The position numbers and the translations under genes were made by a program. Positions 1 through 37,078 of a stretch of DNA of 37,078 bases are shown piece by piece; within the stretch, counting starts at the first letter, position 1; every line of letters starts with the position of its first letter. Source of the stretch: Deltaproteobacteria bacterium. Its GTDB lineage: Bacteria; Desulfobacterota; G020345765. A model generated the notes under the pieces. The model was not told where the DNA came from. It did not search any database and saw only the letters and a list, made by a program, of their open reading frames with translations. The DNA is taken from the NCBI GenBank assembly GCA_020345765.1, contig CP070770.1, forward strand, positions 2,189,397 through 2,226,474. Reading direction: 5' to 3'.

Positions 1-1772
1 CTGTCGCCCCGGTCGCCCCGGTCGGAAAATTCGATTATGATCTCTTTCCCGCTTTCTTTTTCCCGAACCCGGATCTGCCCGGATTCATCCAGACTCAGTG
101 CGAGCCAGCGGTTTTCCAGCTTAGCGTCTGACCCGGTTATTTCGCTTTCGAGATCAAGCTTTCCTTTCCTTATCCGGAAGCACGAGACTTCCGGGCCCGG
201 AAGCTCGTCTACTACGGCAAATCTCGTGCAGGAGGCTCGCCGAAAGAGCCGGAAGACCAGGGAGGAAAACTTTTCCCTCCCGGCAACCTCCCTGACCTTT
301 GAAAGCTTTTCCTTTATCGGAAAACAAGAGGGCCTTGACCCGAGACCGATCTCGACGAGGAGCTTTTCCCCCTTTCTTTGCATCCGGAGTGAACGGGGGA
401 AATAACCGAAGATCTGGTCCTGAGAGAAATACCCGAAGGCCATCCAGGAAAATTCAAGAGGAACCTCGATCCGGTAGAGGGTATCTTCCCTGCTAGTCCG
501 CTCTCCCCGTTCCAGGGGATACTTACGGCCCCGCTCGTCCTCCAGGATCATCTCCCGGTCCGTAAAGAGATAGTCCTCAAAGGCGATCAGACCCGGCGAG
601 GCACCCGGGGCGGGGTTCCAGACCAGGACGAGCCCGGGCTTTGCCGAGCGGACCCGGCCAAGCCGGGCAAGGGTGTTGTCTAAAAGGGTCTCGGAAAGCT
701 GAAGGATCTTCATATACCTCGTTTCCATCTCCCGGTGCACGGCATCCACGCTGCAGCCGCAGATGGAGTCATGGGGGTGGTTGGAGAGGAGAAGCCTCCA
801 GAGATAATCGAGCCTTCCCCGCGGGTCGTCCCCAGTGCGGAAGCGGCTGAGGGCAAGGATCGGTTCGAGGTACTTTTCCAGGAGCGCTTCGGCCCGTTGG
901 TTCAGTTCTTTGAGGTAGAGTCGGGCGGAGCTTACCCCGGGGAGGATCTGGGTCCGGGCATTGGAGCGGAGCTCGCCCTCGAAGCGGGGGATTTCATGTA
1001 AGCGGGGTTTAAGTTCCGCGATATACTCTTCCGGCGTGCCCAGACTCATCCGCCACTCTTTCTTAAGCCCGGCGGCCTCCCCGATTACCCGCGCCAAACC
1101 CGGCTCCGGCGGCCAGTGGTCGGCGCCGACCGGGATCAGGTAGACCCCGGTCTTATCCTGCAGGCGGATCAGGGTGAGGTAGACGTCCATCCGGGCCAAA
1201 AATTCATCGGGAGACTCGGGCAGATTGAAGATGAACCCGTATCCCAGAGGAAGATAGACCGCAAGCACCGAGCTGCCGTCCCGGCTCTGCCAGTGGAATT
1301 GACACTTCTCCATAGCCGGCACCCCTCTCCAGAGCAGGGCACTTTCGATTGAGAACCCGCGGAGGATCTGGGGCATCTGGGAGATGTGTCCGAACATATC
1401 CGGCAGGTAGCCGATCTTGACCGGCTCGGTGCCGAATCTCCGTGAAGCGTCGATTCCCCGCTTCAGGTTACGGATCAGCGACTCCCCGCTTACGAGAAAT
1501 TCATCGGGGAGGACATACCAGGGACCGATCCGGACCCTCCCTTCTTCGATCAAACTCAGAAGCTCGTGGTTGTCGCCCTTGGTTTCCCGGTAGTCCTCAA
1601 GAATGATGGTCTGGCCGTCCAGGAGAAAGTGCCGGTATTGGGGGTCACCGCTCATGATCTCCACTAACCGGTCAACGAGCTCGACCAGCTTTTCCCGGAA
1701 TACCTCGAAGGGAAGATACCATTCCCGGTCCCAGTGGGTATGGGGGAGAAAGATCAGTTTGGCTTCGGACAT
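1..1772 (-). CDS. GH38 alpha-mannosidase, 3' end outside window
   Basis: Glycoside hydrolase family 38 enzyme, a retaining alpha-mannosidase that may act on mannosylglycerate-type or oligosaccharide substrates. Reading the minus strand from the ATG at 1772 gives an open frame of 590 codons that is still open at base 1, so the C-terminal part is missing. Visible family motifs are the metal-binding HTHWDREW at residues 11-18, WYVLPDEFLVSGES around 85-98, and GYLPDMFGH at 121-129, whose Asp125 matches the GH38 nucleophile. NHPHDSICGC, the usual later metal-site motif, lies near residue 340. There is no signal peptide, so a cytoplasmic enzyme is inferred. A weak GGGAAG ribosome-binding site lies about 8 bases upstream. 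It is divergent from the RCC1 gene across a 510-base gap. All plus-strand frames in this stretch are shadows. The family is secure; the substrate (MngB-like or other) is not. Confidence 0.93.
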   Translation of the reverse strand, partial: MSEAKLIFLPHTHWDREWYLPFEVFREKLVELVDRLVEIMSGDPQYRHFLLDGQTIILEDYRETKGDNHELLSLIEEGRVRIGPWYVLPDEFLVSGESLIRNLKRGIDASRRFGTEPVKIGYLPDMFGHISQMPQILRGFSIESALLWRGVPAMEKCQFHWQSRDGSSVLAVYLPLGYGFIFNLPESPDEFLARMDVYLTLIRLQDKTGVYLIPVGADHWPPEPGLARVIGEAAGLKKEWRMSLGTPEEYIAELKPRLHEIPRFEGELRSNARTQILPGVSSARLYLKELNQRAEALLEKYLEPILALSRFRTGDDPRGRLDYLWRLLLSNHPHDSICGCSVDAVHREMETRYMKILQLSETLLDNTLARLGRVRSAKPGLVLVWNPAPGASPGLIAFEDYLFTDREMILEDERGRKYPLERGERTSREDTLYRIEVPLEFSWMAFGYFSQDQIFGYFPRSLRMQRKGEKLLVEIGLGSRPSCFPIKEKLSKVREVAGREKFSSLVFRLFRRASCTRFAVVDELPGPEVSCFRIRKGKLDLESEITGSDAKLENRWLALSLDESGQIRVREKESGKEIIIEFSDRGDRGD

Positions 1773-1883
1773 TTCTTAAACTTCCCAGAAAAGATATTAA
1801 AAAATATACCACAAGGGTAATATGATTACTATATATAAATGCTTTCTTATCGGTCGGATAGCCATTGTTTAAGTGTAACAAAA

Positions 1884-1908
1884 TGTCTCATTTAAATTAG
1901 TTGCGACA
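1884..1908. promoter_or_regulatory. Distal upstream activator site (site A)
   Basis: Inverted repeat TGTCTCA-N11-TGCGACA, 25 bp long, about 262 bp upstream of the -12 element of the sigma-54 promoter at 2143-2158. It matches 20 of 25 positions with the dyad at 31517-31541, including most of the AT-rich spacer (TTTAAATTA). It is the likely binding site of the sigma-54 activator encoded at 31585-33972; the assignment is inferred from the shared motif and layout. Confidence 0.65.
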
Positions 1909-1962
1909 GTTATTTGCTCTCTGCTCATACATAAATATTTACTATAAAAAGCAAGAATACTG

Positions 1963-2004
1963 TGGGCTTTAGCTCCAGCCCTTATTACCAAGAGCTAAAG
2001 TCCA
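1963..2004. repeat. Stem-loop (13-bp stem) between the two activator sites
   Basis: TGGGCTTTAGCTC at 1963-1975 pairs with GAGCTAAAGTCCA at 1992-2004 through 13 bp with one G-U pair and a 16-base loop. No T-run follows, so it is not a convincing terminator. It resembles REP-type dispersed hairpins in appearance, but no second copy was noticed in the window. It sits between activator sites A and B and could be an incidental repeat or could affect DNA looping. Confidence 0.6.
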
Positions 2005-2027
2005 AGTGAGCCATATATATCTTATAC

Positions 2028-2040
2028 TGTCGCATTTAAG
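2028..2040. promoter_or_regulatory. Proximal activator half-site (site B)
   Basis: TGTCGCATTTAAG carries the same half-site as the right arm of site A (TGTCGCA when read on the other strand), followed by the same TTTAA extension. It lies about 127 bp upstream of the sigma-54 -12 element. A clear second arm is missing at the 11-base spacing; a weak TTTGACA occurs at 2064-2070. It is the probable proximal enhancer contact. Confidence 0.5.
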
Positions 2041-2142
2041 TTCTTAAATTAAACTTGTTCTAATTTGACACATATAGGGTGATTAAATTTTTATTTTCTT
2101 TATTTTCAAGTAGTTGGAGATGTTATCGTTATTGAGATAGAT

Positions 2143-2158
2143 TTGGCACATTATTTGC
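2143..2158 (+). promoter_or_regulatory. Sigma-54 (-24/-12) promoter for the RCC1-cytochrome pair
   Basis: TTGGCAC-N5-TTGC matches the sigma-54 consensus exactly, with GG at 2145-2146 and GC at 2157-2158, 12 bases apart. Transcription would start near 2170, giving a leader of about 110 bases before the RCC1 gene at 2283. Activator sites lie upstream at 1884-1908 and 2028-2040, as expected for an enhancer-dependent promoter. Confidence 0.85.
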
Positions 2159-2282
2159 CCAACATATTAGGCAACCAAGCTACTCAACATAAAAAAAACA
2201 GAAACTGCCTTAAAAGAAACCACTAATGAAGAATTACTAAAAATAAGGTAATCCATTAAACATTACCGAGAAGGAGGTTTTT

Positions 2283-3446
2283 ATGGATAGAAAGAAGAAG
2301 ACGGTAGTACTTATTTCCCTAAGCGCGATATTGATGTTTCTATCCGGGTGCAGCAATGGGTGTGGTGAGGAAATTAAAGGGAACGGTCCATACAGTGAAG
2401 GAATAGTTTATTCCTGGGGGCTTAACTCAAGAGGCCAGCTCGGTGACGGCACCACCACAGACAGGAGCAGACCAGAAGAGATACCGGACCTTAAGGGTGT
2501 GATTACCGTTTCCGGAGGCGAGAAACACACGGTAGCCCTGAAATCCGACGGGAAGGTCTTGAGCTGGGGTGAGAACTCCTTCGGTCAACTCGGCGACGGT
2601 ACCACGGATAGCCGGCTTAGTCCGGAAGAAATAAGCGGGATCAATGATGCCGTTGCTGTTAAAGCAGGTGAATTTCACACTTCCGTCCTGAAGTCGGACG
2701 GGACGGTCTGGAACGCTGGCTGGAACTTCTGCGGGGTTCTCGGTGACGGCACCGACAGCGACAGTAGCACCGTGGTTCAGGTAGCGGGTCTCGGTGATGT
2801 GGTAGCAATTAAAACAAAGCTTGCTCACACGGCGGCGCTGAGATCGGACGGGACGGTCTGGTCCTGGGGTTTGAATGTCCACGGTCAGCTTGGCGATGGG
2901 ACGGAAGAAGATCAGATCGTCCCGGTAATGGTAGCGGGCCTGACCGATGTCGTTGATGTTGAAGCCGGCGAGATGCACACCGTAGCGCTGAGATCGGACG
3001 GGACGGTCTGGGCCTGGGGTTGGAACGACTTCGGCCAACTCGGTGACGGGACTAAAGAGGATCGATTAACTCCGTTAAAGGTAGTGGGCCTAAGCGGTGT
3101 CGTTGACATCGAGGTAGGAGAGATACACTCAGTAGCCCTGGGGTCCGACGGGACGGTCTGGGCCTGGGGTGAGAACTCCTTCGGCCAACTCGGTGACGGG
3201 ACTGTTAATGAACGGCTCACACCGGTAAAGGTAATATATCTCAGCGATGTAGTGGCCATTGCGGCAGGCAATAACCACACGGCAGCGCTGAGGTCGGACG
3301 GGACGGTCTGGGCCTGGGGTGAGAACTCCTTCGGTCAACTCGGCGACGGGACCACGGATGACCGGTTCAGCCCGGGTGAGGTGGTGGACCTTACCGGCAT
3401 TACGGCCATTGCCGCCGGTGCCAATCATACCCTTGCAATTAAATAA
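2283..3446 (+). CDS. RCC1-repeat lipoprotein (seven-bladed propeller)
   Basis: Secreted lipoprotein made almost wholly of RCC1 (regulator of chromosome condensation 1) repeats. Residues 1-23 form a lipoprotein signal with basic start MDRKKK, a hydrophobic core and lipobox LSGC, so it is probably anchored to a membrane or the cell surface. Seven copies of a roughly 50-residue unit with the core SDGTVWAWG-x5-GQLGDGT follow (the third copy has CGVLGDGT), enough for one complete seven-bladed beta-propeller. In bacteria such propellers usually serve as binding or scaffold domains; no catalytic motif is seen. The start is set by a strong AGGAGG site seven bases upstream. It is followed 26 bases later by the pentaheme cytochrome gene, so the two probably share the sigma-54 promoter at 2143. 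The function is unknown; a partner of the cytochrome is an inference. Confidence 0.9.
   Translation: MDRKKKTVVLISLSAILMFLSGCSNGCGEEIKGNGPYSEGIVYSWGLNSRGQLGDGTTTDRSRPEEIPDLKGVITVSGGEKHTVALKSDGKVLSWGENSFGQLGDGTTDSRLSPEEISGINDAVAVKAGEFHTSVLKSDGTVWNAGWNFCGVLGDGTDSDSSTVVQVAGLGDVVAIKTKLAHTAALRSDGTVWSWGLNVHGQLGDGTEEDQIVPVMVAGLTDVVDVEAGEMHTVALRSDGTVWAWGWNDFGQLGDGTKEDRLTPLKVVGLSGVVDIEVGEIHSVALGSDGTVWAWGENSFGQLGDGTVNERLTPVKVIYLSDVVAIAAGNNHTAALRSDGTVWAWGENSFGQLGDGTTDDRFSPGEVVDLTGITAIAAGANHTLAIK
2400..3440 (+). repeat. Tandem repeats of about 150 bp coding the RCC1 units
   Basis: The seven RCC1 units are also repeated at the DNA level. GACGGGACGGTCTGG recurs in five of the units, and the segments at 3155-3190 and 3305-3340 are nearly identical for over 30 bases. 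This points to recent internal duplication or homogenisation by recombination, so the number of units could vary between strains. Confidence 0.8.
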
Positions 3447-3472
3447 AAGCAATAATAACAGGGGAGGGTATT

Positions 3473-5863
3473 ATGAACAAAAGATTTGTGTTGGGGATTG
3501 CCGCACTCGGCATCGTGATTTCTTACACCGTAATCACCGCCGCTTGGACACCGGTACCCGTCAAGGACGACCCGCTGGTGAGGATGCCGGGAACGCAGCC
3601 GGACCAGGGGGTAAACCTCGAGGCACCAAACCGGTGCCTGAATTGTCACGGTGGGTACAACACGGCTGTCGAGCCCGGGTATAACTGGACGGGATCGATG
3701 ATGGCCCAGGCGGCCAGGGACCCGATGTGGTTTGCCTGTATGACTGTGGCGGCCCAGGATGCGATCCATGCCGTCGGAAACCCAAATGCCACCGACATCT
3801 GTATTCGATGCCACTCTCCCGGTGGATGGCTGGGCGGACGCTCGGACCCGACGAACGTCTCGGCCCTGACCGGAAGCGATTTCGACGGCCTGCACTGCGA
3901 CTTCTGCCATACGAAGTGGGACCCGTTCTTCGAGAGCACCTATAACGGGACGCGGGAAGGCAGCGACTGGATCGGCTACTGGGACGAGACAACCAGCCTT
4001 TCGACGACGGAAGCGAATACAACCTATCTTGAGGATGCGTCCCTCTCGACGGGCATCACGCTGTTTTCGGGAGGAAATTTTTACAGCGGGAACCTGCCGC
4101 TTTACGACGCAACTTACCGGGAGAATGGGGGCGGCCAGTATTTCGTGAGTACGAACTCTCAGAAGAGAGCGAGCTTTGCGGATGCGGCGGCCCGGCACCA
4201 GATGCTGTACAGCCGCTATCACAAGTCCAAGTACTTCTGCTCCACCTGTCACGATGTATCCAACCCCGTGCTGGCGAACTTAGACCTATCGGGCCTGCCG
4301 GACCAGTCCGGAGGGGTGGATCTGATAACCGAGCAGTACTCCGCCGGCCGGTATTTCCATGTGGAGAGGACATTTTCCGAGTTCATGCTTTCCGCTTACG
4401 CTCAGCAGGGAGGGGCGGCGACGAACCCCGAGTTCCAGGCCCAGGGGGCCCCGGACATTACCTGGGCGGCGAAGTGCCAGGACTGCCACATGAGGGACGT
4501 TACCGGTGCAGGATGTGATAAAAAGGGTGTGCCGTTGAGGCCCGACGAGAGCACCGAGCACCCGAAATCGGGGCAACCCCTCCATGACCTCACGGGGGGA
4601 AATGCGTGGGTATCATACATTCTGGCGAGCGTTGACCCGAACGGTCCGGTTTTCGACCAGGTCAATGCCGATCTGCTCGGTCAGGGGCCGGCGGTGCTGA
4701 CCCTCGACCTGAACGCGGGTCAGACCCTGGCAGGTAGCGGTGCGGCGCTCAAGGCAGGTTCCGACCGGGCGAAGCAGCAGCTCAGGCTTGCGGCGACTAT
4801 AAAAAGCCTTCAGTACGAACCCGGTACCGGAAATATCTCCTTCAAGGTACAGAATAACACGGGCCATAAGCTCATCTCCGGCTTCCCCGAGGGCCGGAGG
4901 ATGTTCGTTAACATCAGGGCATATGCGGGCGGGGACCTTATCTACGAGGTGAACCCCTACGACTACACGGTCGGGACCTTGAAGGGACTTCCGCATTCCG
5001 TAAGTTCTCCGACCCTTGGGCCCAGTGAGGAGTATGTCGACGAGCTCGTTTACGAGGTACACCCGAGCAGCAGCATCACCGGCGAGTACGAGACCTTCCA
5101 CTTCGTTCTGGCGGACGGCCGGTATAAGGACAACCGGATACCCCCCCGGGGGTTCGACAGCGCCGGGGCATTGGTGAGGATTTCCGAGCCGGTACAAAAC
5201 GGTACGAGCGCACCCGATTACTTCACCCCTGAGGAATACGCCGGCGGTTATGACGATTTCAGCCTGAATATCACAAAAAGTGCGGATTATGTAAGGGTAA
5301 TTGCTTACTATCAGGGCACATCGCGGGAGTATATCGAGTTCCTGAGGGACGAGATTAACGGCACGATTACTACCCTTCCCGCCAGTGCCTATATCGTGCA
5401 GACCGATCCCTTCTTCAGCCAGCTCAAAGCATGGGGGAATACCATCTGGGAGCTCTGGCACCATAACCACGGGCTTGACGGTATCGGCACACCCGTGGAG
5501 GGTATCGTGCCGTTTGAGATGACCGCGGCAGAATGGGGAACACCGCCGACACCCCCGTGCCCGATTCCAAATACTCCCCAGGGCCTGACCGCTATTGGCG
5601 GAAGGAGGAACGTAACCCTAAGTTGGCAACCGGTTACTACTACCGGCGGATACAACATCTATTATGACCAGGCGGGGAAGGTGCAATTCATTACGAGCGT
5701 AGATGCCAATACCACGGGTTACCGGGACACCGGACTGGGACGCAATATCCAGTACTGCTATGTCGTTACCTCATGGAACGACTGTAACGGAAACGGCTCG
5801 TTCGATGCCGGAACCGATACGGAGAGCGGCTTCAGCAATGTGGCGTGTGCGACAACAAGATAG
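3473..5863 (+). CDS. Extracytoplasmic pentaheme cytochrome c with C-terminal FN3 domain
   Basis: A 796-residue exported multiheme cytochrome. Residues 5-24 are a Sec signal or anchor. Five CxxCH haem sites sit in the N-terminal 340 residues: C55-H59, C110-H114, C142-H146, C256-H260 and C335-H339. Residues about 340-690 have no haem motifs and look like a beta-rich domain. Residues from about 700 (GLTAIGG...VTLSW...YNIYYD) form a fibronectin type III domain, which is common in surface proteins. A GGGGAGGG site precedes the ATG. It is the second gene after the RCC1 lipoprotein and probably co-transcribed under sigma-54 control. Role: likely extracellular or periplasmic electron transfer; the redox partner and substrate are unknown. 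The gene ends 25 bases before the convergent DUF255 gene, with no clear terminator between them. Confidence 0.92.
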   Translation: MNKRFVLGIAALGIVISYTVITAAWTPVPVKDDPLVRMPGTQPDQGVNLEAPNRCLNCHGGYNTAVEPGYNWTGSMMAQAARDPMWFACMTVAAQDAIHAVGNPNATDICIRCHSPGGWLGGRSDPTNVSALTGSDFDGLHCDFCHTKWDPFFESTYNGTREGSDWIGYWDETTSLSTTEANTTYLEDASLSTGITLFSGGNFYSGNLPLYDATYRENGGGQYFVSTNSQKRASFADAAARHQMLYSRYHKSKYFCSTCHDVSNPVLANLDLSGLPDQSGGVDLITEQYSAGRYFHVERTFSEFMLSAYAQQGGAATNPEFQAQGAPDITWAAKCQDCHMRDVTGAGCDKKGVPLRPDESTEHPKSGQPLHDLTGGNAWVSYILASVDPNGPVFDQVNADLLGQGPAVLTLDLNAGQTLAGSGAALKAGSDRAKQQLRLAATIKSLQYEPGTGNISFKVQNNTGHKLISGFPEGRRMFVNIRAYAGGDLIYEVNPYDYTVGTLKGLPHSVSSPTLGPSEEYVDELVYEVHPSSSITGEYETFHFVLADGRYKDNRIPPRGFDSAGALVRISEPVQNGTSAPDYFTPEEYAGGYDDFSLNITKSADYVRVIAYYQGTSREYIEFLRDEINGTITTLPASAYIVQTDPFFSQLKAWGNTIWELWHHNHGLDGIGTPVEGIVPFEMTAAEWGTPPTPPCPIPNTPQGLTAIGGRRNVTLSWQPVTTTGGYNIYYDQAGKVQFITSVDANTTGYRDTGLGRNIQYCYVVTSWNDCNGNGSFDAGTDTESGFSNVACATTR

Positions 5864-5888
5864 CAGTACTGCGATAGTTGAGGATAGC

Positions 5889-7967
5889 TTAGAGGTTTTT
5901 TCCTCGCAGTTGGGCATCAAGGGAAGCCGGGTCGGTAACCGGTGCCTGGCAGGTATAGCGCTTACATACATAGACGGTAGGTCGATCGCCAACCATCTGT
6001 TTGTTTTCTAACAGTTTCAATCCGGATACCGGATTGGGGTCACCGGGGTCGCAGGCAGCGATAACCTTATTGGGCAACCAGGTAGAATATAGAGTGTGAA
6101 GCAGATCCGAAGTCGAGGGGTGGTCTCGTTGACCGATAATAGCGATCTCTTTAGGAGCGGACAGGTAGAAGTCCAGGGCACAGAGCCAGTTACTGAAACC
6201 AAGCGGATGGCGGGACATTGACTCTCGCATTGTCTTGAGTAACTGTTCGGATATCCGTTTGAGATGTTCATTATCAGTAATCCGGGCCAGTTTCAGCAGG
6301 ATTAAGGTGGCCGCCGAGGAACCGGATGGAATGGCCCCGTCAAACATGTTCTTAGGACGGACGAACAGGTCCTGATGCTTCTCGCTGGAATCATATAGCG
6401 TGCCCGTAGTTTCATCCCAGAACTGCTCGATCATAATCTCAGTTAGCCTGACGGCATACCGGAGCCATTCTCCACCAAAGGTGGCCTGGTGCAGGGTGAG
6501 TAACCCGTCAATAACGAAGGTGTAGTCCTGAAGGTAACCGTCGATCCCGGATTTACCATCCATATAGGTATGTTCGAGATGTCCGTCGGCAATCATCGAG
6601 TTTATTAAAAATGTTCCGCTGGCGACGGCAGCCGCCAGATAGTCATTCCGGTCGAGGACACAAGCCGCTTCCGCCAAGCTGGATAACATGAGCCCGTTCC
6701 AGGAAGTCAATACCTTTTCGTCCCGTCCCGGCCTGACTCTCTGTTCCCTGCTTTTCAGCAATTCTGCCTTGACCTGCCCGGTTATACTTGACGCATCTGG
6801 CTCAGCGTCATTGGTAACATGGAGGATATTCCGACCCTCAAAATTACCTTCAGGGGTAACGCCGAAATAGTCATAGACGGTCTTGAAATCTTTTCCTGCC
6901 AATTCAGCGATTTCCTGTGCCGTCCATAAGTAGTATTTGCCCTCGACGCCCTCGCTATCGGCATCCTGGGTACTGTAGAAACCACCCTGGGGATCGGTCA
7001 TCTCCCGGAGCACATAGTTAAGCGTCTCCTCGGCGATAGTGCGGTAAAGCTGCTTGCCGGTCACTAAATAGGCGGACAGGTAAACCCGGCTGAGCAGGGC
7101 ATTATCATAGAGCATCTTCTCAAAGTGGGGAATAAGCCAGTTTGCATCCGTAGCATAGCGGTGGAAACCGCCGCCGATCTGGTCGTAGATACCCCCCCTG
7201 GCCATTTTCTCCAGGGTTAACTCCACCATTTCCAAAGCAGCGGAGTCTTGGGTGCGGTGGAAGTATCTCAAGAGAAATTCCAACGTCATTGGCTGGGGAA
7301 ACTTGGGTGCGTTGCCAAAACCGCCGTTTTCCCGGTCGAAGTCCTGTTTAAGAACCGAATAGGCCCGGTCGAGGGTATCCTCTGTCAGCGGTTCAGAAGT
7401 GCCGGTCCCGATCGTTCGTGACATTACTGCCAATAACTGCCCGACGGTCCGCTCGATGTCACGGCGGCGATTATGATAGGCGTCAACGACGGTCTTGAGG
7501 ACCCGGGGAAAGCCGGGGATGCCGTGTCTGTCTTCCGGCGGGAAGTAGGTGCCGCCGAAGAACGGCTTGCCTTCCGGGGTCAAGAAAACGGTCAGCGGCC
7601 AGCCACCCCTACCGGTCATTGCCTGCACCGCTTCCAGGTAGACGGTATCAAGGTCAGGGCGCTCTTCTCGGTCCACTTTTATATTAATGAAGTTGTCATT
7701 CATTAGCCGGGCAATATTCTCGTTTTCAAAGCATTCGTGCGCCATGACATGGCACCAGTGACATGCAGAATAGCCGATACTTAAGAGGATAGGCTTGTCC
7801 TCGTTCCGGGCACGGTTGAGGGCTTCGTCACCCCACGGATACCAGTCCACGGGATTATCGGCGTGCTGAAGTAGGTACGGGCTGGTTTCTCCGGCCAAAT
7901 GGTTCGGCAAGAATACCTCCGTCTGATTTTTCCGAGGCGGAACGTAGTCGGACCCATCCTCTCCCAT
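5889..7967 (-). CDS. DUF255 thioredoxin-fold / GH-like protein (YyaL, SPATA20 family)
   Basis: A 692-residue member of the DUF255 family (Bacillus YyaL, human SPATA20). The N-terminal thioredoxin-like domain includes the family signature [18 protein letters not shown] (about residues 29-46) and the CHWC redox motif in SACHWCHVM. The rest is an (alpha/alpha)6-barrel region like N-acylglucosamine epimerases, with [14 protein letters not shown] and [12 protein letters not shown] motifs. The length is normal for the family. The biochemical role is not established; a disulfide-related function is suggested by CxxC. The ATG at 7967 directly abuts the TAA of the upstream 89-residue membrane protein, so the two are co-transcribed. 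The 3' end converges with the pentaheme cytochrome gene. Confidence 0.9.
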
Positions 7968-8237
7968 TTAATGGGATAAAATTACAATACCTGCATGAAC
8001 AGTGGCAAAGGTAATAGTGAGGATGGCCAGAAGTCGGTGATATTTCAGCTTCCATCTTCGGAGTCCGGCAATAATCGTCATGAGAAGAGATCCATATGTT
8101 GTAATTCCTGCAGGTATTATGAGCGTCCTAATGTCAAACTTAATGACAACATCAGATGTGTGGGCAATTACATTCGATGGAATTAGAAACAAAATAAATA
8201 GTAATGCTCCGAAAATAAAAAATACTTGATATTTCAT
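7968..8237 (-). CDS. Small integral membrane protein, function unknown
   Basis: An 89-residue protein with an N-terminal hydrophobic segment (about 5-25, possibly a signal anchor), a second at about 41-58 and a third at about 67-87. The loop RRWKLKYHRLLA before the last helix is basic, so it should face the cytoplasm. His residues occur in the last helix region (YHRLL, ATVHAG, final SH), which resembles the ends of haem-b-binding membrane subunits, but no family was recognised. A strong GGAGGAAG site precedes the ATG. Its stop codon directly abuts the start of the DUF255 gene, and it lies 31 bases after the DUF302 gene. Confidence 0.75.
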   Translation of the reverse strand: MKYQVFFIFGALLFILFLIPSNVIAHTSDVVIKFDIRTLIIPAGITTYGSLLMTIIAGLRRWKLKYHRLLAILTITFATVHAGIVILSH

Positions 8238-8268
8238 GAGCCTCTTCCTCCGGGTTTTATTTCACTTA

Positions 8269-8658
8269 TTACTTCATAGTATCAAATACATTCTTCAGTT
8301 TTTTTTCTACATCCTCAGCAATTTGCTTCAACCCTTCATTGTCGATCATTTGCATCGCCGCCATCGGTCTGATAATAGAAACTACGGTCTTATTCCCCTT
8401 TTCGTAGACTATGACATTGCAGGGGAGCATTAAACCGATATTCTCTTCGGCAAGAATGGCCTGGTGGGCACTGGGGGGATGACAGGCTCCCAGGATAACA
8501 TATTTCTTGAAATCGATGCCCAACTTTTCCTTGAATTTTTCCTTCACGTCTATTGTCGTCAATATCCCAAACCCTTCTTTCTTCAATACTTCGGTAACTA
8601 CATCTACCGTTTCTTCGAAAGGACGGTCTATTTCTTTGGTAAAACCATAGTCAATCAT
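8269..8658 (-). CDS. DUF302 family protein
   Basis: A 129-residue DUF302 protein, recognised from MIDYGFTKEID...FGILTTIDVKEKFKEKLG...YVILGACHPPSAHQAL-like segments and the late LPCNVIVYE strand. The family is a small alpha/beta fold often found in sulfur-oxidising bacteria and anaerobes; its function is not established, though ACHP and LPC supply two conserved cysteines. The start at 8658 is chosen over an upstream extension to 8700 because GGGAGG lies eight bases before it and the family begins here. The ATG lies one base after the WrbA stop, so it is translationally coupled to wrbA. Confidence 0.88.
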   Translation of the reverse strand: MIDYGFTKEIDRPFEETVDVVTEVLKKEGFGILTTIDVKEKFKEKLGIDFKKYVILGACHPPSAHQAILAEENIGLMLPCNVIVYEKGNKTVVSIIRPMAAMQMIDNEGLKQIAEDVEKKLKNVFDTMK

Positions 8659-8659
8659 T

Positions 8660-9277
8660 TTAGGCCTCCCCTGCCAGTTTTTTGGCGATGCTGGCGACAT
8701 GACGGCCCTGGTACCGGGCCATGGCTAATTCGTTCTCGCTCGGCATCCGACTGCCATCGGATGCGGTGATGGTGGTAGCACCATAGGGACTGCCGCCGCT
8801 TACTTCTTCGACGGTGGTCTGACGGGTTTCGGAATAGGGCAATCCCACGATCACCATACCGTGGTGGAGTAGGGTGGTATGGAAGCTGGTAATTGTCGTT
8901 TCCTGTCCGCCGTGCTGGGTGCCGGTGGAGGTGAAGACACTGCCCGCCTTTCCGACGAGAGCGCCCTTTGACCAAAGCCCTCCGGTCTGGTCAAGGAAAT
9001 TGCGCATCTGGGCACACATATTTCCAAAGCGGGTCGGTGCACCGAAAATGACGGCGTCCGCATCCGCCAGATCATCGGGCTTGGCGGTGGGGATATGAGC
9101 GAAGGCTTCCCGCGCTTTCTTTGCCCCTGACTTCTCCAGCACTTCGTCGGGGACAAGCTCAGGAACCTGCAGCAGCTCGACCTCAGCTCCCTTTACTTCC
9201 CGGGCACCTTCGGCCACCGCCTCTGCCATTTTGTATATATGGCCATACATGCTGTAAAAGACCACTTTTACTTTCAT
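8660..9277 (-). CDS. wrbA: NAD(P)H:quinone oxidoreductase, WrbA family
   Basis: A 205-residue flavodoxin-fold protein of the WrbA family, which reduces quinones by two electrons and limits semiquinone radical formation. It begins [20 protein letters not shown], the FMN phosphate loop. The mid-protein segments [14 protein letters not shown] and [20 protein letters not shown] are diagnostic, and GLPYSE lies in the FMN-binding loop. The length is normal for the family. AGGAGG precedes the ATG. It forms a tight pair with DUF302. Upstream there is a 93-base gap to the persulfide dioxygenase gene, in which no strong promoter was recognised. Confidence 0.95.
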
Positions 9278-9370
9278 TATTTCCTCCTTTGTTAGAATCC
9301 CAATGACAAATCCGCCTAAGGCAGACTAAATACCAATTCAATCGTTTCTACATTTTGCGTTTTTAATTCA

Positions 9371-10741
9371 TTAAGTGGTAACAGGGAAGCCGGCGGCGAC
9401 CCAGGCCTTTACACTTCCCAGGACATTGTAAACCTTCCGGTAACCGGCACGGAGCAGAATGCTGGCCCCGAGACTGGCACGGTGCCCAACCGTGCAGATT
9501 ACTGCCACCGGCTTATCTTTAGGAACTTCATGCAGCCTTTGCTCAAGGTGACCTACATATATATGGGATGCGCCTTTTATATGTCCAGAGTTCCATTCAT
9601 CCTGTTCTCTGGTATCCAGGACTGCCAGATCTTCCCCCAGGTCTACTTTATCTTTGAGCTGGTGAACCGAAAGCAAGGGGAGGTTTTCCGTAGGAAGACC
9701 GGCATTGTACCAGCCCTCGGTTCCTTCTTTAAGATAGCCGATAATCTGGTCATAGCCGGCTCGGATCAAGTAGCGGACAACCTTTTCTAAGTGGCTCTGG
9801 TCTTCCAATACCAGAAGGATCGGTTTATCGTATGGCAATATCCAACCGGCGAAAACGGGCAGCCCTTGCAGCCAGATACTGTAGGCTCCTTTGATATGGG
9901 CGCCGCCAAAGGCAGCCGGCTCACTGGTATCGACAACAACCGCACCCCGCTCAATATCTTCTTTGAACTCCTGGGGAGTGAGGGGAGCCGGCAAAGGCAC
10001 ACATCCCAAGAGGGGAGGGCCTTCCAGGTTATATCTTTCCATCTGACGGAAATAGTGAGGTCTTTCCAGATGCTCAGCGGCTTTATATTTTATAAAGTCC
10101 TCTCTGTTCTTATGCTGAAGCAACGGGTTCTGGGCTTTTTCTATTCCTAAGGTACTCTCATCCCTCGATGCAATATTCGAACCGCAGACTGAACCTGCAC
10201 CGTGGCCCGGACACAAAATAACTCCGTCACCCAAGGGGAGGAGCTTGTTGAAGATACTGTCATACAGATCGGAAGCAAGACGGGTAGCCTCTTCGTGACC
10301 ATAAAGGTCGGTTCGGCCGACATCCCCGACAAATAGGGTGTCTCCAGTAAACGCCATAACCGGAGTCTTACCGGTGGAAAGGTCAACTATAATGTAGGAC
10401 GTACTCTCATCGGTATGGCCCGGGGTATGGATAGCAGTTAATCTGAGTTTCCCAAGCTTAAACTCCTGTCCGTCGCTCAATGTATTGCCATATTTCCAGT
10501 CCAAGCCAGGGCCGTGGTAGATTTCCGCTCCGGTAATGTTGGATAGCTCCAAGGAGCCTATTACATAATCTTCATTACGGTGAGTTTCAAAAATGTATAT
10601 GATTTTCAGGCCTTTTTGCTGGGCCAGATCGATATAGACTTGGCAGTCGCGCCGAGGGTCAATAACGGCAGCATTGCTGCCGGAACCGATAAAATAGGAG
10701 TTATGGGCTGTTCCTTCTGATTTTATCCGTTCGCAGATCAT
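9371..10741 (-). CDS. Persulfide dioxygenase-like MBL fold fused to two rhodanese domains (CstB-like)
   Basis: A 456-residue fusion with the CstB order: metallo-beta-lactamase domain (1-240), a rhodanese-like domain lacking its catalytic cysteine (about 255-345), and an active-type rhodanese domain (about 360-456) with CTVGHRAS. Proteins of this type oxidise persulfide sulfur to sulfite or thiosulfate in the cytoplasm. The usual THxHxDH motif reads ETHRNEDYV, so the second and third His are replaced. The three mononuclear-iron ligands known from ETHE1-type enzymes remain: His54, His109 in HTPGHTDE and Asp134 in FTGDTLF. Activity is therefore plausible. GAGAGGG lies upstream of the ATG. Together with TusA, DsrE-like and IscS/IscU genes further along it suggests sulfane-sulfur handling. 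Confidence 0.9.
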   Translation of the reverse strand: MICERIKSEGTAHNSYFIGSGSNAAVIDPRRDCQVYIDLAQQKGLKIIYIFETHRNEDYVIGSLELSNITGAEIYHGPGLDWKYGNTLSDGQEFKLGKLRLTAIHTPGHTDESTSYIIVDLSTGKTPVMAFTGDTLFVGDVGRTDLYGHEEATRLASDLYDSIFNKLLPLGDGVILCPGHGAGSVCGSNIASRDESTLGIEKAQNPLLQHKNREDFIKYKAAEHLERPHYFRQMERYNLEGPPLLGCVPLPAPLTPQEFKEDIERGAVVVDTSEPAAFGGAHIKGAYSIWLQGLPVFAGWILPYDKPILLVLEDQSHLEKVVRYLIRAGYDQIIGYLKEGTEGWYNAGLPTENLPLLSVHQLKDKVDLGEDLAVLDTREQDEWNSGHIKGASHIYVGHLEQRLHEVPKDKPVAVICTVGHRASLGASILLRAGYRKVYNVLGSVKAWVAAGFPVTT

Positions 10742-10852
10742 TTCGAAACCCTCTCTCGAACTTATTTCTGCCGCGTTCTAGGTCTAACTGTTTGAATGAG
10801 ATATTAATATGGTTCGTTGAGATCTGATTCATACGAGAATTACCCTTAACAC

Positions 10853-11428
10853 TTAATAGTTCTCACTTAATACTTCGAAATATGCCCGGGGGTGGGCACA
10901 GGCCGGGCATTCTTTTGGTGCTTCTTTCCCCTCATGGATATAACCGCAGTTCCCGCACTTCCACTTTACGACTTTCTCTCGCTTAAAGACCCGGTCTTTC
11001 TCAATGTTCTTCCGAAGAGCCAGATACCGCTTTTCGTGTTGTTTTTCCGCAACTGCGATCGCCCGGAAAATAGACGCTATTTTAGGAAATCCCTCTTGTT
11101 TAGCAACCCGGGCAAAATCGGGGTACATCTTGGTATGTTCGTAGTTTTCCCCGTCCGCGGCTTCCTTGAGATTTTCCCTGGTATTTCCGATCACCCCTGC
11201 CGGATAAGAGGCCGTTATTTCCACCTCTCCGCCCTTTAATGATTTGAAGAGCCTTTTTGCGTGTTCCTTCTCGTTATCCGCCGTCTCCAGAAATATGGCG
11301 GCTATCTGTTCATAATCCTCTTTCTTCGCCTGCGAGGCGAAGTAGGTATAGCGATTTCGCGCCTGCGATTCTCCGGCAAAGGCGGCGAGAAGATTCTTCT
11401 CCGTTTTTGTCCCTTTCAGACTTTTCAT
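10853..11428 (-). CDS. rbr: Rubrerythrin (non-haem diiron peroxidase)
   Basis: A 191-residue classical rubrerythrin that reduces hydrogen peroxide in the cytoplasm of anaerobes. The N-terminal ferritin-like domain (1-145) has the diiron motifs [36 protein letters not shown] and [11 protein letters not shown]. The C-terminal rubredoxin domain has CGNCG near residue 158 and [14 protein letters not shown] at the end. A strong GAGGAGGT site precedes the ATG. In the 65-base upstream gap a possible promoter TTGACG-N17-AAATAT overlaps a perfect 10-bp palindrome, CCCTCGAGGG at 11470-11479, which could be an operator. Confidence 0.97.
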
Positions 11429-11493
11429 AATTCTACCTCCTCGGAATTAGAGTTGCCGTAAATATTTTACCCTCGAGGGGTTATCGTCAATTT

Positions 11494-11961
11494 TCACTCA
11501 TGCGTTTTGTGGACCCGACAAGAAGCCGGTGAGGCGATCAACACCGGAACCGGAGAGTGATGGAGCACCCTCTCGGTTACACTCCCGAAGATCCAATGCG
11601 AAACCCCTGACATCCCGTGGGTACTCATGATAATTAGATCAATATTGTTCTCGCTGGCGTATTTCAGTATGTTTCCCGCCGGTCTGCCGTGAACTATCTC
11701 GGTCTTAATCTTTATCCCCTCGTTCTTCAATTCAAGGCGGTCGGACAATTTTGCAAGGTAGTCTTCTGCCTCGGTCTGGGCATCCTGCTCCAATTTTTTG
11801 CGCCAGTCCTCACTGATCCCGGCAGTCGGATGAAAGGGCTCTATCACCATGAGCAGAACGATCTCAGGAACCTTACAACCGATTGCAATGTTCTTGACGT
11901 GATCCAGACTGCACTCGGAAAATTCGGAGCCGTCTACTGGTACCAATATTTTTTTATACAT
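11494..11961 (-). CDS. Universal stress protein, UspA family
   Basis: A 155-residue single-domain universal stress protein. It begins MYKKILVPVDGSEFSE with the usual first strand and nucleotide-contact Asp. Near the C-terminus it has MSTHGMSGVSHWIFGS followed by VTERVLHHSPVPVLI, the family's nucleotide-binding loop of the G-x2-G...G-S type, so ATP binding is likely. The product is cytoplasmic. It lies 28 bases downstream of the tandem ferritin-like gene and 65 bases before rubrerythrin, consistent with a stress-response cluster. The exact role of such proteins is usually unclear. Confidence 0.95.
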   Translation of the reverse strand: MYKKILVPVDGSEFSECSLDHVKNIAIGCKVPEIVLLMVIEPFHPTAGISEDWRKKLEQDAQTEAEDYLAKLSDRLELKNEGIKIKTEIVHGRPAGNILKYASENNIDLIIMSTHGMSGVSHWIFGSVTERVLHHSPVPVLIASPASCRVHKTHE

Positions 11962-11989
11962 GTCTATCTCCTTAACGATGGTTTTTAAA

Positions 11990-12826
11990 TTACTTTTTCT
12001 TTTTCAGCAGGTCGGAAAATACCTCAATATGATACACCTCATGGTCCCTTATCCGGATAAGCAGCTTCTTCAAACCGGGGTCGGTAATCTCCTTGGCGGC
12101 ACGGTCATATTCGGCAGCCACCTCCTGTTCGATTTTAATATCGGTTTGAAGCATATCGGCCGTCTTGGTTGATTGGTCTACCTCTATATGCTCAATCCTG
12201 GGACTACCACCACCATCAACCATCTCCTCGGCCAGCCAGCCCAAGTGCTGCATCTCGTTGATCGCCTGGTCCTCCATCTCCCGCCTGACATTCTTATCTC
12301 GTGTCATATAAGAATGGAACAGATACTGAAGAATGACCGTATATTCATGCTCGATACCCCAGTTGAGTATGTCGGTAATCCGGTCCCGGCGGGCACCCCT
12401 AATGTCCTTAGCGCTTTCCTTTTGTGCCTTCTCGACGAAGTGCTGGAAATCACCATGGTGCGATTCTTCGTCGGACAGGATCCGCTGCAGCAGCCGTTTT
12501 ATCTTGGGGTTATCAATAACCTTGATGTGCTCCCGATATAGGGCAATGCCATCTTCCTCCAGAAGAACGTTATTCTTCATCCAATCGGAAACCGACTCGC
12601 CGCCCATTCGCATCTCACCCCTTTTCAGGCTGGGAGTCCCACCCAGCTCAACGATAGTCTCAGACAGCCAGTCAAAATGGCGCATCTCCTCCCGGGCAAG
12701 CGCTTCGATCTCACAGGCCATCTCACCTTCTCCCATAGCATAGGCATGGGTCAGATACTGAATTATAGCGCCATGCTCACCCTCAAGATCCTGGTTCAGT
12801 AGAGTAATGATCTCTTCCTTTTTCAT
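11990..12826 (-). CDS. Tandem ferritin-like protein with two diiron-type domains
   Basis: A 278-residue protein made of two ferritin-like (bacterioferritin-like) four-helix units. Unit 1 (1-130) has EGEHGAIIQYL, EEMRHFDWL and DEESHHGDF. Unit 2 (about 140-278) has EHEYTVILQYL, NEMQHLGWL and RDHEVYHIEVF. Each therefore keeps the E, ExxH and ExxxH/ExxH pattern of a diiron site. Single-domain relatives are iron-storage or peroxidase-type proteins; the duplicated form may be a pseudo-dimer within one chain. The function is inferred as iron or oxidant handling. GGAGGG lies seven bases upstream of the ATG. Neighbours are UspA and the YHS-CopA metal genes. Confidence 0.85.
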   Translation of the reverse strand: MKKEEIITLLNQDLEGEHGAIIQYLTHAYAMGEGEMACEIEALAREEMRHFDWLSETIVELGGTPSLKRGEMRMGGESVSDWMKNNVLLEEDGIALYREHIKVIDNPKIKRLLQRILSDEESHHGDFQHFVEKAQKESAKDIRGARRDRITDILNWGIEHEYTVILQYLFHSYMTRDKNVRREMEDQAINEMQHLGWLAEEMVDGGGSPRIEHIEVDQSTKTADMLQTDIKIEQEVAAEYDRAAKEITDPGLKKLLIRIRDHEVYHIEVFSDLLKKKK

Positions 12827-12905
12827 CAGTCCCTCCGATAGTTTATTTTAGCCACCCTCCGATTTACACTTTATCGAGTATGATTGGTTCGGATTAACCC
12901 GGTTA

Positions 12906-13064
12906 CTATTGTCCCCCTTCTTCGGCGACATGTTTTTCCGGGTCCTGGTCAAAGGCCTTCTTGCAGCCGGGAGCGCAGAAGTAATATGTCTTCCCCTGGT
13001 ACTCGGAGGTAGCGGCCGCTTTGTCCTCTTCTACCTCCATTTTGCATACTGGATCGATTGCCAT
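12906..13064 (-). CDS. YHS-domain small metal-binding protein
   Basis: A 52-residue protein found by reading the minus strand from the ATG at 13064; it ends with TAG at 12906. It is a YHS domain: DPVCKMEV at residues 4-11, a YQGKTYYFCAPGCKKAF core with Cys30 and Cys34, and the FDQDPEKHV tail. YHS domains often accompany or form part of copper and other metal P-type ATPases, and here it is encoded just 17 bases downstream of copA with AGGAGG-type spacing. A role as a soluble metal-binding partner of CopA is inferred. Confidence 0.88.
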   Translation of the reverse strand: MAIDPVCKMEVEEDKAAATSEYQGKTYYFCAPGCKKAFDQDPEKHVAEEGGQ

Positions 13065-13081
13065 TTTAGAACCTCCTTTAA

Positions 13082-15562
13082 TTAAATGTAAGACTTTACT
13101 GGCTTGAACCTCCGTAAACGCAGTGAATTCGAGACCACGGTAATCGAGCTGGCCGCCATAGCGGCCGCGGCCAGGATCGGATTAAGAAAGCCATACTCGC
13201 CCAAGATGAAACGGAGCCCGGAAGGGACACCATTTTGTCCGAAGGCAAGGTATAGTATCCCAGCGGCCACCGGGATAAGGGCGGTATTGTAGGCAAAGGC
13301 CCAGAAGAGGTTCTGCCTGATCGTCCTCATCGTGCGCTTGCTCAGGGATACGGCGGTTACGATTCCCGTCAAGTCTCCGCTGATCAGGGTAATATCACCG
13401 GTTTCCATAGCGATGTCAGTACCCGTACCGAGAGCAATACCCACATCCGCCTGGGCCAGGGCCGGGGCATCGTTGATTCCGTCACCGACCATTCCCACTA
13501 CCTTTCCTTCCTGCAATTTCTTGACTTCCCGTGCCTTATCTTCGGGCAGCACCTCGGCCAGGAAACTATTAACACCCGCCTCACGGGCAACTGCTTCAGC
13601 GGTGAGACGATTATCTCCGGTAAGCATTACCGTCTCGATCCCCATTTTCTGTAATGACCAGACCGCTTGCTTGGCATTAGGCTTGATGGTATCCGCCAGG
13701 GCAATAATCCCCACTGCCCGGCTATTCAGGCTGAGAAACATCACCGTCTTCCCTTGTTGGAAGAGGTCGTTGGCTATCTCCTTCAGTCCGTTAAGGGAAG
13801 AGCCCTTTTCCTCCATCAGTCTGAGGTTGCCGAGGAGGAGCTTCTTACCATCGACGGAGGCTTCGATGCCGTGACCGGGAATGGCCGAGAAATTGGAAAC
13901 AGGAAATACTTCCAGCTTCTTCTCCCGGGCAGCCTGGACGATTGCCTCGGCCAGCGGGTGCTCGGAGTCATGCTCGGCGGAGGCCGCCAGCCGGAGAACC
14001 TCTTCCTGCGAAGAGGAGGGGACAGCGATTATATCAGTTACCGTCGGCTCGCCACGGGTCAGAGTACCGGTTTTATCCAGCATGACGGTATTTATCCGGT
14101 GAGCCCTCTCCAGGGACTCTCCACTCCTGATAAGGACACCGTACTCGGCCCCCTTACCGGTGCCGACCATGATAGCCGTGGGAGTTGCCAGCCCTAGGGC
14201 ACAGGGACAGGCGATAATGAGCACGGCGACAAAGTTAAGAATCGCAAAAGTAAGGGCAGGGGGCGGTCCGATAAGGTACCAGACTACGAAGGTGATAACG
14301 GCGATACCGATCACCGCCGGGACGAAGTAGCTGGCGATAACATCAGCCAGACGCTGGATAGGGGCCTTGCTCCCCTGGGCATTCTCTACCAATCTGATAA
14401 TTTGAGCCAAGGTCGTATCCTTGCCTACTCTGGTCGCCTCAAACTCAAAGCTACCGGTCTTGTTAATAGAAGCACCGATAACCTTATCACCCTTCTTCTT
14501 CTCCACCGGGATGCTTTCCCCGGTAATCATGGACTCGTCAATACTGGAGTATCCCTGACGGACCACACCATCCACGGGTACCCGCTCTCCCGGACGAACC
14601 AAGATAGAATCGCCGACCCGGACATCTTCGACGGGGATTTCTTCTTCCCTGCCCTCGCGGATAACCAGGGCGGTTTCGGGATTCAAGCCGATGAGCTTCT
14701 TTATCGCCTCCGAGGTCTGTCCCTTGGCCCTCGTTTCCAGGAAACGGCCGAGCAGGATCAGGGTAATGATCATCGCCGAGGTATCGAAGTAGAGGCCGGG
14801 TTTAATCCCGGCAGCGGCAAATAATCCGGGGAAGAGGACAGCGGTCATGCTGTAACCGTAGGCTGCCGAGGTGCCTACCGCAATCAATGTATTCATATCG
14901 GTAGTCCGGTGTCTCAGCGCTCCCCATGCCCCGCGGTAGAACCGCCAGCCCGCCCAGAACTGGACCGGCGTTGCTAGCACCCAGATGAGATAGGGCTTGC
15001 CCGCAAAAGAGGGACTCCAGCCCAGAGCCATAATCGATAAGGCAAGGACGGCGGCAAAGACAAACCGGTTCCTGACGAACCGGATCTCCCGCATAGAGGC
15101 AGTGGTAACATCCTCGAGAGCCTCCGTCTCCAGTCCCAATTCGTAACCGGCTTCATTTACCGCATTTCGCAGGTCGGCAAAGTTGATCCCCTCATTATAT
15201 TCGACCGTTGCCTTCTCCGAGGCCAGATTGACGCTGGCGGATATCACCCCCGGCACATCAGCGAGGGCCTTCTCCACGCGGGCGACGCAGGAGGCGCAGG
15301 TCATCCCGCCGACGGGGAAGATCGACTTCCTGGTTGCGGTCCCGTAACCCAATCGAGAGATGGTATCCTTGATCTTTGCGAGATCGACCTTGGTGGGGTC
15401 GTAATCAACCGATGCCTTCTCCGAGGCGAAGTTGACATCGGCACGCTCCACCCCCGGTGTCTCCGCCAGGCCCTTCTCAATGGTAGCGGCACAGGTGGTG
15501 CAGGTCATCCCGGTTATCTGGATATTGGCCTGCTCGGATTTCTTGGGGCTTGATTCTTCCAC
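13082..15562 (-). CDS. copA: Copper-translocating P1B-type ATPase
   Basis: An 826-residue copper-exporting ATPase. Two N-terminal heavy-metal-associated domains carry GMTCTTC (Cys21, Cys24) and GMTCASC (Cys89, Cys92). They are followed by eight expected membrane segments, the intramembrane CPC motif in [19 protein letters not shown] in the actuator domain, the phosphorylation site DKTGTLTRG, the HP motif in SEHPLAEAI and the hinge [16 protein letters not shown]. The length and order are typical for Cu(I)-ATPases. The start is a GTG at 15562 because no ATG lies before the first metal site; the ribosome-binding site is weak. A 13-bp motif GAGGTAATCTCAG lies 43 bases upstream and recurs upstream of desulfoferrodoxin. 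Confidence 0.97.
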
Positions 15563-15604
15563 TCTTTATATATTCCCGCAATAACTTCCTATGATGAAAA
15601 CCCT

Positions 15605-15617
15605 CTGAGATTACCTC
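15605..15617 (-). promoter_or_regulatory. Shared 13-bp motif upstream of copA
   Basis: GAGGTAATCTCAG on the minus strand, containing the short dyad GAG-N5-CTC. The identical 13-mer is at 16046-16058 upstream of desulfoferrodoxin. The copy here starts 43 bases upstream of the copA GTG and overlaps the end of the desulfoferrodoxin gene. It is a possible operator; chance duplication of a 13-mer in 37 kb cannot be excluded. Confidence 0.3.
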
Positions 15618-15993
15618 AAGTAGATTTCCACAGACCGTGGAGGTTGCAGTACTCGCGGGCGGTGATGTTGTCGCCTTTGATATCGAAAGTGGCCTCCGGC
15701 GTTTCTCCCGGCTTCAAAAACTGACGATAGGCCCTGCCGTCGGCAATCACCTCAATCCACTCAATATAGTGCTTTTCCTCCATAGGATGGGCAACGCTCC
15801 CGACCTTGACCTTGATACCGCTGTCAGTCTTTTCCACTACCGGGACATGCTTCTCCTTGGCAGCGTCAACCGTGTTCTCGACAAAAAGTTTCATCGGCTG
15901 ACCGCAGCAAACCAGCTCTCCCTTGCCCTCGTGGAGCACCTCGACAATGTTCCCGCAAACCTCGCACTTGTAGATTTCCAGTTTCTTTGCCAT
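15616..15993 (-). CDS. dfx: Desulfoferrodoxin (two-iron superoxide reductase)
   Basis: A 125-residue class I superoxide reductase, which reduces superoxide to hydrogen peroxide in the cytoplasm without making oxygen. The N-terminal desulforedoxin domain binds the Fe(Cys)4 centre I through C10, C13, C29 and C30. The C-terminal neelaredoxin domain holds centre II, with His49 in EKHVPV, His69 in AHPMEEKHY, His75, Cys116 and His119 in YCNLHGLW. Glu47-Lys48, the conserved acidic/basic pair near the iron, are also present. AAAGGAGG precedes the ATG. Rubredoxin encoded at 20140 is a likely electron donor. Upstream lies a 275-base gap. Confidence 0.97.
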
Positions 15994-16045
15994 TTCTTCC
16001 TCCTTTCCTTCGTTACCTTCTCCTTCCTTTTTTTATGAAATTGAG

Positions 16046-16058
16046 CTGAGATTACCTC
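16046..16058 (-). promoter_or_regulatory. Shared 13-bp motif upstream of dfx
   Basis: Second copy of GAGGTAATCTCAG, 53 bases upstream of the desulfoferrodoxin ATG, about one helical turn further than the copy before copA. The rest of the 275-base gap 15994-16268 holds the hairpin after catalase and possible weak promoter elements (TTAACA-N17-TAGGAT, minus strand), with no gene that could be supported. Confidence 0.3.
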
Positions 16059-16243
16059 TTTAGAGCACTAATTATCGCTTGGATGAATTTTAATCCTATA
16101 CACACCTGAATTAAATGTTAAGTTTATTTTCTCTCAATTCCCCCCAAAAAGTTAAGTCCTTGATATTACCACCACGACTTTACTCGGGTACCGCCTTTTC
16201 AGGCTATCTGACCCCACAGTCTTCCCTGAATAAAGAAATCTAC

Positions 16244-16265
16244 GGTATTTATCAGGTTAAATACC
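16244..16265 (-). terminator. Hairpin just after the catalase stop codon
   Basis: GGTATTTA and TAAATACC form a perfect 8-bp stem with a 6-base loop, starting four bases after the catalase stop. The stem is AT-rich and is not followed by a clean T-run, so it is at best a weak terminator or an mRNA 3'-end stabiliser. Confidence 0.35.
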
Positions 16266-16268
16266 AAT

Positions 16269-17783
16269 TCAAGCTGAAGTCGCTTTTGCTCTTTCCTCAT
16301 GTGACATCTCGGCCAAGCGTTTAACTTCTTTCGCATCCAGGCCTATTCCTTCTGCTACTCGGGTGCCGTAGTCAGGGTCCGCCTTGTAAAATAGAGCGCA
16401 TTGGCGCAGTTGGATCCGCTTTTGAGCATCTCCCAGGTGGTCTACGATATTTTCAACAAGATGATTGCGGTCAGTATCAGTCATAACTTTGCCATAAAGA
16501 AGGCCGGTCTGAATAAAATCATCCTGGGGATATGACGGCTTGTGGCGCATTGCCAAACCGGTTACATCTATAGGTGGCTCAATTGAGGACGGATCAGGCT
16601 CCGGTCCATCAAAGCTGTTGGGATAGTAGTTCGGATACAAGTCCCCGTCTAAGTTCTGACGCATGAATCCATCCCGCTGGTACGTTCTAGTCTGGGCATG
16701 TCTGGCTCGGTTAACCGGGAGCTGTTCGTAGTTGGGTCCCAGTCGGTGACGATGCGTATCGTGGTAGGCGAACAGTCGTCCCTGGAGCATCTTGTCCGGG
16801 GAGGGACCAATGCCGGGAACGAAGTTTCCCGGGCTAAAAGCGGCCTGCTCAACGTCATCGAAGTAGTTATCGGGATTTTTGTCGAGCACCATGCGGCCAA
16901 CCTCAATGGGTGGGTAGTCAGCATGTAGCCAAACCTTGGTGATATCAAAGGCATCAAAGCGGTATTTCTTGGCATCCTCCGGAGGCATAATTTGTACTTC
17001 GAGCTTCCAGGAAGGATAGTCTCCCTTTTCTATGGTATAGTAAAGGTCACGGGTCGCATGATTAGGATCCTTGCCAGCCATTTCCCTGGCTTCATGCAGG
17101 TTAAAGTTCTTAATCCCCTGCTCAGTCTTAAAGTGAAACTGGACCCAGTGATAATCCCCTTTTTCGTTGTACCACATGTAGGTGTGGCTGGAGTATCCAT
17201 TCATGTGACGATAGCTGTAGGGGGTGCCCCGGTCGGAGAAGAGGATTGTGACTTGATGAATAGATTCGGGAGTAAGCGAAAGAAAGTCCCAGAACATGTC
17301 AGGATCCGGAAGATTGCTCTTAGGATGGCGCTTCTGAGTATGGATGAAGTCGGGGAACTTAATCGTATCACGGATAAAGAAGACCGGCGTGTTATTTCCT
17401 ACCAGGTCATAGTTGCCGTCTTCCGTGTAGAACTTCAAGGCAAAGCCCCGAGGATCCCGGGCGGTATCAGCAGATCCCCTTTCCCCCCCTACTGTGGAAA
17501 AACGGGCAAACATCTCTGTTTTTTTCCCCACCCGGGAAAGAAACTTGGCCTTGGTATATTTCGAAACATCATTAGTAACTTCAAAGTAACCATAGGCGCC
17601 TGCCCCTTTGGCATGAACAACTCTTTCCGGGATTCTCTCCCGATTGAAATGAGCCAATTTTTGCAGCAAGTGTACATCTTGCAATAGGAGAGGACCTCTT
17701 TCACCCGCACTAATGCTGTTCTGGTCGTCAGCTACTGGTGCTCCCCAAGCGGTTGTATACCGATTCTTACCATTCTTTGCCAT
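16269..17783 (-). CDS. katA: Monofunctional haem catalase
   Basis: A 504-residue small-subunit haem catalase that decomposes hydrogen peroxide. The distal His57 lies in [12 protein letters not shown]. The substrate-channel and NADPH-region segments [24 protein letters not shown] and [17 protein letters not shown] are present. The proximal haem-ligand motif is [15 protein letters not shown], with the Tyr ligand near residue 340. The length fits clade 3. AAGGAGGG precedes the ATG. It sits between desulfoferrodoxin and Nfu on the same strand. The coexistence with rubrerythrins means peroxide is handled by both a haem and a diiron route. Confidence 0.98.
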
Positions 17784-17824
17784 TTCACCCTCCTTATCTT
17801 GTTTTCATTGATATTTCCTCCAGC

Positions 17825-18046
17825 CTATAAAGCGACGACCTCTTTTATCTCGGGCACCTCTTGTTTTATTACCCTTTCTACTCCCTCTTTCAGGGTCATC
17901 TGACTCATCGCACAACCCTGGCAGGCGCCGGTTAACATTACCTTTACGATTCCGTCCGGAGTAACATCGACCAGCTTCACATCTCCGCCATCGGCCTGCA
18001 GTGACGGCCTTATTTTGTTTAACGCAGCCTCTACCTTTTCTTTCAT
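17825..18046 (-). CDS. NifU C-terminal domain (Nfu-type) Fe-S scaffold
   Basis: A 73-residue Nfu-type protein that carries or transfers Fe-S clusters. The domain begins MKEKVEAALNKIRPSLQADGGD and has the conserved GACQGCAMSQMTLKEGVE segment with the cluster-binding CxxC pair. It is only the C-terminal domain of full NifU, which is common for stand-alone Nfu. The ATG at 18046 is preferred to an in-frame GTG at 18049 because GGAG lies six bases before it. It is placed between catalase and the rubrerythrin-octaheme cytochrome pair and may serve repair of oxidant-damaged clusters. Confidence 0.95.
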   Translation of the reverse strand: MKEKVEAALNKIRPSLQADGGDVKLVDVTPDGIVKVMLTGACQGCAMSQMTLKEGVERVIKQEVPEIKEVVAL

Positions 18047-18097
18047 CACTTTCTCCTTTCTTTGCTTTGAAAACTATCCATTCCTCTTCAATATCCA

Positions 18098-18592
18098 TTA
18101 AAAGGTTTCGAACTTATCCTTTTTCGCCCCGCATACCGGACACTCGTCGGGTAAAACCCCGTCGGAGACATAACCGCAGACCGGGCAGACATAATAGGTG
18201 GTCTCGCGTTCCTCCAACAGATGACCCATGGCCTCCTGGTAAAGCTTGGCGTGGGTATCTTCGACATCCCGGGCCTGGCTTAAGATAGTGGCCGCCGACT
18301 CATCTCCCGCTTCGTTTGCCAGTCTGATGAAGTTATCGTAAGCCACCCCGGCAACCTTGGACTCCGACTCGAAGCTGGCGGTAAGGTTTTCATAAGTGCC
18401 TTTGATTTCCTTAAGCAGCCGCAGGCTCCGGATGCCGTGGATTTCCTCCGAATGGGCGATTACCCGGAAGAGTTTGGCGACCTGGGGATAATTCTCCTGC
18501 TCGGCCTTCTCGGCATAGACCTTGAGCCGGAGAGCGGCCTTGGCCTCACCGACATAGGCCTGGTAAAATGAATCCCGGAGCTTGTCGTCCAT
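18098..18592 (-). CDS. Rubrerythrin family protein
   Basis: A 164-residue rubrerythrin with an N-terminal ferritin-like domain (motifs GEAKAALRLKVYAEKAEQENY, HSEEIHGIRSL, DVEDTHAKLYQE) and a C-terminal rubredoxin-like domain with CPVCGY and CPVCGAKKDKFE. It is shorter than the classical form at 10853. The start is at 18592; an open upstream extension to 18772 is out of frame with, and lies inside, the cytochrome gene and is rejected. Its GGAGG ribosome-binding site overlaps the stop codon of the octaheme cytochrome, which lies only two bases upstream, so translation is coupled. Role: likely peroxide reduction, with possible electron input linked to the cytochrome. Confidence 0.95.
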   Translation of the reverse strand: MDDKLRDSFYQAYVGEAKAALRLKVYAEKAEQENYPQVAKLFRVIAHSEEIHGIRSLRLLKEIKGTYENLTASFESESKVAGVAYDNFIRLANEAGDESAATILSQARDVEDTHAKLYQEAMGHLLEERETTYYVCPVCGYVSDGVLPDECPVCGAKKDKFETF

Positions 18593-18594
18593 GG

Positions 18595-20091
18595 TTACCT
18601 CCTTTTCTTTCCTTTCTTGGTCTCCGTAAGCTTGAAATTCAGCCAATCTAGCATTTCCTGGATGTTCTTGGACATATACCAGCGGCCGTTGGCAAAGGCG
18701 CCGTAATCTGCCCCGGCCATAGCGGAGGCGTATCGGGTGGAGTTGGCAAAGAAGAGCCACTGCTCGACCCACTTCTTTTCGATAGCTTCGTTAAAGATAC
18801 TGTCGTTCTGATCGAGCCCACTGGCGGCGCCTTTATCCCAAGCGGCAAGCAGTATCTTGGTAGCAGTCAGGGTCATTTCGTTCGTGGTTCTAATGGTATT
18901 ATCCAGGCGGGCGAATTGCCCCTCCACCCAGGAAGTACTGTGACAGGCAAGACAGACCTTCTGCATATTTCTCTTTCTCTCTTCCTGCTCCTTGGCATCA
19001 GTCAGATATTTGGCCACCGGCTCTCCGGTAAGCTCGGTCGGCAGCGGCAAACCGGCTTTGTTTTTGATAATCGTGGTATCCGGAGATTTCGGATGGGCAT
19101 GGGCATAGACCAACCCGAAGAGCCTCCAGGGAATCCGGTCATTCATCCGGTGGGTTCTTTCGACTACAACATCTCCCTCGTCGTTTGTGATCAGGCTGGC
19201 GTGACAGGCGGCACAGGTGGGAGCGGTGAAGTTCTTCCCCACCACCCAGGGGACCGAGGTAAAATTCCATTCTTTATTAAGCGAGGAATAAATATTACCG
19301 TGCTTGCTGGCCTGATAGACTTTATAGGCCGGGACATCAGGTCCCTTATGACACTCGGCGCAGGTATCTGGCTTCCGGGCCATTTCGATCGAAAACTGAT
19401 GCCGGGTATGGCAGGCGGTACATGAACCCATACTCCCATCGGGATTCAAGCGGCCGACGCCCTGATTCGGCCAGCCGGTAAGGACGGGGAATTCCATCTC
19501 CCCCATACTCGTATCCCTGACTTTTTTACCTTTAACCTCGATCTTGGTGCCGTGGCAGTAAAAACAGGAATCCGCGTTGGTTTCCGTATTAGGGGGGGTG
19601 AGGGATGTCATCATCTTCTCAAGTGACTGGATTCCATTGGTTGTATCGACCAGGTTATGGTAAACCGGGTTATCGTTCAGATTTCCGTAGGCCCGGGACA
19701 TGAGGTTCTGAGTGTACTGGTCAGCTTCGGTCGGATGACAGGCAGCGCAGTCTTTCGGGGTGACCACTATATAGACCTCATAGCCGTTATGTCCAAATGT
19801 GTCCTTATGCTCTTTCGTATTCAGGGTGTGGCATTCGGCGCAGCCGACGACTACCCGGGCCGAAGGCCTCAGCACCTTAGCTAACGAGACCCTTTTTTTC
19901 AAGTCCGGTTTATTTATTGCCTCTTCCATGGTGTTCTGGGCGTGCCGGCTCCTTTCCCAGTCGGCGACTATTCCCGGGGTTGCGGTGCGATGGCAGTCCA
20001 GACATTCCTCGGTCACCGGACTCATTTCGGCGGCGAGAACGGATAACGGCCAGAGCAGAACGATCAGCAATAGGAGGCTCTTGGTCTTCAT
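18595..20091 (-). CDS. Octaheme cytochrome c, hydroxylamine oxidoreductase-like
   Basis: A 498-residue periplasmic octaheme cytochrome. Residues 1-21 are a Sec signal peptide ending VLA-A. Eight CxxCH sites start at Cys30, 84, 115, 176, 224, 244, 293 and 380, matching the spacing of the HAO-like multiheme family; the fourth would be the active-site haem. Relatives either oxidise hydroxylamine or, when the cross-linking tyrosine is absent, reduce nitrite, NO or hydroxylamine. Which applies cannot be settled without alignment; an anaerobe with NO-reductase genes nearby favours the reductive type. The last residues KKGKKRR are basic. It is upstream of and coupled to a rubrerythrin gene, and 48 bases downstream of a rubredoxin gene. 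Confidence 0.9.
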   Translation of the reverse strand: MKTKSLLLLIVLLWPLSVLAAEMSPVTEECLDCHRTATPGIVADWERSRHAQNTMEEAINKPDLKKRVSLAKVLRPSARVVVGCAECHTLNTKEHKDTFGHNGYEVYIVVTPKDCAACHPTEADQYTQNLMSRAYGNLNDNPVYHNLVDTTNGIQSLEKMMTSLTPPNTETNADSCFYCHGTKIEVKGKKVRDTSMGEMEFPVLTGWPNQGVGRLNPDGSMGSCTACHTRHQFSIEMARKPDTCAECHKGPDVPAYKVYQASKHGNIYSSLNKEWNFTSVPWVVGKNFTAPTCAACHASLITNDEGDVVVERTHRMNDRIPWRLFGLVYAHAHPKSPDTTIIKNKAGLPLPTELTGEPVAKYLTDAKEQEERKRNMQKVCLACHSTSWVEGQFARLDNTIRTTNEMTLTATKILLAAWDKGAASGLDQNDSIFNEAIEKKWVEQWLFFANSTRYASAMAGADYGAFANGRWYMSKNIQEMLDWLNFKLTETKKGKKRR

Positions 20092-20139
20092 GTCAATTAC
20101 TCCTTTCCGGTAATGGATGGTCTTAAACAGAAAGCAGGA

Positions 20140-20301
20140 CTATTTTACCGGCTCGAACTCGCTTTTTGTCGCCCCGCATATTGGGCATACCCAATCGTCG
20201 GGTAGATCCGCAAAAGGTGTCCCCGGATCGATATCAGAGTCAGGGTCACCTTTTCCCGGGTCATAAACATACCCGCAAACCGGGCATTCGTACTTGCCCA
20301 T
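20140..20301 (-). CDS. rub: Rubredoxin
   Basis: A 53-residue rubredoxin, a one-iron electron carrier. It begins [24 protein letters not shown], then [28 protein letters not shown], with the four iron ligands in CPVCG and CPICG. The size is standard. GGAGATC lies nine bases upstream of the ATG at 20301. It is a likely donor to rubrerythrin, desulfoferrodoxin or the flavodiiron protein. The gene starts 14 bases after the end of a decayed oxoacid:ferredoxin oxidoreductase fragment. Confidence 0.97.
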
Positions 20302-20314
20302 TTCCTGATCTCCT

Positions 20315-20467
20315 TTAAAAATTATGTCCTCAGCTTATAACCGATCGATGATTATGATAGATATGTATCCGATAACCGAGTCGATTAAAAATACGCATAA
20401 TAATTAATCCCGCCTGGTTTATTCCTTCTCCGGCTCTGCCGCCAATCAGAACAGAAAAATAATTCAT
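20315..20467 (-). pseudogene. N-terminal remnant of a 2-oxoacid:ferredoxin oxidoreductase gamma/alpha subunit
   Basis: In the 208-base gap between rubredoxin and the Cys-rich gene, the minus strand from the ATG at 20467 reads MNYFSVLIGGRAGEGINQ, followed by AGLIIMRIFNRLGYRIHIYH, then NHRSVIS and a TGA stop. This is the start of the gamma domain of 2-oxoacid:ferredoxin oxidoreductases (KorA/VorB type), whose hallmark is IGGxAGxGI...GxxxxxxxxRxGY...YxxxxSxIRGGHNF. After the TGA at 20330-20332 the same frame continues GHNF and then stops with TAA at 20315, so the TGA falls where the first Gly of GGHNF should be. About 50 residues remain of a subunit normally hundreds long. There is no good ribosome-binding site. 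It is interpreted as a degraded gene fragment; a short expressed peptide is less likely. Confidence 0.75.
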
Positions 20468-20509
20468 TTGCCCAGCGACTAAACAATTTATCCCTTATAT
20501 TAACGAGTT

Positions 20510-20683
20510 TTACTTTTTGGGTTGTAAATGAGTGCCGCAGCACATCAAATCGCAGCCATTAATACAACTGCAGCTTTCATCCACGGTTACTTCCAATCCG
20601 CAGAATCCGCAAACAAATTTGCGGCCTTTGTTAAGTGCCTTTTTCTTATTGCTTTTCTTCTTTGCGTCCTTCTTCTTTACCAT
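20510..20683 (-). CDS. Small Cys-rich basic protein, function unknown
   Basis: A 57-residue protein with a Lys-rich start (MVKKKDAKKKSNKKKALNKG) and a Cys-rich remainder: CGFCGLEVTVDESCSC then INGCDLMCCGTHLQPKK. Eight cysteines in C-x2-C, C-x-C and C-x4-CC groups suggest binding of zinc or an Fe-S cluster, or a redox role. The basic tail could contact nucleic acid or a partner. No family name was recognised. AAGGGATG is a modest ribosome-binding site. It lies 38 bases after tusA on the same strand, so a link to sulfur transfer or metal delivery is possible but inferred. Confidence 0.8.
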   Translation of the reverse strand: MVKKKDAKKKSNKKKALNKGRKFVCGFCGLEVTVDESCSCINGCDLMCCGTHLQPKK

Positions 20684-20721
20684 GTTTAATCATCCCTTTC
20701 AGATTAATAATCTCTTCATAC

Positions 20722-20955
20722 CTAATCTTTTATTTTTTTAACGTAGCCTTTATAGGTATCATCTTCCTGTTCAATCCCTAAGAATTCCTGGCCGTTCGAG
20801 CTGCACCAGGCCGGCAGATCGCTCTTGATCCCTTCATCGGTAGAGATAACTTCCAGGACCTGGCCGACCGGCACCTCCTTTATCTTCTGAGTAATCTTGA
20901 TAATCGGCATGGGGCAAAGGAGCCCGTAGCAATCCAAGGTTATATCAGCTTTCAT
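20722..20955 (-). CDS. tusA: TusA/SirA family sulfur carrier protein
   Basis: A 77-residue TusA-family protein, a cytoplasmic carrier of persulfide sulfur. The diagnostic CPMP motif lies in DCYGLLCPMPIIKITQKI near the N-terminus, with the conserved GQVLEVISTDEG strand after it and a second Cys in AWCSSNGQEFLG. The size is normal. GGGGAAGAG precedes the ATG. It follows the DsrE-like gene by 18 bases; TusA plus DsrE-type proteins form sulfur relays in many sulfur-metabolising prokaryotes, and here they continue an IscS-IscU cluster. Confidence 0.95.
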   Translation of the reverse strand: MKADITLDCYGLLCPMPIIKITQKIKEVPVGQVLEVISTDEGIKSDLPAWCSSNGQEFLGIEQEDDTYKGYVKKIKD

Positions 20956-20973
20956 CTCTTCCCCTAAAAAATA

Positions 20974-21450
20974 CTAAACGAATAAGTTAACCTTACTTAA
21001 TTTTGCCGTCGATAAATAGGTGGCCACTCCCGCCACATTGTCCACTTCCTCAATCAGGTCGTCCTGATGCACCCCCATGATCTCCATAGTCGTGGTGCAA
21101 GCGATTATTTTTACGCCCAGCTCTTTGGCCATGGTGATCATCTCCGGCACCGAAGGGATCTTAGATTTATTCATTATCTTTTTCATGAAGGCCGTGCCGA
21201 TACCGAACATATGGAATTGGGACAGCTTCAAGCTGTCGGCCCGGCGCCGGTTAATCAGCGACATCATCTTCTTTATCCATCCCGCCGGGGACCGGGTGGC
21301 CTTCTCCTTTTTCAATACATTAAGCCCCCAGAAGGTAAAGAACATAGTCGGCTTCAGACCCATGGTAACCGCTCCGGTAGAAAGAATGAAAGAGGCCAGT
21401 ATGCGATCCAGATCGTTACTAAAAACAATGATGGTCATTTCGTCATCCAT
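20974..21450 (-). CDS. DsrE/DsrF/DrsH-like family protein (DsrE2-like)
   Basis: A 158-residue member of the DsrE-like family used in sulfur trafficking. Features are the N-terminal MTIIVFSNDLDRILASFILSTGA, a FFTFWGLNVLKK strand typical of the DsrE2/YeiE-like branch, HMFGIGTAFMKK, and GVKIIACTTTMEIMGV with the conserved cysteine at about residue 117. Unlike many DsrE2 proteins it has no convincing membrane anchor beyond mildly hydrophobic stretches. The start has GGAGAGC upstream. It is placed between iscU and tusA, which supports a role in persulfide transfer. Confidence 0.93.
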   Translation of the reverse strand: MDDEMTIIVFSNDLDRILASFILSTGAVTMGLKPTMFFTFWGLNVLKKEKATRSPAGWIKKMMSLINRRRADSLKLSQFHMFGIGTAFMKKIMNKSKIPSVPEMITMAKELGVKIIACTTTMEIMGVHQDDLIEEVDNVAGVATYLSTAKLSKVNLFV

Positions 21451-21472
21451 CTTTTTTGCTCTCCTTTATCGG

Positions 21473-22027
21473 TTAACCGCAATTCGGGCACTTTTCCGCA
21501 TCCGAGCGCATCGGTTTCTTACACGCGGGGCATTCCTTTAGAACTACCTTACATGAATGTTGAGAACCAAGTTGACAATCCATTGCCTCGCCGCAATACG
21601 GACATTTGCACTGGCCGCCTTCCTTATCCAATCGAGCGGGAGGTTTTTCCTCTTTGCTTTTTTGTTTATTTCGATAATCCTCGATAGCCTTGTGCAGGGC
21701 ATCGGCCCCTAAATTAGAACAGTGCATCTTGTTCTTAGGCAGTCCCCCCAGATGCTCGGCAACCGACTTATTGGTTATCTTTAAAGCCTCATCCAAGGTT
21801 TTCCCTTTGGCCATCTCACTAACCATGCTGGAGACGGCAATCGCCGCCCCGCAGCCGAAGGTCTGGAATTTAACGTCCTCGAGACGGTTGTCCTTGACCT
21901 TGATATAAAAGGTCATCATGTCACCGCATACCGGGTTGCCCTCCTCACCAACGCCGTCGGCGTCTTCAATCACGCCAACGTTACGCGGGCTGCGGAAGTG
22001 ATCCATGACCGTTTCCGAATACTGCAT
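21473..22027 (-). CDS. iscU: IscU/NifU-type Fe-S scaffold with C-terminal zinc ribbons
   Basis: A 184-residue scaffold for Fe-S cluster assembly. The IscU domain (1-125) keeps all cluster ligands: GNPVCGD (Cys and the following Asp), FGCGAAIA, and KMHCSNLGADA. A linker of charged residues follows. The last 45 residues carry three CxxC pairs (CPYCGEAM, CPACKKP, CPNCG), a zinc-ribbon tail not found in standard IscU. The start ATG overlaps the IscS-like stop by one base, so the two are coupled. Since the partner IscS has lost its PLP lysine, sulfur might come from sulfide or from the TusA/DsrE relay encoded just downstream. Confidence 0.93.
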   Translation of the reverse strand: MQYSETVMDHFRSPRNVGVIEDADGVGEEGNPVCGDMMTFYIKVKDNRLEDVKFQTFGCGAAIAVSSMVSEMAKGKTLDEALKITNKSVAEHLGGLPKNKMHCSNLGADALHKAIEDYRNKQKSKEEKPPARLDKEGGQCKCPYCGEAMDCQLGSQHSCKVVLKECPACKKPMRSDAEKCPNCG

Positions 22028-23211
22028 TATTTATCTCCTTTCTTCTGGATGTGCTTGGTATAAAGGGGCGACATCTTACGGAGTCTGTCTATTATCGCCG
22101 GAAAAGCTCCCGTTAAGTATTCAATGTCTTTCTTGGCGTTCGACATCCCCAGGCTAAAAACGATAGATCCCTGTGCCAGGGCGTCGCCCACCCCGATGGC
22201 CTTCAAGACATGGGATGCCTTCAGGGCGCGTGAGGTGCAGGCCGAACCGCTGGAAACGGCCATCCCTTCCATACTCAAACTCAAGAGCATAGCTTCGCCC
22301 TCGATGAATTCAACGCAAAAGCTGGCGTGGTGGGGCAACCTATTTTCCGGGTGTCCGGTAAAATAAAGGTAATCTATTTTATTTGTTAGTTCTTTTATTA
22401 ATGAGTCCCTCAAGCTACGAAGATATTCCGACCGTTTGGGCATTTCTTCCCAGGCAAGCCGGGCGGCTTTGCCCATTCCCACAATGACCGGGACATTCTC
22501 GGTTCCCGCCCGCCGGCCTTCTTCCTGGATTCCGCCGTCAAGCAAGGGCAAGATCCGCACGCCCTTACGGACATATAAAGCCGCTGCACCGGAGGGGCCG
22601 TAGAACTGGTTAGCAGCCATACTCAGGGCGTCTATTCTTAGCTCATTTACATCCACCGGTATGTTACCCACAGCGGCCACCGCATCGCAATGAAATAAGA
22701 TTCCCTTTTCCTTGACCAAGCCGGTTAGCCCGGCGATTGGCTCGATCGTGCCGACCTCACTATTAGCCAGCATGATCGATACGAGGGTCGTCTCATCCGT
22801 TAACTGCCGGGCTAACTCATCCCGGGATACGATCCCGTATTTATCAACCCCGACATGACTTATCTTAAAGCCCAGTTTCTCCAGGAATTTGGCCGAGTGT
22901 AATATGGACTGGTGCTCGATCGCAGAGACAACAATATGCTTGCCCTTGCTCTGATTGGCCAGGGCCAGGCCCTTCAAGGCGAAGTTGTTCGACTCGGTGC
23001 CGCTGGCTGTGAAGAAGAGCTCCTCCGACGAGGCGTTGATGAGCTGAGCTACCTGGGCGCGGGCTTCATCGATGGCTTCCCTGGTTTGTTCACCAAAACT
23101 GTGCATACTCTGAGGATTACCGAAGATATCGGTCAGGTAGGGTAGCATCGCCTCTTTCACCCGCGGGTCTAGCGGATTGCCGGCAATATGGTCAAAGTAT
23201 ATCGTTTTCAT
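22027..23211 (-). CDS. IscS/NifS-like protein lacking the PLP lysine
   Basis: A 394-residue class V aminotransferase-fold protein closely resembling cysteine desulfurases in length and order. It keeps TASGTESNNFALKG, the His of IEHQSILH, LANSEVGTIEPI, RRAGTENVPVIVGMG and the mobile catalytic-cysteine loop SSGSACTSRALKASHVL. The segment that should be SxxHKxYGPKG reads SMAANQFYGPSG: the Schiff-base Lys is Gln and the preceding His is Asn. In HCDAVAAVG the Gln that contacts PLP is Ala. These were confirmed in the bases. A true PLP-dependent desulfurase is therefore doubtful. The ATG at 23211 (GAGGAA eight bases upstream) is preferred to a TTG one codon earlier. It overlaps iscU by one base. Confidence 0.9.
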   Translation of the reverse strand: MKTIYFDHIAGNPLDPRVKEAMLPYLTDIFGNPQSMHSFGEQTREAIDEARAQVAQLINASSEELFFTASGTESNNFALKGLALANQSKGKHIVVSAIEHQSILHSAKFLEKLGFKISHVGVDKYGIVSRDELARQLTDETTLVSIMLANSEVGTIEPIAGLTGLVKEKGILFHCDAVAAVGNIPVDVNELRIDALSMAANQFYGPSGAAALYVRKGVRILPLLDGGIQEEGRRAGTENVPVIVGMGKAARLAWEEMPKRSEYLRSLRDSLIKELTNKIDYLYFTGHPENRLPHHASFCVEFIEGEAMLLSLSMEGMAVSSGSACTSRALKASHVLKAIGVGDALAQGSIVFSLGMSNAKKDIEYLTGAFPAIIDRLRKMSPLYTKHIQKKGDK

Positions 23212-23249
23212 CAACCAGATTCCTCATAACCTTTTTCTTATTTCATTAA

Positions 23250-24149
23250 CTAAAGTCTGCTGATATAGTCAAAAGCTGACAGGGAGGCTTTTGCCCCTTC
23301 TCCACAGGCCACGATGATCTGCTTGGCGGGCACATCGGTTACATCTCCCGCCGCAAAGATCCCGGAGATATTGGTTTCGCATCTGCAATTCACAAATATT
23401 TCTCCAGTTTCGTTCTTTGCCACATCTTTAACAAATTCAGATGCCGGGGTAGATCCTATCTCAATAAATATGCCTCCAACGGTCAGATCTTCCTCTTTGC
23501 CGTCGCGCTCGATCTTTATCCCCTGAACGAACTTGTCTCCGGATATTTGTTTCACCTTTGCATTATTATAAATGATCACTTTATTACTGCCTTTTGCCTT
23601 TTCCACCATTATTGGGTCAGCCCGCAACCGGTCAGCTACATCGACGAGGTAGATCTTGTTTGCGATTTTCATCAACTGGAGGGTGGCGTCCAATGCCGAG
23701 TTGCCGCCGCCGACAACGGCAACATCCATTTCGGAAAATAAAGGTGCATCACAGGTAGCGCAGTATGTGACACCTCGATTTTTGAATTCGTCCTCTCCCT
23801 CCACTCCCAATTTCCGCGGGATCCTCCCGGAGGCAATAATCAATGTTTTTGCCTGGTATTCGCCTTTTTCCGTCCTGACTTGCACGATCCCGTCTTCATG
23901 CTTTACCAGATTCACCTTATCGCCTACTTTTAATTCGAGCTTAAACTGTTCCAGATGCTCTCTAAACTTCTGGGCCAGTTCCACACCGGTAATGAAATGA
24001 TAACCGGTATAATTTTCAATATCGCTACTCAGTATCGTTTGTCCTCCGATATCGCCGGTAATTATCAGGCAGTTCATTCTTTTCCGCGCAGCATAGACAC
24101 TTGCGGTTATCCCGGCGGGTCCGGCTCCGATGACGATCAGATCATTCAT
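23250..24149 (-). CDS. trxB: Thioredoxin reductase (NADPH), FAD-binding
   Basis: A 299-residue low-molecular-weight thioredoxin reductase type flavoprotein. It begins MNDLIVIGAGPAGITASVYAARK, the FAD-binding motif. The redox-active pair is in TYCATCDAPLF, the pyridine-nucleotide motif is VVGGGNSALDATLQL, and the second FAD motif is GIFAAGDVTDVPAKQ. The size is normal. TAGGAGGG lies upstream of the ATG. The gene starts five bases after the glutaredoxin-like gene, which suggests that this reductase feeds electrons to that small thiol protein. It lies 38 bases before the IscS-like gene. Confidence 0.96.
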   Translation of the reverse strand: MNDLIVIGAGPAGITASVYAARKRMNCLIITGDIGGQTILSSDIENYTGYHFITGVELAQKFREHLEQFKLELKVGDKVNLVKHEDGIVQVRTEKGEYQAKTLIIASGRIPRKLGVEGEDEFKNRGVTYCATCDAPLFSEMDVAVVGGGNSALDATLQLMKIANKIYLVDVADRLRADPIMVEKAKGSNKVIIYNNAKVKQISGDKFVQGIKIERDGKEEDLTVGGIFIEIGSTPASEFVKDVAKNETGEIFVNCRCETNISGIFAAGDVTDVPAKQIIVACGEGAKASLSAFDYISRL

Positions 24150-24154
24150 CTTTT

Positions 24155-24394
24155 TTACCCTCCTAATTCCCGGCTTATTGCCTCCTTATCAAACCCGACG
24201 ATTATTTTACCCTCAATATCTACTACCGGGACTCCCATCTGCCCAGATTTATCCACCATTTCTTTTGCCGCGGTGCGATCCCGGCCTACATCTGCCTCTT
24301 CAAATGTTATGTTCTTTTCCTTCAGGAAGTTTTTTACCATGGTGCAATAAGGACAGGTGGATGTGGTATATACTTTTACAGCTTTAGACATCAT
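24155..24394 (-). CDS. Glutaredoxin-like thiol oxidoreductase
   Basis: A 79-residue glutaredoxin/NrdH-like protein with the active site TSTCPYCTMVKNFL (Cys14-Cys17), a cis-proline segment GVPVVDIEGKIIVGFD, and a short C-terminal helix. It belongs to the small NrdH/YruB-like branch commonly reduced by thioredoxin reductase, which is encoded next to it. The ATG at 24394 has AGGAGGTG six bases upstream; a second ATG one codon later is also possible. It sits four bases after the acs stop codon, so the genes are probably one transcript. Confidence 0.94.
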   Translation of the reverse strand: MMSKAVKVYTTSTCPYCTMVKNFLKEKNITFEEADVGRDRTAAKEMVDKSGQMGVPVVDIEGKIIVGFDKEAISRELGG

Positions 24395-24397
24395 GTA

Positions 24398-26368
24398 TCA
24401 CCTCCTTTTACTCCTATTAGATCTTGGCTGCTTTTTATCTGTCTCTTTTCCTTTCGGCTTACCCTTTAGCATCTGCTTGAATTCATCGTAAACGGACTTT
24501 ATCTCATCGACGGAGGCCTCGTCCTCCAGGGTGGTAACATCACCGACAGCTACATCTTCCACGATCGCTTTCAATATCCGCCTCATTATCTTGCCGGATC
24601 TTGTTTTGGGAAGCCTGGTCACGAAATGAATCTCCTTAGGTGTTGCTATCGGTCCTATTTGTTTTCTAAGGGTTCCGATTATTTCCTTCTTTAGTTTATC
24701 GGCAGGATTATATCCTTCTTTTAAAATCGCAAAGACAACAATATTCTCTCCTTTTATTGGATCCGGGATGCCCACTACGGCAGCCTCGGCCACGAAAGGA
24801 GTGGATACAACCGTACTCTCTATCTCAGCCGTACCTATCCTATGACCCGCCACCTTTAAGACCTCGTCCGCCCTTCCCAGTAGCCAAAAGTACCCCTCGT
24901 CGTCCTTGATCGCATAATCGCCCGTATAATACATACCCTTGAATCTTGACCAATATACATCTTTGTATCTGTCGGAATCCTTATAAAGACCGTTGGTCAT
25001 ACCCGGCCAGGGTTTTCTTATCACCAGGTACCCTTTTACTCCGGGGGTCATCGGTTCACCGGAATCACCTACTACTTCGGCATCAATCCCGGGCAAAGGC
25101 AAGGTGGCGGAGCCAGGCTTAAGGGGCACAAGTTCCAGGCCCGGGGCCGGTGATATCATTATCCCCCCGGTTTCGGTCTGCCACCAGGTATCCACAATCG
25201 GACACCTTTCACCGCCGATATTCCGGTAATACCATTCCCACACCTCGGGGTTGATCGCTTCACCAACGGATCCCAGGATCTTCAGACTGCTCAGATCGTG
25301 CTTCTTTACCCACTCCTCGCCGTAACGGATGAACATCCGGATGGCGGTAGGGGAGGTGTAGAGGATGGTAACCCCGTATCTTTCGATGATCTCCCACCAT
25401 TTACCGGGGTCGGGATAGTCCGGGGCTCCCTCATACATGAGGATCGTTGCGCCGTGGAGCAACGGGGCATAGACAATTGACGAATGCCCGGTAACCCAAC
25501 CCACATCGGCAGTGCACCAGTAAATGGACTCGTCGGAGATATCGAATACCCACTTGTAGGTGGCGTAGTTGTAAACCAGGTATCCTCCGGTGGAATGCAC
25601 GATACCCTTTGGTCTCCCGGTAGTCCCGGAGGTATAAAGTATGTAGAGCGGATGGGAAGCGTCAACGATTTCGGGCTCGACATAATTTTCGGCATCCTTC
25701 ATCAACTCATGATAAGGGCGGTCCCGTCCCTCTTCCATTTTCAGCTCTTCCTGGGTCCTCCTTACCAGGACTACATTTTTAACCGTCGGCGCGGATTTTA
25801 ATGCATCATCAACGATACTCTTAAGGGCAACCAGCTTTCCTCTCCTGATACCGAAGTCGGCGGTCACCAGGACCTTTGCCCCGGTGTCGTTTATCCTGTC
25901 GGCCAACGACTGGCTACTGAAACCCGAAAAAACCACGGTATGGGTTGCACCGATCCGGGCGGTCGCTAGCATTGCGATTACCAACTCCGGGATCATCGGC
26001 AGATAGAGGACTACGATATCGCTCTTCTTGACGCCTAACTTTTTCAGAACGGAAGCGAATCGGTTTACCTCCCGGTGGAGCTGGGTATAGCTGAAGGATT
26101 TTGTATTCCCGTGCTCGTCCTCCCAGTAGAGGGCCACCTTATTCTTACGCCAGGAGTTAAGGTGGACGTCCACACAGGCGTATGAGGCGTTGAGTGTGCT
26201 CCCGACAAACCACCGGGCAAACGGCTCGTCCCAAACGAGGACCTTGTCCCAGCGCTTGAACCAGGGAATATTTTCCGCCTCTTTCTCCCAGAATCTCTCC
26301 GAGTCGGAGATGGCATTCTTTTGCAGCTCAATATACCTTCTTATCGGGTAAAACTTTTCCTTTTCCAT
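24398..26368 (-). CDS. acs: Acetyl-CoA synthetase (AMP-forming)
   Basis: A 656-residue enzyme that activates acetate to acetyl-CoA with ATP. The AMP-binding core motif is ILYTSGTTGRPKGIVHSTGGYL, followed by DTWWQTETGGIMI, YYTGDYAIKDDEGYFWLLGRADEVLKVAGHRIG and the C-terminal domain motif LPKTRSGKIMRRILKA with the catalytic/acetylated lysine. The length matches bacterial Acs. The C-terminus is extended by a very basic tail, KGKPKGKETDKKQPRSNRSKRR-like, which is unusual. AGGAAG precedes the ATG. It follows fprA by 24 bases, placing acetate activation inside a redox-defence operon. Confidence 0.97.
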   Translation of the reverse strand: MEKEKFYPIRRYIELQKNAISDSERFWEKEAENIPWFKRWDKVLVWDEPFARWFVGSTLNASYACVDVHLNSWRKNKVALYWEDEHGNTKSFSYTQLHREVNRFASVLKKLGVKKSDIVVLYLPMIPELVIAMLATARIGATHTVVFSGFSSQSLADRINDTGAKVLVTADFGIRRGKLVALKSIVDDALKSAPTVKNVVLVRRTQEELKMEEGRDRPYHELMKDAENYVEPEIVDASHPLYILYTSGTTGRPKGIVHSTGGYLVYNYATYKWVFDISDESIYWCTADVGWVTGHSSIVYAPLLHGATILMYEGAPDYPDPGKWWEIIERYGVTILYTSPTAIRMFIRYGEEWVKKHDLSSLKILGSVGEAINPEVWEWYYRNIGGERCPIVDTWWQTETGGIMISPAPGLELVPLKPGSATLPLPGIDAEVVGDSGEPMTPGVKGYLVIRKPWPGMTNGLYKDSDRYKDVYWSRFKGMYYTGDYAIKDDEGYFWLLGRADEVLKVAGHRIGTAEIESTVVSTPFVAEAAVVGIPDPIKGENIVVFAILKEGYNPADKLKKEIIGTLRKQIGPIATPKEIHFVTRLPKTRSGKIMRRILKAIVEDVAVGDVTTLEDEASVDEIKSVYDEFKQMLKGKPKGKETDKKQPRSNRSKRR

Positions 26369-26392
26369 AATTTACACTTCCTAAAATTACTA

Positions 26393-27577
26393 CTAAATGA
26401 AGTTGTGTTCTTTGTGCTTCCGGGCAATGGTGTTAGCCAGATTATCTAAAGCCTTGAAATCATCTTCCTTCGGAAACCCCTTAACGACTACCGGGTCCAA
26501 TAATTCTACCTTCAGATTAGGTATCATTCCGGTAAGTTGTTCTACGGTTTGACCTCCCCAGCCGTAGGAGCCGATGATCGAGGCGAATTTCAGGTTGGGT
26601 CGGAGGGCGTTTGCCAGAAAGGCAGCATAGGCGATATTCGGATGCGGTCCGGCGAGGACGGTAGGTGTCCCGATAACAACAGTTGCTGCATCCACAAGCG
26701 ACATCGCCAATTTTCCAAGGTCGGTCACGGTGAGGTCGAATTGCTTTACCGTTACGCCCCTTTCGGCTAACGCCTCAACAAGGCACTCCACCATTTTACG
26801 GGTACTGTCGTGCATCGAGATATAAGGTAGTACCACGATGTTCTTGGGCTCATCGAAGGCCCAATTACGATATGCTTCCAAGATAAACTCGGGTTTATCA
26901 TACATAGGGCCGTGGCTGGGAGCGATGATCTCGATGGCGCAGTCTTTGATCTTCTCCAGGTTCTTCTGGATGTTGGCCCGGAAGGGCATCATGATCTCCG
27001 CATAATACCTCTTGGCTGCCTCGTAGACCAGTCCCTCGTCGGTGACATATAGGTCGGTGGTGGCTAAGTGGGAGCCGAAAAAATCACAGGAGAATAGTAT
27101 TTTTTCATCTTTCAGATAAGTAAGCATGGTGTCCGGCCAGTGGACCCAGGGGGCATGGATAAACTCCAGGGTCTTGTCCCCGAGCGAAATAGTCTCCTTG
27201 TCGTCAACGGTAATGAACCTGTCTTCCGGGATCAGGAGCAGTTCCGTAAGGATCCCTTTACATTTGGGGGTGCTGACGACTTTTGCCCGAGGGTATTTTT
27301 CGAGGATCCGGGGGATGGTGCCGGAGTGGTCCTGCTCCCCATGGTTGGCAACCAGGTAATCTAAGTCCTTGACCTCGAGTCCGCTCAGATGACCAGTAAG
27401 TACCTCCTCCATGGTTGGATCTACCGTATCGATGAGGACGGTCTTTTCGCTTCCCTTGATTAGATAAGAGTTGTAGCTCGTGCCGTCGGGGAGCGGGATG
27501 AGGGCATCGAATAACCGACGGTCCCAGTCAACTGCCCCGACCCAGAAGACTCCCGGCTTTATTTCCCTTGGTTTCAT
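26393..27577 (-). CDS. fprA: A-type flavoprotein FprA (flavodiiron oxygen/NO reductase)
   Basis: A 394-residue flavodiiron protein that reduces oxygen to water or NO to nitrous oxide in anaerobes. The metallo-beta-lactamase domain (1-250) carries the diiron ligands His79, Glu81, Asp83 and His84 in NHGEQDHSGT, His146 in PWVHWPD, Asp165 in SCDFFGSH and His near 226 in PSHGPMYD. The flavodoxin domain (about 255-394) binds FMN, with MHDSTRKMVECL as phosphate loop and GSYGWGGQTVEQL. It lies next to hrb, the same gene pair as in Moorella, where Hrb passes electrons to FprA. The PAS gene is 12 bases upstream. Confidence 0.97.
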   Translation of the reverse strand: MKPREIKPGVFWVGAVDWDRRLFDALIPLPDGTSYNSYLIKGSEKTVLIDTVDPTMEEVLTGHLSGLEVKDLDYLVANHGEQDHSGTIPRILEKYPRAKVVSTPKCKGILTELLLIPEDRFITVDDKETISLGDKTLEFIHAPWVHWPDTMLTYLKDEKILFSCDFFGSHLATTDLYVTDEGLVYEAAKRYYAEIMMPFRANIQKNLEKIKDCAIEIIAPSHGPMYDKPEFILEAYRNWAFDEPKNIVVLPYISMHDSTRKMVECLVEALAERGVTVKQFDLTVTDLGKLAMSLVDAATVVIGTPTVLAGPHPNIAYAAFLANALRPNLKFASIIGSYGWGGQTVEQLTGMIPNLKVELLDPVVVKGFPKEDDFKALDNLANTIARKHKEHNFI

Positions 27578-27589
27578 CCTGTCTTTCCC

Positions 27590-27979
27590 TCAACCATCCA
27601 GCAGTCTCTTTTCTCCTTCAATCTTCTTAACATCCGTGATGTCTTGTGTTACTTCCAGTGTGCCCAGATATTTACCGGCCTCATTCCGAACGGCGAAATA
27701 CCTTATGTATACCTTGTGGTCCTTGAGGTCTATCCAGAACTCGGCGGAATCCCTCTTGCCGCCCTTGAAGTCGGAGAGTATCTGGTTCACCTTATCCACG
27801 CTCTGCTTGGGGTGACAGTTCTGGACCGATTTCCCGACTACCGAGACCGGCCGCTTGAAGATCCTGGTCTCGTGCTTATTCCAGAATTTGACCAGGTCAT
27901 TTTCGTCAACGAAGGAGAGCTCTACCGGTATTGTTTCCAATATCCCTTCTAATTGTTCCTTGCTCAGGTTTTCTATCAT
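27590..27979 (-). CDS. Single-domain PAS protein (DUF438 C-terminal type)
   Basis: A 129-residue stand-alone PAS sensor domain. Its signature NCHPKQSVDKVNQIL...FWIDLKDHKVYIRYFAVRNEAGKYLGTLEVTQDIT matches the PAS domain found at the end of DUF438 proteins, where the CHP motif may bind a cofactor such as haem. The N-terminal part has an ETIPVELSFVDENDLVKFWN strand pair. No output domain is fused, so it may sense oxygen or redox state and act through a protein partner. GGGAGG precedes the ATG. It is located between hrb and fprA with spacings of 12-15 bases, which argues for a role in the FprA/Hrb system. Confidence 0.9.
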   Translation of the reverse strand: MIENLSKEQLEGILETIPVELSFVDENDLVKFWNKHETRIFKRPVSVVGKSVQNCHPKQSVDKVNQILSDFKGGKRDSAEFWIDLKDHKVYIRYFAVRNEAGKYLGTLEVTQDITDVKKIEGEKRLLDG

Positions 27980-27994
27980 TTTATGCCTCCCTTA

Positions 27995-28681
27995 TTAATC
28001 TACCTTCTCAAACTGATCCTTGCTCGCCCCGCAGACCGGACATACCCAGTCGTCCGGTATCTCTTCGAAGGGGGTCCCCGGCTTTATCCCGCCGTCAGGG
28101 TCACCCAGATCGGGGTCATAGACATAGCCGCAAACGGTGCACTTGTATTTGGCCGTTTTCGGCACGGCCGCCTTTTTCTCCTCAACGTAGCTGGGGGCAC
28201 TCTTGGGGGTTGTGCCCCTCTTGACCTGGTGATAGTAAGCGTAGGTCATCGGCTCGCCTTCTTTCACGACGTCGGCTCCCACAAGCTCCCCGATAAAGAT
28301 CGTATGAGTCCCGACATCGATTCGGTCAATCACCCGGGCTTCCAGATAAGCCAGGGTCTGGTCGAGGACTATCGGGGCCTTGGTTTCGCCTGTCCTGTAG
28401 TTGACACCCTTGAGTTTGTCTACTTCCCGGCCGGACTTGAAGCCGAAATTGCCGATGAAGCTCAGGGGCGTGTCCTGAGAAAGGATCGAGACGGTAAATA
28501 CCTTGCTTTCCTGGATGAACTCATGGGTCAAATTTTTCTTATTGATACTTACGGCAACAACCGGCGGTTCGGATGTGATCTGAATGACCGTATTGGCGAT
28601 CTGACAGTTGGGCTTACCTTCCTTTTCCGAGCATACGACGTACAAGCCATAACTCAATTTAAAAAGGGCCTTGAGGTTCAT
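27995..28681 (-). CDS. hrb: High-molecular-weight rubredoxin (flavin reductase-rubredoxin fusion)
   Basis: A 228-residue fusion. Residues 1-155 are an FMN-binding split-barrel flavin reductase domain ([62 protein letters not shown]). Residues 175-228 are a rubredoxin with [10 protein letters not shown] and [16 protein letters not shown]. This architecture is Hrb, the NADH-dependent electron donor to FprA in Moorella-type anaerobes. The ATG at 28681 has GGAGGTGG upstream and overlaps the stop of a 23-residue micro-ORF as ATGA. It is part of the STAS-headed operon under the sigma-54 promoter at 31274. Confidence 0.96.
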
Positions 28682-28749
28682 TCTCCACCTCCGTGTTTAA
28701 GTACCTCCAAAGTCTTAGTCGTTTTATCTTTAATATCAACATGCTTCAT
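28678..28749 (-). CDS. Candidate 23-residue micro-ORF between ferredoxin and hrb
   Basis: The 64-base gap between the ferredoxin and hrb genes is spanned exactly by a small reading frame starting [12 protein letters not shown] and ending LKHGGGE. Its ATG overlaps the ferredoxin TGA as ATGA, and its TGA overlaps the hrb ATG as ATGA. GGGAG lies eight bases before its start. It would keep ribosomes moving through the gap and couple ferredoxin to hrb translation, and the peptide might also have its own function. No homology was recognised, and chance is possible for so short a frame. Confidence 0.5.
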
Positions 28750-29531
28750 TTTTTTATCTCCCGGGATAGGACCTCGCCCTTTATCCCGATCTTTATACTT
28801 TCGAAGGGGATGTCCTTTCCGCTTTTCTTCAAGGCTTCCTGGGCCAGGTGCACCAGGCCGTGGCAGCAGGGGACTTCCATATGCAGGACCTTTAATGACT
28901 TGATGTTTGAATGTTTGAATATCTGGCTGAGTTTATCAAGATAAAGGTCTACCTCGTCGAGCTTGGGACAACCCACGGCGATCGATTTGCCTTTGAGGAA
29001 GTCCTGATGGAGATTGGCATACGCAAAAGGGACACAATCGGCAATCAAGACTAAATCCGCTTTCTGAAAGTAGGGCGCATCCACGGGAACGAGATGGAGC
29101 TGTACCGGCCACTGGCGGAGCTCCGAATTAATCTCTACCTTTTCCCCTGTTTCCTCCTCTTTCCCTTCCCATTGGAGTATTTTAGCCGAAGGGCAGGCAG
29201 TCATCCCCGGATGGGAATGGTGTTGGGGAAGCTCGTGCGCATGTTCCTTTAAGTGCTTCAAGTGTCTCTCTAAAAGCTCCGGTGATTTTTCTTTGATGTG
29301 GGCAATCACTCCCTCTTCGTCATACTCTTCGACTTCCTTTTCTTCAATACTCAATGCGCCCTGGGGACACTCACCCATACACGCACCAAGCCCGTCACAG
29401 AAGTTCTCCTTTACTAATCTTGCTTTGCCGTTAATGATCTGGAGCGCTCCTTCCGGGCATCCGGGAATACAAAGACCGCACCCATCACATTTTTCTTCAT
29501 CGATCTTGATTATTTTCCGGCGCACTTTCAT
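28746..29531 (-). CDS. 4Fe-4S ferredoxin-domain protein with C-terminal Cys-containing domain
   Basis: A 261-residue iron-sulfur protein. Residues 10-65 form a two-cluster ferredoxin domain with CDGCGLCIPGCPEGAL and CDGLGACMGECPQGAL; the second has the C-x5-C-x3-C form typical of this family rather than CxxCxxC. A His/Glu-rich linker follows (KHLKEHAHELPQHHSHPG). The C-terminal domain (about 125-261) contains ADCVPFAYANLHQDFL, VGCPKLDEVD and HMEVPCCHGL, whose cysteines may bind a further cluster. Such proteins are frequent in anaerobes but have no fixed function; electron transfer is likely. AAGGAGG precedes the ATG. It is the gene before the micro-ORF and hrb. Confidence 0.88.
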   Translation of the reverse strand: MKVRRKIIKIDEEKCDGCGLCIPGCPEGALQIINGKARLVKENFCDGLGACMGECPQGALSIEEKEVEEYDEEGVIAHIKEKSPELLERHLKHLKEHAHELPQHHSHPGMTACPSAKILQWEGKEEETGEKVEINSELRQWPVQLHLVPVDAPYFQKADLVLIADCVPFAYANLHQDFLKGKSIAVGCPKLDEVDLYLDKLSQIFKHSNIKSLKVLHMEVPCCHGLVHLAQEALKKSGKDIPFESIKIGIKGEVLSREIKK

Positions 29532-29575
29532 TTTTGCTCTGCCTCCTTATTTAGAAGAAGTATTTTGCCGCTAAA

Positions 29576-30313
29576 TCAAGTCCTATCTCCCCCGTACATC
29601 TCGTACGCCTTCTTCTTCCCGGAACCGGTTTTGAAGATCTTCTCGATCTTACTGGAAAGTTCGTTGCTGTCGGCATCCGGGAATTCATCGGGGATATTGA
29701 CCAGCCAGTCGGCGTCCCAGACGATCCGGAATTCGGGGGTATCTATATCTTTAACACTATGATGGTTACCAATAATCCGGCTGACATGTTCAATAGTGTC
29801 TTTATCCAGGTTAAGTTCTTCCATGATCCGCTGGGCGATCGGAGGTCCTTCGATTTCTTGGTATTTGCCGGCCGGACTGCCATGCTTTTTCTCCGCCTCC
29901 TGGATACCGATGTCGTGGAGAACCGCTGCGGTCAGGACTACCCGGGGATCGCCGCCCTCCTCACGTAGAAGCTCCTGAGCCCTTTCGAGTACCGAGAGGG
30001 CATGGGTAATACATTTCTGGTCATCTCCAAACTCTTTCTTCATTGCCGCGATCAATCGGTCTACCAGAGATACCTCGTCCGGATCTTCCGCGGGGACAGT
30101 TTTCGGGTCGAAGCCCAGACATTCCTGGGCATGTTCGCACCACTGAGCGCAGCCTAAGCTGAGCTTGGGGTTCTGAATTCGCTGGCCGCACCGGGAGCAG
30201 CGGCGGATTGGATCATCCTTAAAAAACTCGATTTGATGGCCGCACTGGCTGCAGGCCACCTCGAATATATCCCCGGGTTTCCAGAATCGGGTATCCTGAC
30301 CGGGACATTTCAT
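29576..30313 (-). CDS. HD-domain phosphohydrolase with N-terminal zinc ribbons
   Basis: A 245-residue protein. Residues 15-60 contain two CxxC pairs (CSQCGHQIEFF, CSRCGQRIQNP) of a zinc-ribbon or rubredoxin-like knuckle, then a CAQWCEHAQEC motif. Residues 85-215 are an HD domain with the metal ligands in THALSVLER, TAAVLHDIGI, GNHHSVKDI and IVWDADWLVN. HD proteins hydrolyse phosphate esters of nucleotides or second messengers; the substrate here is unknown. The zinc ribbons suggest protein or nucleic-acid contact. GAGGAAG precedes the ATG. It lies in the STAS operon. Confidence 0.9.
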   Translation of the reverse strand: MKCPGQDTRFWKPGDIFEVACSQCGHQIEFFKDDPIRRCSRCGQRIQNPKLSLGCAQWCEHAQECLGFDPKTVPAEDPDEVSLVDRLIAAMKKEFGDDQKCITHALSVLERAQELLREEGGDPRVVLTAAVLHDIGIQEAEKKHGSPAGKYQEIEGPPIAQRIMEELNLDKDTIEHVSRIIGNHHSVKDIDTPEFRIVWDADWLVNIPDEFPDADSNELSSKIEKIFKTGSGKKKAYEMYGGDRT

Positions 30314-30342
30314 TCGTTCTTCCTCATGATAATGTCAATCCT

Positions 30343-30543
30343 TCACAACCGTTCGTCCCGGCCCCGGCACTGGCAGTCAGGGGTATAACAGGTAACGTTC
30401 AGAAAATCGCAGCTTTCCTTGCAGAATGGGCACACCTCGGGCGGGGCTTCCGCGCTGAGTGCATACCCGCACCGGGAACACTTCCACTCAAGCATACCGT
30501 TTAACTCTCTCGGCCCGTTCATTTGTTCGTTACTTTTACCCAT
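30343..30543 (-). CDS. Rubredoxin-like small Cys-rich protein
   Basis: A 66-residue protein whose central part LEWKCSRCGYALSAEAPP and EVCPFCKESCDFLNV is rubredoxin-like, with C-x2-C twice. A further cysteine group CYTPDCQC lies at the C-terminus, giving eight cysteines in all. It resembles the rubredoxin-type tail domains of rubrerythrin-related proteins, but the spacing between the two knuckles is short, so zinc is as likely as iron. Its ATG lies inside the last codons of the upstream gene (ATGGGTAA overlap) with AAAGGAGGT before it, so translation is coupled. Confidence 0.85.
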   Translation of the reverse strand: MGKSNEQMNGPRELNGMLEWKCSRCGYALSAEAPPEVCPFCKESCDFLNVTCYTPDCQCRGRDERL

Positions 30544-30838
30544 TTTTACCTCCTTTATTATGTTTTATCGTTCGTTTCGGCAGCGGAGTTCCTGTTCCTC
30601 TTTCAACATCCCATGTGCCTTTCTGCTTGTGGATCTCACGCTCATGTTCGGCCTGGGCTTTAATCTTGTAGGCGCAGTCGCGGATAATACCGTAGAGCAC
30701 CCGACAGCCATCGTCTTCACAATCCAACTCTCCCTGATCCGCAACAATAATCAACTGCCGGACCAGTTCCAGCACTTCCTTTATGTGGAGGTTGGGATTA
30801 CCGGTCATTTCTTGAAGCTTTTCCGACAGCTTTCCCAT
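30536..30838 (-). CDS. Conserved-looking hypothetical protein
   Basis: A 100-residue protein starting MGKLSEKLQEMTGNPNLHIKE, predicted all-helical, with a central acidic Cys pair in ELDCEDDGCRVLYG and a third Cys in IRDCAYKIKAQAEHERE. The end is basic (PLPKRTIKHNKGGKNG). The Cys pattern suggests metal or redox chemistry, but no family was recognised. The start at 30838, 13 bases after the STAS stop with GAGAGAG ahead of it, is preferred to an upstream ATG at 30871 that would overlap the STAS gene. It overlaps the next gene by eight bases. Confidence 0.75.
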   Translation of the reverse strand: MGKLSEKLQEMTGNPNLHIKEVLELVRQLIIVADQGELDCEDDGCRVLYGIIRDCAYKIKAQAEHEREIHKQKGTWDVERGTGTPLPKRTIKHNKGGKNG

Positions 30839-30851
30839 TTCATTACTCTCT

Positions 30852-31211
30852 CTATTTATTAAATGATTCAATTGCCTTCTTTTCTTCAGAGAATATTAGA
30901 AAATAATCATTAAACCCCAGCATATTAAAAGTACTCTCGATCCTGTGGGAAAGATTGAGTAATCTGATGCCTCCCTGATGCTTAGCTGCCAACTTATGGA
31001 AGTCGAGGATGATGCCCAAGGCCGAGCTGTTCAAGTATTCGAGTTCGGAACAGTCAAGGATAATCTTGTAATACCCCTTGTTGATCTGCTCGCCCAATTG
31101 CTGCTCAAAGTGGTTAATATTGCTGGCATCGACATAGCCGGCGATCTTTAAGATCATTATTCCACCTTCCTCCAACCGGGTGGTAATTTCAAAGACGTTA
31201 TCTTTTTTCAT
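30852..31211 (-). CDS. STAS-domain protein (anti-sigma factor antagonist type)
   Basis: A 119-residue single STAS domain of the SpoIIAA/RsbV type. The order is strand ITTRLEEGGIMILKIAGYVDASN, helix FEQQLGEQINKG, strand YKIILDCSELEYLNSSALG with the Ser that is phosphorylated in relatives, and a final GIRLLNLSHRIESTFNMLG. Such proteins normally relieve an anti-sigma kinase; no partner kinase or phosphatase is encoded in the window. It is the first gene after the sigma-54 promoter at 31274-31289, with a leader of about 50 bases and AGGGGGC before the ATG. It may tie the operon to a partner-switching pathway elsewhere in the genome. Confidence 0.93.
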   Translation of the reverse strand: MKKDNVFEITTRLEEGGIMILKIAGYVDASNINHFEQQLGEQINKGYYKIILDCSELEYLNSSALGIILDFHKLAAKHQGGIRLLNLSHRIESTFNMLGFNDYFLIFSEEKKAIESFNK

Positions 31212-31273
31212 TTGCCCCCTACCTTTTTATTTGAAAAGACCGACTTCTTATATTGTTTTGAGTTATTATACTG

Positions 31274-31289
31274 GCAAAGGGTATGCCAA
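31274..31289 (-). promoter_or_regulatory. Sigma-54 (-24/-12) promoter for the STAS-headed operon
   Basis: On the minus strand TTGGCAT-N5-TTGC, with GG at 31287-31286 and GC at 31275-31274, 12 bases apart as required. Only one position departs from the consensus TGGCAC. Transcription would start near 31262. Activator sites lie upstream at 31376-31404 and 31517-31558. The rest of the 373-base gap 31212-31584 contains no gene. Confidence 0.82.
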
Positions 31290-31375
31290 ATAAGTCTTAA
31301 CATCGAAAAAGTTTTTAAGTACTTGAAAATAAAAACATTTAATAAAATCAACCAGGGATAGGAAAAGCTGGATCA

Positions 31376-31404
31376 AGTCTCATTTTATAGGTTTAAATGA
31401 AACA
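31376..31404. promoter_or_regulatory. Proximal activator site (site C)
   Basis: GTCTCA and TGAAACA arms separated by 15 bases, about 116 bp upstream of the -12 element. The arms match those of the 25-bp dyads, but the spacing is four bases longer, so binding may be weaker or to one arm only. Its distance from the promoter mirrors site B at the other promoter. Confidence 0.45.
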
Positions 31405-31516
31405 GTAGCATGTCAAAGACAGATTAAAAGCAGATCGGAAATGTCCGAACTATCGCAATAATCTACGTTATTATTACAATTCGAGGGATAAATTCGGATA
31501 TGCTGGTGAAAATTGG

Positions 31517-31541
31517 TGTTTCATTTAAATTAAATGAGACT
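31517..31541. promoter_or_regulatory. Distal activator dyad (site E)
   Basis: TGTTTCA-N11-TGAGACT, a 25-bp inverted repeat with an AT-only spacer, about 255 bp upstream of the sigma-54 -12 element. It matches site A (1884-1908) at 20 of 25 positions. A further half-site AAATGAGACA lies at 31549-31558, in direct repeat with the right arm at a 17-base step. It is the likely target of the Fis-type HTH of the adjacent activator. Confidence 0.68.
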
Positions 31542-31584
31542 TTTTGATAAATGAGACAGTAACGATTCGATTATAGGGAGTTGG

Positions 31585-33972
31585 TTACGGGGTTGGGTTA
31601 TGGTTCTTCTCATTGGCGAGGAATCGGTGCAGGGTAGCCCGGGAGACACCGAGGAGCCGGGCGGCCTTTAACCGGTTTCCCTGGGTTTGGCGCAAGGCAT
31701 CCGATACGGCCTTCGATTCAAGCTTCCGTCGGCGGCGCCTCCGGCCGGGAATAAACTTATCGGGATGCTGGATATTATTCGGTAAGTGCTCCGGCTCAAT
31801 AATCTGTCCACGGCACTTTACCAGGGCAAACTGGAGTGCGTTCTGGAGTTCCCGCACATTCCCGGGCCAATTGTAGTCCATTAGCATTGCCTGGGCATCC
31901 GATGACAAATAGATCCTTTCCTGCCCGGATTCCTTAGCTGCGCGTTCGAGAAAGTTGTCCACCAGAAGAGGAATATCGCTTGCCCTTTCGCGCAGCGGGG
32001 GCAGGGTTATCGGTACCACGCATAGCCGGTAATAAAGGTCCTCACGGAAACGGCCCGCGGCGATCTCTTTGTCGAGGGATTTATTGGTGGCGCTGATTAC
32101 CCGAACATCGACCTTGATCGTTTTCTCTCCTCCCACCCGTTCGAAACACCCGGTCTGGAGCACGCGAAGCAATTTTACCTGCATGGCCGGGCTCAGGTCG
32201 CCCACCTCGTCGAGAAAGATCGTGCCGCCGTCGGCCAGCTCAAAGCGCCCCTTCTTGTCGCGGATAGCCCCGGTGAATGCCCCTTTGACATGACCGAAGA
32301 GCTCGCTTTCGAGCAGGCCGTCGGGCAGGGCGCCGCAGTTGACCGGGACGAACTGCTTGCCCGCGCGTGGCCCCTCGTTGTGGATCGCGGAAGCAACCAG
32401 CTCCTTGCCGGTTCCGCTTTCCCCCTGGATCAATACCGCCACATTGCTCTCGGCTAGCTCCCTGATGGTGTCGTAAAGATTCTGCATCTTATAATCTTGG
32501 CCGATAATACCGGCGAATGAATGCTCGGTCTTGAGGCGCTGGCGCAGCTGGTTCAGTTCGGTTATATCCTCGAGAATAACAAGTGCCTGCTTCTTTCCTT
32601 CGTATTCGATAGGGGCGGCGCTGATCAGCATTACCATCCGTTGAGGCTTTCCGTCAATCAACAGCTCGACGTTTGCCCGGTTGCGTTGGACCTCATTTCC
32701 CGTCAGGGCCTCCAGGGCGGTGTTGCGGACCTGGCAGTTCTGGCAGAAATCCGAAAAGCCGCAGCCCTCGGGAGTTTCGAATGCATGAATACAGCGCAGT
32801 GCCTCTCCGGTGCGCATATTGATTGCCTCCGCCCGGGAGATGCCGAAGGTCCGCTCCAAAACGCTGTTTATTGCCAGCATCCGGCGTTCCCGGTCCATTA
32901 CCAGGATACCGCCGGGGATGGACTCGAATATGGTGCTAAACTTCTGCTCGGACCTCCTGATCTCTTCATCGGCCCGTTTATGTTCGGTGATGTCCTGGAC
33001 GACCCCGAGCATGCGGATTGCTTTCCCGTTCTCGTCCCGGATTACATCGCCGGTCTCCGAGACCCAGCGGATCGTCCCGTCGGGCCAGACGATGCGGTGC
33101 TCGATGGCATAGTCCTTTCCCTCCTCGACGCAGGCGTTTACCGAATCGACGACAAACTGGCGGTCCTCGGAATGAACGCATTGAAGAAAAGCCTGGTAGG
33201 TTGCACCGAATTTTCCCGGGCTGAACCCGAACATGGGCTCGATCCGGTCGGACCAGTGGAGGTCGTTTGTCCGAATGTCCCAGTCCCAGCTGCCGATGTT
33301 GGCCGCCCGCTGGGCGAGGGTATAGCGCTCTTCGCTCAGCTTCAGCTCTTCTAATGTCTGCTTGTGCTTGGAGTTTTCGATAAGTTCCCACTTCCCCCCC
33401 CGCTTGATCAGGGCAAATTGATGATTGGCAACCACATCGATGATCTCCGCCCCGATACATTTATCGAGGGAATAGGTACAGACAGCCAGCATCTTGTGTT
33501 GGCCGATGACGCTGTTTACCGCTTCTTCGTAATCGGTAAAACCTTTCCAGTCACTCTTCTCCAGCCAGAAGGTGTTTCCGGTTAGGCGGAGTCCGGCAAA
33601 TCCTTTTTCAAGGGCCTGTTTCTCTTTGTTAATCCAACCCCGGAGCACTTCGTCGGAATCGAAATGTCCTGACTTAGTATACCACTGGGTGTAATCGAGT
33701 ATCTCTATCTGATCTTTGTTTATGTACTCCTCTAAGTTTTCTACCTCCTTCTTTAATGCCTTCTTGGCGTCTTCAACATTAAGGGGTTCGGAAGTGACCC
33801 ACATGCAGAACTCGTTGTCTTTTAGCCCCGAACGGAAATAGGGGACCAAGATGCTGATCAGATCCTCTTTGGTCTGATAAAACTGGCAGAAGTGCGTCCC
33901 CCAGGGGACAGAACCTATGGGTTCGATCCCCGTATCTCTAAACTGTTCCTTGTCCGGATTTTTGTTCTTCAT
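31585..33972 (-). CDS. Sigma-54-dependent activator with MEDS and two PAS domains
   Basis: A 795-residue enhancer-binding protein. Domain order: MEDS sensor domain (about 15-185, GSVPWGTHFCQFYQTKEDL), PAS (about 215-335, IGSWDWDI...GVVQDITE), PAS (about 345-465) with a C-x9-C-x5-C-x2-C motif that may bind metal or respond to redox, AAA+ sigma-54 domain (about 485-715) with GESGTGKE, the sigma-54 contact loop GAFTGA and DEVGDLSPAMQ, and a Fis-type HTH at the end (NRLKAARLLGVSRATLHRFL). No receiver domain is present, so it senses ligands directly. The MEDS domain occurs in regulators of methanogens and methylotrophs. The ATG at 33972 is preferred to a TTG at 34008, which would lie almost at the predicted transcription start. 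It lies upstream of the STAS operon. Confidence 0.93.
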   Translation of the reverse strand: MKNKNPDKEQFRDTGIEPIGSVPWGTHFCQFYQTKEDLISILVPYFRSGLKDNEFCMWVTSEPLNVEDAKKALKKEVENLEEYINKDQIEILDYTQWYTKSGHFDSDEVLRGWINKEKQALEKGFAGLRLTGNTFWLEKSDWKGFTDYEEAVNSVIGQHKMLAVCTYSLDKCIGAEIIDVVANHQFALIKRGGKWELIENSKHKQTLEELKLSEERYTLAQRAANIGSWDWDIRTNDLHWSDRIEPMFGFSPGKFGATYQAFLQCVHSEDRQFVVDSVNACVEEGKDYAIEHRIVWPDGTIRWVSETGDVIRDENGKAIRMLGVVQDITEHKRADEEIRRSEQKFSTIFESIPGGILVMDRERRMLAINSVLERTFGISRAEAINMRTGEALRCIHAFETPEGCGFSDFCQNCQVRNTALEALTGNEVQRNRANVELLIDGKPQRMVMLISAAPIEYEGKKQALVILEDITELNQLRQRLKTEHSFAGIIGQDYKMQNLYDTIRELAESNVAVLIQGESGTGKELVASAIHNEGPRAGKQFVPVNCGALPDGLLESELFGHVKGAFTGAIRDKKGRFELADGGTIFLDEVGDLSPAMQVKLLRVLQTGCFERVGGEKTIKVDVRVISATNKSLDKEIAAGRFREDLYYRLCVVPITLPPLRERASDIPLLVDNFLERAAKESGQERIYLSSDAQAMLMDYNWPGNVRELQNALQFALVKCRGQIIEPEHLPNNIQHPDKFIPGRRRRRRKLESKAVSDALRQTQGNRLKAARLLGVSRATLHRFLANEKNHNPTP

Positions 33973-34018
33973 GTTTGAAGTTTTTCTTAATATCTCCGCA
34001 GAACTCAAACACCATTAT

Positions 34019-34048
34019 ATTATATTTCTCTCAACATGCGTTTGTCAA
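34019..34048 (-). promoter_or_regulatory. Sigma-70-type promoter of the activator gene
   Basis: On the minus strand TTGACA (34048-34043), an 18-base spacer, then TATAAT (34024-34019); both hexamers match the consensus. Transcription would start near 34012, leaving a leader of about 40 bases before the ATG at 33972. This suggests steady expression of the activator independent of sigma-54. The remaining bases of the gap up to 34389 are AT-rich, and nothing more could be supported in them. Confidence 0.7.
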
Positions 34049-34389
34049 CAACCTATTTTCTATCTTAATGAAATAATTATATTTTTAAGACAAAAAAGTG
34101 TTTCAGTAATTCATTTTTTAATACAGTAGGTTAAAATATTGACCTGATACCTGTTTTATTGCGTTTTCATAGGTAATGATTTATGTTCATAGGATTCGGA
34201 GCCGCAGCCCACAAACAGGAGCCTAATAGTTGAAAAAACCGACAGAGTGGGATAGGATAAAGCAGGCTGAGAAGATATTTATAATAACAGGGGTGAAGTA
34301 AGAGACAAAATATATGAATGCAAGTGCTGACCCCTAGTGTACTCTTTTCCTAACTTTTACACACCTTTTTTAATGGCTCCCAAATAGAA

Positions 34390-35403
34390 ATGAAATCTGT
34401 AAGCGATAGAATTACCGATTTGAGGCTGCTGATAATTATACCGGTATTAACCTATATCATTTCTTATTTGTATCTTGCCTATTATCATGGAAAATATTTT
34501 ATTTTCAATACAATCGTCCATGAAGGTGGGGAATATACACTGCTTCAGGATTTATTTTATGCGTCACATTTTCTCGGGCATATTCCTGTGCTTACGATGC
34601 TTGCATTTTTGTTTGCCGGTTCTTATTTGTGTCTGACCGGATATAACCCCAATAGATGCTCAAGAAATAAAATAAAGTTAATCGTTGGGATACTTATACT
34701 TTTTTTGATCTTATCAATCTTACTGAGCCTGGTTATTTTCGGCTATGAAGATACTTTCGATTTTATTTGCCAGAAAAAACAGGGTGTGAGTATATATGAG
34801 GAAGGAGGGTCCTGGAATTTACATCTTCCCAGCTCTATCCTGCTTTTCCTGCTGATACCGGTTTATCTGTACATTTTCAAAAAGATATTCGGCAGGGGCA
34901 TCGAGCTCAATTCGAGGGGGTCATTTTACATATCTTTAGGGTTCATTTTCTTTTTCATATTTACTTTCCTCCTCAACAAGAGCATTATTGATATAATATT
35001 CAGAATCTGGGGAAATCCAAGATACCTGGCGCATAGTGTTCGAGAATTATTAACGTTTCCCGTGACGTATTTCCCTGTTCCGTTATATTTCTTTTTAAGA
35101 GGGGAGGGGAAAGGGGATGTTCAGAGAGAGAATCGGGAGAAAATGAATTTTAAATATTTTATTTTGTGCTTGGCCGTTGTTTTCCTGTTGGGATTATGTT
35201 ATCAATCGTATGTTTCCCTGTCAGAGGGGATAGGAGGCCTTGCGCAAAAGCCGTATTTTGCAAAGGGCGGAAGTTTAGGGATACCATACCTTCTTGCTTC
35301 ACACTATTTCGAACACTTTCTTGATACCGTCTATTTTACAATCTTATGTTTGTTGTTATATAGTATTGCAGAAACAGATTCGGGATTAAGGGTTAAGGAT
35401 TAA
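34390..35403 (+). CDS. Polytopic membrane protein, function unknown
   Basis: A 337-residue protein with seven or eight predicted membrane helices: about 12-32, 65-86, 96-117, 147-165, 179-198, 222-240, 256-275 and 316-333. Two His-bearing segments are notable, YASHFLGHIPVL near 60 and LASHYFEHFLDTVYF near 305. No family was recognised. It is visibly more AT-rich than the genes to its left and is the only host gene here on the plus strand besides the RCC1 pair, which hints at separate origin. No clear ribosome-binding site precedes the ATG at 34390. The last codons lie in a short direct-repeat run (GATTAAGGGTTAAGGATTAA), so the true C-terminus may have been altered near the IS insertion. Confidence 0.7.
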   Translation: MKSVSDRITDLRLLIIIPVLTYIISYLYLAYYHGKYFIFNTIVHEGGEYTLLQDLFYASHFLGHIPVLTMLAFLFAGSYLCLTGYNPNRCSRNKIKLIVGILILFLILSILLSLVIFGYEDTFDFICQKKQGVSIYEEGGSWNLHLPSSILLFLLIPVYLYIFKKIFGRGIELNSRGSFYISLGFIFFFIFTFLLNKSIIDIIFRIWGNPRYLAHSVRELLTFPVTYFPVPLYFFLRGEGKGDVQRENREKMNFKYFILCLAVVFLLGLCYQSYVSLSEGIGGLAQKPYFAKGGSLGIPYLLASHYFEHFLDTVYFTILCLLLYSIAETDSGLRVKD

Positions 35404-35446
35404 AGATAAAAACGGGCGCTGTGGGGCTGTTGAAAAAATATCTTTC

Positions 35447-35466
35447 CTCCCCCTTTGATGGGGGAG
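35447..35466. repeat. GC-rich hairpin at the left edge of the IS element
   Basis: CTCCCCC, loop TTTGAT, GGGGGAG: a perfect 7-bp stem of a kind often seen as a dispersed repeat in bacterial genomes. The right arm and the following bases (GGGGGAGCTT) recur inside the non-coding 3' end of the element at 36910-36919. It may be the target into which the IS110-family element inserted. Confidence 0.55.
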
Positions 35467-35577
35467 CTTGCTATAATACAGAAAGTAGTAGGTACTTATA
35501 AAAAAGGCTATACTCTTTCTTGGTTTGAACAAGTTAGTAAGTTGGTTAAAGTTCAAACAACAGAAAGGAGCATAGCC

Positions 35578-36840
35578 ATGGAAAAGATTCAAACAAAAAA
35601 GAGCGAAATAGTCAATAGTAAAACACTTATTGCCACAGTTGATCTTGGTAAAGCAACGAATACGGGGTACTGGCGATGTCCCGATGGAACAGATGTTAAG
35701 CCATTTACATTTTTCAATAATGGCTGGGGATTTAATGAATTCTGGAGTCGTATCGATAAGACCATGAAGGCGCATAATCTGGAAGAGGTAGTGGTGGGAT
35801 TTGAGTCCACCGGGTCTTATGGGGAGCCCCTTATCCATTATCTGAGAAAGAGACAGGTTAAGCTTGTGCAGGTAAATCCCATGCATACCAAGAAACTCAA
35901 GGAGCTTCAGGGAAACTCCCCCAGCAAGACTGATACAAAGGATCCCCGGGTGATTGCTGACATTATTCAGCTTGGTCATGCCCTGAGCCTGGTTATTCCT
36001 ATAGGAATCCCGGCCCAGTTGCGTAGATTGGTCCATGCTCGGGAAAGAAGTACGCAGAGGCGGACGGTCCTTTTGAATCAGCTTCAGGATCTTGTCTTTC
36101 TCCTTTTCCCTGAGTTTTTGCAGGTTATGAAGGGTGTAAAGAGTAGGAGTGCACAATATCTTTTGAGATACCATCCCAGGCCGCAGGATATTGTTAAGCA
36201 TGGGTGGGAGCCTTTGGCACTTAACTTGAAGAGGATAAGTCGAGGACGACTGGGTGACCAGCGGGCTCAGGCCCTTTACGAGAGTGCCCGAAGCTCTGTG
36301 GGCCTTAAGGAGGGACAGGAGAGTATTCTTTTTGAGATCAGGAACATACTGGCCTTTGTGGAGGCCTCTGATTGCTTTATTGCCGAGGTTGAAAAGGAGA
36401 TGCGCGATTATCTTAGGCAGATTCCCTACAGCAAGTTTATTATTTCTTTGAAAGGGATTGGAGAGATTACCACAGCGGGTCTTATTGGTGAGGTGGGTGA
36501 TTTCCGTCAGTTTAAAACCGTTTCCGAGATTACCAAACTGGCTGGTTTGGACCTTTTTGAGATCAGTTCCGGAAAACATAAAGGGCAACGGCATATCTCT
36601 AAAAGGGGGCGTCCCCTGATGAGGAAGCTTTTGTTTTTTGCCGCTATCAATGTGGTTCGTAAGGGTGGGATTTTTCATGAGCCGTATCAGAGGTATCTGC
36701 AGAGGGGGATGGAGAAAATGAAAGCCCTGATTGTCATAGCCAAAAAGCTGCTGCGTGTTATTTATGCTCTGGTACGGGATCATAGTAATTATGTATCTGG
36801 TTATTCAAAAACAGAGTTATATTTAAAGGAAGTCGCTTAA
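35578..36840 (+). CDS. IS110-family transposase (bridge-RNA-guided recombinase type)
   Basis: A 420-residue DEDD transposase. The N-terminal RuvC-like domain has ATVDLGKATNTGYW, VVGFESTGSYGEPLIHYLR and KTDTKDPRVIADI, supplying the acidic residues. The C-terminal Transposase_20 domain has LKGIGEITTAGLIGEVGDF and the catalytic serine region RHISKRGRPLMRKLLF. The start at 35578 has GAAAGGAG nine bases upstream; an in-frame extension to 35455 would run through the left-end hairpin and is rejected. The frame is intact with no stop, so the element may be active. The large open frame on the opposite strand is a shadow. Confidence 0.95.
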   Translation: MEKIQTKKSEIVNSKTLIATVDLGKATNTGYWRCPDGTDVKPFTFFNNGWGFNEFWSRIDKTMKAHNLEEVVVGFESTGSYGEPLIHYLRKRQVKLVQVNPMHTKKLKELQGNSPSKTDTKDPRVIADIIQLGHALSLVIPIGIPAQLRRLVHARERSTQRRTVLLNQLQDLVFLLFPEFLQVMKGVKSRSAQYLLRYHPRPQDIVKHGWEPLALNLKRISRGRLGDQRAQALYESARSSVGLKEGQESILFEIRNILAFVEASDCFIAEVEKEMRDYLRQIPYSKFIISLKGIGEITTAGLIGEVGDFRQFKTVSEITKLAGLDLFEISSGKHKGQRHISKRGRPLMRKLLFFAAINVVRKGGIFHEPYQRYLQRGMEKMKALIVIAKKLLRVIYALVRDHSNYVSGYSKTELYLKEVA

Positions 36841-36844
36841 ACTT

Positions 36845-37021
36845 TAATCTTAGTGTGTAAGTGGGGAGATTATCACTTATATCCATCAAGGCGACTTTGT
36901 CGACCTTCAGGGGGAGCTTTTATAACTCCCCACTTACACCTTAGCCCCGATTAAGCAAGGTTAGGGCTCTGTTGAGACCCTCTAATTACCAGGGTTGGGC
37001 AAGGTGTCACACTTAAGATTA
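36845..37021 (+). ncRNA. Candidate bridge RNA in the right end of the IS110 element
   Basis: About 177 bases just after the transposase stop fold into two successive internal-loop hairpins within a closing stem. The closing stem is TAATCTTA (36845-36852) with TAAGATTA (37014-37021). Hairpin 1 has a perfect 14-bp stem 36855-36868/36926-36939 and a tip stem 36888-36895/36899-36907 around an internal loop. Hairpin 2 has outer stem 36940-36947/36997-37003 with one bulge and inner stem 36963-36969/36974-36981. Two guide-type loops are the hallmark of IS110 bridge RNAs, which pair with target and donor DNA. Loop 1 contains GGGGGAGCTT, identical to the left-edge hairpin. Strand and exact ends are inferred. 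Confidence 0.6.
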
Positions 37022-37078
37022 GTAATCATCTGTGAAAAATTTATTAATATCTCTTTTAAAAAAATATAAAAAAAGACT
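37022..37078. other. AT-rich flank after the IS element
   Basis: The last 57 bases are strongly AT-rich with A-runs and hold no supportable gene. They may be chromosomal flank or the outermost part of the IS right end. Confidence 0.4.

Follow-up and report, generated by a model that had tools for sequence, protein, structure and literature searches.

A putative sigma-54 regulon of at least ten operons and its candidate cysteine-rich PAS activator in a deltaproteobacterium

Both sigma-54 promoters of the window, i.e. the whole 37 078-nucleotide stretch of deltaproteobacterial DNA analysed here, appear to belong to one regulon of at least ten operons which would be run by an activator with a cysteine-rich PAS region, and whose basic role would be oxygen or redox defence; judging from sequence comparisons, we put the probability of this reading at roughly 70%. 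A first-pass annotation had proposed a single sigma-54 regulon with matching promoter architecture for the two ends of the window, a proposal that our data support and that extends to ten promoters in the genome.

Promoters and operons of the window

The 25 bp dyads reported at 1884–1908 and 31517–31541 were found as described, with 20 of the 25 bases identical. The sigma-54 promoters assigned to them were also present, but the coordinates had to be corrected by one base (2144–2158 on the plus strand and 31288–31274 on the minus strand). The distance from the start of the dyad to the start of the −24 element, proposed to be about 255–262 bp, was 260 bp in promoter 1 and 253 bp in promoter 2, and the second related site predicted for each promoter was recognized with its left arm 116 bp before −24 in both cases. 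Two elements had escaped the first-pass annotation, namely an IHF-like TTTCAAN4TTR box located exactly 40 bp before −24 in both promoters, and an extra upstream half-site which was clear at promoter 2 and whose counterpart at promoter 1 was only an inverted 9-of-11 match. The elements and genes of promoter 1, including the pentaheme cytochrome with its five CxxCH motifs confirmed, are as follows.

1884–1908, plus strand: dyad A, TGTCTCATTTAAATTAGTTGCGACA (pattern search)
2028–2056, plus strand: dyad B, TGTCGCATTTAAGTTCTTAAATTAAACTT, right arm degenerate (block alignment)
2104–2116, plus strand: IHF-like box, TTTCAAGTAGTTG, starting 40 bp before −24
2144–2158, plus strand: sigma-54 −24/−12 element, TGGCACATTATTTGC
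2283–3446, plus strand: RCC1-repeat lipoprotein gene, first behind the promoter (Pfam RCC1; lipobox by eye)
3473–5863, plus strand: pentaheme c-type cytochrome gene

Promoter 2 and the genes behind it are read from the minus strand.

31548–31558, minus strand: extra half-site, TGTCTCATTTA, a direct repeat 17 bp upstream of dyad A
31517–31541, minus strand: dyad A, AGTCTCATTTAATTTAAATGAAACA in minus-strand reading (pattern search)
31376–31404, minus strand: dyad B, TGTTTCATTTAAACCTATAAAATGAGACT
31316–31328, minus strand: IHF-like box, TTTCAAGTACTTA, starting 40 bp before −24
31274–31288, minus strand: sigma-54 −24/−12 element, TGGCATACCCTTTGC
30852–31211, minus strand: STAS (anti-sigma antagonist-like) gene, first behind the promoter (domain search)
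30536–30838, minus strand: small protein with two long predicted helices; its family (IRDCAYKI) is unannotated and is conserved as a partner of the activator subfamily
29576–30313, minus strand: HD-domain protein
28746–29531, minus strand: 4Fe-4S ferredoxin-like protein
27995–28681, minus strand: flavin reductase-rubredoxin fusion (Hrb-like)
27590–27979, minus strand: single PAS-domain protein
26393–27577, minus strand: FprA-type flavodiiron protein (ODP and flavodoxin domains)

A promoter set shared by two genomes

Searching the 3.42 Mb genome for the palindrome with up to three mismatches gave six sites, with none in the reversed control, and the looser pattern of the first-pass annotation, with one mismatch, gave six forward matches versus one in the control. 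The genome search for dyads next to −24/−12 elements that had been suggested there turned out positive, as all six palindrome sites had such a promoter on the correct side, 251–264 bp downstream. Sequence models seeded by nine of the 15 copies from the two genomes detected ten such promoters in this genome (G000) and five in the sole congener examined (G001), one of the latter being cut by a contig end. The full promoter model retrieved the ten copies with E-values up to 2.5e-26, the next match (9.6e-4) covering part of a known site in antisense and the first match elsewhere appearing only at 0.25, and a proximal model without the dyads recovered the same ten promoters (up to 3.6e-7; next 0.008). 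The genome carries one RpoN gene (PF04552, 203 bits).

TGGCAY-N5-TTG was present in all 15 copies, the final C being absent in one (L098), and the IHF-like box, one base off the IHF consensus as generally quoted, lay 40 or 41 bp before −24 in every copy. The left arm of dyad A was found 242–264 bp before −24 in all 14 full copies and dyad B 114–117 bp before it in 13 of them and 130 bp in the remaining one, some right arms being degenerate; dyads in G000 took the forms TGTYTCA-N8/11/12-TGARACA. Mean identity among 14 copies was 0.91 for the left dyad arms, 0.83 for the IHF-like box and 0.79 for −24/−12, values favoured by the choice of anchors, which were picked by motif, and 0.26–0.28 for the flanks, the level predicted from composition.

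A stretch of nearly 300 bp occurring ten times in one genome might also be a dispersed repeat or mobile element with no regulatory function, and some of the downstream genes are indeed paralogous (a cytochrome N-terminus 84% identical; an XRE pair), while all spacers except the one before dyad B slightly exceeded background identity (0.33–0.36 versus 0.28–0.29). However, high identity was limited to the motif blocks, each copy was followed by a same-strand ORF (that of L100 identified by eye), and the half-site was found again in other families of the phylum. As the flanks and the spacer before dyad B were at background level, the dispersed repeat was rejected as exceedingly improbable.

The operons behind the ten promoters include cytochrome, RND efflux, DnaJ/Hsp70, STAS and XRE genes. 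Among the genes scanned, a direct O2/NO-reducing module (Hrb/FprA) was located behind one of the ten promoters, and the genes behind the other nine were not typical of oxygen defence.

The activator and its candidate sensor

The activator gene is encoded next to promoter 2 and was correctly described as the only sigma-54 activator gene in the window, giving the sole PF00158 match there; genome-wide, 23 such matches were obtained, of which 20 reached at least 107 bits.

31585–34008, minus strand: sigma-54 activator, MEDS – PAS – PAS (C-x10-CG-x4-C-x2-C) – AAA+ (GAFTGA) – Fis HTH
31609–31749, minus strand: activator HTH, KLESKAVSDALRQTQGNRLKAARLLGVSRATLHRFL

An AAA+ domain with GAFTGA plus a Fis-type HTH places the protein among the bEBPs, in a subfamily having a Cys-rich PAS, AAA+ and a Fis HTH with LLGVxRATLxRFL. 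In the reading we favour, the activator, in which MEDS is added to this Cys-PAS/AAA+/Fis-HTH plan, would bind the TGTYTCA half-sites of two dyads, which lie roughly 250 and 116 bp upstream. The box 40 bp before −24 may be where IHF, or a protein like it, bends the DNA, and sigma-54 RNA polymerase at TGGCAY-N5-TTGC would be remodelled by the activator ring.

The assignment of both operons to one MEDS-PAS sensor in the first-pass annotation held in part. MEDS, the domain of the MEDS/DcmR sensors, which are predicted to bind small hydrocarbon derivatives, was readily detected in the window activator (Pfam, 2.3e-46), and the Cys-rich PAS region is conserved; each of the 21 linked activators in the alignment with the window activator shared it. 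MEDS, on the other hand, was absent from all six related activators scanned in Pfam, and outside the genus it has no support as the family's core sensor. The cysteine-rich PAS, rather than MEDS, is thus the conserved candidate sensor as far as sequence conservation can indicate, and the signal is probably oxygen or the redox state. Alternatively, the same regulon could respond to a small organic molecule through MEDS, or to nitric oxide, the oxygen-defence context seen elsewhere not being applicable to this genus. In favour of this, MEDS is strongly matched, the G001 orthologue aligns with the MEDS part at 77% identity, most of the ten operons are not oxygen-defence operons, and NO, like O2, can be reduced by FprA-type proteins. 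Yet what is conserved across the phylum is the Cys-rich PAS region, the HTH and the small protein, and together with the lack of MEDS in the six relatives this makes such a signal unlikely. Among the related activators, L145 has a GAF domain besides PAS.

The idea of a single activator is also qualified by a second gene (or gene fragment), 81–82% identical over residues 453–803 including the HTH, at G000:C1:1489448-1490500. The recognition helices of the two copies read SRATLYRFL and SRATLHRFL, and this similarity would fit the second copy being the main dyad regulator, or both activators using the sites. We regard this as rather unlikely, because the 5′ part of the second copy enters a 100-N gap adjoining tuf, so that the gene may be truncated, no dyad promoter was detected beside it with either promoter model in G000, and the single HTH match (E 1e-11) in the fragmentary G001 assembly is the MEDS-type activator.

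Conservation across the phylum and relation to known systems

The link between activator and dyads drawn in the first-pass annotation gained support within the genus, as the orthologue in G001, set in other chromosomal surroundings, is immediately followed by a dyad promoter, and beyond it, where the same HTH subfamily appears near TGTYTCA dyads in other families. The suggested check of relatives thus showed half-sites and HTH recurring across the phylum. Promoter model R3, run with stricter filters by which weak matches were lost, matched two of 395 genomes of the phylum, both from the window's genus. The full promoter thus seems confined to the genus, and only the half-sites extend further.

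The small protein was detected in 38 of the 395 genomes, many of which are fragmentary, and the activator HTH (at least 60 bits) in 42, both occurring together in 34; four of the 38 lacked the HTH at 60 bits. When the 22 genomes that had seeded the HTH profile were left aside, the HTH was still found in 12 of 16 small-protein genomes versus 8 of 357 others. Upstream of 36 small-protein loci there were 99 exact TGTYTCA half-sites versus 6.6 expected (15-fold), dyads at 28 loci versus 3.5 expected, and −24/−12 elements (up to one mismatch) at 11 loci versus 0.4 expected. With no motif preset, the commonest 6-mer was GTCTCA/TGAGAC, present in 22 of 23 activator–small protein intergenic regions. 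It could be argued that the dyads are bound by an unrelated regulator and that the activator adjoins them by chance, as the genome holds about 20 bEBPs and the link is one of co-occurrence. The joint occurrence of HTH, small protein and dyads across the phylum, including genomes outside the profile seed, and of activator and dyad promoter in two chromosomal contexts within the genus, argues against this, and we consider it very improbable.

Eight HTH genomes gave no small-protein match; two of these had TGARACA half-sites together with a CydA motif immediately downstream, and one (L186) had five half-sites followed by an ORF resembling the small protein by eye, the rest showing half-sites only (two) or none (three). 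As a stand-alone genome marker the exact palindrome was weak outside the loci, being found in 12 of the 353 genomes that lack the HTH and, as reversed control, in 6 of 395. In a Kiritimatiellales MAG no −24/−12 element was found between activator and small protein, and at the Kiritimatiellales locus L047 a clean TGTYTCA dyad was missing; downstream of the L047 activator there were half-site words plus a single short-spaced dyad carrying one mismatch.

The small protein of the window had no match in Pfam or in a PDB sequence search, and its family none in NCBIfam (three members) or PHROGs (two). AlphaFold2 models of two sequences had a mean pLDDT of 77, with residues 21–70 in blocks of 87–94; a fold search with these models gave no match at E ≤ 0.001 and 103 at E ≤ 10.

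Downstream stretches were read in three frames, operon unity being assumed, and showed rubrerythrin, superoxide reductase or cytochrome bd motifs at 29 of the 36 loci and any of eight redox-gene motifs at 30, with none at six; Pfam agreed for 13 of 14 genes checked. In its basic form across the phylum, the system would thus control an oxygen or oxidative-stress defence operon with the small helical protein at its head and rubrerythrin, desulfoferrodoxin, cytochrome bd and others as targets; in the window, Hrb and FprA would take this place behind STAS and the small protein, and in this genus the system may have grown into a multi-operon regulon adding the cytochrome, RND efflux, DnaJ/Hsp70, STAS and XRE genes. 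At somewhat below even odds, we tentatively propose a phylum-wide, undescribed sigma-54 oxygen defence of strict anaerobes, in which a bEBP with a Cys-cluster (perhaps Fe-S) PAS acts on TGTYTCA enhancers to drive rubrerythrin/superoxide reductase/cytochrome bd operons, the small protein encoded by the first gene feeds back on the activator, and the window's genus has made of it a global switch of at least ten operons, also covering multiheme cytochromes, metal efflux and chaperones.

Accounts of how rubrerythrin, superoxide reductase and cytochrome bd are induced in strict anaerobes usually centre on repressors, for example PerR, which represses ordinary (sigma-70) promoters, and the PerR/Fur peroxide regulons of anaerobes comprise rubrerythrin, superoxide reductase and related targets. 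The targets are alike here, but the layout is of the enhancer-type sigma-54 kind, and Fur-family genes were found downstream at five of the 36 loci. NorR senses NO via an N-terminal GAF domain and has three GT-N7-AC enhancers. The NorR–norVW (flavorubredoxin) system is similar in its use of sigma-54, several enhancer sites and an FprA-type flavodiiron target (cf. PMC2941729). The window activator differs in having MEDS, PAS and the Cys-rich PAS and no GAF among its 12 Pfam matches, and the system in its TGTYTCA half-site dyads, several operons and small partner protein.

No description of such a system turned up under the terms used in the literature searched, including passages of PMC4641369, PMC11451228 and PMC12316311, and an oxygen-defence switch with this control sequence and protein is apparently undescribed. 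A dedicated activator of the enhancer type that recognizes a DNA site of its own, carries a candidate cysteine sensor and is paired with a companion protein would be a testable alternative for many uncultured lineages. It would also suggest what an unannotated family of small proteins may do, and the ten promoters form a clean set for studying long-range activation. The Desulfovibrio vulgaris sigma-54 regulome (Kazakov, 2015; PMC4641369) likewise comprises, in the passages considered, many bEBPs, several adjoining their targets, and motif groups with TGT/ACA half-sites. These passages link no bEBP with operons of oxygen defence, and the main text contains none of the words oxygen, cytochrome bd or IHF. 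TGT and ACA are 9, 11 or 12 bp apart in three of its motif groups (PMC4641369, same passages), whereas the arrangement here is TGT-N19-ACA at the six palindrome sites.

Dyad promoters in the window and its genome

Both palindromic dyads placed in the window by the first-pass annotation were found at their positions, as were its two sigma-54 (−24/−12) promoters, although the coordinates of the latter were one base off. A search of the window genome (G000; 3,416,895 bases in one contig with N gaps, completeness estimated at 85%, the window spanning C1:2189397-2226474) with the palindrome TGTYTCATTTAANTTAAATGARACA, allowing up to three mismatches, revealed six places and none with the reversed control; the looser pattern of the first reading, with one mismatch, gave six forward matches vs. 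one in the control. All six TGTYTCATTTAANTTAAATGARACA sites are located 251–264 bp upstream of TGGCAY-N5-TTGC in the correct orientation.

Two sequence models, one of the proximal 96 bp (without the dyads) and one of the full region, were built from nine promoter copies (six from G000 and three from G001, the sole other genome of the genus among 99 searched) and used to search both genomes. The two models detected the identical ten places in G000, the weakest at 3.6e-7 with the proximal model (next match 0.008) and at 2.5e-26 with the full model (first match elsewhere 0.25), with antisense pieces of the same sites, from 9.6e-4, in between for the full model. Of the 15 places in G000 and G001, nine were model seeds; the other six were new, two of them in G001 and four in G000. 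The palindrome pattern had missed the dyads of these four owing to spacers of 8 or 12 bases instead of 11. In G001, four copies are full and a fifth is cut off by a contig end. These results support the proposal of one regulon with matching promoters and enlarge it from two promoters to ten in G000.

Every full copy (14) carries two upstream TGTYTCA-type palindromes, the left arm of dyad A being 242–264 bp before the −24 element and that of dyad B 114–117 bp before it in 13 copies and 130 bp in one; some of the right arms are degenerate. An extra direct half-site (at least 9 of 11 positions) is found 16–18 bp upstream of dyad A in eight of these copies, and an inverted one in two others. All 15 copies have a box, TTTCA[AG]N4TT[AG], whose start is 40 or 41 bp upstream of −24; it is a candidate IHF site, one mismatch away from the IHF consensus. 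Mean pairwise identity was 0.91 for the left arms of each dyad, 0.83 for the IHF-like box, 0.79 for −24/−12 and 0.56 over the 20 bp directly before −24, figures that favour the motif blocks as the anchors were chosen by motif. Identity was 0.28 before dyad B and 0.26–0.28 in the upstream flank and beyond 47 bp downstream, near the values predicted by base composition, and slightly above composition (0.33–0.36 vs. 0.28–0.29) in the remaining spacers. A copied repeat was rejected because of this near-background identity before dyad B and in the flanks. Judged by its conservation, the dyad promoter is a maintained promoter.

Genes behind the dyad promoters (G000 unless stated; identified by Pfam unless stated otherwise)
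Promoter 1 (window 2144-2158, plus strand), genes at 2283-5863: RCC1 lipoprotein and pentaheme cytochrome
Promoter 2 (window 31288-31274, minus strand), genes from 31211 downwards: STAS, small protein (30536-30838, minus strand; unannotated, predicted helical), HD, 4Fe-4S, flavin reductase-rubredoxin, PAS, FprA
L007: receiver-like protein (23.2 bits, under the Pfam cut-off)
L008: TolC/CusB/CusA-type RND efflux
L009: DnaJ-TPR, Hsp70, TPR, PAS kinase
L010 7571-7957: initial 81 residues, and no more, of another copy of the pentaheme cytochrome, 84% identical
L098: STAS, small protein, macro domain
L099: STAS
L100: short ORF (by eye)
L101: XRE HTH
G001: RND efflux (assigned from its position and an N-terminus resembling that of L008)
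G001: histidine kinase with response regulators
G001: two XRE genes (one confirmed by Pfam)
G001: small protein, followed at some distance by a macro-like gene (by eye)

Neither L010 nor L104 yielded any other match to the cytochrome. At L007 a 203-aa ORF (7583-8194) lies behind the dyad promoter and receiver-like gene; its match to ThiC covers just positions 1–150 of 420, and it is likely truncated. XRE regulator genes occur in tandem (L101 2231-3348; L102 6512-8597), the dyad promoter preceding both in G001 (one partly seen) and one in G000. Beyond FprA, on the same strand (window 18595-26368), are genes for a further multiheme cytochrome and for DsrE-like, NifU-like, class V aminotransferase, pyridine nucleotide-disulphide oxidoreductase and acetyl-CoA synthetase-like proteins.

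The activator and its second copy

The sigma-54 activator (bEBP; window 31585-34008, minus strand) encodes MEDS, two PAS domains, AAA+ with GAFTGA and a Fis-type HTH, and lies immediately 5′ of promoter 2 in the same orientation. Its G001 orthologue (76–78% identical, 1055-aa ORF) is likewise directly upstream of a dyad promoter, in a neighbourhood corresponding to L098, where G000 has no activator copy. PF00158 had 23 matches in G000, and one such gene, at 1489448-1490500, is 81–82% identical to activator residues 453–803, with an HTH nearly that of the activator and a 5′ part that enters 100 N. The regulon can therefore not be assigned to the MEDS protein alone. A link to the activator is supported by its place beside a dyad promoter in both genomes; control by one MEDS-PAS sensor is put in doubt by this second gene. 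At L056 7350-8532 (contig 1489349-1490531) the second gene is cut by the 100-N gap beside an EF-Tu-like gene (by eye), and a repeat possibly caused the scaffold join there.

Activator, small protein and half-sites across the phylum

G030, from a different family of the phylum, has its best activator homologue (52%) ahead of the dyad TGTATCA-N12-TGATACA, after which come a second dyad, TGGCACAAAATATGC, a small protein and cytochrome bd. Small proteins of the same kind are also encoded behind the activator in the window operon (after STAS), in G001 and in a MAG of the Kiritimatiellales. Of 395 genomes from the phylum, 38 had matches to a profile of five such proteins, and 36 further loci from 35 genomes (one with two) were fetched. 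In 21 of the 36, the signature HTH was encoded in the same orientation no more than 2 kb upstream, and a later HTH profile revealed two further nearby HTHs (G133 and G349). With no motif preset, the commonest 6-mer in the 23 activator-small protein intergenic regions (the 21, G030 and the Kiritimatiellales one) was GTCTCA/TGAGAC, present in 22; TGGCAC was present in 16. Upstream of the 36 loci (700 bp), there were 99 exact half-sites vs. 6.6 in dinucleotide shuffles and dyads (up to two mismatches) at 28 loci vs. 3.5, while −24/−12 elements (up to one mismatch) lay in the last 250 bp at 11 loci vs. 0.4. Conservation in relatives takes the form of full promoters in G001 and of enriched half-sites and dyads before the small-protein loci of the phylum.

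An HTH profile (22 HTHs) reached at least 60 bits, a line chosen after the scores were known (next score 56.6), in 42 of the 395 genomes, 34 of which also belong to the 38 small-protein genomes. With the 22 seed genomes removed, the HTH was present in 12/16 small-protein genomes vs. 8/357 without (Fisher 1.7e-14). In the full set, the exact palindrome occurred in 13/42 HTH genomes vs. 12/353 others (p 7e-8). These p-values are overstated, because the genomes, all from a single phylum, are not independent. The reversed palindrome occurred in 6/395 genomes, none with the small protein. Several of the 13 genomes' sites are also dyads of the upstream enrichment count, so that there is overlap between these two tests. 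The best HTH match of G131 is ∼1.35 Mb away from its small protein and dyad, a distance that makes control in trans plausible.

A cysteine segment in the PAS region is common to the window's activator (C-x10-CG-x4-C-x2-C) and all 21 linked activators, C...CG...C being present in each and a fourth Cys in 14. Pfam recognized PAS in five of six activators scanned and none in L173 at E 1e-5. A redox- or oxygen-reactive PAS would therefore be the likeliest sensor.

AlphaFold2 predictions for two small-protein sequences gave two long helices (residues 19–39 and 43–73); the core is confident, and the helices presumably form a hairpin. Fold and sequence searches returned nothing significant, and the members scanned fell into no Pfam, NCBIfam or PHROG family. 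The small protein may act as a partner or in feedback, as its constant position hints.

At L186 (G300:C9), an ORF ∼0.66 kb downstream of the activator, containing VLDNACKLR and preceded by five TGTYTCA half-sites, is probably a diverged small protein missed by the profile. At L183 and L185 (G141 and G112), TGARACA half-sites directly follow an activator with the same HTH; cytochrome bd genes come next in L183, without the small protein, and the CydA motif alone was seen in L185.

Association with oxygen-defence genes

The 4.3 kb downstream of the small protein, same strand, were scanned at the 36 loci for peptide motifs that serve as signatures of eight redox-gene families. At least one was present at 30 loci: rubrerythrin at 22, desulfoferrodoxin at 20, flavodoxin at 12, cytochrome bd at 11, rubredoxin at 10, Fur-family and thiol peroxidase at five each and ferritin at one; rubrerythrin, desulfoferrodoxin or cytochrome bd motifs occurred at 29. 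When 14 of the downstream genes, drawn from G030 and 11 of the 36 loci (12 loci in all), were analysed by Pfam, 13 were identified as oxygen-defence, redox or Fur genes, the exception being a response regulator from the motif-free L177; L150, also motif-free, has a flavodoxin. The gene content of the phylum suggests sulfate-reducer-like anaerobes.

Full-text literature searches, within the text they covered, returned no description of this dyad/activator/small-protein system. In the portions consulted of the nearest work, on sigma-54 in D. vulgaris (PMC4641369), oxygen-defence operons of this kind have no bEBP assigned to them. Activation by a bEBP with an enhancer, an IHF-like box and sigma-54 is a familiar class of mechanism; what appears to be new is the site, HTH subfamily, partner protein and role in oxygen defence. 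In G000, only one of the ten promoters leads, among the genes scanned, to a clearly O2/NO-reducing module, and this genus may have turned the oxygen-defence switch into something else.

What the first reader, a model, noticed from the sequence alone, without database searches (positions are those of the whole stretch)
36845..37021. Bridge-RNA-like fold after the IS110 transposase, with a loop matching the left edge
The right non-coding end folds into two internal-loop hairpins inside a closing stem, as expected for an IS110/IS1111 bridge RNA. Loop 1 contains GGGGGAGCTT at 36910-36919, which is identical to the hairpin arm at the left edge of the element (35460-35469). That is what a guide matching target or donor DNA would look like. 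The transposase frame is intact.
Basis: partly seen in the sequence, partly recalled or inferred. Interest (0 to 1): 0.62.

Follow-up and report, generated by a model that had tools for sequence, protein, structure and literature searches.

The report
Guide RNA of an IS1111-type transposon
A small mobile DNA element in an uncultured bacterium carries, right after its transposase gene, a folded guide RNA whose loops spell out both the DNA it inserts into (a repeat present in about 30 copies in this genome) and its own ends; this is a well-supported new example of the bridge-RNA/seekRNA system described in 2024, not a new kind of system.

Summary
The window holds an IS1111-type element of the IS110 family (transposase 35578-36840) followed by a bridge RNA/seekRNA (about 36844-37022). 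In 21 homologous elements the fold is kept by covariation: 97.7% of cells paired, 25 of 36 pairs with changes on both sides, 0/500 shuffles. Loop 1 carries two target guides. Its 3' strand matches each element's left flank (77/96 bases; shuffled mean 33; 0/100,000). Its 5' strand is the reverse complement of each right flank (110/144; shuffled mean 56; 0/100,000). Loop 2 carries two donor guides that change together with the element ends. The GGGGGAGCTT match is a target match: five guide bases plus an AG core; the final CTT does not covary. The left flank is a dispersed host repeat. The 17-nt target read off the RNA (GGGGGAGGATATAAGTG) has only eight near-matches in 3.4 Mb; at least six are copies of that repeat. 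The circular RE-LE junction forms a sigma-70-like promoter in relatives. The window stops at an assembly gap just inside the right end, so this copy's right flank could not be read. New member of a known kind.

The parts
35423..35466 (+). Left flank: interrupted copy of a dispersed, MITE/REP-like repeat of the host genome; the insertion target
   Evidence: 11-12 further matches to this stretch in the genome, which continue as GATGGGGGAGGATAAAGGTGGGGGTGAAC where the element interrupts the window copy; 34 matches to the target motif, 0 in the reversed control.
35460..35466 (+). Left target half GGGGG plus AG core dinucleotide at the insertion point
   Evidence: Matches loop-1 3' strand 36910-36916; register set by the elements with readable left flanks.
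35467..35577 (+). Left end of the element: CTTGCTA extension, sub-terminal inverted repeat from 35474, -10 box TATAAT at 35472-35477
   Evidence: Conserved in relatives; promoter half shown by RE-LE junctions.
35578..36840 (+). IS110-family RNA-guided transposase/recombinase, 420 aa; DEDD = D22, E76, D119, D122; Tnp-domain serine S331
   Evidence: PF01548 E=1.7e-21 and PF02371 E=3.2e-21; NF033542 198 bits, cut-off 140; aligns with the IS621 structure 8wt6.
36844..37022 (+). Bridge RNA (long seekRNA): closing stem 36844-36857/37008-37021 around a target-binding and a donor-binding hairpin
36859..36935 (+). Target-binding hairpin (loop 1), outer stem 36859-36868/36926-36935
   Evidence: Helices 1-3: 98.8-99.3% of cells paired, 14 of 20 pairs with changes on both sides.
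36875..36884 (+). Target guide for the right flank (top-strand complement): ACTTATATC + core C; predicts right target GATATAAGT
   Evidence: In 18 relatives the aligned segment matches the reverse complement of the right flank, 110/144 bases. Prediction agrees 8/10 with the host repeat's GATAAAGGTG.
36910..36916 (+). Target guide for the left flank (bottom-strand complement): GGGGG + core AG
   Evidence: Identical to 35460-35466; the aligned segment matches the left flank across 16 elements, 77/96 bases.
36954..36959 (+). Donor guide for the left end: AGCAAG, reverse complement of CTTGCT (35467-35472)
   Evidence: Covaries with the LE in L064 (AGCTCG with CGAGCT) and L066 (AGCACG with CGTGCT).
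36988..36992 (+). Donor guide for the right end: ACC + core AG; predicts right end ...AACCAG
   Evidence: Three-state agreement with the RE (ACCAG, ACAAG, ACTAG) in all 19 relatives where both are readable.
37023..37078 (+). Start of the right end of the element; its last bases and the right flank fall in a 100-N assembly gap
   Evidence: window end is followed by 100 N; relatives show CTTGACTNNAATAAACCAG some distance downstream of the RNA.

Best explanation
This is an IS1111-group insertion sequence of the IS110 family with a bridge RNA (seekRNA) encoded in its long right end. Inferred mechanism, by homology to IS621 and ISEc11: the excised circular element joins its ends, which creates a sigma-70-like promoter across the RE-AG-LE junction. 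Transcription yields the transposase and the RNA. The RNA binds the DEDD/serine recombinase; loop 1 pairs with both strands of the target and loop 2 with the RE-LE donor junction, and recombination takes place at an AG (CT on the other strand) core. Shown here by sequence: the fold, all four guide/DNA relations across the family, the junction promoter in relatives, and insertion of this copy into a host dispersed repeat that its guides specify. Inferred: expression, RNA-protein binding, catalysis, and that this copy is still active.
For: Intact DEDD + Transposase_20 protein. Conserved, covarying fold in 21 elements from several phyla. Left-flank guide 77/96 matches against a shuffled mean of 33.1, 0/100,000 (unique guides 59/72 against 24.5, 0/100,000). 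Right-flank guide 110/144 against 55.9, 0/100,000 (unique guides 93/120 against 45.3, 0/100,000). Donor guides covary with LE and RE. The 17-nt target predicted from the RNA finds 8 sites in 3.4 Mb at up to 2 mismatches, 0 in the reversed control, at least six of them copies of the repeat that forms the element's left flank. Relatives' targets are also repeats in their own genomes. Junction promoter TTGACW-N17-TATATT in 11 of 15 relatives with both ends, near misses in the other 4. Downstream RNA and guide order as published for IS1111 (PMC11187229, PMC11208160).
Against: The window copy's own right end and right flank are lost in an assembly gap, so its right-flank guide and right donor guide are tested only by prediction and in relatives. 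The last readable bases read AAAGACT where relatives have CTTGACT. It is the only copy in its genome, so recent movement is not shown. A few relatives match poorly (L072 left 3/6; L066, L068, L070, L071 right 5/8). No Rfam family reaches its threshold here. No expression data.
Confidence: 0.95

Rival explanations
1. The structure is an ordinary 3' UTR hairpin or transcription terminator and the GGGGGAGCTT match is chance, helped by G-richness.
For: G-rich repeats are common in this genome, and the loop match was picked out by eye from one copy.
Against: The same loop position matches unrelated, non-G-rich flanks in relatives (TATA, AGAAA, CACTA, CGCAA, GTTAC, ACTTC), 0/100,000 shuffles. The other loop strand matches the other flank. 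The fold covaries.
Confidence: 0.02
2. The RNA is a genuine bridge RNA but this copy is a dead remnant: its right end was lost and the RNA no longer acts.
For: Single copy; right end not seen; last bases AAAGACT instead of CTTGACT.
Against: Transposase frame intact with DEDD and serine; RNA fold intact, z about -5; guides still fit the flank. The break is a 100-N gap, and several relatives' records also stop at or close to the element's target-side edge (L065, L074, L075), as expected when the target is a repeat.
Confidence: 0.15
3. It belongs to another RNA-guided system built on the same domain, such as TIGR-Tas.
For: Weak match to NF052498 TIGR_Tas_endo, 46.6 bits against a cut-off of 100.
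Against: Far better match to NF033542 IS110 RNA-guided transposase (198.4 bits, cut-off 140). The element has ends, donor guides and a single two-loop RNA; only one copy of the RNA stretch exists in the genome.
Confidence: 0.01

Closest known systems
IS1111-group insertion sequences with seekRNA (ISEc11, ISPa11, ISKpn4; PMC11187229)
   Same: Long non-coding region downstream of tnp; RNA with the top-strand complement preceding the bottom-strand match; sub-terminal inverted repeats with a 7-bp left extension; targets in folded or repeated DNA (ISPa11 in REP).
   Different: Transposase 420 aa against about 340; inverted repeats imperfect (about 8 of 12) and right extension 4 bp (AACC) rather than 3; diverged sequence from uncultured bacteria.
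IS621 bridge RNA (IS110 group; PMC11208160, PMC11208158)
   Same: DEDD RuvC + Tnp domain with catalytic serine; two-loop RNA with two target and two donor guides; CT core (AG on the strand read here); RE-LE junction promoter; insertion into dispersed repeats.
   Different: RNA lies in the RE after tnp, not in the LE; guide order along the RNA reversed relative to the element; here 5 nt + core and about 8 nt + core, against the 9-base LTG and 4-base RTG used for IS621-type analysis.
IS elements that target REP sequences (Tobes and Pareja 2006, cited in PMC11208160)
   Same: Insertion into a dispersed extragenic repeat.
   Different: Here the repeat looks like a MITE with GGGGCTGTTGAAAAA terminal inverted repeats, and the guides that specify it can be read directly.

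Membership tests
IS110 family (IS110 + IS1111) | DEDD RuvC domain plus Tnp (PF02371) domain with catalytic serine | tested here: met
   PF01548, PF02371, NF033542 above cut-off; S331 aligns with IS621 S241 and D119/D122 with D102/D105; D22 and E76 lie in the matching motifs.
IS110 family (IS110 + IS1111) | Structured RNA in the non-coding end with target- and donor-matching loops | tested here: met
IS1111 group | Long non-coding region downstream of tnp (RE), short LE | tested here: met
   LE 111 bp; RE more than 238 bp; same layout in relatives.
IS1111 group | Sub-terminal inverted repeats of 7-17 bp | tested here: met
   In relatives: mean 8.1/12 in a fixed register against 3.7 shuffled; L070 9/9 (TATTGTAGT). 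Imperfect in most; not testable in the window copy (right end missing).
IS1111 group | Guide order: top-strand complement precedes bottom-strand match in the RNA | tested here: met
   Loop-1 5' strand complements the top strand at the right flank; 3' strand complements the bottom strand at the left flank; order as in PMC11187229.
IS1111 group | Position in a phylogeny of transposases with the reference IS1111 members | not tested
   No reference IS1111 transposases were aligned. The motif GL-P----SG of PMC11187229 reads GLDLFEISSG here (P replaced by L).
Bridge RNA / seekRNA | RNA expressed, bound by the transposase and needed for movement | not testable with these tools
   Needs RNA sequencing and transposition assays.

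The most novel reading that the evidence does not exclude
A clade of IS1111-type elements spread over Desulfobacterota, Nitrospirota, Brocadiaceae and other uncultured groups whose guides are naturally rewritten again and again to follow the dispersed repeats or MITEs of each new host, giving a ready-made panel of naturally reprogrammed RNA-guided recombinases with a longer right-flank guide than IS621.
Probability: 0.55. Interest if true: 0.45.

Novelty: new member of a known kind. Interest (0 to 1): 0.36.

Why it matters
Bridge RNAs were described in 2024, and most examples rest on structure prediction. Here the guide assignments, including the donor guides, are fixed by nature's own swaps: 12 different left-flank guides and 15 different right-flank guides each fit their own insertion site. 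That gives a checked register (5 nt + AG core + about 8 nt) for an uncultured IS1111 clade. It also explains the insertion site as a repeat the genome offers in about 30 copies, and gives a transferable test for calling bridge RNAs from genomes alone.

Tried and rejected
Rfam (gathering and E-value modes) gives nothing usable for the RNA. Single-sequence searches of genome contigs and viral contigs found no relatives; the two-sequence alignment found 24 in genome contigs and only a distant one in viral contigs. Plasmid hits are all under 40% identical among those listed and were not used. The first run of the guide statistics mis-set the core position for guides that contain an earlier AG; corrected. 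The reading that all 10 letters of GGGGGAGCTT are a guide was rejected: CTT does not covary. TIGR-Tas was considered and rejected. The two most distant relatives (L077, L078, 35-37% identical) carry a different 3' region and were left out of the RNA alignment.

Full report
Observation. The stretch 36841-37030 folds at -69.4 kcal/mol, z = -4.97, with no shuffle of 200 as stable: a closing stem around two hairpins, each with an internal loop. GGGGGAGCTT stands at 35460 and 36910 and nowhere else in the window on either strand. The gene between is an intact 420-aa IS110-family transposase with D22, E76, D119, D122 and S331 in the places of the IS621 catalytic residues (and reading of motifs; residues from PMC11208158).

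Context. The sequence left of the element (35423-35466) is not part of it. It is one half of a dispersed repeat with at least 11 other matches found by DNA similarity and 34 matches to its target motif (at most 3 mismatches, none in the reversed control). Uninterrupted copies read GATGGGGGAGGATAAAGGTGGGGGTGAAC, and one complete copy is bounded by GGGGCTGTTGAAAAA inverted repeats (L015), like a MITE. In the window the repeat is broken after GGGGGAG. The window ends at a 100-N gap, so the last bases of the element and its right flank are missing.

Relatives. A two-sequence profile found 24 relatives in GTDB genomes, mostly 50-67% identical, in Desulfobacterota, Nitrospirota, Brocadiaceae, Bipolaricaulota and others. 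All those at 50% or more with enough sequence carry a homologous RNA directly after the gene. On an alignment of 21 the consensus fold has 36 pairs; 97.7% of cells pair (86.9% in shuffles), 25 pairs have changes on both sides, and no shuffle of 500 reaches the paired percentage, the both-sided counts or the covariation score; sliding the partners by one column drops pairing to 42-47%. The outer closing stem, outside that consensus, forms in most single-sequence folds but is weak or absent in L060 and the L067-L069/L073/L076 group.

Target guides. In each element the 6 nt before a fixed AG on the 3' strand of loop 1 were compared with the 6 nt before the AG at its left boundary: 77 of 96 letters match against 33.1 on average and 63 at most when flanks are dealt out at random (0/100,000). 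With one element per distinct guide: 59/72 against 24.5, 0/100,000. The outermost letter rarely matches, so the guide is 5 nt plus AG. On the 5' strand of loop 1 the 8 nt before the core C match the reverse complement of the right flank in 110 of 144 letters against 55.9 (0/100,000); unique guides 93/120 against 45.3 (0/100,000). Relatedness inflates such tests, but the guides differ even among close relatives. For the window the 5' strand predicts the right flank GATATAAGT(G); the host repeat has GATAAAGGTG there (8/10). The whole 17-nt prediction GGGGGAGGATATAAGTG has 8 sites at up to 2 mismatches in 3.4 Mb and none in the reversed control. Six coincide with repeat copies read, a seventh (657936) lies in a visibly related repeat (L083), and the eighth was not read out; all eight fit GGGGGAGGAWAWAGGTG.

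Donor guides. The 5' strand of loop 2 carries AGCAAG, the reverse complement of the LE start CTTGCT. Where the LE changes, the loop follows: AGCTCG with CGAGCT in L064, AGCACG with CGTGCT in L066. The 3' strand carries ACCAG, ACAAG or ACTAG in step with the RE end AACCAG, AACAAG or AACTAG in every relative where both are readable; these represent few independent changes, being clumped by clade. The window's AGCAAG fits its own LE; its RE is unread.

Other anatomy. Joining RE and LE of the same element, with AG between, gives TTGACT or TTGACA, 17 nt, TATATT in 11 of 15 relatives with both ends readable; L058 (TTTACT, TATAGT), L066 (TTGATC) and L072 and L076 (spacer 18) deviate slightly. The window has TATAAT at 35472-35477. 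Such a junction promoter is described for IS621 (PMC11208160, PMC11208158). Sub-terminal inverted repeats are present but imperfect (mean 8.1/12 against 3.7 shuffled), with a 7-bp left extension as in IS1111 elements (PMC11187229) and 4 bp rather than 3 on the right if AG is counted as core.

Targets of the relatives. Their targets are also repeated in their own genomes. CGCAAAGACGCAAAG-like sites occur 176, 43, 23 and 51 times in the genomes of L062, L063, L065 and L070, against 9, 0, 8 and 5 in the reversed control, and the exact joined site of L070 (CGCAGAGACGCAAAG) exists empty in its genome at G102:C312:7797. GGGGAGAGGGTTAGGGTGAGG-like sites occur 48 and 20 times in those of L061 and L075, controls 0 and 5.

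Classification. The downstream position of the RNA, the guide order (top-strand complement first), and the sub-terminal inverted repeats put it in the IS1111 group as defined in PMC11187229 and PMC11208160; no phylogeny with reference IS1111 transposases was made. Verdict: the finding is right. It is a new member of a known kind, with unusually clear natural evidence for all four guides in its family. What is not shown: expression, binding, activity, and this copy's own right end.

Noticed in passing
window 35423-35466; L015-L025, L083: Dispersed MITE-like repeat of the host genome: G-rich hairpins CCTCCCCCTTTGATGGGGGAGG and, in L015, terminal inverted repeats GGGGCTGTTGAAAAA...TTTTTCAACAGCCCC; about 30 copies of its target motif. 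No source transposase was sought.
   Followed up: partly
window 37078 (G000:C1:2226475-2226574): The window ends at a 100-N scaffold gap inside the element's right end. Records of L065, L074 and L075 likewise begin at or within about 10 bp of the element's left boundary, so these repeat-targeting elements seem to break assemblies.
   Followed up: partly
L063, L071, L074 downstream of the RNA: Between the bridge RNA and the right end these three carry a conserved long inverted repeat (GCAGAAAAATTATCATGTGC...GCACATGATAATTTTCTGC); L059, L072 and L080 carry a different hairpin-like stretch (GGCTAACTCCA...CGTTAGCC). Possible terminators or passenger sequence.
   Followed up: no
L061 left boundary (locus about 2380-2395): The left flank reads GGGGAG where its guide and the empty repeat in that genome (GGGGAGAGGGCAAGGGTGAGG) have GGGGAGAG: an apparent 2-bp slip at the insertion boundary.
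   Followed up: no
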